NCBI GenBank assembly: GCA_963575745.1
Contig: CAUYUJ010000869.1
Coordinates: 467,053 to 531,052 of the forward strand
From: Prorocentrum cordatum
Lineage: Eukaryota; Sar; Dinophyceae; Prorocentrales; Prorocentraceae
DNA length: 64,000 nucleotides
Reading direction: 5' to 3'
Of the stretch, positions 1 through 64,000 are shown in pieces. The translations under genes were made by a program, and so were the position numbers. Every line of letters starts with the position of its first letter. Within the stretch, counting starts at the first letter, position 1. A model generated the notes under the pieces. That model saw only the letters and a program-made list of their open reading frames with translations. It did not search any database and was not told the DNA's origin.

Positions 1-1
1 T

Positions 2-313
2 CTCGCACGGCATCGGAGCATCGAGCATATCCAGGCTTACGAGCGGACCCACGACCGCGCAGTGCCCAGCCTCTCCACTCGCATCCTGCACTCCTTGTTG
101 GCAGAGCAGACTGATCCAGAACACCGCCCTGAGCAGAGCGAACGGACCCTTGACTACGTCAACTTTCTGTCCTTGCTACCTGCGCCCAAGCAGGACGACA
201 GAGACTACGAGCAGCCAGCGCGCCTTCTGGACGCAGTGGACAGCGCGCGGGGCATCTCACCAGTGCCTTCTGTGCGGTTCGCCTGGACGCGCGAGGGCGT
301 GCTGGCAGAGTAA
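2..313 (+). CDS. 3' end of an unidentified protein-coding gene
   Basis: An open frame runs from the window edge to a TAA at 311-313, giving about 103 C-terminal residues that end in VRFAWTREGVLAE. The codons are strongly GC-ending, as in the other real exons here, and the residue composition is mixed and non-repetitive (acidic and basic residues plus aromatics). The segment is therefore likely a genuine terminal exon. I recognise no domain. If MRE11 is annotated correctly, this gene lies on the opposite strand inside or beyond MRE11 intron 3. The start lies outside the window. Confidence 0.55.
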   Translation, partial: LARHRSIEHIQAYERTHDRAVPSLSTRILHSLLAEQTDPEHRPEQSERTLDYVNFLSLLPAPKQDDRDYEQPARLLDAVDSARGISPVPSVRFAWTREGVLAE

Positions 314-1207
314 CCCGAGGAAGCATAGGCCCTTCCTCGGGACAAGACACCCCCGCACAACAAGGGTATCTGTGGGGCAAGTCGACTTTCTGGCTGGGCC
401 ACGCGCAAGGTTTGTCAGGCTCTCCCACTTTTTGCTTCAGCGGGCTGCTGGGACCCTCCATCAGCTGGTCAACTTGTTTCCATTGGTTCCAGCTCAATAA
501 GCTCGACTGCAGTCCAGCTTCGGAAAACCCCAAAAAACTAAGAAACAGGCGTGGCGCCTGCGATACTGGCACCGGCAACATGGGCATGTCTGACGCTGCT
601 GGCTCGTACTCCTAGTTGACTTTCCATCCCTCGGCTGGTCTTCTCTCTTCCCCTCCTTCAGTCGCCACCTCCGAGGCGCTTCGCAGTCGCGGGCAGGCAG
701 TGCCGCCGCCTCGTCTCTGACCAGCCTGCCACCTTCTTCCATCCACAAGTCGTGGCCTCGCTAGCCCTCAAAAGTCCGCCGCAGGCGGAAGAGGCGGGAA
801 GAGGGGAAGACAAGGAGGAATGGAGGACACGGATGAGTAGGGGAGGGGCAGGGGGCCAAGCGGGGCGAATATTGTCCTCGCGACTTCTCATGTGTCCGCT
901 CGCTCCTAGCTAGCTTGCAGAGCCCTACGCATCAAATCACGCTCACGTGCGCTCACACAAAGACCAATCACGCACATCCGCTCTGAAAACACCCTCCTCA
1001 TCTTCCTGCTTCTACTCCTCCTCCTCCTCGTGGTTGTCATCTCCTCGTGCTGCGAGTTGGAATACCCTTCACGCCGACACGCAGTATTCACGTCCACGAT
1101 ACTAGAGCAATCCCTTGTGACAAACCTTCTGATCCATCCGCTGCAATCCGCTTGATGCCAGGTCTCTCGACTCAACTGGTTCGCATCGAAGAAGAAAAGA
1201 AGACCAC
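314..1207. other. No gene recognised; probable MRE11 intron 3 and flank
   Basis: This stretch has only short frames with no coherent protein similarity. Searching the minus strand by eye for the next MRE11 block (the HGNHDDP region) gave nothing, so exon 4 must lie outside the window. Confidence 0.5.
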
Positions 1208-1286
1208 GCTGCGGTTTGTTCTCGTGGAAGAGGTCGCCACCGTGAAGAATCAAGTCTGCAGAACTCCCACGGCAAATCTGTAAGAC
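1208..1286 (-). CDS. MRE11: MRE11 exon 3 (phosphoesterase domain, GGDLFHENKP block)
   Basis: Read on the minus strand from 1286, this exon encodes VLQICRGSSA followed by DLILHGGDLFHENKPQR. GGD-FHENKPSR is the second metal-binding signature of the MRE11 calcineurin-like phosphoesterase; the aspartate of GGD and the histidine of FHEN belong to the conserved active-site motifs. The upstream boundary is an AG acceptor (TGAG|GTC) in phase 0, which joins exactly to exon 2 (NTFEE). The likely donor is C|GTGGTC, leaving one base of the arginine codon that closes HENKPxR. The frame then runs into unrelated sequence, supporting the exon end. MRE11 works with RAD50 and NBS1 in double-strand break processing in the nucleus. 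Confidence 0.88.
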
Positions 1287-1893
1287 CTCACCCGGCAAAA
1301 ATGTGCACGACCGTCCTGCATCGCACCAGGAGATCTTAAGCTGCCTCTTCCTGCTGCTTCTGATGATCGTTCTTCTCCAGACGGGCTTCGGCCACCGATT
1401 TGTCCTCAATCTGAATTCCCCTTCCTCATCGAGGTCACCGTGGCTTGACAGATAGGCCCCTCAGTGTCCTGGGCGACTCTTACACACTCCTGATGCGTAT
1501 CTCGCGGATTCCTTTGATGCCCATCCCACGCATTCCTCTTCCCCTTCCTGGCCGCATCCCCTTCTCCATTCCCTCATTCCTGCCTTCCCGGCTCCTTCCC
1601 GGCTTCCCCCCCCATTACATCATACCTCTTTGTTTCCCATGTCCCCTCTCCCCTCAGTCTGCTTCTTCTCGCACCTCGACCATCATTCCCTCTTCCTCCG
1701 GACCCTGTTCCTCATCCGCCCTGTTCACCCTGCTTCCCATTCCGACCCTCAAACTCGATCACGCCTCGTGCAATGGCTTCCTCATCCACCGACCGATCAC
1801 GCCCGCCAGTCCCGAGCTGCACTGTAGCACCATCCCGCGGGAGGAATGAACGGACCTTCGTAATTTCCGACTGTACACATACAGCTTAACACA
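1287..1893. other. Pyrimidine-rich spacer, no gene
   Basis: The stretch is C/T-rich (strings of TTCCC and CCTTCC between about 1500 and 1800). The open frames it contains are compositionally biased and share no motif with known proteins. Confidence 0.5.
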
Positions 1894-2750
1894 ATGTATC
1901 AACTCCTGTATGTATACACACAATACGCACATACAAATACATATACATATACACGTACACATACACACATACACATACTCATACAAATACACATACAAAT
2001 GTGCATACACATGCACATACACAATACACAGATCCATACACGTACACATACCCATAAACACATACACACATACACACATACACACATGCACACACATACG
2101 CATACACATATACTACACATACACATACACATACACATACGCATACGTATGCACATACATTTACACATACACGTACACATACACATTCACATACACATAC
2201 ACATGCAAGTACACATACACGCAAACATACACATGCACGTACACACTCACATATGCACACCTACGCATACACATACAAATATACATACACATGTACATAC
2301 ACATACACATACACATGCACATACGCAGACGCGGACACGTACACGTACACGTGTACCTACACGTACACATACACACATACACATACACAACTACATACAT
2401 ACACATACACACCTACGCATGCACAGACACATGCACATACATATACACATACGCATACGCGTGCACGTACACGTACACGTACACCTACACAGACACATAC
2501 ACAGACGCACACACATACACACATACACATACACTTATACACATGCATACACAGACGCATACCCGTACCCATGCACTTACACATACACATATGCATCAAC
2601 GTACACGTACACGTACACGACACATACATACATACACATGTATCAATTCCCATACCTGCACCTCCACATAGAACTGTACATAGACAAAGACATACACAGA
2701 TACACATATATCTATACGTACAAATACACATATGCATAAACATATCCGTG
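1894..2750. repeat. ACATAC-type microsatellite, about 0.85 kb
   Basis: An imperfect array of ACATAC/ACACAT/CGTACA units fills the region with little interruption. It leaves long but meaningless open frames of His/Thr/Tyr on one strand and Cys/Met/Val on the other. A related array occurs at 61110-61510, so the two lie near opposite ends of the giant MRE11 intron. Confidence 0.95.
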
Positions 2751-3137
2751 CACAAATGCATATACATATGCGAAACAATAGACATATACATAGGGACGAA
2801 GCGTAGCCCACCCCCAAGGGGGGGGGGGGGGGCCAAGGCCGTTCGGGAGTGGGGGAGTGCTGGGTTGCTGATTGCTGGGGGGGGCGACCTTCAAACCAGT
2901 CTCGTTCAACAACAACAAAAGCAACAAGAACAACGCAACAAGCAGAATCCTCACCACGGATCCGCACTTACGCCACGCACCCAGGGACAATGAATGACCG
3001 TTCGGCCCCCTCACACTGATAATTAGATTACATATCCGAATACGTATACATATAGATATACACATACAAATGCAAATGAAAATACACATACAAAAACAAT
3101 GTTCTATCTATTCCGTTGATCTATGTACTAGAACTAT
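2751..3137. other. Low-complexity spacer with a G run
   Basis: A run of about 15 G near 2817-2832, a CAA-rich patch near 2908-2945 and further ATACAT-type sequence at 3030-3100. No gene is seen. Confidence 0.6.
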
Positions 3138-3226
3138 CGCGCGCGCTTCGCGCGCGCTCAGGTTCCAGGCCAGGCCGGGGGGGGCGATGGATAATCTTGG
3201 ACGTCGCTGTCAAGCACAGGCGCGCG
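3138..3226 (+). repeat. Truncated copy of the dispersed TTGGGGCC-type module
   Basis: The sequence from the GCGCGCGCTCAGGTT motif through CAAGCACAGGCGCGCG matches 3841-3920 and 52103-52182 with a few differences. It stops where the pentanucleotide array begins, so it is a truncated third copy of the module duplicated at 3642 and 51903. Confidence 0.8.
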
Positions 3227-3227
3227 C

Positions 3228-3391
3228 TCTGCTGCGCTGTGCTATGCTGTGCTGCGCTGTGCTGCGCTATGCTATGCTATGCTATGCTGCGCTGTGCTAT
3301 GCTGTGCTGGGCTATGATATGATATGCTGTGCTGCGCTATGCTATGCTACGCTATGCTACGCTATGCTGTGCTCTGCTATGCTAAAGCTCA
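3228..3391. repeat. GCTGT/GCTAT pentanucleotide array
   Basis: About 33 tandem 5-bp units of the form GCTGC, GCTGT, GCTAT. It passes into the GCTAAG array without a spacer, suggesting that one satellite diverged from the other. Confidence 0.93.
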
Positions 3392-3394
3392 GCG

Positions 3395-3505
3395 AAGTTA
3401 AGATGATGGTAGGTTAAGCTAAGATACACCAGAGCTAAGATGAAGCTAAGCTAAGCTAAGATGAAATAAGCTAAGATAAGATGAGATAAACAACGCTAAG
3501 CTAAG
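3395..3505. repeat. Short GCTAAG/ATGA satellite
   Basis: Degenerate GCTAAGATGAAGCTAAG units precede the 115-bp direct repeat. The same order, satellite then 115-bp repeat, recurs at 4624-5098. Confidence 0.85.
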
Positions 3506-3511
3506 GAGACG

Positions 3512-3625
3512 TAACTGGGGGAACCGCGGGGCGGATGCCGGGGGAACCGCCCGGGGCGCGTTCCGCTGCCCGGCCCCTTTAAGATCCAGGGTAAGAACCC
3601 TCTAGGCAGAGCCTAGGTAGGGACA
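3512..3625 (+). repeat. 115-bp direct repeat, copy 1
   Basis: It contains two GGGGGAACCGC motifs, then CCCCTTTAAG and CTAGGCAGAGCCTAGGTAGGG, which includes a palindrome (CTAGGCAGAGCCTAG). A close copy is at 4982-5098. Both copies follow GCTAAG satellite. Confidence 0.88.
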
Positions 3626-3641
3626 AAATCCTATATCTTTC

Positions 3642-4520
3642 CATCAAAGTAGAACTCCTACTCGGGGGTCCTACATATCCCCTGACAACTGGCCGGTACC
3701 GCGCCTCCCGGCTTCTTAACGTTGTCGCGGAGTCTCCGAAGGCCCCAAGGAATCCGAGAATTGTGGATTTGGGTGAGATGCTCATCCATTCAGGACTCAG
3801 GACAGTATGCCCGGGCCTGGGCATACTGTCCAGGCCATCCTGAGCGCGCGCTCAGGTTCTAGCCCAGGCCGGGGGGGCGCTGGACGATCTTGGACAACGC
3901 TATCAAGCACAGGCGCGCGACGGCATCTGAGGAGCTTCTGGGGTGTTCCGCATGCTTCGTCAACTGGCTGTTGGAGGCACCTCTTGGGTGCTTCTTGGGA
4001 GGGCGTCTGAGGGTCCCTTGGGGGCATCGGCTCTGCAATCTGAAGCCGTCATTGGCCGTCTTGGCTGCGTGGAGGCCCGACTTGAGGCCACCTGCGGCCG
4101 GATTGAGGCAATCCAGAAGCCTCCCGGGGGGCCTCCTGGAAGCAGTTTTGACGCATCGAGGGCACTCTTGGGCTATTTTAAAACCTCTTGGACGTCTCCT
4201 AAGGGCCTTTTGGGCCCTCGGGAATCTTTTGGCGTCCTCGTCGGACCACCCGAGGGCCTCTTGCGGCCTCCTGTGGGGCTTTTGGGGGGAACGCTCTGCT
4301 GTTGGGTCGCGTTACCCTTCTTGGGTCTCTCTTGGGGTTCTTGGGGCCCTCTCGGGCCGTCTTGGGCGCCTCACGCACCGTCTTGGGGCCCTCGCGGGCC
4401 GTCTTGGGGCCCTCTTGGAGGCCTCTTCCTGTATATTGGAGCGGTATTGGAAGCCTCTTGGGCCGTCTTGGAGCATCGGGATGCTAAAAGGCCGAAAAAA
4501 GTAAAACCCGTCAAAGCGCA
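3642..4520 (+). repeat. 880-bp dispersed module, copy 1
   Basis: Nearly identical over its length to 51903-52785, in the same orientation, with only scattered substitutions. The first half contains AACTCCTACTCGGGGGT, a GCCCGGGC-centred palindrome near 3809-3832 and CTTGGACAACGCTATCAAGC. The second half is a degenerate array of TTGGGGCCCTC/TTGGGCCGTC units. It ends in an AT-richer core (GATGCTAAAAGGCCGAAAAA) shared with other members. I see no credible protein. Confidence 0.93.
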
Positions 4521-4623
4521 ATCGTATAACAATGAATTGCGCCTCTCTTTTTTTGAAAAAAATATCCCAGTGCGACCCTACCTAGGAGTTGGAAGCCCTA
4601 GGAAAGCAGCATTAGTAGTAACA

Positions 4624-4975
4624 GTAACGCTAAGCTAAAGCTAAGCTAAAGCTAAGCTAAAGCTAAGCCACAGCTAAGCTAAAGCTAAGCTAAAGCTAAG
4701 TTAAAGCTAAGCTAAAGTTAAGCTAAAGCTAAGCTAAAGCTAAGCTAAAGCTAAGCTAAAGCTAAGCTAAAGCTAAGCTACAGCTAAGCTCAAGCTAAGC
4801 TCAAGCTAAGCTAAAGCTAAGCTAAAGCTAAGCTAAACGCTAAGCGAAACGCTAAACGAAACGCTAAGCGAAACGCTAAGCTAAAGCTAAGCTACAGCTA
4901 AGCTAAAGCTAAAGCTAAAGCTAAGCTAAAGCTAAAGCTAAAGCTAAAGCTAAAGCTAAAGCTAAAGCTAAAGCT
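4624..4975. repeat. GCTAAAGCTAA satellite
   Basis: A tandem array with an 11-bp period (AAGCTAAGCTA), drifting to a 6-bp GCTAAA period toward the end and including a short GCTAAGCGAAAC variant block at 4837-4880. It is not telomeric sequence. Confidence 0.95.
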
Positions 4976-4981
4976 CCCAGG

Positions 4982-5098
4982 GGACTGGGGGGAACCGCGG
5001 GGTGGGGACTGGGGGAACCGCCCGGGGCGCTGTGCACTGCCTGGCCCCTTTAAGCTAAGAGAGTAAGAACCCTTCTAGGCAGAGCCTAGGTAGGGAAA
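4982..5098 (+). repeat. 115-bp direct repeat, copy 2
   Basis: Matches 3512-3625 through both GGGGGAACCGC motifs, CCCCTTTAAG and the CTAGGCAGAGCCTAG palindrome. The pair brackets about 1.4 kb. I see neither TG...CA ends nor retroelement coding between them, so I do not call them LTRs. Confidence 0.88.
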
Positions 5099-6202
5099 AA
5101 CTCAGACATCGCGCCGGTCTGCTCCGCAAGGCGCCGCACCCAACGAGACTCTTGGGCGCTTGGGCCACCTCCATTTCAAAAAGAGGGTGCCTGAGGAAGC
5201 CGAACACCTCGCACGCCCACTCAGAAAAGTGTGATGAGGAGGAGGAACAACAGCGGCAGCAGGAAAAGAAGAACGGCGGGGAAGGCCGAGGAGGCCGAGA
5301 AGCGAGAGGGACAGCTTCGCAGCTTAGGGAAAAAACGAGCCTGAAATAAATACGGTATTATGTAGCCGTGCACTCGCGCGTGCGCAGACCACTCCGTTTG
5401 GACGGCACCCGCACAATGGGCCCTCGCGAGCAGATGCGTACACAAACAAGGAAGCCAGCGGGAGAGCGAGAGGATGCGGAAGACAACGAGGAAGGAAGAG
5501 CGGAAGGAACGGACTGGACGCCAAATCACAGCATGAGGCTCCAATGGCAGGCCAGACACAAAAACTAAAGCATAGAGGAAGACAGTGCAGAATTGCAAGG
5601 TCGACTAGACGTGACTACAAGTGAATGGCCGACGGCCGAAACCCCGCGAAACGGCTACCTCATCAGGTAAGCGATCGCATGGGCAGCTGTCACCCAGGCA
5701 GGCGCGCCAGCGCGCAGCCTAGCCCAAGTGCGCACGAGAGGGCACTAGGGGTAGGAAAAGCGCGGGGCAACGCCAAACCAAACATTAAAAAAACAAAAAG
5801 AAGCCACGGACGCTCCAGAAGGGAAGCAGGAGCGGGGCAACGAACTCAGCACGTGCACAGGAGGAGGAAGAAGGGGAACAGGAACCAGGAGGCCAGAAGG
5901 GCGCATCCGCCGAGGAGCACACGGCGGTTGACACGGACTCGAATAGAGCTCGGCACTCCTGCAACACCTTGGCGGAAGAGGTATCGGCCACGCGGCCGGG
6001 ACAGTGTCGCGCCTCTTGGCCCCTGCATGTGGCCACACCAGTTGCCCGACACGACTGGACGGAATGAGCGGGCGGCAACTTCACAAAATGGTCCGCCCTG
6101 GCACCTCCTCAGGCGACGTGAGCCTGGGAGATGCGGCCGCTGTCGAAAACGCCCCCCCCCCCCAGAGGGGCCACAAGCCCAAGAAGGCAGGGGACCGCCC
6201 CC

Positions 6203-6204
<2 letters not shown>
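5099..6204. other. No gene recognised
   Basis: Mixed-composition sequence with purine-rich patches. A minus-strand frame around 5880-6000 (containing VADTSSAKVLQECRALFESV) looks less biased than its surroundings and might be an isolated exon. No motif or splice partner supports it. Confidence 0.4.
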
Positions 6205-6250
<46 letters not shown>

Positions 6251-6252
6251 AA

Positions 6253-6293
<41 letters not shown>

Positions 6294-6294
6294 G
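6205..6294. repeat. GAC trinucleotide microsatellite
   Basis: About 30 units of GAC with one AAA interruption, followed by G-rich and purine-rich sequence to about 6400. The poly-Asp frame it opens is not evidence of a gene. Confidence 0.97.
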
Positions 6295-6859
6295 GGGGGA
6301 GGGGAGGACGGAGGAGACAAGAGGAGGAGGGGAGGAGAAGGAAAGGGGGAGGAAGAGAAGCGGCCCCCTCCCCCCCCCAAAGGCGTGGAACCCCCGGGGG
6401 GAGGCGGTGGGCGGACAAAAGGTGCCACCCCCACCGGAATTCTGACCTCAGGATTCTGGCGAGAATCTCAACCAACAGTACTGTCGCCAGCGCTCATGCT
6501 GGCGACAATATGCGACAATGCTGGCCCCGGCGCTGGTGCAGTCGCTGTCGTTGGCGCCGGCCTCGGCCAAGCGCCGCGCATGTCACAGTCCTGGCAGCGA
6601 GGCCGAAATCGGCATAAACAGAATCCGGCCAGACCGCGCTCACCTTCACCAGACCGCGCTCATCCTGTGGTTGCTGATGTCATTAAGCTGCACGTGGCCC
6701 TTGCCGTGGACGTCGCCCGGCTACTGCTGGCCTGCGTAGTGCTGCTTAACCCCGCTCTGATCGAACTCATGATGCTAGAAGTCGCGCTGCTCGACGGGAC
6801 CGCGTTTTCACTGCTGCCCGCTGTCATCGTGAAGCCAACCGTGCCACTCCTCAACTGGT
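6295..6859. other. Purine-rich spacer, no gene
   Basis: GGAGGA-rich sequence to about 6420, then unique sequence leading into the minisatellite. A short local repeat of TGGCGACAATATGCGACAATGC lies near 6500-6525. No coding signal was recognised. Confidence 0.5.
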
Positions 6860-8740
6860 GCAGGCGCTGGCATTGGTGCTGGCGAAGGCGCAGGCGTTGA
6901 TGCTGGAGTCGGTGCTGGCGTCGTTTCTGGCGTCGGTGCTGGCGTCGGTGCTGGCGATCTGGCATCAGAGTTGGACACCGATCTGGCGGCGATGTGGCGT
7001 CGGCGCTGGTGTAGGCCCTGACGTTGGTGTCGGCGGTAGGTGCAAACGTTGATGCTGGCGTTGGTCTTGGCGTCGGACACTCAAACCGGTCTGGCGGTGA
7101 TCTGGCGTTGGTGCTGGTGTAGGCGCCGGCGTTAATGCCGGCATAGGTGCGGGCGTTGATGCTGGCGTCGGTGCTGGCGATCTGGCACCAGAGTTGGCCA
7201 CAAGATGCGTACCCCATTCTGGCGGCGGTCTGGCGTCGGCGCTGTTGTCGGCGCTGGCGTTGGTGCCAGCATAGGCGCCAGCGTGGATGCTGGCGTCGGT
7301 GCTGGCGATCTGGCGCCAGAATTGGACACTGGAGGCTGTATGCTGGATGACGGACAGTCGGGCGCCCTTTTCTTGGTCAACCTTTTCCTCGCGCGGCCAT
7401 GCTTGATTAATGAATCCTCTGGTGCGTTGTAGGCAGATAGCCGGCGTTGGCTGGAGTCGGTGCTGACGTCGGCGCTGTTGTAAGCGCTGGCGTTGGTGCA
7501 GGCGTCGTAGGTCCAAGCGCTGATGCTGGCGAGGGTGCCGGTGTCGGAACTGGCGGATGTGCTGGGGTGGGGCTGGGGCTGGTGTTGGCTTCTGTGCTGG
7601 TGTAGGCGCTGGAATCGGTGGCGGCAGGAGGTTGGTAGGTGGAGGTGGGGGTGGGAAGACAGAATGATGTGGGCATTGGGAGGGGCAGTGGAGTCAGTCG
7701 GGCGCCCTTGTCTTGGTCAACCTCGTCCTCGCGGCCATACTTGATATGAATCCTCTGGTGCGTTGTCGTCCGATGGCCGGCGTTGGTGCTGGAGTCGGTG
7801 CTGACGTCGGCGCTGGTGTAGGCGTTGGCGTTGGTGCAGGCGTCGTAGGTCCAAGCGCTGATGCTGGCGAGGGTGCTGGTGTCGGAGCTGGCGAACGTGA
7901 GGGGTTGGGCTGGGGCCGGTGTTGGCCTCTGCGCTGGCGTAGGCGTTGGAGTTGGTGGCGGCTGGAGGGTGGTAGGTGGAGGTGGGGGTGGAAGACAGAG
8001 GGATGTGGGCATTGGGAGGGGCAGTGGAGTCAGTCGGGCGCCCTGGACTTGGTCAACCTTGTCCTCGCTTGATTAATGAATCCTCTGGTGCGTTGTCGTC
8101 CGATGGCCGGCGTTGGTGCTGGAGTCGGTGCTGACGTCGGCGCTGTTGTAGTCGCTGGCGTTGGTGCAGGCGTCGTAGGTCCAAGCGCTTATGATGGCGA
8201 GGGTGCTGGTGTCGGAGCTGGCGAATGTGCCGGGGTGGGGCTGGGGCCGGTGTTGGCATCTGCGCTGGTGTAGGCGCAGGACTTGGTGGCGGCTGGAGGG
8301 TGGTAGGTGGAGGTGGGGTGGGAAAAAAGAGGGAAGTGGGCATTGGGAGGGGCAGTGGAGTCAGCCGGCCCCCCTTGTCTTGGTCAACCTTGTCCTCGCG
8401 GCCATGCTTGATTAATGAATCCTCTGGTGCGTTGTCGTCCGATGGCCGGCGTTGGTGCTGGAGTCGGTGCTGACGTCGGCGCTGGTGTAGGCGTTGGCGT
8501 TGGTGCAGGCGTCGTGGGTCCAAGCGCTGATGCTGGCGAGGGTGCTGGTGTCGGAGCTGGCGAATGTGCCGGGGTGGGGCTGGGGCCGGTGTTGGCTTCT
8601 GCGCTGGCGTAGGCGCTGGAGTTGGTGGCGTCTGGAGGTTGGTAGGTGGAGGTGGGGGTGGGGAGACAGAGGGATGTGGGCATTGGGAGGGGCAGTGGAG
8701 TCAGTCGGGCGCCCTGGTCTTGGTCAACCTTGTCCTCGCG
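6860..8740. repeat. GGTGCTGGCGTC minisatellite with 335-bp higher-order units
   Basis: A 12-bp GGTGCTGGCGTC-type repeat dominates. From about 7400 it is organised into four higher-order units of about 329-339 bp, each marked by a TTGATTAATGAATCCTCTGG-type segment (near 7403, 7740, 8069 and 8408). The open frames read Gly-Ala-Gly-Val on the plus strand and Ala-Pro-Thr on the minus strand. They are by-products of a 12-bp unit that keeps frame. Confidence 0.93.
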
Positions 8741-10230
8741 ACAAAGTCGAACCAGGCAGGGACGTAGGCGCAGGCGTTGCTGCTGGAGCTGGTGCTGGCG
8801 TCGTCGTTGGCGGAGGCTCCGGCGTCGGCGCTGGCGTAGGCGTAGGCGTAGGCGTTGGCGTCGGTGCTGTGGCAGGAACTGTCGTTGGTGCCACGCCATC
8901 GCGCGCCAGGCCTCCGACTGACGTCGGCGTACGGGGGTTGGTGCTGCTGCGTGTGGCGCTGCTGGTCCCAATCGTGAGTCAAATTAGTGCACCGGCCCAT
9001 CCGAGATTTTCGGCGTGCTGGCCCATCCGCTATCGCACGGCGGACGGGGTACTCAGAGGTAGTTCGATGGCGGTGGTGCTGGCGTCGGTGCTGGCGTCGG
9101 TGCCGGTGTTGGCGCTGGCGTTGGTGTCGGCGTAGGCGCCGGCGCTGGTGCTAGCGTAGGGGCTGACGTCGGCGTAGGGGCGTTGGTGCTGCTGCGCGTG
9201 GAGCTGCTGGTCCCAGTCATGGAAGTCAAATTGGTGTACCGGTCTATCCGCGATTTTCGGCGTGCCAGCCCACCCGCTATCGCACGGCGGACGGAGTAGC
9301 CAGAGGTAGTGCCATGGCGGCGGTGCTGGCGTCGGTGCTGGCGTCGGTGCTGGTGTGGGCGCCGGCGTTGGTGTCGGCGTAGGCGCCGGCGTTGGTGCTA
9401 GCGTAGGGGCTGACGTCGGTGTACGGGCGATGGTGCTGCTGCACGTGGCGTTGCTGGTCCCAATCGTGAAATCAAATTGCCGGCCTATCCGCGTGCCGGC
9501 CCATCCGTTATCGCACGACGGCGGACGGGGTACTCAGCGGGTGTTCGATGGCGGTGGTGCTAGCGTCGGTGCTGGCGTCGGTGCTGGCGTCGGTGACGGC
9601 AGTGCCGTTGTCCTTGGAGCCGGCCTTGGAGCCGGCGTCCGTGTGTCACGGAATACCCCCGGCGTAGGCGCTGCCGTTGGTGCTGGTATCGGTGCTGGCG
9701 TAGATGCTAGCGTCGATGCTGGTGTAGGTGCTGGCGCTCGTGCCGGCGTAGGTGCAGGTGTTGGCGCTGTCCTCGGTGATGGCGTCTCTGCTGCTGTCGG
9801 CGCCGGATCTTGTGTAGGCGGCGCTGCTGCCGTCGCGACTTGTGAAAGCGTCGGCGCTGTCGCTGGCGAAGGTGCCGGTGTTGGAACTGTCTTCGATGCT
9901 GGCGTCGATGCCAGTGTAGGCGCCGGAGTTGGTGCCAGCATGAGTGCAGGCGTTGGCGCAGGCGTCGCTGATGGTGTCGAGGGTGCTGTAGGCGCCAGTG
10001 TTGGCGCCGAAATCGATGCTGGCGACGCTGCTGGTGTCGGCGCGGGCGCTGGTGTAGGCGTAGGCGCAGAAGTTGGAGCCCGAATTGATGTCGGCGTCCA
10101 TGCTGATGGAAGCGCTGGGAGGCACTGGCGCTGGTACTGGCATCGGTGCAGGCGTTGGCGCTGACGTCGATTCTGGCGTCGAAGGTGCAGTAAGCGTCAG
10201 AATGGGTACTGGCGTCCACCCCTTGACTGG
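8741..10230. repeat. GGTGCTGGCGTC minisatellite with 243-bp higher-order units
   Basis: The same 12-bp repeat family continues. Between about 8935 and 9550 there are three higher-order copies spaced about 243 bp apart, each with a GTGCTGCTGC...GTCCCA segment and a CCCGCTATCGCACG-type segment. The remainder is simple 12-bp variants. Confidence 0.9.
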
Positions 10231-10716
10231 TGGAGGACGAGGTCGATAGGTCGAATTGGGAGTGGGAAGTCGGATGCCGGGATCTGGAGGTCGGAATGCA
10301 GATTTGGGGAAGGTTGAAGGCCGACAGGTGGAGGTGGAAGAGTCGGGTGCTGAAAGATGGGGGTCGGAATGCTGGGCCGGTGTAGGCTGGAGGTCGATCG
10401 TCGGAAGTGGAAGTGGAAACTCGGACGCAGTATGATTGAGGCCGGAGTGTTGAGCTGGCAGAGGCTGAAGGACGATGGTGAAAGGTGGAAGTGGAAAGTG
10501 GGTTGCTGGATTTCGGAAGTCCGAGTGTTGCGCTGGAGGAAACAAGAGGTCGATGGACACCGACTGGTAAAGTGGATGTGAAGGACGGACGCCAGCTGCT
10601 GCCAGTCGGAATGCTGAGCTGGTGGAGGACGAGGTCGATAGGCGGCAGTGGGAATGGGAAGTCGGATGCTGGGCGCTGGAGGTCAGAGTGCTGAATTGGT
10701 GAAGGGCGGAGGTCGA
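10231..10716 (-). repeat. 78-bp minisatellite, left half of the transposon target
   Basis: Units of about 78 bp, recognised by GAGGTCGATAGGTGGAGGT and GGAAGTCGGATGCTGGG, continue directly the array at 32856-33345. On the minus strand they read as 26-residue proline-rich units (PAQHSD, LPTPxSTYRP), the same units that end the minus-strand LINE. The array is cut by the DNA transposon at 10717-10718. Confidence 0.9.
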
Positions 10717-10718
10717 TA

Positions 10719-10742
10719 CTTTGAGGCCCGCCTCAAACTATC
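10719..10742 (+). repeat. Left terminal inverted repeat
   Basis: 24 bp beginning CTTTGAGGCCCGCCTCAAA and ending CTATC. Its first 19 bases contain a self-complementary hairpin (TTTGAGGC-CC-GCCTCAAA), so each TIR is itself palindromic. AACTAT-type motifs follow at about 10745, 10782 and 10792. Confidence 0.92.
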
Positions 10743-11400
10743 TGAACTATCCACTAACTTTGTTTCAAAGTTATGTTAAGAAACTATCATGAAACTATAA
10801 TGAAATTATAATACAACCAACACACAAACCAATCAAACCAAAAAACACAACCAAAACCCAAAACAAAACAAAACAAACAAAAAAACAAACAACACAAAAC
10901 AAAACACAACCAACACCAAAAAAAACACAAACAAAACCAAAAACACACGACCCATACCCACAAAAAAACACCAAAACAAAAACACAACCCAAACCACGAA
11001 AAAAAACACAAACAAAACCAAAGAACACACAAACCAAACCAATAATAACACACAAAAAAACAACACCAACAGTTAAACAAAACAAAACCCATCAACCAAA
11101 CATCAACCAACCACCTCAACCAACAACACACCAACCCTATCAGCCACACATCAACCACATCAGCAAAACAAACCACCAACCACATCAAACGAAATCAAGC
11201 CAACCACATCAAATGAAATCACCAATTCACATCAACCAACCGAAAAAATAAATCACCAACCACATCAAACGAAACCACCAACCACATCAAATGAAATCAC
11301 CAAACACATCAAACAACCGGAAAATGAAATCACCAACCACATCAAACGAAATGAAACCAAAAGCACGCACATACAAAACGAAAGCGGCCAAACACACGCC
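10743..11400. other. A/C-rich left subterminal region
   Basis: An AT-rich segment with repeated AACTAT motifs to about 10810 is followed by strongly strand-asymmetric A/C sequence (AAAACAAAACC) to about 11090. A degenerate minisatellite of CAACCACATCAAACGAAAT follows to about 11370. No coding potential is seen. Confidence 0.7.
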
Positions 11401-11459
11401 ATGTCGATGCGCCGCTGACGTCGTCGCCATCGAAGCGGAGAAAGGGAGGGAACATGATG

Positions 11460-11756
11460 AGGATGAGTGAATATTAGTTGTACGATGAGGATTTCCGATG
11501 TTGATGTTAATGATGCTAGAGTGCTTGTAGTGATGATGATGATGATGGTGACGATGACGATGATGATAGTGATGGTGGCGATGCTCATTGCAATCATGAT
11601 GATGAGTTGGATGATGAGGATGATATGGCGAGCGTGCTCGCCAAGGTTCGTGCCGATATGGCGAGCATTGAGGATGATAGTTGCGGAATGGAGGTTGGCA
11701 TGGCGAGCATGCTCGCCAAGGTTCGTGCCGATATGGCGAGCATGCTCGCCAAGGTT
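11460..11756. repeat. GATGAT tract and 34-bp repeats carrying palindromes
   Basis: GATGATGAT-type sequence at 11516-11620 is followed by three copies of a 34-bp unit, GATATGGCGAGC...GCTCGCCAAGG plus spacer. Two intact units contain the perfect 16-bp palindrome GGCGAGCATGCTCGCC (11702-11717 and 11735-11750). A variant (GT centre) is at 11627-11642. Confidence 0.88.
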
Positions 11757-11879
11757 CGTCTGCCTCTGCTCATCATCCCCCCAACCTCAGCATGATCATC
11801 ATCAGCAGCATCGCCGTCGCCAACATCTACGTCGCCATCGGTGCGCGCGCTCTTTAACGCGCGCTTATATAGTGAGGCA

Positions 11880-12110
11880 CGCGGTGGCGGCGAGGCTCCA
11901 GCTCGCTAACCGCGCGCCTCAGATGAAGTACTCGTGGGGCATGGCGCCCACGGAGCATTTGCAGCCGCGCCTCGAGGAGCCCCCCGACGGCACGATGGCG
12001 AGCCAGCCGGCGAGCGGTGCGTGCTTTGCACGCGCCGTTCGCCGAGTGCAAGCTCCGCCAGGACGAGGGCCCGAATTCGGGTGAAACTCGCCGAGCGGAC
12101 GAAGCAGACC
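11880..12110 (+). pseudogene. Plus-strand copy of an inverted coding duplication
   Basis: The plus strand reads MKYSWGMAPTEHLQPRLEE followed by a frame that differs from its partner. The minus strand at 12300-12530 reads RRYPWGAMTPAEHLAPRLIE. The nucleotide similarity is clear but diverged and extends over about 200 bp, continuing past the coding part into a shared CCTGAGNGCGNCGCCCC segment. The copy loses the reading frame after PRLEE, so it appears to be a decayed duplicate. Confidence 0.65.
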
Positions 12111-12295
12111 TGAGCGCGACGCCCCCCATCCCCCTCCATACCACATGCGCGAACATTGCGCGGGGGCAAAGCTCTACTGCAACATGCATGCCTGCCCTCT
12201 CCGCCGAGCAAAGCTCGCGCAATACCACCTCCATCAATCGCCACCCACCACTCCTTCCCCCTATCCCTCCCCCATATACCCGCGGGGCGCCGCAC

Positions 12296-12590
12296 TCAGG
12301 TCCACCTCGTCCGCCTGGCGAGGTCCACCTGCGGGCCCTCGCCCCTGCAGAGCTGCAGGTACTCGGCGAAGGGCGCGCGCAACGCACGCGACACGCCCAC
12401 CAGCTGGTCCACCATCGCGCCGCCGAGGAAGTCCTCGATCAAGCGCGGCGCCAAGTGCTCCGCGGGTGTCATGGCGCCCCACGGGTACCTCCGCCGCGCG
12501 ATCTTCGCGAGCTTCTCATCGCTCGCGGCGCCAGCTCCCCAAGCGGCGCGGCGGCGCGCCAGGCGAGGGGCCATGGCGGGCGAAGCCTGC
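12296..12590 (-). pseudogene. Minus-strand copy of the inverted coding duplication
   Basis: The frame contains DEKLAKIARRRYPWGAMTP, AEHLAPRLIEDFLGGAMVDQ and LVGVSRALRAPFAEYL, then QLCRGEGPQVDLARR. The composition is protein-like and better preserved than in its plus-strand partner. It could be an exon near the 3' end of the transposase-like transcription unit or of a separate small gene. No domain is recognised. The two copies converge on an unshared centre at 12130-12290 that contains GCGCGAACATTGCGCG and CGAGCAAAGCTCG palindromes. Confidence 0.5.
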
Positions 12591-12889
12591 CTCGAACGGG
12601 GGGGGGGGGGATGAACGCAAACGCGCCAAGCCTCGAGCACGACGAGGCGGCGAATGCATCCAAAATCAATTCATGCGCGAGGTGCGCTCGCATGCAACCG
12701 CATGAATACAACAAATGTGGCCCCATATGCACACGTACTTGCATCACGAATCGCGTCATATGCAATCAACGGTCGCACGATTACAACACACGTGATCACA
12801 CGCGACAGCACGAGATGGCAGAATGGGCGAGCAACGCTCGCGAGCATGTGTACATGCGCGCACATTTTTTCACGGCCGCTTGCGGTCGT

Positions 12890-15800
12890 CGAATGGTACA
12901 TACGCCAGGTCTTCGCTATGCGCACTGGCGCATTGCATGCTCTGGAGCCTCACGAGCTTCAGAGACGAGCCGCCCTTAAGAGCGACCCACCGCCCGCACG
13001 ATAAGGCCTCGCAGTGCATGCACTGAACGAAGGCCAGGCTCACGCCGTCTACCTCAACGAGCTCATGGACCTTCCCGAACTCGGCGTTGCCCGCCTCTCG
13101 GTTCGATCGTTTACGCGCGACGCGCCACAGACACCGAGAATGCACGCATGCATCACTTACATGTGAGAAGCCAGCATTTGCGAAGACTGTCGGCGTGCGA
13201 AGCACGCCGTGCAAAGCAACGGTCGGGGCAACGATGGCGACGATCCGATGGGGGATCGATGGACGATCGGCGGGTTGATATCGGAAGCGGTTACACAGGA
13301 TGGACGCGTGAAAAACACGCGATTGGAATCACTGAGGGCATGCATATCACGCCGCATGGGCAATGACCACGACGTCGATGGCGGCGACAGGAACGATGGA
13401 GAAGGGGCGAAGTGGAGGGTGATTCACGCGAAGCGGTCGAAGGGCCGCGCAGCTGCACCGCTGCGCCGCCAGGCGCTCTTATTCTGGCAAGCGCGCGAGC
13501 CTGTCGCTCGAGCCACGCTCGCAAGGGACGGCGAGCGAGGACGAGCTCGTCGCCCCAGCCTCGCTCGCAAGTGGCGGCGAGCGGGGAGCCTGTCGCTCCA
13601 GCCTCGCTCGCAAGTCGACGTCATCGTCGTCGTCGACGTCATCGTCCCTCGTCGTCGTCCTCCTGCTCCTCCTCCTGCTCCTGCTCCCCCATCCTCCTCC
13701 TCATCCTCCTCCTCCTCCGACGTCGGCGGGCCCCGCTCAGAGGGCGGGCCCATATGGGCCCGCGCGCGGCCCCGCGGCGGCGCGCGCGGCCGCAGCTGCC
13801 TCCACCAGCTGCGCGGGCGGCGCCTTGGGCGGCGGCGCGCCAGGAGGCGGCGGCGGCGGCACAGCCCGCTGCTCGAAGGAGGCCACCGCCGCCCTATGGC
13901 GGGATGCAGCGCGCTGCTGCTGCGCGAGCTCGCGCACCGCGGCCTGGCTCGCCGCCTCCTCAGCGCGGCGAACCATCCGCGCCTCCGCCTGCAGCTCTCG
14001 GCGGTGGAAGCCGCGAGCCCAGGCCTGCTCCTGGCGCCCCTGCAGCGCCTCGCGGAGGCCCTGCAGGCGCCCCTCCTCCGCGCGCCCCCCCGCCTCGTTG
14101 AAGACTGCCTGCGGGAGAAGCGGGATGAATGAGAAGGAGGAGGAGGATTGGTGAAAAGAGTTCAGAGGAGGACGAGGAGGAGGTTGGGAGGAGCGAGCGA
14201 TGCTCACAAGGAGAAGGACAGGCGCCTGCGCCATGAACGGCGGCGCCTGCAGCCCGTGCAAGCGGACGACCGCCTCCAGGCGCTCGCGCAGCACCTCCCC
14301 CCCCCCTCGCCAGGCGCGCCGCGACGGTCTCCGCGTAGGCGGATTCCGACACCGTCGCCACCAGCTGCGCCATCTCGACCAGGGCCTGGTCCTGCGCCGC
14401 CTCGCTGGTCCTGGCGCTGACCAGCGTCTGCTGGTCAGCGTGGTGCTGGTTCCTGAGCGCCAGCAGCCAGCGCCCGTCCTGCTCCTCGCGGCAGTGGGGC
14501 TCCGCGAAGCGCAACTCGCGGGCCGCGTCCTGGATGTGCTGCACCTCCAGGCGCGAGACGCGCGCCTCCTGGCGTGCCCGAAGGGGGGAAAAAGGGGAAG
14601 CAGACACGTATAGATCATCATCGGTTTGCTCGGGGAGAGCAACGCTCCCCATGACCAACCCGCTGAGATACATACCCTTCGGCGATCTAGCTCGCAATCA
14701 TGCATGCATGCATGGAGACACGCGCCTCTTGGAGCTCGTACCGCAGCTCATCAGCGTCGAAGTCTCCATGTGCACGGCCCTGCGAGGGGGGGGTGTAACG
14801 TCGGTGGGGGATGCGGTTTGATCTGGTGCCAGGCTCGATCGAGCAACGCTCGCGATTAATAACGCAGGCGAGAAAAGCCCGCTATACAAAACGTCATATA
14901 CCTATGGATGTGGTGGTGGGGTATTATATTGTTAACACCCGATGCGGCGGCGGCGGCGGCGGCGGCGGGAACTCGCGCTGCGCGGCGACCTCCTCGAAGC
15001 CGTGCTGCGACCGCTCCGCGTGCCACCGCGCGGAGTGCCGCCGCCTGTCGGAGCGGGCGGTCGCATCCTCGGCGCGGGCGGCCATCTCCGCCGCCTCTGG
15101 GGCGAAGGCCGCCCAGTTCAAGCGGCCAATGGCCGCCTCCAAGCGGTCGCGCTGCCCGCCCGCGCTGGCGCTGCCGCGGGGGGGGAGGGGGGGGGGGGGG
15201 AGGTGCGCCTGCGGCCAGGGGGGGCGCGCCGCTGCCGCGGCGGCGCACGCGGCCGCGGGCGGCGGCGGCGGCGCTGCCATGGCGCGCAGCAGGGCGCGCG
15301 GCGGAGCCGAGGTGCGGGGGGGGGGGGGACAGGGGGCGCGCCACCTATAGGGTCGACTCGACCCCCGCCCCTGTGGCCGAGCGGCAGCGGAGTGAAGTAG
15401 GGTGAACGGAGCGGGGGGTGAAGACGAGAGGGGCGAGAATACGAGAAGACGAGGGGGGTGAAGACGGGATTGACGACGAGAAGATTGAAGTAGAATGAGC
15501 GAAGAAGAAGATTGACGGAGAGAGTATTGACGGAGAGAAGGATTGACGGATAGAAGGATTGACGGAGAGAAGGAATGAAGGAAGGAGGGAAGAATGTGAA
15601 TTGATGCCCTGTGCTCCTCCCCCACCCACCCTGCTTCCGAGCCTGGATGCTGACCATGTCACCGAGGCGCACCATGCCGCGATCGAGAGCCGCGGCGGAG
15701 CTCGCGCGCACGTTGGCGTCACCAAATATCCGCTCGTCCAACGCACGGTAAGACAACATGTTAATACATGATGGGTCGCATATCATGGCGAGCGTTGCTC

Positions 15801-18800
15801 GACATCATGCGTAAGATGATCTACGTGCAGCGGGAAATGCGATAAGCATTATGGATATCCCGCAGGACTTTCTGGCGCATGCCCCGCGGCGGGCTGGGCT
15901 TGACCAGGCCACGTATGGTCACATGCGCAGTTAGAGAGATTCACCGAAGCATCCGCCAACACATTCATCAGCGAGCGCTGCTCGCTGCGCCACCCCACCA
16001 CCGATGTCATCCGCGAGCGTTGCTCGCTGCGCCACCTCCGTGTTGCAGAGCTGCCACAACTCGAAGCACGTTATCTCCTCCATGACGCCGAGCTCGAAGG
16101 AGGCGAGCGTGCGGCGCGACCGCAAGTACCGCTTGACTACGCGGTGCTTGCGCTCCATCGTCATGGCTGCGACGAGGAAGCCGTGGCGGTACAGCTGGAG
16201 CGGGAGGTGGAAGGCGTAATGGTGTTTTGGTCGAAATGCTACGGCACCATGCGCCTCCTTGAACAATCCGCGCGTCAATTGGCGTGACCCCCAGCGCATC
16301 CGATGGACCGAGCAATGCTCGCCGATAAGCATGTGTGCGGTAGCAGCAGGCTGTCGGAGCACTCACTGAGTGAATCGCGGACATGCTACTTGAGCTTGCG
16401 ACGAGCAACGCTCGCTGCATAAGTTGATACTGTTGGGGCGTCGGAAGTTCGTGCAGAACGTCTGCGTCCAGATGCCGATTGATCGCAGCCGCTAGCTGCG
16501 ACGGTCACACCATGCCCACGTTGCGTGCGGCCATCAGCAGTTCCAGCACGTCGAAGGCAGCCAACATGCTCCGCACCTTCGGCTCGTCGGAGCGCGTCAT
16601 CACTACCTGTCCAACGCGCGTGGGACCCCGATGGGATAGTTCATCCATCATCACAGGTCCCACACCTCCCCGACCCATATATCTTCCCATACCTGCCTCC
16701 CACGCGGCGTGCATGCGTGCCACCTCGCGCAGATATCGCGATGCGATTGGCGCAAGCGTGCAGAACTCGCCGCAATCGCTCTGGAACTTATCGTTCTTCA
16801 GGGCGTTGCGGATCTTGTTCGGCTCGAAAAGCGAGCCGAGGCGCGGAAAGGCGCGCGGCGGCGCGATTGCACGCACGAGCTCGCCGAGCTCGGCGTAGGA
16901 CGCGACCGTCCTACAGGATGACATGAAGGTTCCGAACTCGGCGTCGCAGATGCCATCTTGCAGGCAGGTGTGCGACCAGTCGTACACGATTGATTGCGAC
17001 GGCCGAACCAGCATGTCCCCGATGAGCTGGTACGGGGTGCGCGAGAAGCCGCTGAACAGAGCGACGCGATCGTCCAACGGGTTCTCCTGGACGCGCCGCA
17101 CGGCATCGACGATGGTCTCGTCAGTGTGCAACCTAAGTTGGCGAGCGGATACCGATCGCGTCAGCGTCGACCGTGCGAGCTTCGCTCGCCATCCCGATTG
17201 CGATCCGACCACAGCGTGGCGCGAGCGACGCTCGCGTCACGGGGTGCACCCCACAAAGCAGCTTGAGTGCCAGACGCGAATGTGGAGAAGCCGGTCTCCG
17301 CGATGCTGACGATCCCGTCGTCGTGCTGGTGGAGCCCATCTCCTCGCTCGGCACGAGTGTGCGTGTGAAGCACGCAATTCTGACACAATGCGGAAGGTTT
17401 CGCGCCACCATGTCCCTTGGATGCCAGTATCTCCTTGATACCAGGCTCGTCGCACGCAATAACGGCGAGCTCCAAGAAGACGCGGACCTGGCGCCCCCCC
17501 TTGAGCACCAAGTTGATGCCGACGTCGCGCACGTCGGTCCCCGTGCGCTCGAAGAACCACTTCATGCACTCGTTGGATATCTGCGCCAGCTGGCCCTCGG
17601 CCTTCGCCCAGACATGCTGCCGGACGCCGCGTATTGTCAGCCAGCTATGTTCGCGCCCAAGTGCCAGCGGACCGAATCCGCCGATAGTCACATGTATGAC
17701 ACACCAGAAGCATGAGCGGTACGAGCGTAGCTCGCCGATCTACTAATATCACCGTTGACCTTGGCGGAGTTGGGCAAAGACGTGCGTTATTCCATAATCG
17801 ACCAATAGAAGAGGCCAGACTTACGTGTGTGGCTCTTCGAGATGGCGTCACTGGGGTTCACGCCGCCTTGGTCCGCACGCCTCATTGTCGAGGCAGGGTG
17901 GCGTGTAAGGCGCGCGATGCCAGCAACGCTCGCTCCCTGCTGCGAGCAACGCTCGCGTTAGAGTCGTGACGGCGGGAGGTCAATGAGACTGATGAATACA
18001 GCACGATCGACCACGGCTTCTCGCGACTACACTGCGTCGCGTCGAAGGTCGCCGCCAGCAGGTCAGAGACGTACGTGCTGCGCGCCGCGACACAGCGCAG
18101 CATCTCCAGGGGGTTATGGATCGCGACGTGCACGTCGCCGCCTGAATCCATGGTCAGGGGCACAGACTCCACGAGTCTGCCATACGTACCGCGCGCTTGG
18201 CACTGTGCCTTGCGCGCGCGGTACCGGGCGCCCCTGCTCCAGGTTTCAGGGGCGCCGCCGCTATCAGCAAGATTAAGTCCGCTAGGCCAGCGCGTTGCGA
18301 CCACGATGCTGGCATACGATACGACATGTCACTATACACATGTATTGCGCGAGCTAAGCTCGCACATGCTGTTGAGGAGCGGGCGCCGCAAGGCAGTCGG
18401 ATAGATTGGTGATCGCGCGCTGGCTGGCCCAGCTCTCTTTCCCCAGCCGCAGCACCTTCCACACCTGCGTTTCATCGTGGTCAATCGAAGCACGCTTTGG
18501 CATGGCAGCCCGCGCGGCGCGCGCGGTGCGTCAACATGCGTCCACCTTGAACCAAGCCTACGGAATGTATCGCGCGTTCGCCAGACGAGCAAAGCTCGCT
18601 GAACCTTAACAAGGTAGCATTGGGTGAGGAGCTGGTGGCATTGATGACGACGGGAAGTGTGCAGTCAAGCGAGTGCACTGCAGTTGAACTGACATGTGTT
18701 TTCGGTGGCAGTCGCGCAACGCACGAACTGCCGTCGCGCGGGCGCCGCCGCGCAGCCGCGCCCGCGGGCGCGACTACTCTGGGGGGGCCCAGCGATCAAT

Positions 18801-20744
18801 CCACATGGTCTTGAGCTTGCGGTACCACTCGCGCGCCATGCCCGTGGCGGTGTCGCGTGAGAAGCCCTCCTTCTTCATGCCCTTGCGAACCATGTGGTGA
18901 CCCCACGACTGGAAGACGGCCATCGTGGATGACGTCTCCAGCTTCTCCCCCACATGGGCGGCGTCGAGCTGTCCCGCCCAAGCGGCGGGGTTGGATTGTT
19001 CACCAACCAGCCGCCGCCGCACGCGAAGCGCGCGCACCGCTCCCGTCAAGGAAGCGGCGGCGGCGGCTGGGCGCCGCATAGGCGCCGCTGCCGCCGCGCT
19101 CCCCGCCGCTGCGGGGCGGCGCTTGGCCGCCGCAGCTCTGAGGTGGCTGTCGTGGGCCGATTCGAACCGCTCCTCAATCTCCCTGACAGAGGCTGCGGCG
19201 GCGACCGATGCGACCGCTGTCTCGTCTGGCTCCTCCCTCCACGCACCGAGGACGGCGCGGGGGCCGAGGTCCGTCTTCGTCAACACGCCGAAGCTGTTGA
19301 TGCTCATGGCAGCGGGACATGTCCGCTCCACATCAGCAAGCGGCGCCGCAGAAGCAGACGATGTCAGCTCCGGCTGCTCATGCTTCACCTCCTGCTTCAC
19401 CTTCACCTCCTGCTTCACATCCTTCTTGTCCTCGTCGTCATCCTTCTTCTCGGCCTTCACACATTCCTTTTTTGGTTTCTTGCACTCGCTGGCGATCTGA
19501 TATCTGATCGCCTGGCGGTACTGTTCTGGCACCGCGTCCAGAAACGCAGGGTCTTTCTGGCGATTCCGCTTTTCAGCACGGCGGCTGAACGGCAGGATCG
19601 TGTCCAGCTCTGGGATCCTCGCAGTCCCTGACATGGGCCAATCACGGCGCGTAATGCGGCGACGCATGCCAGCGAGCGACGCTCGCACGCCTCGCCAAAG
19701 CGAGCACTACATGCGCCTGAAAGCGACGCTCAATATACAATACCACCCCCACCCCAACCCCACCCCCCATCTTACCCCCGCTTCCCGACGTAGACTGCAC
19801 GGGAGATATGTCGCGTCAGCGCCATGTATGTTGACTGCTGGCGGCAGCTTCGCGTCGCCGTACGCGAAGCGGCGGGTCGCGTCGTCGAGCTCGCTCAGCT
19901 CGCCGTACACCAAGATGCGCTGCAGACTGGGGTCACGAGGTCGCTTCTTGGCATACGCGTTGATGATCGACCTCAGCGACGCTTTGTGCTTCAGCGCGCC
20001 ATCGTGCGAGAACTCAAGGTTCAAGGCATACGCCATCACCGCGACCATGCGAAACACGGTGCTCTCGCACGGCTTGAACAGCCCGATGCGCCACGCTCGG
20101 TTGGCTAAAATACGCATCCCCGCGCCATTATGGGGGAGCCACGCTGGAAAGAACCTGCCGAAGTTGCGATCAAAGCTCGTACCGCGTACAACATGCAACG
20201 ATGCTGCGCATGGCGTTCTGGGATAGGCGGCACGCGTGGAAACAAGCCCAGAATACCACACGTAGCGTGGACGATGGGCTTCGAGCGGAGCTTCGCCCAC
20301 TCCTCCTGGGTGATGTAGTTCTCGAACCTGAGGGCGTGTTGGCATCGCGAGCAAAGCTCGCATATTGTCTGACACCATCGCGAGCGAAGCTCGATGGCGC
20401 ATTTGTATACATGGCACGGGGGTGCACATTATTCGTACGATGTGCCTCAAGCAGTGCTGGTACGGCTGCTTGTCGGTCTTCGTGGAGCTGGCGCCGATCG
20501 TCTCGACGAGATTCCGAAGTCCGTTCTTCTGGCGATCGGACCACGGACCGATGTCGATGGCCGTGACCAGATCCTGTACGGTCGCGGCGTCGAGCCCGAC
20601 TAGCTTGGCCAGACGGGCGTTGAGAGCGATGCACAGCTTGGCGATCGTTCGCTCCCGCTCGCCGCCGAGGGCGTCCACCAGCGAGCCCGCGCCGCGGAGC
20701 TCGTGCTCGAGCTCGCGCGCGAGCTCGAGCGCGGTCGCGGGCAT
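12890..20744 (-). CDS. Transposase-like multi-exon gene of the 22-kb element
   Basis: The gene starts at ATG 20744 (MPATALELARELEHELRG). Exon 1 (20744-20428) joins exon 2 (from 20327, FENYITQEEWAKL) by a 100-nt GT-AG intron, and exon 3 is 20104-19836. Later protein blocks, in order, are a Lys/Glu-rich exon (about 19640-18774), VWKVLRLGKESWASQRAITN (about 18460-18366), GTYGRLVESVPLTM with HNPLEMLRCVAARS and KPWSIVLY (about 18240-18010), a block ending GHGGAKPSALCQNC (17700-17260), an exon beginning HTDETIVDAVRRVQ with YDWSHTCLQDGICDAEF (17147-16724), RPKHHYAFHLPLQLYRHGF with MERKHRVVKRYL (about 16295-16020), FGDANVRASSAAALDRGMV (about 15760-15640) and GKVHELVEVDGVSLAF (about 13110-12890). From memory, this block order matches a large protein family expanded in dinoflagellate genomes. 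Spaced conserved Asp and Glu residues plus the position inside TIRs make a DDE-type transposase likely. Catalytic residues are not proven, and several exon edges are approximate. Confidence 0.6.
13737..15340 (-). CDS. Coiled-coil exons inside the transposase-like gene
   Basis: Three minus-strand exon-like blocks lie between two well-matched blocks of the transposase-like gene. They are about 15300-14970 (QRDRLEAAIGRLNWAAFAPE, AERSQHGFEEVAAQREF), about 14770-14340 (DADELRYELQEARVS; RLEVQHIQDAARELRFAEPH; TVSESAYAETVAARLA) and about 14100-13740 (GRAEEGRLQGLREALQGRQ, ELQAEARMVRRAEEAASQAA). They are Ala/Glu/Arg/Gln-rich with heptad spacing, so they are predicted to be long coiled coils with Pro/Ala linkers. 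A phase-0 junction ARKQ|AGNAEFGK would splice from 15638 straight to about 13110 and skip them. They may therefore be alternative exons, an insertion in an intron, or a nested gene. Confidence 0.45.
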
Positions 20745-21348
20745 GGTCCGCCGCCGCGCCCGCGGTGATGGCGGCCCACGGGCGTGCGGGCTGTGGCGGC
20801 CACTCACTCGGGCCACCAAACGGCTGCCAAATTCGGCAGTGAGCGAAGCTCACAGGCATGTGTTTGTGACGCAAGAGAGGGTTGTGCTGACAGCGCGAGC
20901 ATAGCTCGCCATTGAGCCCGAGGTGATTCGCAATACCGCAACTGCGAGCATGCTCGCAGTTGCACGTGACAAACACTATAACCATTGTGGTGGTTATGCT
21001 GGAGGGTCGACACATGATCGGCGTGGAGAAGAATGAGGCAGAAAGTGAGCGACATTTCGTCCTAGCGCGACACCGCTCTTACCTCCATCCGCGGGGCACT
21101 GGCACGCCGGCGCCTATGCAAGACTGGACGGACAGGCGAGGTAGTGACGAATCTGCTGATGTATTCATGCGTACGGTGGCGGAGCCACGATCGTGTGTAA
21201 CAGCGCATTTGCACATGTACACACGACGACACCGTTACCACACGCATGAAACATGACGACGATATGCCACACACGTCGGGAGTATGTCTTTGCATCGCTT
21301 GCGAAATCAAACTGGAAAATAACAAACCAGAAAAACACAACTCGAAAC

Positions 21349-21512
21349 TGTAATGTATAGCAAGCTATACATTGCAGATCTGCAATGTATAGCAAGCTAT
21401 ACATTGCAGGTCTGCAATGTATAGCTTGCTAATGCTGTGTAGTAACAGATGTTTCTGAGCAAGCTATACATTGCAGATCTGCAATGTATAGCTTGCTATA
21501 CATTGCAGTGCC
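21349..21512. repeat. Cruciform cluster built from TGTATAGC and TTGCAGATCTGCAA
   Basis: Alternating copies of GTATAGC-AA-GCTATAC (or its TT form) and the perfect palindrome CATTGCAGATCTGCAATG run from 21349 to about 21431. After a 30-bp unique interval they resume from about 21460 to 21509. The whole can fold into several alternative hairpins. No coding potential is seen. Possible roles are a binding site array, a palindromic mini-transposon, or a recombination hot spot. Confidence 0.93.
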
Positions 21513-21632
21513 GCCGTGGTTTTGATCGTGACCTTTGTTCGTAACTCGAAAAACTGCAACGCAACCAATCAAAACTCATAAATCAGACATCTAAAACAGT
21601 GCGCGGCATACCACGTCATCGTCGTCGGACTA

Positions 21633-21677
21633 GCGCGCGCCACACCACCTTGAGAAGCGCATGGTGTGGCGCGCGGA
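21633..21677. repeat. Hairpin with 13-bp GC-rich arms
   Basis: GCGCGCCACACCA and TGGTGTGGCGCGC are perfect inverted arms separated by a loop of about 17 bases. It lies in the spacer between genes D and E of the element. Confidence 0.9.
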
Positions 21678-22111
21678 AATTAGCTGGCGGCCGTGGCTCT
21701 GATGTCGGCATCGTCGACGTGGTCGCTATCCTCATATGTCTCATCGTCGTCAACATTATGATCGTTGTCGCCGCCATCGTCGTCGCCATCGTCGCATCAG
21801 CATCGATGACGTCTGCATCGTCGTGGGCGTCGTCGCTCTAGCATCGTCGCGTTAACCGTTATCGTCGTAGTCGCCACTGTCGTCGCCATCGTCGTCGCCG
21901 TCGGTGGCGTGGAGGAGGAGGAGGAGGAAGATGGCGCGCCACGCGCGCCGCCGCCGAGTGCGCCCGAAGGCGCGCCGCTCAGCGCCCGCGGGCGCGCCGC
22001 TCTGAATGCGCCCGCGGGGGCGCAGGCGAGGCCGCAGGCGCGGGCCGCCGCCGAGGCCGCCACCGAGGCCGCCGCCGAGGCCGCCGACTCGGCGCCGCCG
22101 AGGCCGCCGCC

Positions 22112-22146
22112 GCTGGTGCGACACTTATTTGTACGTGTCGCACCAG
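22112..22146. repeat. Hairpin with 12-bp arms CTGGTGCGACAC / GTGTCGCACCAG
   Basis: Perfect 12-bp arms surround about 11 bases (TTATTTGTAC core). On the minus strand the sequence reads DWCDTYK followed by a stop, so the hairpin overlaps the end of the last open frame of gene D. It could act at the 3' end of that transcript or sit in an intron. Confidence 0.85.
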
Positions 22147-23660
22147 TCCGCGCAGCTGATGCTGCGCCGCGCGCGGTTGCGCCACGACGCAACATGCGGC
22201 GGCGGCTGGCGCTCGGGGATGGCAGCGCCCACCGCGCCGCGCGGCGCGGCTGCGGCTGCGGCGCGGCGCAGCGCCACCCGCGCTCCCGCGGCTGCTGCTG
22301 CTCGCCGCAGTCGGGCGCCGCGGCGGCGTCGCTGGCCTCCTCGCCGCAGTCGGGCGCTGCGGCGATGGCGCGCGCGGCGGTGGCACGCGGCGCCTGGCCG
22401 CGGGCGCAGCGGTCGGACGCGGCGCCGGCGGCCGCTGCTTCGGCGCTGGCGGCGGCGGCGGTGGCGGAGGCGGCCGCGCAGGCGGCGCCGTCGCCACGCC
22501 CGCAGCTTGGACGACATAGTCCGATGACGACCGCAACGAGCTATGCTCAATGCGACCGCCATCGAAAGACACGGCGCACACGAGCAATGCTCGCGCGACG
22601 CAACACGACAGGACGACTGACTTGCCTTGGCGACCGCCGCGGCTACTATCTCCCAGTGGGGGTGGGGCAGGCTGACGCCACTTGGGGGTGGGGCGATGCC
22701 AAACCCCCAAGTAGCGTAAGCCTACCCCACCCCTCATCCGATATCATTCCCACATGGCGAGCGATGCTCACCAAACTCACCCATCCCCCGACTTTGTTAC
22801 CCCCTGCGGCCTTCCTGGACATGACCTTGAAGGTGCTGTTCAGGTAGGCACCGAAGGCGCCCGAGGTGGTCTCCGCCCACCGCCACCCAGTGGGCGGCGG
22901 CACGGGCACTCCGTACCCTGTGGGCGGCCACGCCCCCACGCCCTCCTCCTGCGGGGGGCCAATCGACTGGCGGAACTGCGGCGGGCCGTCGCCGTGCATC
23001 CACCGCTCGAGCGGCTCCTCCTCCTGCGCCACGGGCGGCGCCACGGGCGCGACGGGCGCGCAGTCCTCGGTCGCGGGCGGCAGGTCCTACGATCGCAACT
23101 ACCAACGACCTGGCCGATCACATCAGCGATCGAAGATCGCGGCGGCGATCGGCAATTTCGTTGGTAAGCATATATACGAACAAGGCGAGTTTAAAGCTCG
23201 CAGTGGGCTCGTATACATACATACATGAGGAGGGTGATGTACATTTGATACCCGCTGTCCTCCCACATCACCTGCGGGTCGCCGCGCCTGGCCCTCTCGA
23301 GCCTCGCCGCGTCCACCTGATCGATGGTGTCGCCCTGCTGGGACAGGGCGACCGCGCGTGCAACGCGCGCGATGCTGACGCATACCACGCACGAGCAGCG
23401 CTCGCACACGGTCTGCGTGAGCCTGAACGACATCGACCGAGCGAAGCTCGCGACACGACTATGTTAGCCTTGAGCCCGTCGCCAGTCTCCGCCAGCGGGA
23501 ACTCCTCCAGCCAGTCGCCAGTCTCCGCCTCGGGCGCCTGCTGGAGCGCGCAATGACCACAGTTGGGGCACCCCCATGCCCCGATGCGATCACATCGGCG
23601 TCGCAACCCAACTGCTACTACCAGATCACTGTCATCCCATACTGACTCGTCAGTACGGGG
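22125..23660 (-). CDS. Gene D: unidentified protein with a zinc-ribbon-like motif
   Basis: Minus-strand exon-like blocks, in order, are IGAWGCPNCGHCALQQAPEA with TGDWLEEFPLAETGDGLKAN (about 23610-23460), GDTIDQVDAARLERARRGDP with QVMWEDSGYQMYITLL (about 23340-23235), and EEEPLERWMHGDGPPQFRQ with TTSGAFGAYLNSTFKVMSRK (about 23100-22790). A very Ala/Pro-rich stretch ends in DWCDTYK near 22125. CPNC followed by CERC near 23410 could form a zinc ribbon if both are exonic. GCGAGC palindromes at 23392-23404 and 23438-23450 lie in the first gap. Exon borders, start and stop are not fixed, and no family is recognised. Confidence 0.45.
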
Positions 23661-23819
23661 TGGCGGCGATCTTGTAGGAGCGTGTGGGTTGCGACGCCGT
23701 GGGCGCGGCCACTCGGTGGTCATCACACCCGCGCTGGCCTCGCCACCAGCGTCGGCAGGCTCCAAGCCACCGCAGGGGCCCCGTGGGCTCGGAGAAAGGC
23801 AGGGTGGGGAGGGGCGCCC

Positions 23820-24120
23820 TACCGAGCGTCATCCTCCTCATCATCCTCAACATCATCATCCTCATCACCCTGCCCATCATCATCCCCCCACCCTCCGCTC
23901 CGCCTTCTCCTCTGATCACCCGTCTCCGCTCATCCGCCTCCGCTCCTCATCCTTCTCATCCTCCTCCGAGCCTCTTCCCCCCCCCGCTCCTCCTCCGCCG
24001 CTCCGTCTCATCCCCTGATCACCCCCCCACCCTCCTCCTCCTCCTACTGCTCCCCCCATCCTCCTTATGCTCCTCCTCCTGCTCCTCCACTATCCATGCC
24101 GACACCATCCACCGCGGCAG
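23820..24120. other. Pyrimidine-rich TCC/TCA tract
   Basis: TCATCCTCCTCATCATCC-type sequence with no coding signal apart from biased frames. Confidence 0.7.
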
Positions 24121-24379
24121 TCCTGCGTCACACCCCGCGGCGGCGGCGCGGGCTGCTGGCGTTGGCTGAGCCGCGGCGGCTTCACCGCTGGCGCGCGCGG
24201 CACCGCGCTGGTGCTCGCAGCACCTGCGAGAGCAGCCGACCCCCACGCTTCCCCCTGGGGATGCAAATGCCATGCCAAAATGCGCGATACACGCATGTGA
24301 AGGCACGCATGCATGCCTTCACATACGCGCACCGCCTACACGCGGGCATGCCCGCACGTAATGGCGAGAATGCTCGCCG

Positions 24380-24459
24380 ACACACTATACATACATACAT
24401 ACATACATACATACATACATACATACATACATACATACATACATACATGCATACATACA

Positions 24460-24493
<34 letters not shown>

Positions 24494-24700
24494 CATACAT
24501 ACATACATACACACATCCACACATACCCACATACCTGCCTCTATACATGCATACCTACATACCTGCATACATACATACCTACATACCTACATACCTACAT
24601 ACCTACATGCCTACATCCACGCATACATCCATCCACCCATCCACCCTTACATAGATACATAGATACATACACACATACATACATACATACATACATGCTT
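24380..24700. repeat. CATA tetranucleotide array
   Basis: About 300 bp of ACAT repeats, perfect for the first 110 bp and drifting to CTACATAC and CATCCATC variants. The palindrome GGCGAGAATGCTCGCC lies immediately upstream, at 24363-24378. Confidence 0.96.
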
Positions 24701-25407
24701 GACCCCGTCTCCTTCGCCGCGGAGCACGGGCAGGTCGGCAACATGCGCCGCTGGGCACGGGCCGCGCGACGCGCGGCAGCACCACTGGCGCGATGGGGCT
24801 TGCCTAGCCAAAACCGGCTGCATCGTCATCGCCTTCGACGACGGACGGCGGCGTCTTCGATCACGTCATCGCGCTCTCGAAACAGGGCATCGCTCGTCGC
24901 CGCGCACCCTCCCACCGATCCATTGTTACTGTCAGCTGAATCATACCACCTCCACCTTCCCCCCCCCCATCCCAATCACACCCCCGCGTCGACCGTCGCC
25001 ATGCCCCACTCGATGCCAATGGTAGAAGGTCCAGGGCGACGACCAGCGAGATCGACGGGATTGAGCGAATGCGAGTATGATCGCATGCGGCTTGGGCGAG
25101 TGAATGCGAGCATTCTCGCACGCGCGCTCTGTTTACAATAGATCATGCGCGATCTGCTCTCCGCGCACAGGCCCGCCCGAGGAGAAGGGGGAGGGGGAGG
25201 AGGAGGAGGGGGAGGAGGACGAGGAGGACGAGAGGAGGGGGGGGAGGGGGAGGAGGAGGAGGACAAGCTAGGTGCGCTCGCGTCGTATCTGACGTCCTAC
25301 CCCTCCCTCCCATCCGTCACCATGACGCTGATTTTCTCTATCCGCGGACGCGTGTCGTAGCGGACCTGTGGCTCCGCGCGCGCGTGCGTAGTGGGTGGTG
25401 GTGCACG

Positions 25408-25439
<32 letters not shown>

Positions 25440-26017
25440 TGGTTGTGGTGGTGGTGGTGGTGGTGCTGGTGCTGGTGATGGTGCTGGCGATGGGGCTCGT
25501 GCTGGTGGCGGTGCTGGTGCTGGCGGTGGTTGCGATGGTGGTGGTGGTGGCAGTGGCGGCGGTGGTGGTGCGGCGCGGTGGTGGCGGGCGGATGGGCGCG
25601 CGAGAAAGAGGCCCGCGCTGGGGCGAGAACGCCATCCTGAACGACGGAGGCCAAACACCGATCAGAAAATGAGGCCCACGCTGCAGCGGGAGCACGAGTC
25701 GGAACGATTCGGAGGCAGAAATGAGCCGACGAAAACCCGTTTCCCGGGAATCCTGCGTGTAAAAAAACAATACGCGGAGGGCGCTCGGCCCGAAAATGAC
25801 GCCGGCGCCTCAGCGAGAGTCGTTTCCCGGGATTTCCCGGGCATCCTGCGTGTAAAAAAACAATACGCGGAGAGTGCTTGGCCATCACCCGGACGCCATC
25901 AGGGGAAGAGGGAAAGCATTTTCATATTGAATAATTGTGGAGGAGGATGAGGATGAGGAGGAGGAGAAGGAGCGGGAGGAGGAGGAGGAGGGAGGAGGTA
26001 CCGCCGCGCGCGCTGCC
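24701..26017. other. Mostly low-complexity spacer between genes C and D
   Basis: It holds GGA repeats (25185-25262), GTGC/GGTGGT repeats (25408-25580) and GGA again (25940-26000). A frame near 24700-24900 looks mildly protein-like on both strands, but nothing can be named. One GCGAGC-type palindrome is at 25105-25120. Confidence 0.5.
25736..25886 (+). repeat. Direct repeat pair with TTTCCCGGGA...TGCGTGTAAAAAAAC
   Basis: A segment of about 40 bp (TTTCCCGGG, ATCCTGCGTG, poly-A7, CAATACGCGGAG) occurs at 25740-25780 and again at about 25835-25876, roughly 94 bp apart. The second copy has an extra TTTCCCGGG. The function is unknown. Confidence 0.85.
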
Positions 26018-27101
26018 TCAGCCAAGGCGACTGCGCACGCGGCGGACCAAGGGCTTGAAGTCCATGGCCGCCCGCGCAAACTTCTGCCCGTCGTACCCCA
26101 TCACCTGGCGCAGCCGCCACGGCGGGATATCGTTCGCGGCCTTCCAGTCCTTCCACACGGCCGCGACGGACGCGTCGTAGTGGACCTTGCGTGCGTCGCA
26201 CGCGCGCCGGCAACTATACGGCGTGCGAGGCACGCCAGACAACTATACGGCGCGCGAAGCACGCCAGACATGTATACATGTCCGCGCACATCCCCGCACC
26301 TGAACGTTGCCGAGGTGGTCACCATGGATGGCGCCCTCGACCGTCACCCACATCTGATGCGGCGGGTGAGGGCGAAGGTCCTCGTGCAACTTCAGGTTGA
26401 GGTTCTTGACCGTAAAGTAGCGCACGATCAGCCAGTAGCACTCTGGGCACACCACGCGCCTACTCCACGATGTCCGCTACCTGATGGTGGTCAGGTACGA
26501 TGCGTGCGCAATTTGTTGAGGTTCGCTCACCGTGCCCCTCCATGGTAAGCGGCGTACGCGCGCATGCATCTCTGCGAGCATGTCTCGCCACCCACTCCCA
26601 CGCCCGTTAGAGATCTTGATTTGAGACGGCGGCGTGCGACAGCACTTGGGAAGCGTTTGAAAACGTTCAGGTAGGTAGCCTCCTTGTCGTGGCGCGACAC
26701 CTGGGGCTGAAGGAGCGGCCGCCCCGCCGTCTTCACGAATTGCCACTTGCCGATGTTGGCGTTCAAGGACTGAACTGGCACCTTGCGGCCACAGCGCGCT
26801 ACCGATCGATGATCGGACACCCTGATGGCGAGGAACGCTCGCGTGTCGCGCAGCGTGCATGGCGGCACTTGTACAGAACCCGCCCCAACCTGTTGCACAT
26901 GGCGAGCGATGCTCGCGCGCGTCAGTGCGAGCACAGCTCGCAAGTGGAGTGCGACCTAAGGCGCTGACAGTTGTCGTCCAGCGCAGTCTCCGTGAACACC
27001 GCCCCGCCCTTGTGCCGCGCGGTCCGAGGATCGAACAGCGTGACCGACGGGTCCTCGTCTATCGCGAGGAACGCGTACTCGGTGCAGACGAACGCGGCCA
27101 T
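26018..27101 (-). CDS. Gene C: unidentified multi-exon protein of the 22-kb element
   Basis: ATG at 27101 opens MAAFVCTEYAFLAIDEDPSV followed by TLFDPRTARHKGGAVFTET. After an intron (about 26955-26822) come VSDHRSVARCGRKVPVQSLN, ANIGKWQFVKTAGRPLL and ATYLNVFKRFPSAVARRR. Then CPECYWLIVRYFTVKNLN and HQMWVTVEGAIHGDHLGNV (about 26455-26290), and a last exon with AAVWKDWKAANDIPPWRLRQ ending RVRSRLG and a stop at 26018. Palindromes at 26902-26916 and 26927-26941 fall in the first intron. The CPEC pair may bind metal. No family is recognised. It lies between genes B and D on the same strand and ends about 0.2 kb from the next low-complexity spacer. Confidence 0.6.
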
Positions 27102-27339
27102 GGCGCGCGCGGGGGCGCGCGGCGCGGCGCAAACGTGGAAACGATCTGCAATCGCTGCGGCACGGGTCGGGGCGCGATCGACTCCGAGTTGTCGGAAGAG
27201 GTGAGAGGGGGAGGAGGATCAAGATGAGGCGGGGGAGGAGGGGAATGAGGAGGGGTGATGTTAACTGTGTCAGGTGATGGCGGTGGACATGATCGCTTTT
27301 CAACCGAGCGCATGCGCAACCGCGCGGCTCTGTAAACGC

Positions 27340-29345
27340 CTAGGGGTCAACAAAGTGACCAAACAGGTTGACCTGGCGCTTGGGACGCGACGCCGAGGAC
27401 GTCGCCACGGGCGACGCCGAGGGCGACGCCGAGGGCGTCGCCGAGGGCGACGCCTCAGGTGAACACCCACTGTCGGGCATGCTCGGCTGCGGGTGAGCCT
27501 GAGCTGCCGACGCTGTCGCCTCAGGTGAACCCACGCTGTCGACGCAAGCGTCGCTGCTGTGCCTGGCGTCGTAGATAATCTGCAAGTTCGCCTCCGTGAG
27601 GCGAACACCCTCGACGTATTTCTCCCAATCCTGTGGGTATGCCAACTGAACCTACAGTGCAAGGGAAATGTAAAGAAGAAAAGAAAAATGGTGTCAGTAG
27701 GATATCTGCATGCGCGAGCATTGCTCTCGCGTACATGCGAATCTGGACGCCGCGCGGTCCTCGCAATGCGCTGGAGTCGCGTGGGACTCCTTGGGACCTT
27801 CCGCGGTCATGTGCTTCACGACCATGGACCAGATGATTCCACCTGTCGTCTGGGACCGCTTGATCCACTTTACGCTCGGCGACCCCAGCTCAACAGGCGG
27901 GTCGCCGTCGGCCTCGCGCTTGTAGCCGCGATATTGCACGTGAACATCTGGCAGATCAAGAAGTTCATCGCACCTCGCCAACCAAATCAAGAAGTCCGGC
28001 TCCGAGCTATGCTCGAATGGATCACGTGAGACGATAGTCTGTCACACCTAGAGAGCGAGGCTCGCTGCAGCAGAAGCGCTGCACCTTGTGAACCTTCTGT
28101 GGTCGAAGACGTATGGGGGCGCGGGCACGCGCGAGCAGAATGATTGATGCTATCCTCGCTAAAATCTAGGTACAGCTTCTCGCCCTTGTTCGGCGTGGCC
28201 TTGACGAGCAGTTGGGTCGGTCCAAAGGACCGACCCATGCTGTTGAAGGACGGGCACGTGATCACCACACACGTCGGCACTCTGGCCGACAAGTAGAGCT
28301 TGCCCCGACGCCCCGTCGTCACGATTGCCGACGGATCATCGGCCAGTGGGCCCTAGCGGCGGCACAAGTTGCGAGTATGCTCGCATACCGTATTAGATCG
28401 CGAGCGAAGCTCGCATGCACGAAAACTTTTCGGAATGCAACGACCTGCGGCATCTTCTTCTCCATGTGGCCGTCCACTGCCGCGTCGCGCAACGCCGTGA
28501 GCTGGAAGCGCCACTCGGCGCCCTGCATCGGGCTGCCGCTGTGCATGTCATAACCGAGGAACCTATAGCTGGCACATCTGTGCGCATACATACGGCGCGA
28601 ACTACGCGCGACACAAACGACCACAAAAGAAACGGAGCCGAGCAAACTCTCGGCTCTGTTGGTCTATGCGAACGAACTCCTTCTCTTCGATCGCCATCAA
28701 GTCGGGCAGCCACGGGTGCCACTGCTTCACGCCGCTGCCGCCGTAGACCGCCACGGTGTCGCGACGCACCCCCGCAGGGCGAGGGCCCTTCGGCGCCATG
28801 GCGCCCACCGAGCCCGATCCGCCGCGGGCGCACGGCGCGCCGCACTGCTTCGCGGTGCTCGAGGAGCTCGCGCGGCGCACATCACACTCTGCTCACCACG
28901 TGCGTCGATCAAGTGCGCTGCGCTGCCTCGGCGAGCATTCTCGCCACATTGGCACTGATAGCTGTCGTGGCATGGAGGCGGATGGGAGGTGAAGAGAGAG
29001 AGTTTCGAGCGCCCACGCGCTTATAAGCAGTCGCATGGTCGATGTTGGGCAGGGCGTCAGCACAGCTCATGCGCCCCGCCCCCTCCCTCGACCAGGAGCC
29101 TTGCCGCCCTTGCCGCCCTTGACGCCGCTGCCGCCCTTGCCGCCCTTGCCGCCCTTGTCGCCCTTGCTGCCACCCTTGCTGCCCTTGCCGCCCATGTCGC
29201 GGTTGGCGGCGCCGTCGCCGCTGCCGGCTGCGCCACCCGCGCCGCCGCCAATGTCCTGGAGCGGACCCAGAATGAGCTGTCCCTCTATGGTGTCATTCAC
29301 GTTGACCCACGTAGGGAAGCTCACTGCCTTGCCCATGGTTGACAT
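27340..29345 (-). CDS. Gene B: unidentified multi-exon protein with Gly/Lys-rich region
   Basis: ATG at 29345 opens MSTMGKAVSFPTWVNVNDTI followed by EGQLILGPLQ and a Gly/Lys-rich stretch of KGGKGG units that may bind nucleic acid. Later minus-strand blocks are DTVAVYGGSGVKQWHPWLPD (about 28760-28670), FLGYDMHSGSPMQGAEWRFQ with LRDAAVDGHMEKKMPQVVAF (about 28565-28430), KLYLSARVPTCVVITCPSFN (about 28310-28150), VKWIKRSQTTGGIIWSMVVK (about 27960-27770) and YPQDWEKYVEGVRLTEANLQ. It ends RQVNLFGHFVDP with a stop at 27340. A Pro/Ser/Ala-rich linker precedes the end. Palindromes at 28930, 28400, 28370 and 28003 lie between these blocks. The start is only 79 bp from the stop of gene A. No family is recognised. 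Confidence 0.6.
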
Positions 29346-29423
29346 TTCAGTCGAGCGAAGCTCGACTTTGTGGGCCCCCTCGTGGACCAGCTGTACATAC
29401 CAGAATGGGGTCGACGAGAAGAT

Positions 29424-32400
29424 CTACTCCTCGTCGAGGCGGTCACGCTGTTTCCTAAGCGTGGCCGCGTACGCGGTGCCGCCCAGTTCAAGCACGGGCG
29501 GCAGCACGACAGATGCAACGAAGTCTCCGCCAACGGAGATTCGCATGTCGGGCGAGTTCTTGTCGACGCTGATCCTGCATACGCTGCAACGATCTGCAGC
29601 TCGCCGACCTTGAAGGAGGTCTTCGCAATCAAGTTCACCCTGCTATTATCCTGGGCTATACGGGTGGCGTGACGTCACTACATCTGACTGTGTCGCATGC
29701 AGAGCTTAGCTCGCATTGGGGCGGGATCGGGGGGCTTTATAAGTCGTGAGTGCGAGCGTCGTTCGTGAGTTTGCTACACCGCGGGGTATCATGCTGTCTG
29801 TACGCCAACTTTCCCCCGCCGAAGATCTTGACGTCCCCGATGGCGGTGAGTGCGACACGCAGGCGCGCCTTCGTGTCCTCGTTCGCCGCATCCTTATTCC
29901 CATGCCGAAACTTGTCGAGCTGCGCGCAATCGACAACCTGGCACGCACGCATCATACACATCCTCGCCGCCCCGCCCCCTCCCACCCACCAAACAACCAC
30001 TGCCAAGACGATGCGACCCTGTCGGCGGGCAAAGCTCGAATCGTTGGGTCTATGCAACGAATTACAAAAACGAGACCTTGGGTTCGCTTTTCACGACCAC
30101 ATTGTAGCCGTCGAGGACCTCGCTCATCTTCAGCATGATGACATCATCAGACGAACCACGTACGTGGACCGTCTGATCATCGATGGCAGTGATCACGTAG
30201 CTGGTCATCTCCGTATCCTTACGCTTGTCGACGGCGGCGATGGTTGCGCCAACCACGAAACCCTTGGCCTGAAAGGTCAGCGGGTCGACGTCGCCACCGC
30301 CAGATAATGACACGTGCGCCATCCCCAAAGCCTTGCCGAGGGGCGCAAGCTTGGCCTTCTTCGGCGCACGGGCATCGACCTCATCGTCGCCGACGCCTGT
30401 CTCGATGTCGAGCCGCGGCAACGGCACGTTGCGCACACGCAGCCCGTCGGCGTTCATGACCTCCCAGAAGTCGGCCACCACGTCGACCATAGAGGTGCAC
30501 TGCTTGCGCCCTTCGCACGTCTTGCCCAAAACCTGGGCTTGCTACGCGCGCGCGTGCGCAAGCGAACATCGCTCGCCATCGATCGCTTCCTGGCGAGCAT
30601 CGCTCTCGCCCCCGCCCACCGCTTCCGAGCGAGCATTGCTCGACGCCCCCCGCCCCAGTACCATCATGACCAGGCGGATGCCGAGCTGCGACAAGTGCTT
30701 AAGCCTGACGAGCTCGCTGGTGTGCGTGTAGGCCGTCGTGAACTGCCTGCGCGCATGCATGATGCTGGCCGCTCGCACGGCCTTGCTCCTGTTCTTGCCG
30801 CCAGGGGGCATGGACTTGTAGTCAGATGTGCTCAAGAGCGCGATCTCGCCGCCTGGCTCGCCCACCTAGGGGGGGGGGGGGGGCGACGGCAGTTGCGCCT
30901 CGATCACCGCTAATATACACAGCGGGCCCTCCGCGAACTGCAGCTGGCTGGGCGCCTGGGGACTGTCAGCCGCGATGGTGCGCTCTGTGCTGAGGAGCCG
31001 CTCGAACTGCTCGAGGAACGAGCATGGCCCCCTCTTCCCCACCACCCCACGCTCTGACGAAAGCGATGTCCGCACTGCCCCGCCATGGCGGTGATCAGAC
31101 AGTCGTGCAAGGCAAGCAGTTTCCTCGACCCCCCGCCCCCACCCCCCTGCCGCACTCGTGCCTGCCATCCTGTGCCCTCGCCCCGAGGCGGCGGGTGCGC
31201 TCGCCATGGGCGGTGGCGGTCGTGGCGTGAGCCGCGGCGTGAGCCGATTGTCTAGCACGGCAGCTCCCTCCCGAGCTCGTTCAGCATGCCGAGCGCCGCG
31301 ACGCGCTCCACCTTGGCCCAGTCGTCGGCGGTGTCGGGGCTCGTCTGCGCGCGAGCGATGAGCCACACCTTGTTCACTCGCTGCACCGTCGTGGCAACGC
31401 GTGCCGCGCCGTGGTCCGCGTTGCCAGACTGCGCTAGGGGCCTCATGAGCTCGGGGCACCGCGTCACCAACAACGAGCTGATGACGCTGCACCGCAAGCA
31501 GCGCTCGAGCGGCTCTTTGAACGACGGCTGCCACTCACATATGCGAGCCATCGGGACGCGGCCAGACGCGTCCGATATGTCCGCGTTCATGGACCGCCCA
31601 GCGCCGTGGATGCAGCGCAGCGTGGCCGCGGTGTGCGAGCATCGCAGCGTGGCGATCTGAAGCTCGCTGGGATCCTCGATGAGGGGCAGCGGGGGGTCCC
31701 ACCCCACCGACAACTTCACGTTGAAGTCGCGGATCGTGGTGTCGCCGTTAGGGATCCGCTAACCCGCCGTGAGCAGGTTTGCACGCTTGCCGATCCGATC
31801 TTGCGAGATGTCGCTCGCAATAGCGCGCAAGGCACGCATGTCTCGCTTGCGCCGATCTTGCTGCACGAAACACGGACGCGTGCCTTGACAGCAACGGGGG
31901 AATGGCGCAAGCCGAATGGCTCTCGCACGCGAGCGCCTTCGACGTCTCGTCGTCGTCCCAGCCCTTCACCACCAGGATGCCGAGGAGGTCGCGCACGTCG
32001 TAGGGGACGAAGCCCGCGCCGTCCCTGTTGCCAGGGTGCACGGCCGCCTTCGTCGCGTGGACGCGCTTCGACCCGCAGAGGTCGAGGGCCTTGATTGCGC
32101 CCAGGATCCGAGCCTGGAACGCACTGACGCCCTCGACCTCGTTGCCGAGGTGAAACGACTCGATCTGCTCGTTGATGAGCGGCGCCAGCGCGATGGCGCG
32201 CTCCTCCTTTGAGCGCTTGGACCTCACGCCAGCTACACTGGCCTTAGTTACACATGTGCGCATCGCGTGACACTCGGGAGCAAAGCTCGCCATTGGGCAA
32301 GGTTTGCATTATGCGAGCATGCTCGCCAACATTGCAACGCCACAACAACATACCGCGTCACGCGAGCAAACCTCACCGCGGAAACTAAGGCGGATACCTC

Positions 32401-32436
32401 CGACGCGGCCTTGACTGCGTCGCTCGACAGCGCCAT
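29424..32436 (-). CDS. Gene A: multi-exon gene of the 22-kb element
   Basis: This is the best-resolved gene of the element. Exon 1 (32436-32377, MALSSDAVKAASEVSALVSA) joins exon 2 (32242-31937, ASVAGVRSKRSKEER onward) across a 134-nt GT-AG intron. Exon 3 (31758-31259) follows a likely GC donor, and exon 4 begins at 31123 (KLLALHDCLITAMAGQCGH). Later exons include FERLLSTERTIAADSP and GGEIALLSTSDYKSMPPGGK. The exon ending at 30077 joins 29937-29810 and then 29639 onward, all in phase (SEPK|VVDCAQLDKF; FGGGK|VNLIAKTSFK). The last exon needs one base of frame correction near 29582 to reach SPDMRISVGGDFVASVV and a TAG at 29424-29426. From memory, the HPGNRDGAGFVPYDV block resembles an unnamed family common in dinoflagellate genomes. 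The function is unknown. Introns are 134-178 nt and several carry palindromes. Confidence 0.68.
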
Positions 32437-32829
32437 AGCGATCGCGACGCGACTGCTACAGCTCGGGCAAGGGCGGCAGGGGCGGCAAAGGCTGCACCAC
32501 TCGGATCAACACGGCTACAAAAGAACAGAAAACAGAAAACTGAAAAATACATTGGGAAAGAAAGAAGAAACAAAAAACATGAAATTGGACAAAAAACTCT
32601 GTTTGTAATAAAAATACAACTTAAATCGGGAAACAAATCACAACATTCAAAAGTGTTTTGGCGATGTTGCAATTTAGATTCGGATGGTTATCGAATAGTT
32701 TGCTGCATGTTGAGGTCGGATAATTATAAAATAGTTTATGGATGGTTGCGCAAACTATTCATAAACTATCATATGACTATCCTACAACTGTTCATAAATT
32801 AATCATATTCTATTCGATATCTATTCTGA
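32437..32829. other. Right subterminal AT-rich region of the transposon
   Basis: A-rich to about 32600, then AT-rich with repeated AATAGTTT/AAACTATT motifs (about 32692, 32731, 32754 and 32765) that mirror the AACTAT motifs at the left end. No coding is seen. Such repeated subterminal motifs are usual transposase-binding sites. Confidence 0.75.
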
Positions 32830-32853
32830 GATAGTTTGAGGTGGGCCTCAAAG
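32830..32853 (-). repeat. Right terminal inverted repeat
   Basis: 24 bp, the reverse complement of the left end with a single difference (GTGGGC here against GCGGGC expected). It also contains its own TTTGAGG/CCTCAAA hairpin and is followed by TA at 32854-32855. Confidence 0.92.
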
Positions 32854-32855
32854 TA

Positions 32856-33345
32856 GGTGGAGGTCGAAATGGAGCGTAAGATGCCAGATGCTGCGGGTCA
32901 GAACGCTGAGCTGGTGGAAGACGAGGTCGATAGGTGGCAGTGGGAATGGGAAGTCGGATGCTGGGCGCTGGAGGTCAGAGTGTTGAATTGGTGAAGGGCG
33001 CAGGTCGATAGGTGGAGGTTGCAATTGAACGTAAGATGCCGGATGCTGCGGGTCAGAACGCTGAGCTGGTAGAGGACGGGGTCGATAGGTGGAAGCGGGA
33101 GTGGGAAGTCGAATGCTGGGCCCTGGAGGTCGGAGCGCAGAGTTGGTGAGGGCACGAGGTCGATAAGTGGAGGTGGTAGTGGAACGTAAGATGCCGGATG
33201 CTGTGAGTTGGAACGCCGAGCTGGTGGAGGACGAGGTCAATAGGTGTGGATGGGAGTGGGCAGTCGGGTGCAGGACGCTGGAGCTCGGAGTGCCGAGTAG
33301 GTGCAGGCTGGAGGTCAATAGGTGGAGGTGGAAGGGGAAAGCGGA
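32856..33345 (-). repeat. 78-bp minisatellite forming the LINE ORF2 tail
   Basis: The GTCGATAGG landmarks recur every 77-78 bp (32926, 33004, 33081, 33159, 33236, 33313). Since 78 is 26 codons, the array stays open on the minus strand and extends the LINE ORF2 with proline-rich units (HSDLQRPASDFPFPLPPIDL type). Related units interrupt ORF2 at about 37380-37930 and continue at 10231-10716 beyond the transposon. Confidence 0.92.
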
Positions 33346-33449
33346 CTGCAGGGGAGCCGCGGCGGTGGTGGTGGAAGCGTCGGAAGGGGAGTCAGGGCAG
33401 GGGTCGGAGCCGGTGCGGGTAGAGAGAGTTGTGGGAGGAGCCGCCGTGC

Positions 33450-36400
33450 ACTCTATACTACATCCTCCTCCTCCTCCCTGCCGCCCATCCGCCTCGTCGG
33501 ACCGTCGGCGTACCAACCCCTCTGGAGATCGGCATGATCTCTGAAGCCGCGCATCATCTCTGGTAGCCTCGTGTAGCAACTGGTTCATGATTTCCTTCGC
33601 AAAAGCGGCCCTGTCCTCCAATGTCCCAAAATCTCGTCGCTGTAAGTTGTTCACTGCCCAGTACAGAACATAGTTGCGAATCGCTTGTCGCTGTAGTTGA
33701 TCATCCGTCATAGAAATGGCAAGCACGCCACCAGCCATACCCAGTCCCGCGCCGCCCCTGCACAGTCGCCCCCGCGACCACGCGCGACCCACGGAACAGT
33801 GAACGTAGTGCTCGATCGAGTCGTCAGCTGTGCACGCACAACCAAGCGCACAGGTCCAGCGCCCACGCCGCAGCGACCGCATTCTCCGGTCAGTTGCCCA
33901 CCGGTTGAAGATCGCACTTATCATCGCTGCTCTGATCCTAGGAGGCGTCAATCGACGAAGCCTCTGCAGATTTTGCGCCACCATGCGGGCCGCGCGGCCC
34001 GGCAATTCTGCCAACCTCCATCTCTCCAGCCTCCTGCGGAGCCTCCACTCAGTGCTGTATCCATCACGCGTCGGGAGCCGGGCAACGAACCATTTCTGCG
34101 TACTTTTCCTGAACTTCCGATCGTCTTCCTCCGTGAGTGGCCCCACTCTGACATTGCTGATGGTTGCGCGTGCTGCGTGAATATGTTTACCGTGCCGAGC
34201 CTGCTCCGCAACTATCGCCAGAACAGCCGTGGGGATGTGGGAATCCAGCCATCTATGCCCCCGCGCTGCGCGGATCAGATGGTCAGTGCTTGCCCGTGCC
34301 GTCGCGAAGTCTGTAGCCATCTTGACCCAGTCCACGCCGCCGTCGCCTCTAGTTCCCAGGCGCGCGCGCGCATCATCGCAGCGTTGCAAGAAGCTTCCAG
34401 TGGCCGAAGGTGGGCAGCAGGCCCTAGCTCTTCCCCGCGGTGTAAATCAGCAGGGCAACACCAGGCCCCGGGCCCAGGAGCCACCCGTCGAACTGCAACG
34501 CGTTCCTTTTCGAGGACCTCTTGCGGCGGGGCCTCCAGTTGGGCGACGAAAAGAACGGTTGGTAGCACATAGACGTTGTACGCAACAAGAGCCATGTTCA
34601 ATCCGAGCTCGCTCCATCGCCAGTCGCTCAAGCGGCCCATGTACTTCGCCATTGGTTTTGTCCATGGCTTGTCCCCTTTGCCAGGGCCAATACAATACCC
34701 CAGATACTTTCCGCAGCTAGCCCATGTGATCTGCACCGTCTCGGGGTTGGCTCTGGTCGCTGTTTGGAGTCCATCGATGTCCGCCTCCCACAGAGGTATC
34801 AAAACGGTTTTGCCAAGATTGAGAGCCAAATTCGAGACTGCTTCGAAAACGCGGAAAGTCGAGAACACGCGCTTGTGCTCCTTCTGCCACGAGCACAACA
34901 CCATGGCCGTATCGTCCGCGAACGCCCTGGTCGTTGATGTCGGCGCTCGAAGCCCAAGAATTCTCAGCAAGCTGTCCGAGCCCAAGGCAAAGAGCAGCGG
35001 TGACAGTGGACACCCTTGCCGAATGCCAGCTTCCAGGGGCACCCGGTCGTGAAGCTGCCCGTGCAAGATGAGCACCCCGACTGTCATGTGGTAGAGGGAC
35101 GAGAGCACTTGCATCGCCCCGTCGGGGAAGCCCGCCGCTCGTGCCGCGGCCAGCATGTACTGTCGCTACACCGACGGGAAGGCAGCCGTAAAGTCGAACA
35201 GGACCACCGCCGCGTCGTCCTGCTGCAAACTAGCGACACCGGCCGCGTGTTCGACATCCACGATATTAGCAAGCATGGACCTCCCTGGGATGAACCCGCG
35301 CTGCTCCCTGGCGATCCCTGGCGTGACAGTGGGCTCCCAATGCAGGCGGTACGCGTTGGCGATAACCCGGTTGTCAGAGTTGGTGATGTACAACGGGCGC
35401 GTGCCACCAGGTCGAAAGATTTGGTCCCCTTGGGCATCCGTTCTCGTTGGTTGCTTCGGCAGACAGCAGAGGAGACACTTGTTGAAAGCGTCGTGGGCAG
35501 CGTCTCCCGCGGAGACTCCAGTCTCCAGTTGCCGACCTGCCTCCCAAAGCACATGGGCCCCAAGTCGTCCTAGGCCCTAGGCTGCGCCAGGCTTGGAAGG
35601 GCACCCCGTCAGGGCCAGGGCGCGAGTTTCCTGCGATCCGCAAAACCTTTTCAATGTCCTTGGACAGTAGCCTCCAGCGAGCGTCCGGAACAGCGACGCG
35701 TTGACTGCCGGCGTGCTTGGCCAGCTCCAGCCACGCGTCGAGCTTGGCTTCGTCCACTAGTTTATGACGGAAAACACGTGTCCAGTGCGCGGCCAGCTGT
35801 TCTGCGATGGCTCGCGTGTCTGTAACCACCACACCGTCGTCCGTCTCCAGGAAGTGGATGCCCGCATTCACGGTGCTGCGTGTGAGGCGCGCCAGACGCT
35901 GGTTGATGGAGTTTTGTTGGGTGCGTCGTTGGTGTTCGTCGTCGTCGGCCCTGCTGGTGTCGTTTTGCATATTGCGCATATCCGCCAAGACCTCCGTTTT
36001 GGTCATCTCGATGGCTTTGTCCTTGAGTCGTCGTAGGGCCTCCTCCAGGGGAGTGCCGGCCGGTGCCATTGAAACCACCCAGTCTGTCGGTAGCTGTGCT
36101 CGGAGCCGCTGTGTGGTAGGAATTGAACCAGTCAGGATACCCGACACCAATGAGAAGGCCGTCGCTGCAGAAGGCTCCGCGCCCAAGTGCTTCAAGAAGT
36201 CGTGGCCACAGTGATTCTCGGCCATATTGGCAGCCACTGTGTGCATTGCTGTTTTCAGCATTGCCAGTTTGTTCAGTGCGTCAGGGACTTGGCCGTCACG
36301 CGAGGCCTGCTTGAGTTTGCTGTGGAACTCCCTGGTTACCCGCTGCGCAAAGTCAGGGTGACGGACAATAGTGTCGCGTAGGGGGGTGGCTCCTGTCTGG

Positions 36401-39400
36401 GGCGCGGGGCGTCTGTGTCCGAAGGACACTGGGCGGTGGTCTGACACTGCCACGCCCTCGGCGTCAGCCGGAGGCCACGGCCACGCCGCCGCCCAAAACA
36501 ATCCGTTGAAGTAGTCAGCCGCATGGTGGTTCGTGTAAGCCCGGTCGATGCGAGAGCGCACTTCACTTGAGCAAAATGTGAACTGTGGTTGCACCATCTC
36601 CCGTAAACCTCGCGGCCCGGCGATATCCTGGGACCAGTGGGATTCCTCGGTAGCATTTCGTTGACCAGACCAGTCTGCTGTAGAAAGGCCAGCCCTTTCT
36701 TCGGGGCGTGCCACCCAATTGAAGTCGCCCCTAACAATCCAGCGATCCCCAAGACGGGAAGCCATCGCTTGACCCAGAGTCTGTCGTAACGCATGCCGGT
36801 CCTCTCCCGCGGCACTGCCGGAGGGAAAATAAACCGTCGCAATGGAAAGTGCGCCAAGCGGTCCTTGGAGGTGTAGCACAGCCAATCGCCCGCATCGATG
36901 CTCTACCCAACTATCCTTGCAGACCGAATGGAACTTCTGGAGGAAGCTGCTTTTGACGAGTAGTGCCAGTCCGCTTTGATTTCGTACTCCATGCGACCAA
37001 AAAAGGTACCACATCTGGGGGAAGCTGTAAAGAAGAGGCCGTGGCTTCCGTGGAGTGTGTCTCCTGGATACCGAGGAAATCATGATGAGCGAGGATGCGG
37101 GTGAGGTATCGTCGTTTGCAGTGCTGCCGGTCCAGATCATACGCCAGCAGGCCCTGGGCGTTCCAAGTACTCCCCGAGTAGCTCCCTGCAAAAGCCGTGC
37201 GTCGAGCGTGAGATGATTGCCCGTGTCTCCCCGGAAAGCTAGGCGGGACATCCTCCACGCCTCGTGCATGAGCGCTGCCCCTGCTACTTGCAGACTGTGC
37301 GCCTGCGCTGGGAGCCATAGAAGAAGACGGTGCTTGAATCGGGTGTGGCGAATCGTGCCTGGACGATCTCCCTGTGGTATGGGGGTCGGATTGGTGAGTT
37401 GGTGCAGGCTGGAGGTCGATTGGTGTAGGTGGAACTGGGAAGTTGGATGCTGGAAGTCGGAGGTTGGAGTGCTGAGCTGGTGGAGGCTCGATGTCGAGCG
37501 GTAGATGTGGAGGCGGTGGGTCACATGCTGCAGGCTGGAGGTCAGGGTGCTGCGCTGGTGGAGCCTGTAAGTCAATATGTGAAGATGGACGTGGGCAGCC
37601 GGGCGCTGGGGGCCGGGAGTCGGCATGCTGCTCTGGTGAGGGCTGGGGTCTGATAGGATGTGGCGGTGGGAAGTCGGGCGCTGAGTGCTGGAGGTCGAAG
37701 TGCCGAACTTGTGGGGGCGGGAGGTCGAAGTGTTGAGCCGGTAGGGATTGGTGGTCGACAGGTGGATGAGGGAGGTCCGATGTTGCAGGTTGGCGGTCGG
37801 CAGTCTGAGTTGGTGTAGCCTGGAAGTCGATCGGTGGAGGCAGGGGTGGGAGGTCGGGCGTTGGGAGCTGAAAGGCGGAGGTGGGAGGTTGGAGGTCGAA
37901 AGCTGGAGGTGGATGCTGAGATATATGTTCGGGGGTATGTCGACGACTCCCCACCTGAGCGTGCTCGGGCAGAACGGGTAGACGCGGAAGTGCGCCGGAA
38001 TCAGTCCCCGCGGCTGCCGTGCGTGGATTCCGAATGTAGATGCCGTGTGTCCCCCGCTCGTCAGGCGGCGCGCCGTCGTTAGCCCGCGGGCGGGCGTTGC
38101 TCCAGTTCTGCAAGCCTGTCCCCGTAGCCGGAGAAGTAGTAGATGAAGAAGAAGAAGAAGAAGATGATGTTGCCGTAGAAGACGCAGAGGAACCCAATGA
38201 ATTCGATGAATTCGGATATTTTGTCATATTGCTTTTGCTACTTCTCCCCTGGCCCCCAGACGCCGAAGATGTCGAGATGCGCTCGAAGCCAGCAGGAGGA
38301 TCTCCCCGACGGGCTTGGTCTGAAAGTATAGGTGGAGACGGAGGCGGAGGATGTAGACGGAGATCAGCTCCGTCTTGGATTGTAGCGAACTTCGTAACAA
38401 AAACCATGCAACAGAATTCCACAGGAGGCATGAATGACCGGTTGACCCGCAAGCCCCTTCCGGCCACCGCGCCTCCAGCTCCATCTGGACCGTCTAGATA
38501 CGCACCGGGAGACGGCCAGCCCTCCGCGCCCCCCGGCTGCCGTTTCCCCCCCTGTTCTCCTGTAGATCTGGGATCGCGTGATCACGACGGATATGCACGT
38601 CGACTCTGTGAGTGCCAGCGGCCCCTGCAATGCATAACATGTTTAATATCTGGGCCACCTGTTGCGCAATCAATGGAGTCGCAGCCGTGATGAGAAATCC
38701 GCCGTTCCATGTGCCCTCGGCGTTGGCCACTGGCGCCAAGTACCCTGGGCCTGGTTGTGACCCGAAGGCGCCGCTCTGCCATTGGATCCCGGTCCCGTGC
38801 TCGAGTCGCTCTCGAATTTGTCTCGTCCAGGGGGTCGGGTCGTGCGCGATGTCCCCCTTGATCTGAGCGTGTACCATGTTACGCGATGGGCCCGGCACTG
38901 CTTCCCAGTCGTTGCGGAGCGCGGCGGACCTGGAGGACGGGACGGTCTGCGGCAGCACCCAAGGGCGCCCTCCCCGAGTGCTCCGTCTCCAAGATATCTG
39001 CGTGATTCGGATACCATGAGCCTCCCGAGATTGTTGCGTCAGGAGGTCTTCCCATGTGCTACGTGGAGTGGAGGTCAGGAGTGCACCGCGACGAACTGTG
39101 AGGAGGATGAGCTGGTCAAACAGGCCGCTCTTGCTCGTAATGGCTGCGCACTTCGTGTAGTCGACAATCAGGGCTCCCGGATCGTCCAGCATCGATGTGT
39201 GTCCCACCACTACCTGGGAGAAAGCCTCCATGGCCTGACGGACCCGTCTGACAAATAATGCAATTTCCAGCGCCGTGATTTCCGTCTCGCCGCCAGTGTA
39301 GCCAAAGACCCGTCTTCGTCGCAATTGATCTCCCATGCTCGGCATCCGTCTGCTCCATCCCCGCACCGCGTCCAACTGGATCGTGGGCAGGATGTCCATG

Positions 39401-40664
39401 ACCTGCGCGACAATCTCGGTGGGGAAATCAACCACAATTGCCGCTGTGGACGTAAGTCCAGCGGAGTCGGTAGTTCCTCAGAGGCGTTGCCATACGTAAT
39501 CAGAGTGAGATGCTGTTCCACCACCCGTGGCCCAAGAGCGCCGTCCATGATCACGCGGATCGGCGGTTCCACCAACTGGATGCTCTCGATAAGTTTGCGG
39601 GCCTCCCCCTGAAATGCCGGCGGGCTCCAATAGTCGCAGATTGTGGACGGCGACGGTGCCCCCGGTAGAACTGGCCGGGCGACCAGCAGAGAAAGTCGAC
39701 AGCTCGCATCAGCCCGTCGTGCGAGTTTCAGCGTAGCCATCATTCTGCCCATCGCCGCCGGTGCGTCGGGAGCCCAACCAACCCAGTGGGTGCCCCCGAT
39801 TGTTGACAGGTGTGCTGCACCTGCCTGGGCATCCCTGGCAATCGCCTCATGGAGCCCCCGGGCCTTCTCAGGAGACAAGACGCATAATGGCCACAATGTG
39901 GACGAAGATTGGAGGTCGGAGCACTGCACCGCCATGTGGGTGTTCGGGGAGTTCCCGAGGTGCGAGTCCAAAGCCTGCAAGAAGAGCATCTCGACTTCCC
40001 TGTGGCGGAAGCCGAAGTCGTTAGCTCGCCTGCGCCTCACCTTAGTCAATGTCGGTAGCAGCGCACGGCACTTGGCTCCATCCTCCCTGACTTTTGCCGC
40101 ATCTGGTCGACATTGGGCCTGTAATGCCTCATTTCCTGGACGGCTCCCGAGAACCTCTAATAACGACGTAGCAATGCGAACCTGCGCTTCAATAAGCGAT
40201 TCGTCCGGCAAGGGCCCCTCTTCCCAGCAGATGCCCAATCGCTCCCACGGTACAGGGCTCGTTAAGGCAAACCCCATGACACGTAGGCCCTGGCGTAGTT
40301 CATTGAGGGAGTGCAGCCACTGCCCGGGTCGAAGGGCTGGTACATCTGGCGAGATCGCCTTCATCGCCACCACGTTGTCCGCGTGAAGCATCAAGTGGTC
40401 GTCGAGCATATCCACAAGCTCCTGTTCGGCCAATGTCGATGGCAGAGACCCCGAGGGAGCGGCCTGTGCTGCTGGTGTAGCCTTGGCCTGCGCCGAGAGA
40501 GGACGAGGTCTGGGTGGCGGCCTGGTGCTCGAAGGCGCCAGTGTGGTTGGAGGAGGTAGATCGTCCACCTCCTCAGCGATCCCAGTGTTCGACGGCATGG
40601 CCAAGCCTGCCATGTTCTGCGATAATTCTGATTCCGCCGGCGCTGCAGTCGCATCATCCGTCAT
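33450..40664 (-). pseudogene. LINE ORF2: APE endonuclease and reverse transcriptase, frameshifted
   Basis: Starts at ATG 40664 ([16 protein letters not shown]). Endonuclease motifs are TWNAQGLLAYDL and FLGIQETHS (about 37180-37070), RGDFNWV, SRIDRAYTN and SDHRPVSF (about 36740-36420). Reverse transcriptase motifs are RPGPDGVPFQAWRSLG (about 35610), FDFTAAFPS (about 35170-35195), EAGIRQGCPLSPLLFAL (about 35030) and AFADDTAMVL (about 34915), so the two catalytic aspartates are intact. GRWTCALGCACTADDSIEHY then VHC is a CCHC-like motif near 33830. Frame changes occur near 39.4, 38.5, 37.05, 35.58 and 34.4 kb. A single in-frame TAG is at 35166-35168. A 78-bp repeat block of Pro-rich units at 37380-37930 splits the N-terminal part from the endonuclease. 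Confidence 0.88.
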
Positions 40665-43600
40665 TCCGTCACGCCGTCCTGTGGAGCGTTTAGACGACCA
40701 GTCTGGGCAGCAGCTGGAATCTGCGCAGCGCCAGAGGCGGAGCCCGAAGAGACTGGGGTGATCTGCGGCACAAGGTCCGAGAAAGCCTGTCCACAACTCC
40801 TGCAACGATCATGGAGGTGGGGAGCCGGCGCATGAGTGCCGTAACACGGGCAAGCCACGTGCCAGCAAACAGTCCGCGCGGCTGGCCCAGCCCCACGCTC
40901 TGAGATCTCGGTGAGCAGAGCGGCCGGTCCAGCCCCTCGGAGACGAAGTAGCACATGCACAGTAGACTCGCGATTGATATTGTAGTGCTGTAGCGTGTGA
41001 GCGTCCTCGTGCTGGTGTCCTGCGAATAACAAACGCTGGAAGACTGGCAGGATGCCCTCCTTGTCTTGGATCTTAGTCTTCACGGCGTTGATCGTGTCTT
41101 TGGTCGACATATCATCGAGGGTGATAGTCTTCCCAGCTAGCGTCTTCGCGAAGATTTCCATGCTGGTTGTGGTGCTGGAGTGGGCACTCGCGTTGAGGCT
41201 GGCGTAGGTTGTGTGGGTGACGTCGTCGGAGTTGGCGGCTCGTAGCCCAACCATAACGTCGCTGTGAGCGTAGTCCTGATCCTTCGCCTCCTGGGCATGC
41301 CGGTGTCCCAGGTGGCCGTCGTCGATGTTCCTATCTCCAGTCGGAATCACCAGAGCTGCCATCAATGTATCCGCCGGCGCGGGCTGGGACGTGGTCGAGA
41401 ATCTGGGTAGTGGCCCTGGGCTCGGACTCAGTGGGTACGCAGGGCTGGCCCGGGTGTTGGCATTGGCGCTGGCGCCAGTGTTGTGCTTGCCTGCGTCTGT
41501 GCTGTCCCGGGTGCTGGCGTTAGTGCCGTCGTCAGTGCTGCCGTGGGTAATGCCGCTGATGCTGTCATCGACGTCCATGTCTGTGATTTCGTGGGTGCTC
41601 CCGTCGGCGGTGCTGACCTCGATGACACCACGGGTACCGGTGTTGGAGATGCCGGCCTCGCTGTTGGAGCCGGTGTCAATGCCGATGCTGCCGTCGATAC
41701 TGCTGGCGGCGGAGCCGGAGTATGTGCTGGCCTCGATGCTGTTGGTGTCGGTGCTGGATTCGGCGCCGGCGTCGGTGCCAGCGTCGCTGCCCCTGGCGTC
41801 GGTGCTGGAGTCGGTGCCAGAGTCGGTGCTGGCGTCGGTGACGCTTTGGTTGATGCCTCTGCTGTTGGCGTCCTTGCTGCTGTGGGTGCCGGCGTTGGTG
41901 TCGACCTCGTTGCTGTCGTGGCCGTGGACCTTGTTGCTGGCGTTAACGCCAGCGAGCTCCACCGCCAGATTCCGCAGTATTCCTGAGGGGCCTGATCCTG
42001 CTACAGGTGGGGACACCAAAAAATCTGTGAGGCTGGGGGCAGGGCAGGTGTACGATGGGGGTTGGGCTTGAGCGGAGGGGACCTGGGACTTTGCAGGCGT
42101 GTAATGGCCAGGGTTCATTTGACCAGACTCTGCTTTTCCCCCCGTGTCCGGGTTGTCGCCCTCCAAGCTGTCGTCGTTGAGGCAGCGCCGTCGGGCAACG
42201 TGAACGCTCCGTGCATGGCCAGCGATGCTGCTGGCGTTTTCGGTGGTGCGGGAGCCGGTGACGGAGTCGCTGCTGGCGTCGATGCTGTGGGCGTCCGAGT
42301 CGGGGCCCGAATCGGCACAGATATCGAGAATGCTACCGTTGTCAATGCTACTGTTGTCCGTGCCGACGTCGATGCTACCGTTGTCGGTGCCGTCGGAGCC
42401 GGCGTCGGTGCCGGCGACGATGCTGCTGGAGTCTGTGCCGCAGTCCGTGCCTACGTCGATGCTACTGGCGTCGTCGGTGATTCCTGAGTCGGTGCCGGTG
42501 TCGATACCGTTGGCGTCGGTGCTGGAGTTGATGCTGGCGTCGACGCCACGAACGTCAGTGCAGGAGTCAGCGATGCCGGTGCTGCTGCCGAGCGGTTCCA
42601 GGCTGTGCTGCTGCTGGTTCCCGTTGTCCTGCTCCTTGACGTGGTGCTGGTCACCTTCCTGGGTGCGTTCGAAGATGCGTTCGATGGGATCCGTGGCATC
42701 TGTGACAGGATCCGAGGCCACACTTGCGACCGGGTCAATAGGTATCGCGACAAGGTCCAATGCCTCCCCTGCAACAAAGTCGATGGAATCCGAGGCCTTC
42801 GCGACAAGGTCCGGGGATCTGGGGCCTCCGCGACGCGATCCGGTGCGGGCCTCGATGCTGCTGGCGTGGGTGCCGGAGTGGGTGCCGGAGTCGATGATGC
42901 TGGCGTCGGTGTTGGAGTCGGTACTAATGTCGATGCTGCCTGCGTCAGTGTCGGAGTCGGAGCCTGCGTCGGTGTTGCCGGCGTCGTTGCCGAGGTGGAT
43001 GCCGGAGTCGGTGCCAGCGTCAATGCCGGCAGCGGTGCCGGAGTCGATGGCTGCGTCGCTGCTGTCGTCGGTGTTGCTGGCGTCGATGCCAGAGTCGGTG
43101 CCTGCGTCGGTTCCGTCTTCGGTGCCGAGGTCGGTGCCGGCGTCGGTGCCAGAGTCGGTGCCGGCGTCGGTGACGACGTGGATGATGGCGTTGCTGCTAG
43201 TGTCCTTGCTGTCGTGGGTGCCGGTGTTGGTGTCGACATCGTTGCTGTCCTGAGCGTGGGTCTGGATGCTGGCGTCGATGCCTGCACCAGCTGCGAGCTC
43301 CACCGCCCTGTCCAGCTGGATTCCTGAGGGACCTGATCCTGCTACAGGTGAGGACACCAAAAGGTTTATGAGGCTGGTGGCATTTAAAATGTACGAGGGG
43401 GTCAAGGGTAGGGCGGTGGGGACCTGGGAATTGGGAGGCGTGTTTTGGCCAGGGTTCTGATGCCCGGACGCTGCTTTCCACCCTGTGTCCGGGACGTCGC
43501 CCTCAGAGCTGTCAACGTTGGGGCAGCGCCTGTCCCCGAAGAGCTGCAGGATGTACATGAAGGTCTGGATGATGTCCACATAAAGCATCAGCGCTCCGAG

Positions 43601-44301
43601 GATGTAGTCGTCGATGCTCTGGGCAAGCTCCCCCTTGCCCATGACCGACTGCGTGTCGTAAAGCGGGTCCATGCTGCTGATGTCGGTGTCGGAGTCGGTG
43701 CCAGCGTCGGTGCTGGCGTGGATGCTGTTGACGTCGGTGCCAGAGTCAGCGCCGGCGTCGATGCGTTTGGTGTCCGAACTGGAGTTGTACCACCCCGTCT
43801 GGTCGCTGATCTCCAGCTGGTCGAGGGTACCTTGCGCTCCTGGTCCTGGACCCCGTCATCCTCCTTCTCCTTGTAATCGTGGTCCTCGTCTTCATCGTGG
43901 TCCTTCTCCTCCTCTTTCTCCTGCGGGTCCTCCTCGGTGTCCTCGTTCCCGAAGCTGGTGACGCCGCTGGTGACGCCACAGCAGTCGGTGCTTGGGTCAG
44001 TGCTGGTATCGATGTTATTGGCGTCGGTGATGGAGTCGGTGCTGGCGTCGATGTTGCTGGAGTCGGGGCCCGGGTTGTACCGCGCCGTCTTGACAGAGGT
44101 CTCTACGCTGGCCTTCATCTCCGTGTGTGGCGCAGCGAGAACGGTGAGAGCTCCTGGTGCGGCCCCTGTGGGTCGGCGGCGGCGCAGGCCCCAACGTGGG
44201 GCGGCGATGCCCTGCTGGAGCGCTGCCAACAGATTCTCGATACCGATCATGCGGGCGTCGAGCTCTGCCATCGTGACCCCCGCGGTCACTGCAGGCGACA
44301 T
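40661..44301 (-). pseudogene. LINE ORF1: repeats, TMBIM-like C-terminus, ubiquitin-like domain, Cys/His motif
   Basis: From ATG 44301 (MSPAVTAGVTMAELDARMIG) the frame has a short predicted coiled coil and an acidic stretch, then shifts near 43830. At 43672-43541 it reads [20 protein letters not shown] followed by [19 protein letters not shown] and LFGDRR. This matches the conserved last helix of Lifeguard/Bax-inhibitor-1 (TMBIM) proteins. Two large internal repeats follow (near 43540-43200 and 42190-41880, sharing VAGSGPSGI), separated by Asp/Thr/Gly/Ala repeats. A ubiquitin-like domain starts at 41161 ([17 protein letters not shown], ending LLRLRGAG near 40930). [11 protein letters not shown]...[11 protein letters not shown] cysteine/histidine cluster lies near 40870-40780. 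Stop at 40661. Confidence 0.85.
41400..44080. repeat. GGTGCTGGCGTC-type minisatellite within LINE ORF1
   Basis: Blocks at 41440-41950, 42230-42570, 42850-43300 and 43670-44060 are made of GTCGGTGCTGGA/GTCGGAGTCGGTGCC units. On the coding (minus) strand they read as Asp-Ala-Gly-Thr-Asp-Ser-Gly-Thr. The same 12-bp family forms arrays at 6860-10230 and 55340-56075. Confidence 0.9.
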
Positions 44302-44431
44302 GTCGGCCGCGGCGCGAGGAAGTGGGGGTTGTGGAAAGTAGGATGGAGAGTAGGTGGTGGAAAGTAGGATGGTGAGGCACAGCTTGATTGGTGGTGTCTG
44401 AGGCTCTCTTTTCCGGGCTCTCTTGAGCCAC

Positions 44432-44700
44432 AATGAATTGTGCCTCTTGGGGCCACCTTGGGAGATCTCTTGGAACCTCGTCGGCCCTCTTGGGAGCTTC
44501 TTGGGGGCCTCTTGGATCCGTTTGGGGGCCTCTTGGGACTTCCCGAGAGCCTCTCGGGGTAGAAAGCTCAGATTATCGGTTCGTGCTTCCCTTCTTGGGC
44601 CTCTCTTGGGGCCGTCTTGGGGCCCTCTCGGGCCGTCTTGGGCGCCTCAGGCACCGCTTTGGGGCCCTCGTGGGTCGCCCAGGGCCCTCTTGGAAGCCTC
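44432..44700 (+). repeat. TTGGGGCC module, partner of 52791-53050
   Basis: Shares CAATGARTTGTGCCTCTTGG, the AGATCTCTTGGAACCTCGTC segment and CTCTCGGGGTAGAAAGCTC with 52791-53048, with few differences. Here it ends in CCCTCTTGGAAGCCTCTTCGG and a CCTCCTCGTCC tract just before the SL. A similar join to an SL occurs at 56465. Confidence 0.9.
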
Positions 44701-44776
44701 TTCGGCTATCTTGGAGTTGTCTTGGAGACCTCTTCATCCTCCTCGTCCTCCTCCTCCGCCCACTCCAGCTGTCTCG

Positions 44777-44798
44777 TCCGTAGCCATTTTGGCTCAAG
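44777..44798 (+). other. Dinoflagellate spliced-leader sequence, perfect 22-nt relic
   Basis: The 22 bases read T-CCGTAGCCATTTTGGCTCAA-G, identical to the published dinoflagellate mRNA spliced leader. The next bases are GCGGCC, not a GT donor, so this is not an SL RNA gene. It is a genomic copy of a trans-spliced mRNA 5' end. The LINE-derived frame follows about 140 bp downstream. It is the strongest single marker of the taxon. Confidence 0.95.
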
Positions 44799-48740
<3,942 letters not shown>

Positions 48741-48925
48741 TTTGGGCGATATGTAATTGTGGTTCAAGCATTGTCGTGATCATCTGGAACCGTACCTTTC
48801 TCCCTCGTTTCACGTTCGGCATCTTACCAAGCACGAGACAGCAGGGCAGTCCAAGCAGCAACTTCCGCGGAGCTCGACTACCTCGTGGGCCAAGTTGCTC
48901 GACCCAGGTTGGGCACCCAGACTCA

Positions 48926-49747
48926 ATGCCAGGCGACGACGGCTTGACGGAGAAACCAAAGTCGTGGCTCCTTCGAGCTCGCAGTCAGAGCTTCGCGGAA
49001 ACGGGCAAAGACAAGAAGAAGGCACGGATCGACGGGGAGGCAGAGGACGAAGATATGGACGACGAGACGACCATCCTGCTGATGAAGAATATCATCGTTC
49101 AGCTGGAGGCCCGAGTACGGCTTCTGGAGCACGAGGCGATGACGACAGTAATATTGGACAGGGCTCATCAGGCAGTAGTGGACGTCAACAAATCGTACGC
49201 GGAGTACGCCAAGGAAAGGAAGAAATATCCATCGGTCAATCTTGGTTCGCCAGCTTGCCAAGCAATCTACGCGGTTCTGAACGCCTTAAGCAGTTGGCAG
49301 TACAAGGACGCTTCGGCGATGATATCGCGGCTCAAGTTCGCGGCCCTTCGCATCAGCAAGATGTTGGAGCAAGCAAGCCCAGATCTCACAGGACAGTGGG
49401 TTCGAGAAACACCAGTCTTCCCGTGCTTCGACCAACCCAACAAGCCGAAGAAGTCGCGCCTTTTGGTCAGCTTGCGCGGGTCAACACTGGTGCCCGACGA
49501 CGAGGGCACAGCGACAGAGCTTCTCAAAGCCCTCAGCGAACCCGACAGCCAGGTGCACCAGCAGACGCCGCTGGAGATGCCGATGAGTTTCTACACGTTG
49601 AAGGGCAAGGTGATGGGAATTGAAGCAATAGTGTCTGAACTTATCAGAGCAGCTGGTGGAAGTGTCACATCTAGCCGCGCACCTCGTGGCAACATGGCCC
49701 GCAAACTGATGAAGCACTGGTTCTGTATGGTGGAATGGTTTTTCTGA
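48926..49747 (+). CDS. Coiled-coil protein, LINE ORF1-like or last ORF of the element
   Basis: ATG at 48926 opens MPGDDGLTEKPKSWLLRARS. A Lys-rich and then acidic segment leads to a predicted coiled coil (LMKNIIVQLEARVRLLEHEA), then SYAEYAKERKKYPSVNLGSP and LSSWQYKDASAMISRLKFAA, to a stop at 49745-49747. The 273-residue frame is intact, with mixed composition. Its place directly after the decayed reverse transcriptase suggests a nucleic-acid-binding protein of the same or an adjacent retroelement. Coiled-coil ORF1 proteins normally precede the reverse transcriptase, so either the order is unusual or this is the start of another element. Confidence 0.55.
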   Translation: MPGDDGLTEKPKSWLLRARSQSFAETGKDKKKARIDGEAEDEDMDDETTILLMKNIIVQLEARVRLLEHEAMTTVILDRAHQAVVDVNKSYAEYAKERKKYPSVNLGSPACQAIYAVLNALSSWQYKDASAMISRLKFAALRISKMLEQASPDLTGQWVRETPVFPCFDQPNKPKKSRLLVSLRGSTLVPDDEGTATELLKALSEPDSQVHQQTPLEMPMSFYTLKGKVMGIEAIVSELIRAAGGSVTSSRAPRGNMARKLMKHWFCMVEWFF

Positions 49748-50469
49748 GCTGGAGTGGATTGTCTCTATTCCAACGTGGCTTCCGCCAACGACGTCCGTGT
49801 GAGTTGCTCCCTGGTTAGGTCTCGCCTTTGTCCTGGGCTCCTGGGACCTCTCCCAGGCCGAGGCCTAACGGCCGAGGCCCACGGGAGGGAAATCTGGATT
49901 TCTGAGGTGCGGAGTCTGCGACTCCATCCGAGTGTACCTGCTCGGCGCCGCCACTGTTGCAACGCGCTTTCGGAGCGCTGTGTCCGTCCCATGGGGGGGG
50001 GCCAGGTGGCCCATCGGCGGCTGGGTGGCGGTAGTCGGGCATGTGTTAGGGCTCGTGAGATCGCTTGTCTCCCAGGAGCCCGTCTCAGCCTAATTAATAG
50101 CGGTGGATATATTGGTCTTGTCCTTGCTGGATCGGACCTGCCACTGCTGCCGTTCTACGTCTCCCTCGACTACTTTAGGCTCCGCCGCTCTGCCCCCCCG
50201 CTCAGCCGATCGTAATGATGTGTCGGTGCACGAGAGGGATGAGATAAGCGACAGGCTTAACCCCGCCCCGATTTTGTGCCCTGCCCGTTGAGTTCAACGG
50301 CCAGGCCCCCGCGCAGGCAACTAAGTGTTGCATCTGCCAGCGCGCGTGGCTCTCCGAGCTAGCGAGATGAAGGGGGTACAGATAAGTTGTATCCCCCCCC
50401 AGGTTCTGCGAAGATGAGAGTGATAAGACATTGAACTGAATGGGCGAGCTCCAGCTCTCTCTCCTCCTG
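49748..50469. other. No gene recognised
   Basis: Unique-looking sequence with a small GGCCGAGGCCTAACGGCCGAGGCC inverted repeat near 49857-49880 and a G run near 49994. Frames on both strands lack motifs. Confidence 0.45.
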
Positions 50470-51100
50470 ATCTTCCTCCTCCTCCTCCTGCAGCGTGTTC
50501 CGGAAGGCTCCCGCCGGAACATGCTGTGCACAAGTGCTGTCACTGCTCCCGCCACCGTGCCCTGGGTGGCCTCATGGGTGTTGGTTTGGATCCCGTGGTT
50601 GGCCTGTCGGGGACGTCGTGAAGGCAGTTTCGCAGCTTCTCGGTAGCCGTTTTGGGACCGTTGTGGGGCCTCCTCGGGGCTGTTTTGTAGCCTCTTTAAG
50701 CCTCGTTTGGGCCTCCTGGGTGCCTGTTGGGGACCTCCTGGGGCCTCTTGGGGGCTCCTTGGGGCCTCCTGGGGCACTCTTCAAGCCGGAGGGTCGAATT
50801 TTGGAGTCGTGGTCCCCCTCTTGGGCGCATCTTGGGGCCGTCTTGGGGCTCTGTTGTGCGGTCTTGGGCGACTCTGGGGCCCTCTTGGGGCCCTCTTGAG
50901 CCGTCTTGGGGCGCTCTTGGGGGCCTATTGAGCCGTCTTGGAACGTCGGACAGAAGGCTGGAAGGCCCAAATCCTTCGAAAACCTAGATAAAATTAACGG
51001 TTTCGGCCTCTTGAAGCGCTCTGTTGAAGCGTCGTGGAGGAGTGCCTTGGGGGGCCTCTCGGGCCGTCTTGGGCCTATCTTGGGCGTCCTGGAGCGGTCT
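50470..51100 (+). repeat. Dispersed TTGGGGCC module with CGTGTTCCGGAAGGC head, copy 1
   Basis: Nearly identical to 56560-57215 from the CTCCTCCTGCAGCGTGTTCC head through the 12-15-bp TTGGGGCCCTC units and an AT-richer core (CGGACAGAAGGCTGGAAGGC). They part after GGAGCGGTCTTTCG. An ATG-like frame through the head is compositionally odd, and I do not call a gene. Confidence 0.92.
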
Positions 51101-51424
51101 TTCGTCCGGAACGCGCTTGGGCAAGCGCTGGGTTTGGGGAAGGCGAGTGGGAACCGTTCAGGCAGTTTGGGATGCTCGGGGCAAGAGGCGGAAGCCATCC
51201 TCATAAGACATGCAGTCTTCCTGGAGTCCGCCGGAACGCCTGGAATGATCACGCGCTGCGGTTTCCCATGCCAACGTCCTCGGACGTGGGCGCCCTGCCA
51301 CGAGCGCGTTCCGGGAAGATGCTCCCAGAACGCGCTGAAAAGATCTCGAGGCTCCCAGATGGCCTCCAAGAGACCCCAAGAAGTCTGATAGGTATCACGG
51401 TACGGCCCGAAGAGGCCAAAGTCG

Positions 51425-51800
51425 TATATGTTCAATGGTCTTTTCAATGTTTTTGGCTTCTCGCGTTTTCCAGCTTCCAACGGTCCAAGAGCGCCGAAGA
51501 GCCTCCCAAGACTGGCCCAAGACCACCCAAGAGACCCTCAGGACGGCCCCAAGACAGGCCAAGAAGGCTCCAAGACTGCCGAAGAGGCGCCCAGCACAGC
51601 CCCAGACCACCCCAGAACAGGCCCAAGATGGGCCCAAGAGCGGGAGCAGGAGGCTTCCAGAGACCTCCGAGAAGCCTCCCGGACCCCCCAGAGGCCCCCA
51701 ACACACCCCCCATCCTTGAGAGGCCCCGAGGCTCCAAGAACAGCCCAAGAGAGCTGCGAGAGCCGTCCCGAGAGAGCCCAAAGAGAGTAAAATCGCTGAT
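51425..51800 (-). repeat. TTGGGGCC module in inverted orientation
   Basis: CCCAAGAC/GGCCCCAAGA units are the reverse complement of the neighbouring module at 50640-51100, including the AT-rich core (51430-51480, TTTTGGCTTCTCGCGTTTTCC). The two therefore form a large imperfect inverted repeat around about 51120-51420. Confidence 0.85.
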
Positions 51801-51902
51801 TTCCATTAGTTTTTCCTATGTTTTTCGCCTTCTCACGTTTTCCCCCGTCCAGCCCTCAAAGATCGAGGATTTGGGGGAAAAAAAGAATTCCAATAATTCT
51901 TT

Positions 51903-52790
51903 TCATCAAAGTAGAACTCCTACTCGGGGGTTCTACATATCCCCTGACATCTGGCCGGTACCGCGCCTCCCGGCTTCTTAACGTTGTCGCGGAGTCTCCG
52001 AAGGCCCCAAGGAATCCGGGAATTGTGGATTTGGGTGAGATGCTCATCCATTCAGGACTGAGGACAGTATGCCTGGGCCCGGGCATACTGTCCAGGCCAT
52101 CCTGAGCGCGCGCTCAGGTTCTGACCCAGGCCGGAGGGGCGCTGGACGATCTTGGACAACGCTATCAAGCACAGGCGCGCGACGGCATCTGAGAAGCTTC
52201 TGGGGTGTTCCGCATGCTTCGTCAACTGGCTGTTGGAGGCACCTCTTGGGTGCTTCTTGGGGGGGCATCTGAGGGTCCCTTGGGGGCATCGGTTCTGCAA
52301 TCTGAAGCCGTCATTGGCCGTCTTGGCTGCGTGGAGGCCCGACTTGAGGCCACCTGCGGCCAGATTGACGCAATCCGAAAGCCTCCCAGGGGTCTCCTGG
52401 AAGCAGTTTTGACGCATCGAGGGCACTCTTCGGCTATTTTAAAGCCTCTTGGACGTCTCCTAGGGGCCTTTTAGGCCCTCGGGGAGCTTTGGGGGTCCTC
52501 GTCGAACCACTTGGGGGCCTCTTGCGGCCTCCTGTGGGCCTTTTGGGGGGAACGCTCTGCTGTTGGGTCGCGTTCCCCTTCTTGGGGCTCCCTTGGGGCT
52601 CGTGGGGCCCTCTCGGGTCGTCTTGGGCGCCTCAAGCACCGTCTTGGGGCCCTCGCGGGCCGTCTTGGGGCCCTCTTGGAGGCCTCTTCCTCTATATGGG
52701 AGCGGTATTGGAAGCCTCTTGGGCCGTCTTGGAGCATCGGGATGCCAAAAGGCCGAAAAAAATAAAACCCGTCAAAGCCCAATCGTAAAA
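51903..52790 (+). repeat. 880-bp dispersed module, copy 2
   Basis: Same orientation and near-identical to 3642-4520, 48 kb away. The copies separate just after the shared GTCAAAGC/CAATCGTA segment, where this one runs directly into the module at 52791. Confidence 0.93.
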
Positions 52791-53050
52791 CAATGAGTTG
52801 TGCCTCTTGGGGCCACCTTGGGAGATCTCTTGGAACCTCGTCGGTCCTCTTGGGAGCTTCTTGGGGGCCTCTTGGATCCGATTGGGGGCCTCTTGGGACT
52901 TCCAGAGAACCTCTCGGGGTAGAAAGCTCGGATTCTCGGTTCGTGTTTCCCTTCTCGGGCCTCTCTTAGTGCCGTCTTTGGGCTCTCTCGGGCCGTCTTG
53001 GGCGCCTCAGGCACCGCCTTGGGGTCCTCGTGGGCCGCCCAGGGCCCTTT
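52791..53050 (+). repeat. TTGGGGCC module, partner of 44432-44700
   Basis: Begins CAATGAGTTGTGCCTCTTGG at the exact point where similarity to 3642-4520 ends. The 51903-53050 block therefore carries in one piece two modules that are separate elsewhere in the window. It ends at GCCCAGGGCCC, after which TTTTCTTCTGCGGAATAG is new sequence. Confidence 0.9.
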
Positions 53051-53798
53051 TCTTCTGCGGAATAGGGGCTTCCGCTCGAGCACGGGTTCGAGATGCACGC
53101 CTCACAGCTGGGCGCCAGGAACCTGCGGCGGCTCTCGTGGACGGACCGCATTACAGACATGCTGGGGGATAGGACCCACGCAGCAGCCTCAAAACGGTGG
53201 CTTGAATGGCAACCAGATGCTGCCGGACAGCCACTGAAAGTGGTGAAAAGTGGCACAAGCCAAGCACAGAAGTCTCAGAAGCTCTGTAAAACAGACAATT
53301 TGAGAGTAGTGCTGATCGGCGCGACCCTTCACAGAAGTCTCAGAAACGCTGGACAACGGACAGCCATTGAAAATGGTGCACATTGGCGCGAGCCGCGCAC
53401 AGAAGTATCATAAGCTCTGTACAACAGAGAGCCGCTGACAGTACAGTAGTGCGAATTGGTCGAGCCCAGCACAGAAGTTTCAGAACCTACTGTCGTTCCT
53501 TCTTCCGATTCCTAGTAAAAAGTTGGACGGCCCATTTGCACAAAAGTGGTAAAAAGTTGGTAAACTGTTCCTGGTAAAGTTTGTAAAACAGTGAATGAAA
53601 AATTGGTATTAAGTGGACTGGTTCCGATTCCTGGAAAAAATGGTACAAAGATTCATGAACCTCTCGCCGACGGCGAAATCGTGCCCCTCAGCCCGAAAAG
53701 CGAGGAAGATGGGGAACCGGACGAAACGGGACGGTCGGAACAAAATGGCTGGCAAGGATGCTAGCTCGATTCGGCGAGCTAAGCACCGCTCGTGATCT
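53051..53798. other. Short minisatellite and unique spacer
   Basis: About four units of roughly 65-73 bp marked by CACAGAAGT (near 53264, 53333, 53398 and 53471) lie between 53180 and 53480. The flanks are unique. A plus-strand frame from 53093 (MHASQLGARNLRRLSWTDRI) is partly built from this repeat and is not called as a gene. Confidence 0.6.
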
Positions 53799-56442
53799 TC
53801 ACTCGGTCACAGGCACGTACCCCTCCGCAGCCCTCTCGGCCAGGCGCGCGAACGCGAAGGGGATGCAGGCGGCCGGGCAGGCGAGCCCGAGCAGCGCGAG
53901 GCCGAAGTCGCCGACGTGCTTCGCAGTCCACGCGCACGAGCAGATAGACACGACTGCAAGATCCCAGAAGATCGAGGCAGTTGCCGGAGACACCAATGGG
54001 CTGCCGTCTTGCTGCCACAGAGCGTTGGCCCAGAAAGCAGCGCACACCAACATCTTGATAGTGCCAAGGGCCTGAAGGCTTGTGGGTACACATGTTGTGG
54101 CAAATCGGTCGTAGATGAGAGGCACAACTGCTGTGAGAACATAGCACCAGATAGTGGCGCCAGCTACGCTGCGTGTGCCCAGCAGCACAAACGTTCCAAT
54201 ACCTCCAATGGTGAGTGTGGAGGTCAACACCATCCTATCATCGGCAGGAGGTTTCTGTGGCTACTGGCATAGCGCGCACTGCAGTGGAAACGAAAATGCG
54301 ACGGCAAATGTCAGACCAAGATAGTGGAACAGCAAGCGTGTCGGAAGGTTGCCCATTGTTGCGCGGCAATTTGTGATAACGATCGGACCACAGGACAGGA
54401 CAGGACAGGATGCAGCGCTGCGGTTGGTCCCGCGCCCGTGCCCCTTGAGGGCGGTCGGGCTCGCCAATCGGCAGAACATAAGCCATGATGTGCATTGGCA
54501 AGGTGGTGAAAATGCTGCACTGCTGGTGTGGTAACGATCGGACCAACAGACAGTAAGAATGACACGCAGGCAGCTGTTGATGTTGAGTTGGCTGTCTGCC
54601 CAAAGATTTTTCTCGACAACACCAGTGATGAGTGACTCCAATCTCAATGACTGCATATCACCACAGCGGGGCTGCGCCGCAGCGTGAGACGGAGTAGCGA
54701 AAGACGGCCGTCAACTCGCCCACGTCGTCCGTGCGCAGAGTAATCAAATGGGCCTTGAAACGAAGCAGCAAGCGATAGTAACGAAGAAACGGGAGGAGGA
54801 GGAGGAGGAGGAGGAGACGAGGAGGAGGAGACGAGGAGGGGAAGAGGACTGACCAGGCCACGAGCCAGTTCCGATGCCTGTGTGCGCACAGCGCCATGGA
54901 CTATGCCACCGCCTCGCACACCAATGAAAACTAAATTACGCAAGAAACGCTCGTCAGCAGGAGGGGCCGTGCCCCACGCAACAAACACCGGGCAGTCTAT
55001 GAGAAGATGGGGCAGAAGAAAATGGCACAGTACCAGGAAAATAAGACCAGTAGAGCAAACAGTATATATTGTGTTCCAGCGTGGCCGCCCAGTGGCACGC
55101 GCGGACCTACCAAAGGCGGCGAGAGAGCAAGCCTAGCGCGGTGGCTGGGGTTGGACGCACGCGGCCGAGCGGCAGTCCGACCCTTGCATTCGATGGGCCC
55201 CACGCCCCCAATTCATTAAACAACGAACAGAACACACGGAGAAGGAGGGCAAGAGAGAGAGAGAGAGAGAGCCAGAGAGGAGACACTGGAACATTGAGCA
55301 TACTGGAATCTCATCGCAACGATGCGGCTCAGAGGCTCGGAGCACGGCTCACAGCTGGCGTCGGCGCTGGTGTAGGCGCTGGCGTTGGTACCGGCGCAAT
55401 CGAAGGCGTTCATGCTGGCGTCGATGATGCTGTCGGTGCTGGCGTAGGCGCCGGTGTCTGTACTGGCGTCGGTGCTGGCGTCGGTGCTGGTGACGGCGTT
55501 GGCGTTGGTGCTGGCGTCGATGATGGCAACGGTCCTGGTGTAGGCGCTGGCGTTGGCGCCACCGTTCGTGCTGGCGACAATGCTGGCGTCTGCGCTGGCG
55601 TTGGCGCCGCCGCCATCGCAGCCGTCCATGCTGGCGTCGGTGCTGGCGTCGTTGCTGATGTAGGCGTCGGGATTAGTGCTGGAGTCGGTGATGACATCGA
55701 TGCTGATGCAGGCACTGGCGTTGGCGCCGGCGCAGGCGCCGGCGTTCGTGTTGGAGTCGGTGCTGGCGTTGGCGCTGGCGTTGGTGCGGGCGCCATCCCA
55801 GGCGTACATGCTGGCATCCGTGCTGGCGGCGGTGCGGCTGTAGGCGTCGGCGTTGACGCTGGCGTCTGCGGTGAGACCGGAGCTGGTGTAGGCGCTGCCG
55901 TTGGTGCCGACGCAGGCGCCGGCGTTCGTGCTGGCGTCGGTGCTGGCGTCGGCGTCTGTGCTGGCGTCGGTGCTGGTGTCGACGCCGATACAGATATACT
56001 GGTAGCTCGGGGAGGAACTGTCGTTCTCGGCGTTGGCATCGATGCTGGAGTCGGTGTTGGCATCGATGCTGTTGAAGATCGTTTTAGGGGGGGGCAGGAT
56101 TTGTCCGCCTCCGTTCGGCCACACGTCTTGACTGAATGCCACACTTATGTCTCGCGCATTCTCTCCATCCCCTCCTCGATGTATGGCCGGTTGGCTGTCT
56201 GCCCAAAGAAGAACTCAAGGACTACCCGACGACCGTAACCCGAATCAAGCAGCACCCATGGCTTCAACAACATGTCACGAATGGGCTGCATCGTCAGGTT
56301 GCACCACCACGTCAGGGCCAGCCCCGCACACGCCAGGCACATAAAGCTTGCGCATGATGTGGGAGCCATTGCCCGAAGCCAGTTAGCCCAGGCGTGGCGC
56401 AAGAAGGACGCTCTCGAGTCCAACAGTCTTGGGCCACAAAGG
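53799..56442 (-). CDS. Nested multi-exon membrane-protein gene with relic SL
   Basis: The first ATG after the relic SL is at 56369, 73 nt downstream. Exon 1 encodes MAPTSCASFMCLACAGLALT and WWCNLTMQPIRDMLLKPWVL and extends through FFFGQTANRPYIEEGMERM (to about 56165). Exon 2 starts at about 54999 after ATAG|AC (CPVFVAWGTAPPADERFLRN, GIVHGAVRTQASELARG). Exon 3 (about 54757-54665) reads AHLITLRTDDVGELTAVFRY. The last exon (about 54265-53799) has several hydrophobic segments (TSTLTIGGIGTFVLLGTRSV, IWCYVLTAVVPLIYDRFAT, MLVCAAFWANAL, ALLGLACPAACIPFAFA) and ends GYVPVTE. It is probably an integral membrane protein with four or five helices. No family is recognised. It lies within MRE11 intron 2 on the same strand, and its own intron 1 holds a GGTGCTGGCGTC array. 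Confidence 0.65.
55340..56075. repeat. GGTGCTGGCGTC minisatellite in intron 1 of the membrane-protein gene
   Basis: The same 12-bp family as at 6860-10230 and in LINE ORF1. The preceding sequence has a short GA dinucleotide tract (55254-55270). A GGA tract lies further down at 54788-54842, in the intron between exons 2 and 3. Confidence 0.93.
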
Positions 56443-56464
56443 CTTGAGCGAAAATGGCTACGGA
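56443..56464 (-). other. Relic spliced leader, 21 of 22 bases
   Basis: The minus strand reads T-CCGTAGCCATTTTCGCTCAA-G, differing from the canonical SL by one base (C for G at position 15). It precedes the ATG of the nested membrane-protein gene by 73 nt, so that gene, or its ancestor, passed through a trans-spliced mRNA. On the other side it abuts the dispersed module beginning GGGCCGCCCAGGGCCC. Confidence 0.88.
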
Positions 56465-57215
56465 GGGCCGCCCAGGGCCCTCTTGGAAGCCTCTTCGGCT
56501 ATCTTGGAGCTGTCTTGGAGGCCTCTTCCTCCTCCTTGTCCCCCTTCTCCTCCTGATCTTCCTCCTCCTCCTCCTCCTGCAGCGTGTTCCGGAAGGCTCC
56601 CGCCGGAACATGCTGTGCACAAGTGCTGTCACTGCTCCCGCCACCGTGCCCTGGGTGGTGGGTCAGAGGCCTCACGGGTGTTGGTTTGGATCTCGTGGTT
56701 GGCCTGTCGGGGACGTCGTGAAGGCAGTTTCGCAGCTTCTCGGTAGCCGTTTTGGGACCGTTGTGGGGCCTCCTCGGGTCTGTCTTGTGGCCTCTTTAGG
56801 CCTCGTTTGGGCCTCCTGGGTGCCTCTTGGGAGCCTCCTGGGGCCTCTTGGGGGCGCCTTGGGGCCTCCTGGGGCACTCTTCAAGCGGGAGGGTCGAATT
56901 TTGGAGTCGTGGTCCCCGTCTTGGGCGCATCTTGGGGCCGTCTTGGGGCTCTGTTGGGCTGTCTTGGGCGACTCTGGGGCCGTCTTGGGGCCCTCTTGGG
57001 CTGTCTTGGGGTGCTTTGGGGGGCTTATTGAGCCATCTTGGAACGTCGGACAGCCGAAAAGGCTGGAAGGCCAAAATCGTTCGAAAACCTGCGTAAAATT
57101 GACGATTTCGGCCTCTTGAAGCGCTCTGGAGAGGCGTCTTGAAGCGTCGTGGAGTGCCTTTGGGGACCTCTCGGGCTGTCTTGGGCCTATCTTGGGCGTC
57201 CCGGAGCGGTCTTTC
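56465..57215 (+). repeat. Dispersed TTGGGGCC module with CGTGTTCCGGAAGGC head, copy 2
   Basis: From about 56560 it repeats 50470-51100. The first part (56465-56520, CCCAGGGCCCTCTTGGAAGC) instead matches the segment ending at 44740. The AT-richer core recurs at 57040-57120. Confidence 0.92.
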
Positions 57216-59570
57216 GGCGACTCGGGGCCCGCTTGGGCCGTCTTGGAGCCTCTGGAGGCCCTCCTGGACTATTTTAGACCTCTCCGGCCGCCCCGTCCTC
57301 CCATGGGGAGTCGGAGGCGGCGGCCTCCGAGGCCCAGGACGTGGAAACCCTTTAAAAACATATGGATTATAGCCGGAGTGCAGTATCCCCAACCAGGGTT
57401 TTTAGACCCATTGCGGTTTCCAAAGTCGATTGCGTGCCCGTCCAGTGCGGGCTGGCATGGCATGTTAAAACATGCCTCCTCCTCCTCCTTCTCCTCCACC
57501 TCCTCCTCCTCCTCCTCCTCCTCCTCCTCCTCCTCTTCATCCCGAACGGCATCTCGGAGTCCAGAGTTGCGAGGATGTCTCCAGCGTAGCGGGCTGGACC
57601 ACCTCGCGCGCGGCATCTCGGACCCCAGAGTTGCGACGATGTCTCGGGCGAAACGTGCCGCGAGGAAGTCTCAGGCGAACCGGGCAGGACCACCTCGAGC
57701 GCAGCGTCTCAGAGCTCCGAGTTGTGGGGGCCTCCTGGGGCCTCCTGGGACCTCCTGGTGACCTCCTGGGGCTTCCTCCTGGGCCTCCTGTGGCCTCCTG
57801 GACCCCACCTGGGGCTTCCTGAAGCCTCTTGGGGCTCCCAGGGGGAGATATCTAACATGTGGCCGTCGGGGCCACAAGAGCAGGAAAAATCAACGAATCG
57901 ACACCGGATGTGTATTAACTTGACACGTTCTGATAGGCGGCCTCCTGGGGTCTCCTGGGAGCCTCCTGGGAATCTCCTGCGGACCCCTGGGGCCTGTCCT
58001 GGGCGTCCTGCGGCCTCCTGAAGCTCTCTGGGGCAGGGGGGATATGTAACATGTGGTCTTCTGGGCCCCCAGGCTGGACCACCTCTTGCGCAGAATCTGA
58101 GAGCTCAGAGTTGCGAGAATGTCTTGTGCGAAACGGGCCGGACCACATTGCGCACGGCATCTCAGAGCTCAGAGTTGCAAGGATGTCTCAGGCGAGATGG
58201 GCCGGACCACCTCGCGCAGGGCATCTCGGAGCCCACAGTTGCGAGGATGTCTCCAGCGTAACGGGCTGGACCACCTCGCGCGCGGCATCTCGGACCCCAG
58301 AGTTGCGACGATGTCTCGGGCGAAACGTGCTGCGAGGAAGTCTCAGGCGAAACGGGCCGGACCACCTCGAGCGCGGCGTCACAAAGCTCCGAGTTGCGGG
58401 TGCCCTGGGACCTCCTGGTGACCTCCTGGGGCTTCCTCCTGGGCCTCTTGTGGCCTCCTGGACCCCACCTGGGGCTTCCTGAAGCCTCTTGGGGCTCCCA
58501 GGGAGGGATATCTAACATGTGGGGGCCACAAGAGCAGGAAAAATCAACGAATCGACACCGGATGTGTATGAAATTGACACGTTCTGATAGGCGGCCTCCT
58601 GGGGCCTCCTGGGAGCCTCCTGGGAATCTCCTGGAGACCCCTGGGGCCTGTCCTGGGCGTCCTGCGGCCTCCTGGTGCCTCCTGGGGCCTCCTGGGGACC
58701 TCCTGGAGCTTCCTCCTGGGCCTCCTGTGGCCTCCTGAACTCCACCTGAGGTTTCCTGAAAACTCTTGGTGCTCCCAGGGGGGATATCTGACCTGTGGCC
58801 GCTTGGGCCCCTCAAAATGGAGGGGGGGCACAAGAGCAGGAAAAATCAACGAATCGACACCAGATGCGTATTAACTTGACACGTTCTGATAGAGGGCCTC
58901 CTGGGGCCTCCTGGGAGCCTCCTGGGAATCTCCTGGGGGCCCCTGGGGCCTGTCCTGGGCGTCCTGCGGCCTCCTGGACCTCTCTGGAGCCTCCTGAGGC
59001 TCGCAGGGTCCCATGGAGGATATGTCACATGTGGTCTTCTGGGCGCCCAGGCTGGACCACCTCTCGCGCAGCATCTGAGAGCTCAGAGTTGCGAGAATGT
59101 CTTGTGCGAAACAGACCACCTTGCGCACGGCATCTCAGAGCTCAGAGTTGCAGGGATGTCTCAGGCGAGACGGGCCAGACCACCTCGCGCAGGGCATCTC
59201 AGAGCTCAGAAGTTCGAGGATGTCTCAGGCGAAACGGGCCGGACCACCTCTCGCGCGGCATCTCCGAAGTCAGAGTTTCGAGGATGTCTCAGGCGAAACG
59301 GGCCGGACCACCTCGCGCAAGGCATCGCAGAGCTCAGAGTTTCGAGGATGTCTCAGGCGAAACGGCCCGGAACACCTCTCGCACGGCACCTCGGGGCTCA
59401 GAGTTTCGAGGATGTCTCAAGCGAAAAGGCCCAGACCACCTCTCGCGCGGCGTCCCGGAGGGCAACTTTTCGAGGATGTCTCAGGCGAAACGGCCAATCC
59501 CGGCCAACTCAGAAACGAGAGTTGTGAGGATGTCTCAAGCGAAACGGCCAAAACCATAAAATTTGTGTGA
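57216..59570 (+). repeat. 64-bp tandem repeat alternating with GGCCTCCTGG arrays, higher-order duplications
   Basis: A 64-bp unit (GAGGATGTCTCAGGCGAAAC, then GGACCACCTCGCG, then CATCTCAGAGCTCAGAGTT) is regular at 59216, 59280, 59344 and 59408, and occurs singly or in pairs from about 57550. Blocks of about 0.4-0.7 kb that join it to GGCCTCCTGGGG arrays and a CAGGAAAAATCAACGAATCG segment are duplicated (57590-58025 and 58265-58670, with a partial third at 58810-58990). A CTC microsatellite lies at 57477-57535. Confidence 0.93.
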
Positions 59571-59689
59571 GGATGTCTCTGCTCCGCGTTCCCTCGGCCG
59601 GAGTTAGTTTCTATCACAACAGCACCCCGTTCAGCAAGCTGTTTGGGGAAAAATGAGCCCCGGTACCCCCATGGAGGGTCGGGGCAGCT

Positions 59690-60290
59690 GTTTTCGGGCA
59701 CCGGGCCTCCTGGGTGCCTCTTGGGGGTCTCCTGGGGCCTCTTGGGGCCCCTTTGGGGCCTCCCGGGGCCTTGTGGAGGCGGGAGGCTCGAATTTGCGGT
59801 TCGCGGTTCCCTTCTTGGGGCCCTCTTGGGGCCGTCTTGGGCCTCTCTTCGCCCGTCTTGGGCGCGTCTTGGGCCGTCTTGGGGCCCTCCAGAGCCGTCT
59901 TGAGCCCCTCTTGGAAGCCTCTTGGGCTGTCTTGGGGCGTCCGCGGGGGGCCTTTGAGCCGTCGTGGAGCGTCGGAAAGCTGAAAAGGCGGGAAAGGCAA
60001 AATGTGCCCAAAACCTTTGTAAAATGAACGATGTGGGCCTCTTGGGGCCCTCTGGGGGGGCCTTTTGGAAGCCTCTTGGAGCGTCTTGGGGGCCTCTTTG
60101 GCCGTCTTGGGCTTATCTTGGGCATCTTGGGGCCCTCTTGGCGCCCACTTGGGCCTCTTGGAGCCTGCTGGGCCACGACAGGCTCTTGGGGCACTCTTGG
60201 GCCGCCTGGGCTACTCCAGGGAGGCTCCAGGCCCCCCCCGTCCCGCCATGGGGGGTCGAGGCACCTGTCCTGGGCCCCCCGGCCTCGCCC
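59690..60290 (+). repeat. Further TTGGGGCC module
   Basis: CTTGGGGCCCTCTTGGGGCC units surround an AT-richer core at 59960-60040 (GTCGGAAAGCTGAAAAGGC) homologous to the cores at 4484, 50943, 52735 and 57040. It ends at an AT dinucleotide run (60297-60322). Confidence 0.88.
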
Positions 60291-60295
60291 CCAGG

Positions 60296-60322
<27 letters not shown>

Positions 60323-60330
<8 letters not shown>

Positions 60331-61109
60331 TCTCATACGCACCTCTCCGAGGGAGTAGAGCTCAGAGGGGATTAATGCGTCCGTGCGTCCGTGCGTGCGT
60401 GCGTCTTCGATTTTCCCGGCCGTTTCGCTAGGGACATCCTCAAAATTCTGAAAATCGGTGGCACCCCTCACGCAGATCGTGAAGGAGAGGTCCAAAAACA
60501 CATGGGAATTTCAACATTTTAACATACAACCTTCAAAAACACATTGTAATTTCAATAATTTTGACCTCGATTCTCAGAGAATGGCGGTTTCGCCTGAGAC
60601 ATCCTCCCAAAATCGAACCCCAGACCCCTCCTCGGAGCCTCCTGGGGGCCTCCTGGAATCTCCTGGGGCCTCCTGGGGCTTTCTGGACCTTCTGGTACCC
60701 CTGACCCCGCCTCGGAGCCTCCTGGAGTTCTCCTGGGCCTGCTGAGGCCGCCTGGGGCCTCCTGGGGCCTCCTGGGGCTTCAGAACTACATGCACACACA
60801 GAGACACAAATCACGCCCAACACATCACACGCTAGACAAACATAACATACACACACACAACACCGACAACACACAAAAAGCACGCACCACACAAAGCACA
60901 CATCACACACACAACACTCACAATCCTGGGGCCTCCTGGAGCCTCTTCTGGTATCCAAGTCGGGCCTCCTGAGGCTTCCTGGGGGGCCCTGGTACACACA
61001 TCGCAAGGTGTGGCAACCCCACTTGCGCTCGAGTGCGACTTCGCTGTTGCATGTCACTCCTGCTTCAAACGCCCCTTCAGCTTGTTGTATGAGCCTGGGC
61101 ACACACGTG
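60323..61109. other. CGTGCGTC tract, GGCCTCCTGG array and CA-rich sequence
   Basis: A short CGTGCGTC repeat (60378-60406), then GGCCTCCTGGGG units at about 60635-60780 and 60925-60990, separated by a CA-rich stretch (ACACACAACAC). No gene is seen. Confidence 0.7.
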
Positions 61110-61510
61110 CCACTTGTATATATATATATATATATATATGCTTATGTGTATATACATATGTGTGTTTATATTTGTATGCATCTACAAATACATATACATG
61201 TTCACACGCACAAACATATACAAATACCAATATACATATATATCCCCATACGCATACCCATACATATACAGGTACATACACATATAAAAAAAAACATTTA
61301 CGTGCACGTATATCCATATACCAATACATAAACATACGTATGTATACGTATAAACTTAAGAATATATGAATACCTACACGTATGTACAGATTAACAATAG
61401 CATGCACCTGGACATCTACACATACCTATAATGTACCAATACATAGACATGTACATATACATGTACACATTCATGTACACATACACAATCATATACGTAA
61501 CCTAAACATA
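61110..61510. repeat. TA run and ATACAC microsatellite
   Basis: A TA dinucleotide run (about 61117-61138), then degenerate ATACATAT/ATACAC units to about 61500, resembling the array at 1894-2750. Confidence 0.93.
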
Positions 61511-61930
61511 TACGTAGGGCCACAACAAGTACGGGAGGGACCTTGGTGCCCGCGGCTCCGCCTCCCTTGCACTGCTGGGCCTCCGCGCCTGCGGAGCGCC
61601 AACCAGCCACGTGACCACCACCGCCACTTCCCCTCCACGGCCACACTCGGTTCCGAAGAGCGGTGCAAGACAATTGTTCACGCCGTCAGGGATGTCTGTC
61701 CCAGGGCTGCTGGAAAGTTTACATACCGATGCCAAGGAGGATCTTCCTCTGCAACGTCCATGAAGCTTGACAGCAATCCCAGAGAAGCTGCGTGCGGGTG
61801 CAAGCCGAACGTATTGCGCACAAACCAAGTTAGGTTCAAACCGCTGCCGAAGATGCGGAGGGGGGCAGCGGGTGGGCGGAGGCTCGTCAGGCACCCTGTT
61901 CGGCATCCAGCCCCTCCCCAAAAGCCCCTC

Positions 61931-61972
61931 CTCCTCGAATGTGTTCAGCGCGTCGTTTTTCCGCACGTTGTC
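61931..61972 (-). CDS. MRE11: MRE11 exon 2
   Basis: A 42-nt exon encoding DNVRKNDALNTFEE, the conserved segment between the first (D-H) and second (GGD) metal motifs of MRE11, where other eukaryotes have R-x-ND-x-F-x-TFEE. The acceptor is TTCTGCAG|GAC and the donor GAG|GAGGGG, a non-canonical GA donor. Both phases are 0. The frame is open on both sides, but the flanking residues have no MRE11 similarity. Confidence 0.88.
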
Positions 61973-62527
61973 CTGCAGAAGGGCCCACGTCACCCGCCAC
62001 GCCCGCCGACCAGATCCCCCTTGCGGGGGGGCGGACGAAGGGGAACGATAGGGGCGGGGGACTGGGAGGAGGACATTCACTTGGAATCGGCGATACGTGG
62101 GCCGATGGATCGGCGACAGGCCCTCGACGGCCGAACCGCACGCTCTAGGGCAGGGTGGAGCACCCCAGGCCCCATGTGAACAAGAGCGGGCGGGTTGGGG
62201 ACCGATGCTGCCCCCCTCGGGCCACTCCCTCTGCCGGCGCCATTGAGCGGAGTCGGGGGCCGAGCACGAGGTCGTGGGCCGGGAGGGGGGGCGAGCTCGC
62301 CTCTGCCCTCCGCATGTCTCTGTTTCGGCACACCCATCACACGCTTCGTGGCCCAATGGGGAGCTCCACCTCAGGCCCCAGCGGCAGAGTTCGCATGGCG
62401 GCCCTGCACCCTTTCGGCGACCCCCTCAACGCTTCGTGGCCCCATAGTGAGCTCCACGAATGCCCCAATGGGGGGGGCCAAGAACCTCCCGCCGCGGGTT
62501 AATCACGACGCGAGCATGTCTGGGCTC

Positions 62528-62611
62528 CTTGCCCATGTACCCGATGTGGGTGTCGGTGGCCACGCAGATGCGGAGGGTGTCCGCGTCCGCGGGCTGCGGC
62601 CAGGCGGCCAT
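62528..62611 (-). CDS. MRE11: MRE11 exon 1, start codon and first phosphoesterase motif
   Basis: ATG at 62611 in a GCCATGG context opens MAAWPQPADA, then DTLRICVATDTHIGYMGK. D-x-H within ATDTHIGY is the first di-metal motif of the MRE11 phosphoesterase (ATD-H-G-ME-K in other eukaryotes). The exon is 28 codons. The donor AAG|GAGCCC is GA-type, and joining to exon 2 gives GYMGK-DNVRKND, the expected spacing with no gap. No SL or promoter signal could be recognised upstream. Confidence 0.88.
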
Positions 62612-63104
62612 GGCGCCCGCCCCACCCGAGCGGCCAGCGCGCCCCGAGGGGGGCCGGTCCTATGGGTTCTGGGGGCCCTGTGCGCGATGGCGCAGTCGGC
62701 GCGGTGCCCGCGGTGAGCCTCGAGGCTCGGGGCGCGGCCACGTCGTAGAGGCCCTGGCTTCGAGGTTCGGGGAGCGGCCACGTCCTGAAGGCCGTGGTCC
62801 CTGTTGTCGTTGAGGGGGGAGAGGGGGGGAGAGAGAGAGAGGGGGAAGGTCAACCGCCACCCTGCTGGGGGAGAAGCGCGGCCCGAGGTCCGGAGCCTGA
62901 GACACGCACCGCAGCCCAGGCAGGCGGAATGGCGAGGGTCCACATATGCGGGCCTAAGGGCGTGCGAAAGGATCACAGGGACTGGGGGGGCGGGAGGAAG
63001 GGGGACGAGGAGGGAAAGCAAATTGAACCCCACAGGTATGAAGCGATGGGGGGACAGGGGGAAGTCAGAGAAGGGAGAAGAGAGGAGGGAGGAAGGAGGA
63101 GAAA
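62612..63104. other. Upstream of MRE11, no gene recognised
   Basis: A direct repeat (CTTCGAGGTTCGGGGNGCGGCCACGTC type) occurs twice between 62728 and 62785, and a GGGGAGAGAG tract lies near 62815-62845. It probably contains the MRE11 5' untranslated region and promoter, but no element is identifiable. Confidence 0.45.
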
Positions 63105-63405
63105 GGAGGGAGGAGAGCAGGAGCGGAGGAGGGGGAGGAGGAGGAGGAGGAGGAAGGAGCAGGAGCAGGAGGACGAGGAGGAGAAAGAGGAGGAGAGGAG
63201 GAGGAGGAGGAGGAGGAGGATAGGAGAGAGGAGGAGGAGGAGGAGGAGGAGGAGGAGAAGGAGGAGGGGGAAGAGGAATTGGAGGAGAGGGGAGGGGGGA
63301 GGAGGAGGAGAAGGAGGAGGAAGAAGAGGACGAGGACGAGGAGGACGAGGAGGACGAGGAGGACGAGGAGGACGAGGAGGACGAGGAGGACGAGGAGGAG
63401 AAGCA
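63105..63405. repeat. GGA and GAGGAC microsatellites
   Basis: GAGGAG-type sequence passes into nine or so perfect GAGGAC hexamers at about 63330-63390. The poly-Ser, poly-Pro and poly-Glu frames here are artefacts. Confidence 0.95.
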
Positions 63406-64000
63406 GGATTCTGCGACCGCGTGGACGGGCTCTGCATCCTGAGGGCCTCTCAGCGTGGAGCATGTAATTTCCAGGTTTCCCCCATTCGCGTACCCAGGAC
63501 TTCGCCCGCCCTCGCGCCGTCCAATCCAGCGGGATCGCTTCCCACAGCCGACCTCTATGCGGTAGGTGATGCGCACAGGGCCCGCTCTCGAGCCCCTGCT
63601 CGTCGCTCGGTTGACAGCCACCATTGAGCTGCAGGGGGTGGTTTGAGCATCGTCTGCGTCGACAGGCTGGCCTCGTCGTCCTGGGCGCCCCCACACCCAC
63701 GCTCGCCGGGTGACGCGTCTGCTCTCCCATGCCACTCAGACCGAGAGGGCCCCCGCTGCGCACAGGTTCACCTTTCATGCGAGGGTATCCGCTGCCGAAG
63801 TCGGGGTGGGTTTTCCGGCCCACCGCAGTCTATCGACGCGGGGGCGGGCTGAGCATCGAGCAAGCACATGGGCGAGGGAGGGGCCCGGACACCCCACCGC
63901 GTTCTGCCCCCGGCAATCCTGGAGGGCGCGCCGCTGGATAACCCCAAGGGGGGGGGGGTTGGGACCCCCGCCCCCTTTCCCCGATCCGTCGTCGGGAACC
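63406..64000. other. No gene recognised to the window edge
   Basis: Unique GC-rich sequence with several open frames on each strand, none with a motif. A run of G lies at 63949-63958. Confidence 0.4.

Follow-up and report, generated by a model that had tools for sequence, protein, structure and literature searches.

RAG1 is the vertebrate enzyme that cuts and joins antibody genes. Tc1/mariner transposons are known to duplicate TA at their target, and Maverick/Polinton elements duplicate 5-6 bp. According to PMC12730594, the CMCT clade comprises EnSpm/CACTA, Mirage, Chapaev, Transib, Plavaka, ESTA and Lanisha, and is characterised by a catalytic triad of acidic residues, with C(2)C and H(3-4)H located between the second D and the last E, by target duplications of 2-5 bp and by termini that are mostly 5'-CA..TG-3'.

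The window (the whole stretch of 64,000 nucleotides of Prorocentrum cordatum analysed here) contains an element of about 22 kb at 10719-32853. Its borders are exact, with TA immediately outside on both sides (10717-10718 and 32854-32855), and the three supported gene models, T2, R1 and T1, all lie on the minus strand. The features are:

10717..10718, no strand, target duplication TA on the A-end side
10719..10743, plus strand, A-end terminal inverted repeat, 25 bp, CTTTGAGGCCCGCCTCAAACTATCT, with the same ends elsewhere in the genome
10744..11087, plus strand, A-end subterminal region with AACTAT motifs inside, common to the long copies
12320..12568, minus strand, possible exon L2, an open frame
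13863..15145, minus strand, possible gene L1, coiled-coil-like, three pieces (open frames)
16036..18503, minus strand, T2, probable DDE transposase with about six introns, by homology, 3' end approximate
18503-18369, 18255-17993, 17870-17790, 17676-17254, 17131-16694, 16600-16466 and 16266-16036, minus strand, approximate exons of T2, by homology
18777..20744, minus strand, T1, gene for a Lys-rich protein, about four exons, with a relative in an 11.7-kb element
21347..21508, no strand, central array, 32-bp palindromic unit, present in 12 of 13 elements
26021..27101, minus strand, R3, possible gene in four pieces (open frames)
27343..28799, minus strand, R2, possible gene, five pieces, matching ORF2 of the 11.7-kb element weakly (E 0.014)
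29070..32230, minus strand, R1, gene in about ten pieces, with a relative in the 11.7-kb element
32640..32828, minus strand, B-end subterminal region, common to long and short elements
32829..32853, minus strand, B-end terminal inverted repeat, 25 bp, one mismatch against the A end
32854..32855, no strand, target duplication TA on the B-end side

The first-pass annotation had read this locus as a complete large TIR transposon, and the paired ends, matched flanks and rebuilt empty site bear this out. It had placed both ends and the TA flanks right to the base; the terminal inverted repeats align over 25 bp with one mismatch and no extension beyond. The empty site that it saw within a minisatellite was also recovered: 150 bp of each flank, fused over a single TA, match the neighbouring unit across the junction, and the alignment is gap-free near the junction when that adjacent unit of the flanking minisatellite serves as reference. 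Since the joined flanks align in this way, the target was an intact repeat array. The mirrored subterminal motifs recur as well, AACTAT/ATAGTT being enriched at both ends across 13 elements (A ends have 1-4 per 250 bp and B ends 4-7, compared with 0.05-0.12 in interiors and none in the 400-bp flanks); the B end in the window has four in its last 250 bp. Outside the element, an Endonuclease/exonuclease/phosphatase domain (PF03372, E 9e-7) was found at 36436-37023 on the minus strand, in a long open frame (35377-38223) that is probably a LINE-type retrotransposon adjoining the insertion. A Ubiquitin domain (PF00240, E 2.1e-16) at 40937-41155, also on the minus strand, closes a long repeat-rich open frame. 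Scans of the window for Rfam families (gathering scores) and for tRNAs gave no hits.

We put at about 0.82 the probability that this is a large multi-gene DNA transposon, here in a defective copy, that is moved by the DDE transposase T2, an enzyme with a RAG1/Transib-like fold. The sequence evidence pointing to this reading consists of many loci where paired ends have equal 2-bp duplications, long copies that are collinear and short ones that retain the ends and one central repeat, the invariant catalytic- and zinc-type residues of the T2 homologues, the match of one homologue's model to RAG1, and a second, distant family whose ends are related, whose duplications are also 2 bp and which keeps the R1-, T1-, T2-like order.

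D, D, C(2)C, H(3)H and E are invariant in all seven T2 homologues (P0001-P0006 and the T2 of the 11.7-kb element), C(2)C and H(3)H sitting between the second D and the last E. The predicted model of one homologue matches the structure of RAG1 at 12-13% identity, and the catalytic core of the transposase probably has a RAG1/Transib-like fold. The T2 profile A3 had no credible match among PDB sequences, and T2 matched no Pfam family. Among five spliced models, one gave Hjc at a sub-threshold E of 0.23. The six frames of the element matched no Pfam family at E 0.05, a weak test because introns split the genes; MipZ on one exon (E 0.054) was sub-threshold and rejected. A genome search with P0001 returned 3,659 first-look candidates. 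All 64 that were scored had an E of 1.1e-61 or better, 60 were without an internal stop, and 63 lay in open frames of 627-926 aa. The window T2 itself has G at the first D (D in five of the six other copies, C21360 being without that part), S at the first C of C(2)C (C in C259, C19789, C6003 and C13401) and an in-frame TGA (a sense codon in five of the six other copies, C259 being out of frame). Judged by these codons, the window copy is defective and would no longer encode a working T2.

Measured against the CMCT features in PMC12730594, the T2 homologues show the same D, D and E with C(2)C and H(3)H (7/7); in the window copy the first D and one C are gone. The 2-bp duplications fall within the CMCT range and inverted repeats occur in both, but the termini are CTT..AAG and not mostly CA..TG, R1 and T1 are conserved accompanying genes, and T2 is without a Pfam match. 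For RAG1, with the values of PMC4914335, the spacing of 19 from the second D to the first zinc C and the C-x2-C are shared, whereas H(3)H is invariant here and H(4)H is found in RAG1, and the last H lies 18 residues from E instead of 20. RAG1/Transib proteins gave the 12-13% identity of the model match and no sequence-level match, and no RAG2-like gene was identified. The 20.5-kb soybean CACTA element Tgmt* (PMC2613891) is similar in size, subterminal repeated motifs, defective derivatives, and a transposase accompanied by a probable DNA-binding function; it differs in termini, duplication and accessory genes, which here are separate genes in a conserved order. EnSpm/CACTA elements have CAC(TA) termini and 3-bp duplications, unlike the CTT..AAG and 2 bp seen here, and ESTA duplicates TA, which accounts for 4/12 matching rows here. 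In PMC12730594, PlavakaA shares the 2-bp duplications and CMCT motifs but ends in TGT..ACA, and the KDZ group (Zisupton, Dileera, Kyakuja) has duplications of 7-8 bp, in contrast to 2 bp here. Because the termini mismatch, we keep the element outside the named families and, going by its features, class it as a new lineage alongside the CMCT transposons. No description of the element or its family was found in the literature searched, a search outside which most subscription papers and preprints lay.

Three places matched by P0001 agree at 98.5-99.5% over about 6 kb. In this second family, the 11,714-bp element of C18977 is intronless and 99.3% like that of C6113. It starts with CTTGGATGC and ends with GCATCCAAG; CTTTGAGGC and CTTGGATGC are identical at 7 of 9 positions. 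The flanks are CA/CA at C18977 and TA/TA at C6113, giving 2-bp duplications in both complete copies, and TG was read on the right side of C13466. R1-like, ORF2, T1-like and T2-like genes are present as single open frames on one strand, in the order of the window's minus strand. The R1 relative was matched with P0008 at E 1e-12 in a single comparison and by tblastn to the window at E 2e-5; the T1 relative gave E 5e-12 in a single comparison and 0.007 by tblastn to the window, and ORF2 (235 aa) is a possible match of R2 (E 0.014, single comparison). None of the four intronless proteins had a Pfam family above cut-off, and the candidates EHN (0.075) and Neocarzinostat (0.21) for the R1 relative, both sub-threshold, were rejected. 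C13922, C17677 and C1447 form a third group, in which all three T2 places (3/3) have GCATCCAAG as right terminus and TA directly after it. The additional genes had first been taken for a multi-gene cargo. Several intron-rich genes do accompany one transposase-like gene, but they are not simply cargo, because the intronless 11.7-kb element has R1- and T1-like genes, perhaps with R2, next to a T2 relative and in an unchanged order. The retention of this gene block between distant families suggests that the extra genes may serve movement.

These families also bear on whether T2 belongs to the cargo and a different, unseen transposase acts on the ends. The window copy has a broken T2 and several other copies a damaged one, and T2 relatives are so numerous in the genome that a chance capture is possible. 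However, the second family, with related ends and 2-bp duplications, carries T2 as well, the third T2 group shares the GCATCCAAG terminus and following TA, and the six-frame search matched no transposase other than T2; we regard this explanation as improbable.

R1 matches two P. cordatum proteins, at 80% and 49% identity; its predicted model (pLDDT 29.6) was too poor for use. T1 had no match in the protein database. The size of the element and its several uncharacterised conserved genes in a protist could fit a virus-derived element (Polinton-like or an endogenised virus) with an integrase-like T2, as could the weak hit (E 0.0089) that ORF2 gave to one phage structural family. This origin is very unlikely: the duplications are 2 bp and not the 5-6 bp of Maverick/Polinton elements, and no Pfam family, whether polymerase B, packaging ATPase, capsid or other, came from the six frames at E 0.05 or, above cut-off, from the four intronless proteins, tests that are weak for intron-split and for fast-evolving genes. 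Searches of viral contigs, again a weak test, gave 81 pattern matches for relatives of T2 and 95 for those of R1, none of which was confirmed.

The genome searched was an assembly of 4,128,499,153 bases in 21,875 contigs. A 27-bp end pattern with up to 3 mismatches matched 50 places, versus 0 for the reversed control. Twenty-six of these form 13 convergent pairs with spacings of 9,517-26,610 bp, and every pair joins one type A to one type B end, types that differ just inside the TIR. The first-pass annotation had raised the possibility of mainly unpaired ends: 26/50 are paired, but 24/50, close to half, stay single by the strict 3-mismatch test and may have diverged partners, lie at contig ends or be true solo ends. 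A ends of the long and the short type, partnerless at 3 mismatches, were seen in C21511 (L007) and C3863 (L008). The outer dinucleotide is equal on both sides in 12/13 rows (TA 4, TG 6, CA 1, GG 1), C6825 being the sole exception; a stricter count, with C1547 and C14799 merged and C6003 dropped, gives 10/11 (TA 4, TG 4, CA 1, GG 1). The family therefore duplicates 2 bp and, since TA, TG, CA and GG are all found, is no TA-specific inserter. Of the 2-bp TA duplication originally proposed, the length stands and the TA specificity does not: it is true of the window copy, not of the whole family.

A Tc1/mariner-like TA inserter that swallowed host genes would account for the TA at either edge of the window copy and in 4/12 matching rows, and for several genes without assigned function. 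It is very unlikely, given that TG, CA or GG, which Tc1/mariner elements are not known to duplicate, flank 8/12 matching rows, that T2 has the D, D, C(2)C, H(3)H, E pattern with a homologue modelled like RAG1, and that the gene order recurs in a distant family.

The flanks of C1547 and C14799 are identical, so they represent a single insertion. C6003 agrees with C21210 at 100% over 500 bp of the A flank and roughly 1 kb of the element but has a different B flank, and so may be an assembly join or a recombinant; the window (C869) and C6003 are identical over 12716-14215. Such 100%-identity patches (C869/C6003; the C6003 A end/C21210) occur between copies otherwise 5-12% apart, and may be gene conversion, recombination or assembly joins. 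That the copies are segmental duplications or assembly artefacts, as these cases could suggest, is very unlikely, because the flanks of the other compared insertions are unrelated save for short simple repeats, the dinucleotides match, and the empty site was rebuilt within the minisatellite.

The other loci with matching ends and gene order that the first reading called for do exist. Seven long copies are collinear (C869, the window; C6003, C21210, C259, C19789, C13401 and C21360, the last with a large internal deletion) and 87.8-92.5% identical over BLAST pieces. The short forms (six rows, five insertions) measure 9.5-11.1 kb and have the end regions and the central array of the 32-bp palindromic unit in common with the window, with weaker sharing of the A-end subterminal region (10744..11087) in C1670, C4316 and C6825. 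C1670, the one short row checked for tandem repeats, consists largely of 65- to 90-bp and simple repeats, and the remaining short rows look like it. Outside the ends and the central repeat, a weak protein match links 20108-20428 of the window to the short C14897 (E 7.5e-5). The central unit starts at 0.37-0.59 of element length and is lost in C21360; the array may have a role. Insertions of about 5 kb were seen in C19789 (L026-L028) and C13401 (L015-L016), the one near the A end of C19789 containing tandem repeats similar to those of the short elements. Copies other than the window have frameshifts, an insertion, deletions or stops; the T2 pieces of C19789 show no stop and no frameshift. With pN/pS among copies at 1.03-2.21 (seven gene models, frames fixed), the copies appear to have been under no selection since spreading. 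Purifying selection, hinted at by codon-position scans of the seven-copy alignment, was dropped in view of these ratios; our guess is that the early signal came from unequal mutation at CG sites.

T2 of the window family has about six short introns (93-199 bp) whose borders were placed by homology, GT or AG being absent from several at the positions chosen, whereas the scored T2 relatives elsewhere are single open frames. The hairpin CGAGC-N2-5-GCTCG occurs 34 times in the element; 200 first-order shuffles gave a mean of 0.42 and a maximum of 4, and the remaining 41.9 kb of the window has a single one. Long copies contain 23-41, short rows 1-2 and the 11.7-kb element 0. Only 1/34 lies wholly inside the exon pieces (7,886 bp) and 3 touch them; 16/34 fall in gaps between exon pieces of one gene, including 5/6 T2 introns, and the rest outside the gene models. 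P. cordatum introns are reported, in PMC10666404, to be rich in introner elements, and the hairpin-bearing introns of the element are likely introners.

In the mechanism that we propose, T2 would bring an A end and a B end together by way of the TIR and AACTAT-type subterminal sites, excise the element and insert it at TA/TG-like dinucleotides with a 2-bp stagger. T1 would be a DNA-binding partner, R1 and perhaps R2 would be helpers, and the short elements would be moved in trans.

More broadly, it is rather probable that dinoflagellates carry a large undescribed superfamily with a RAG1-fold transposase (some with a C-terminal BAH-like domain), the block R1 - (R2) - T1 - T2, CTTKGADGC-type termini and 2-bp duplications, a single genome holding thousands of candidate transposase loci and one lineage having its genes filled with hairpin-bearing, introner-like introns. 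The near-identical intronless copies look recent, and the intron-rich lineage set against its intronless relatives offers a clean case for the study of intron gain. If the fold holds, RAG1-type transposases extend to another branch of eukaryotes. For the repeat-rich genomes of dinoflagellates this is a concrete, testable DNA transposon system, and its host, the red-tide alga P. cordatum, harbours a family of very large transposons that carry several genes.
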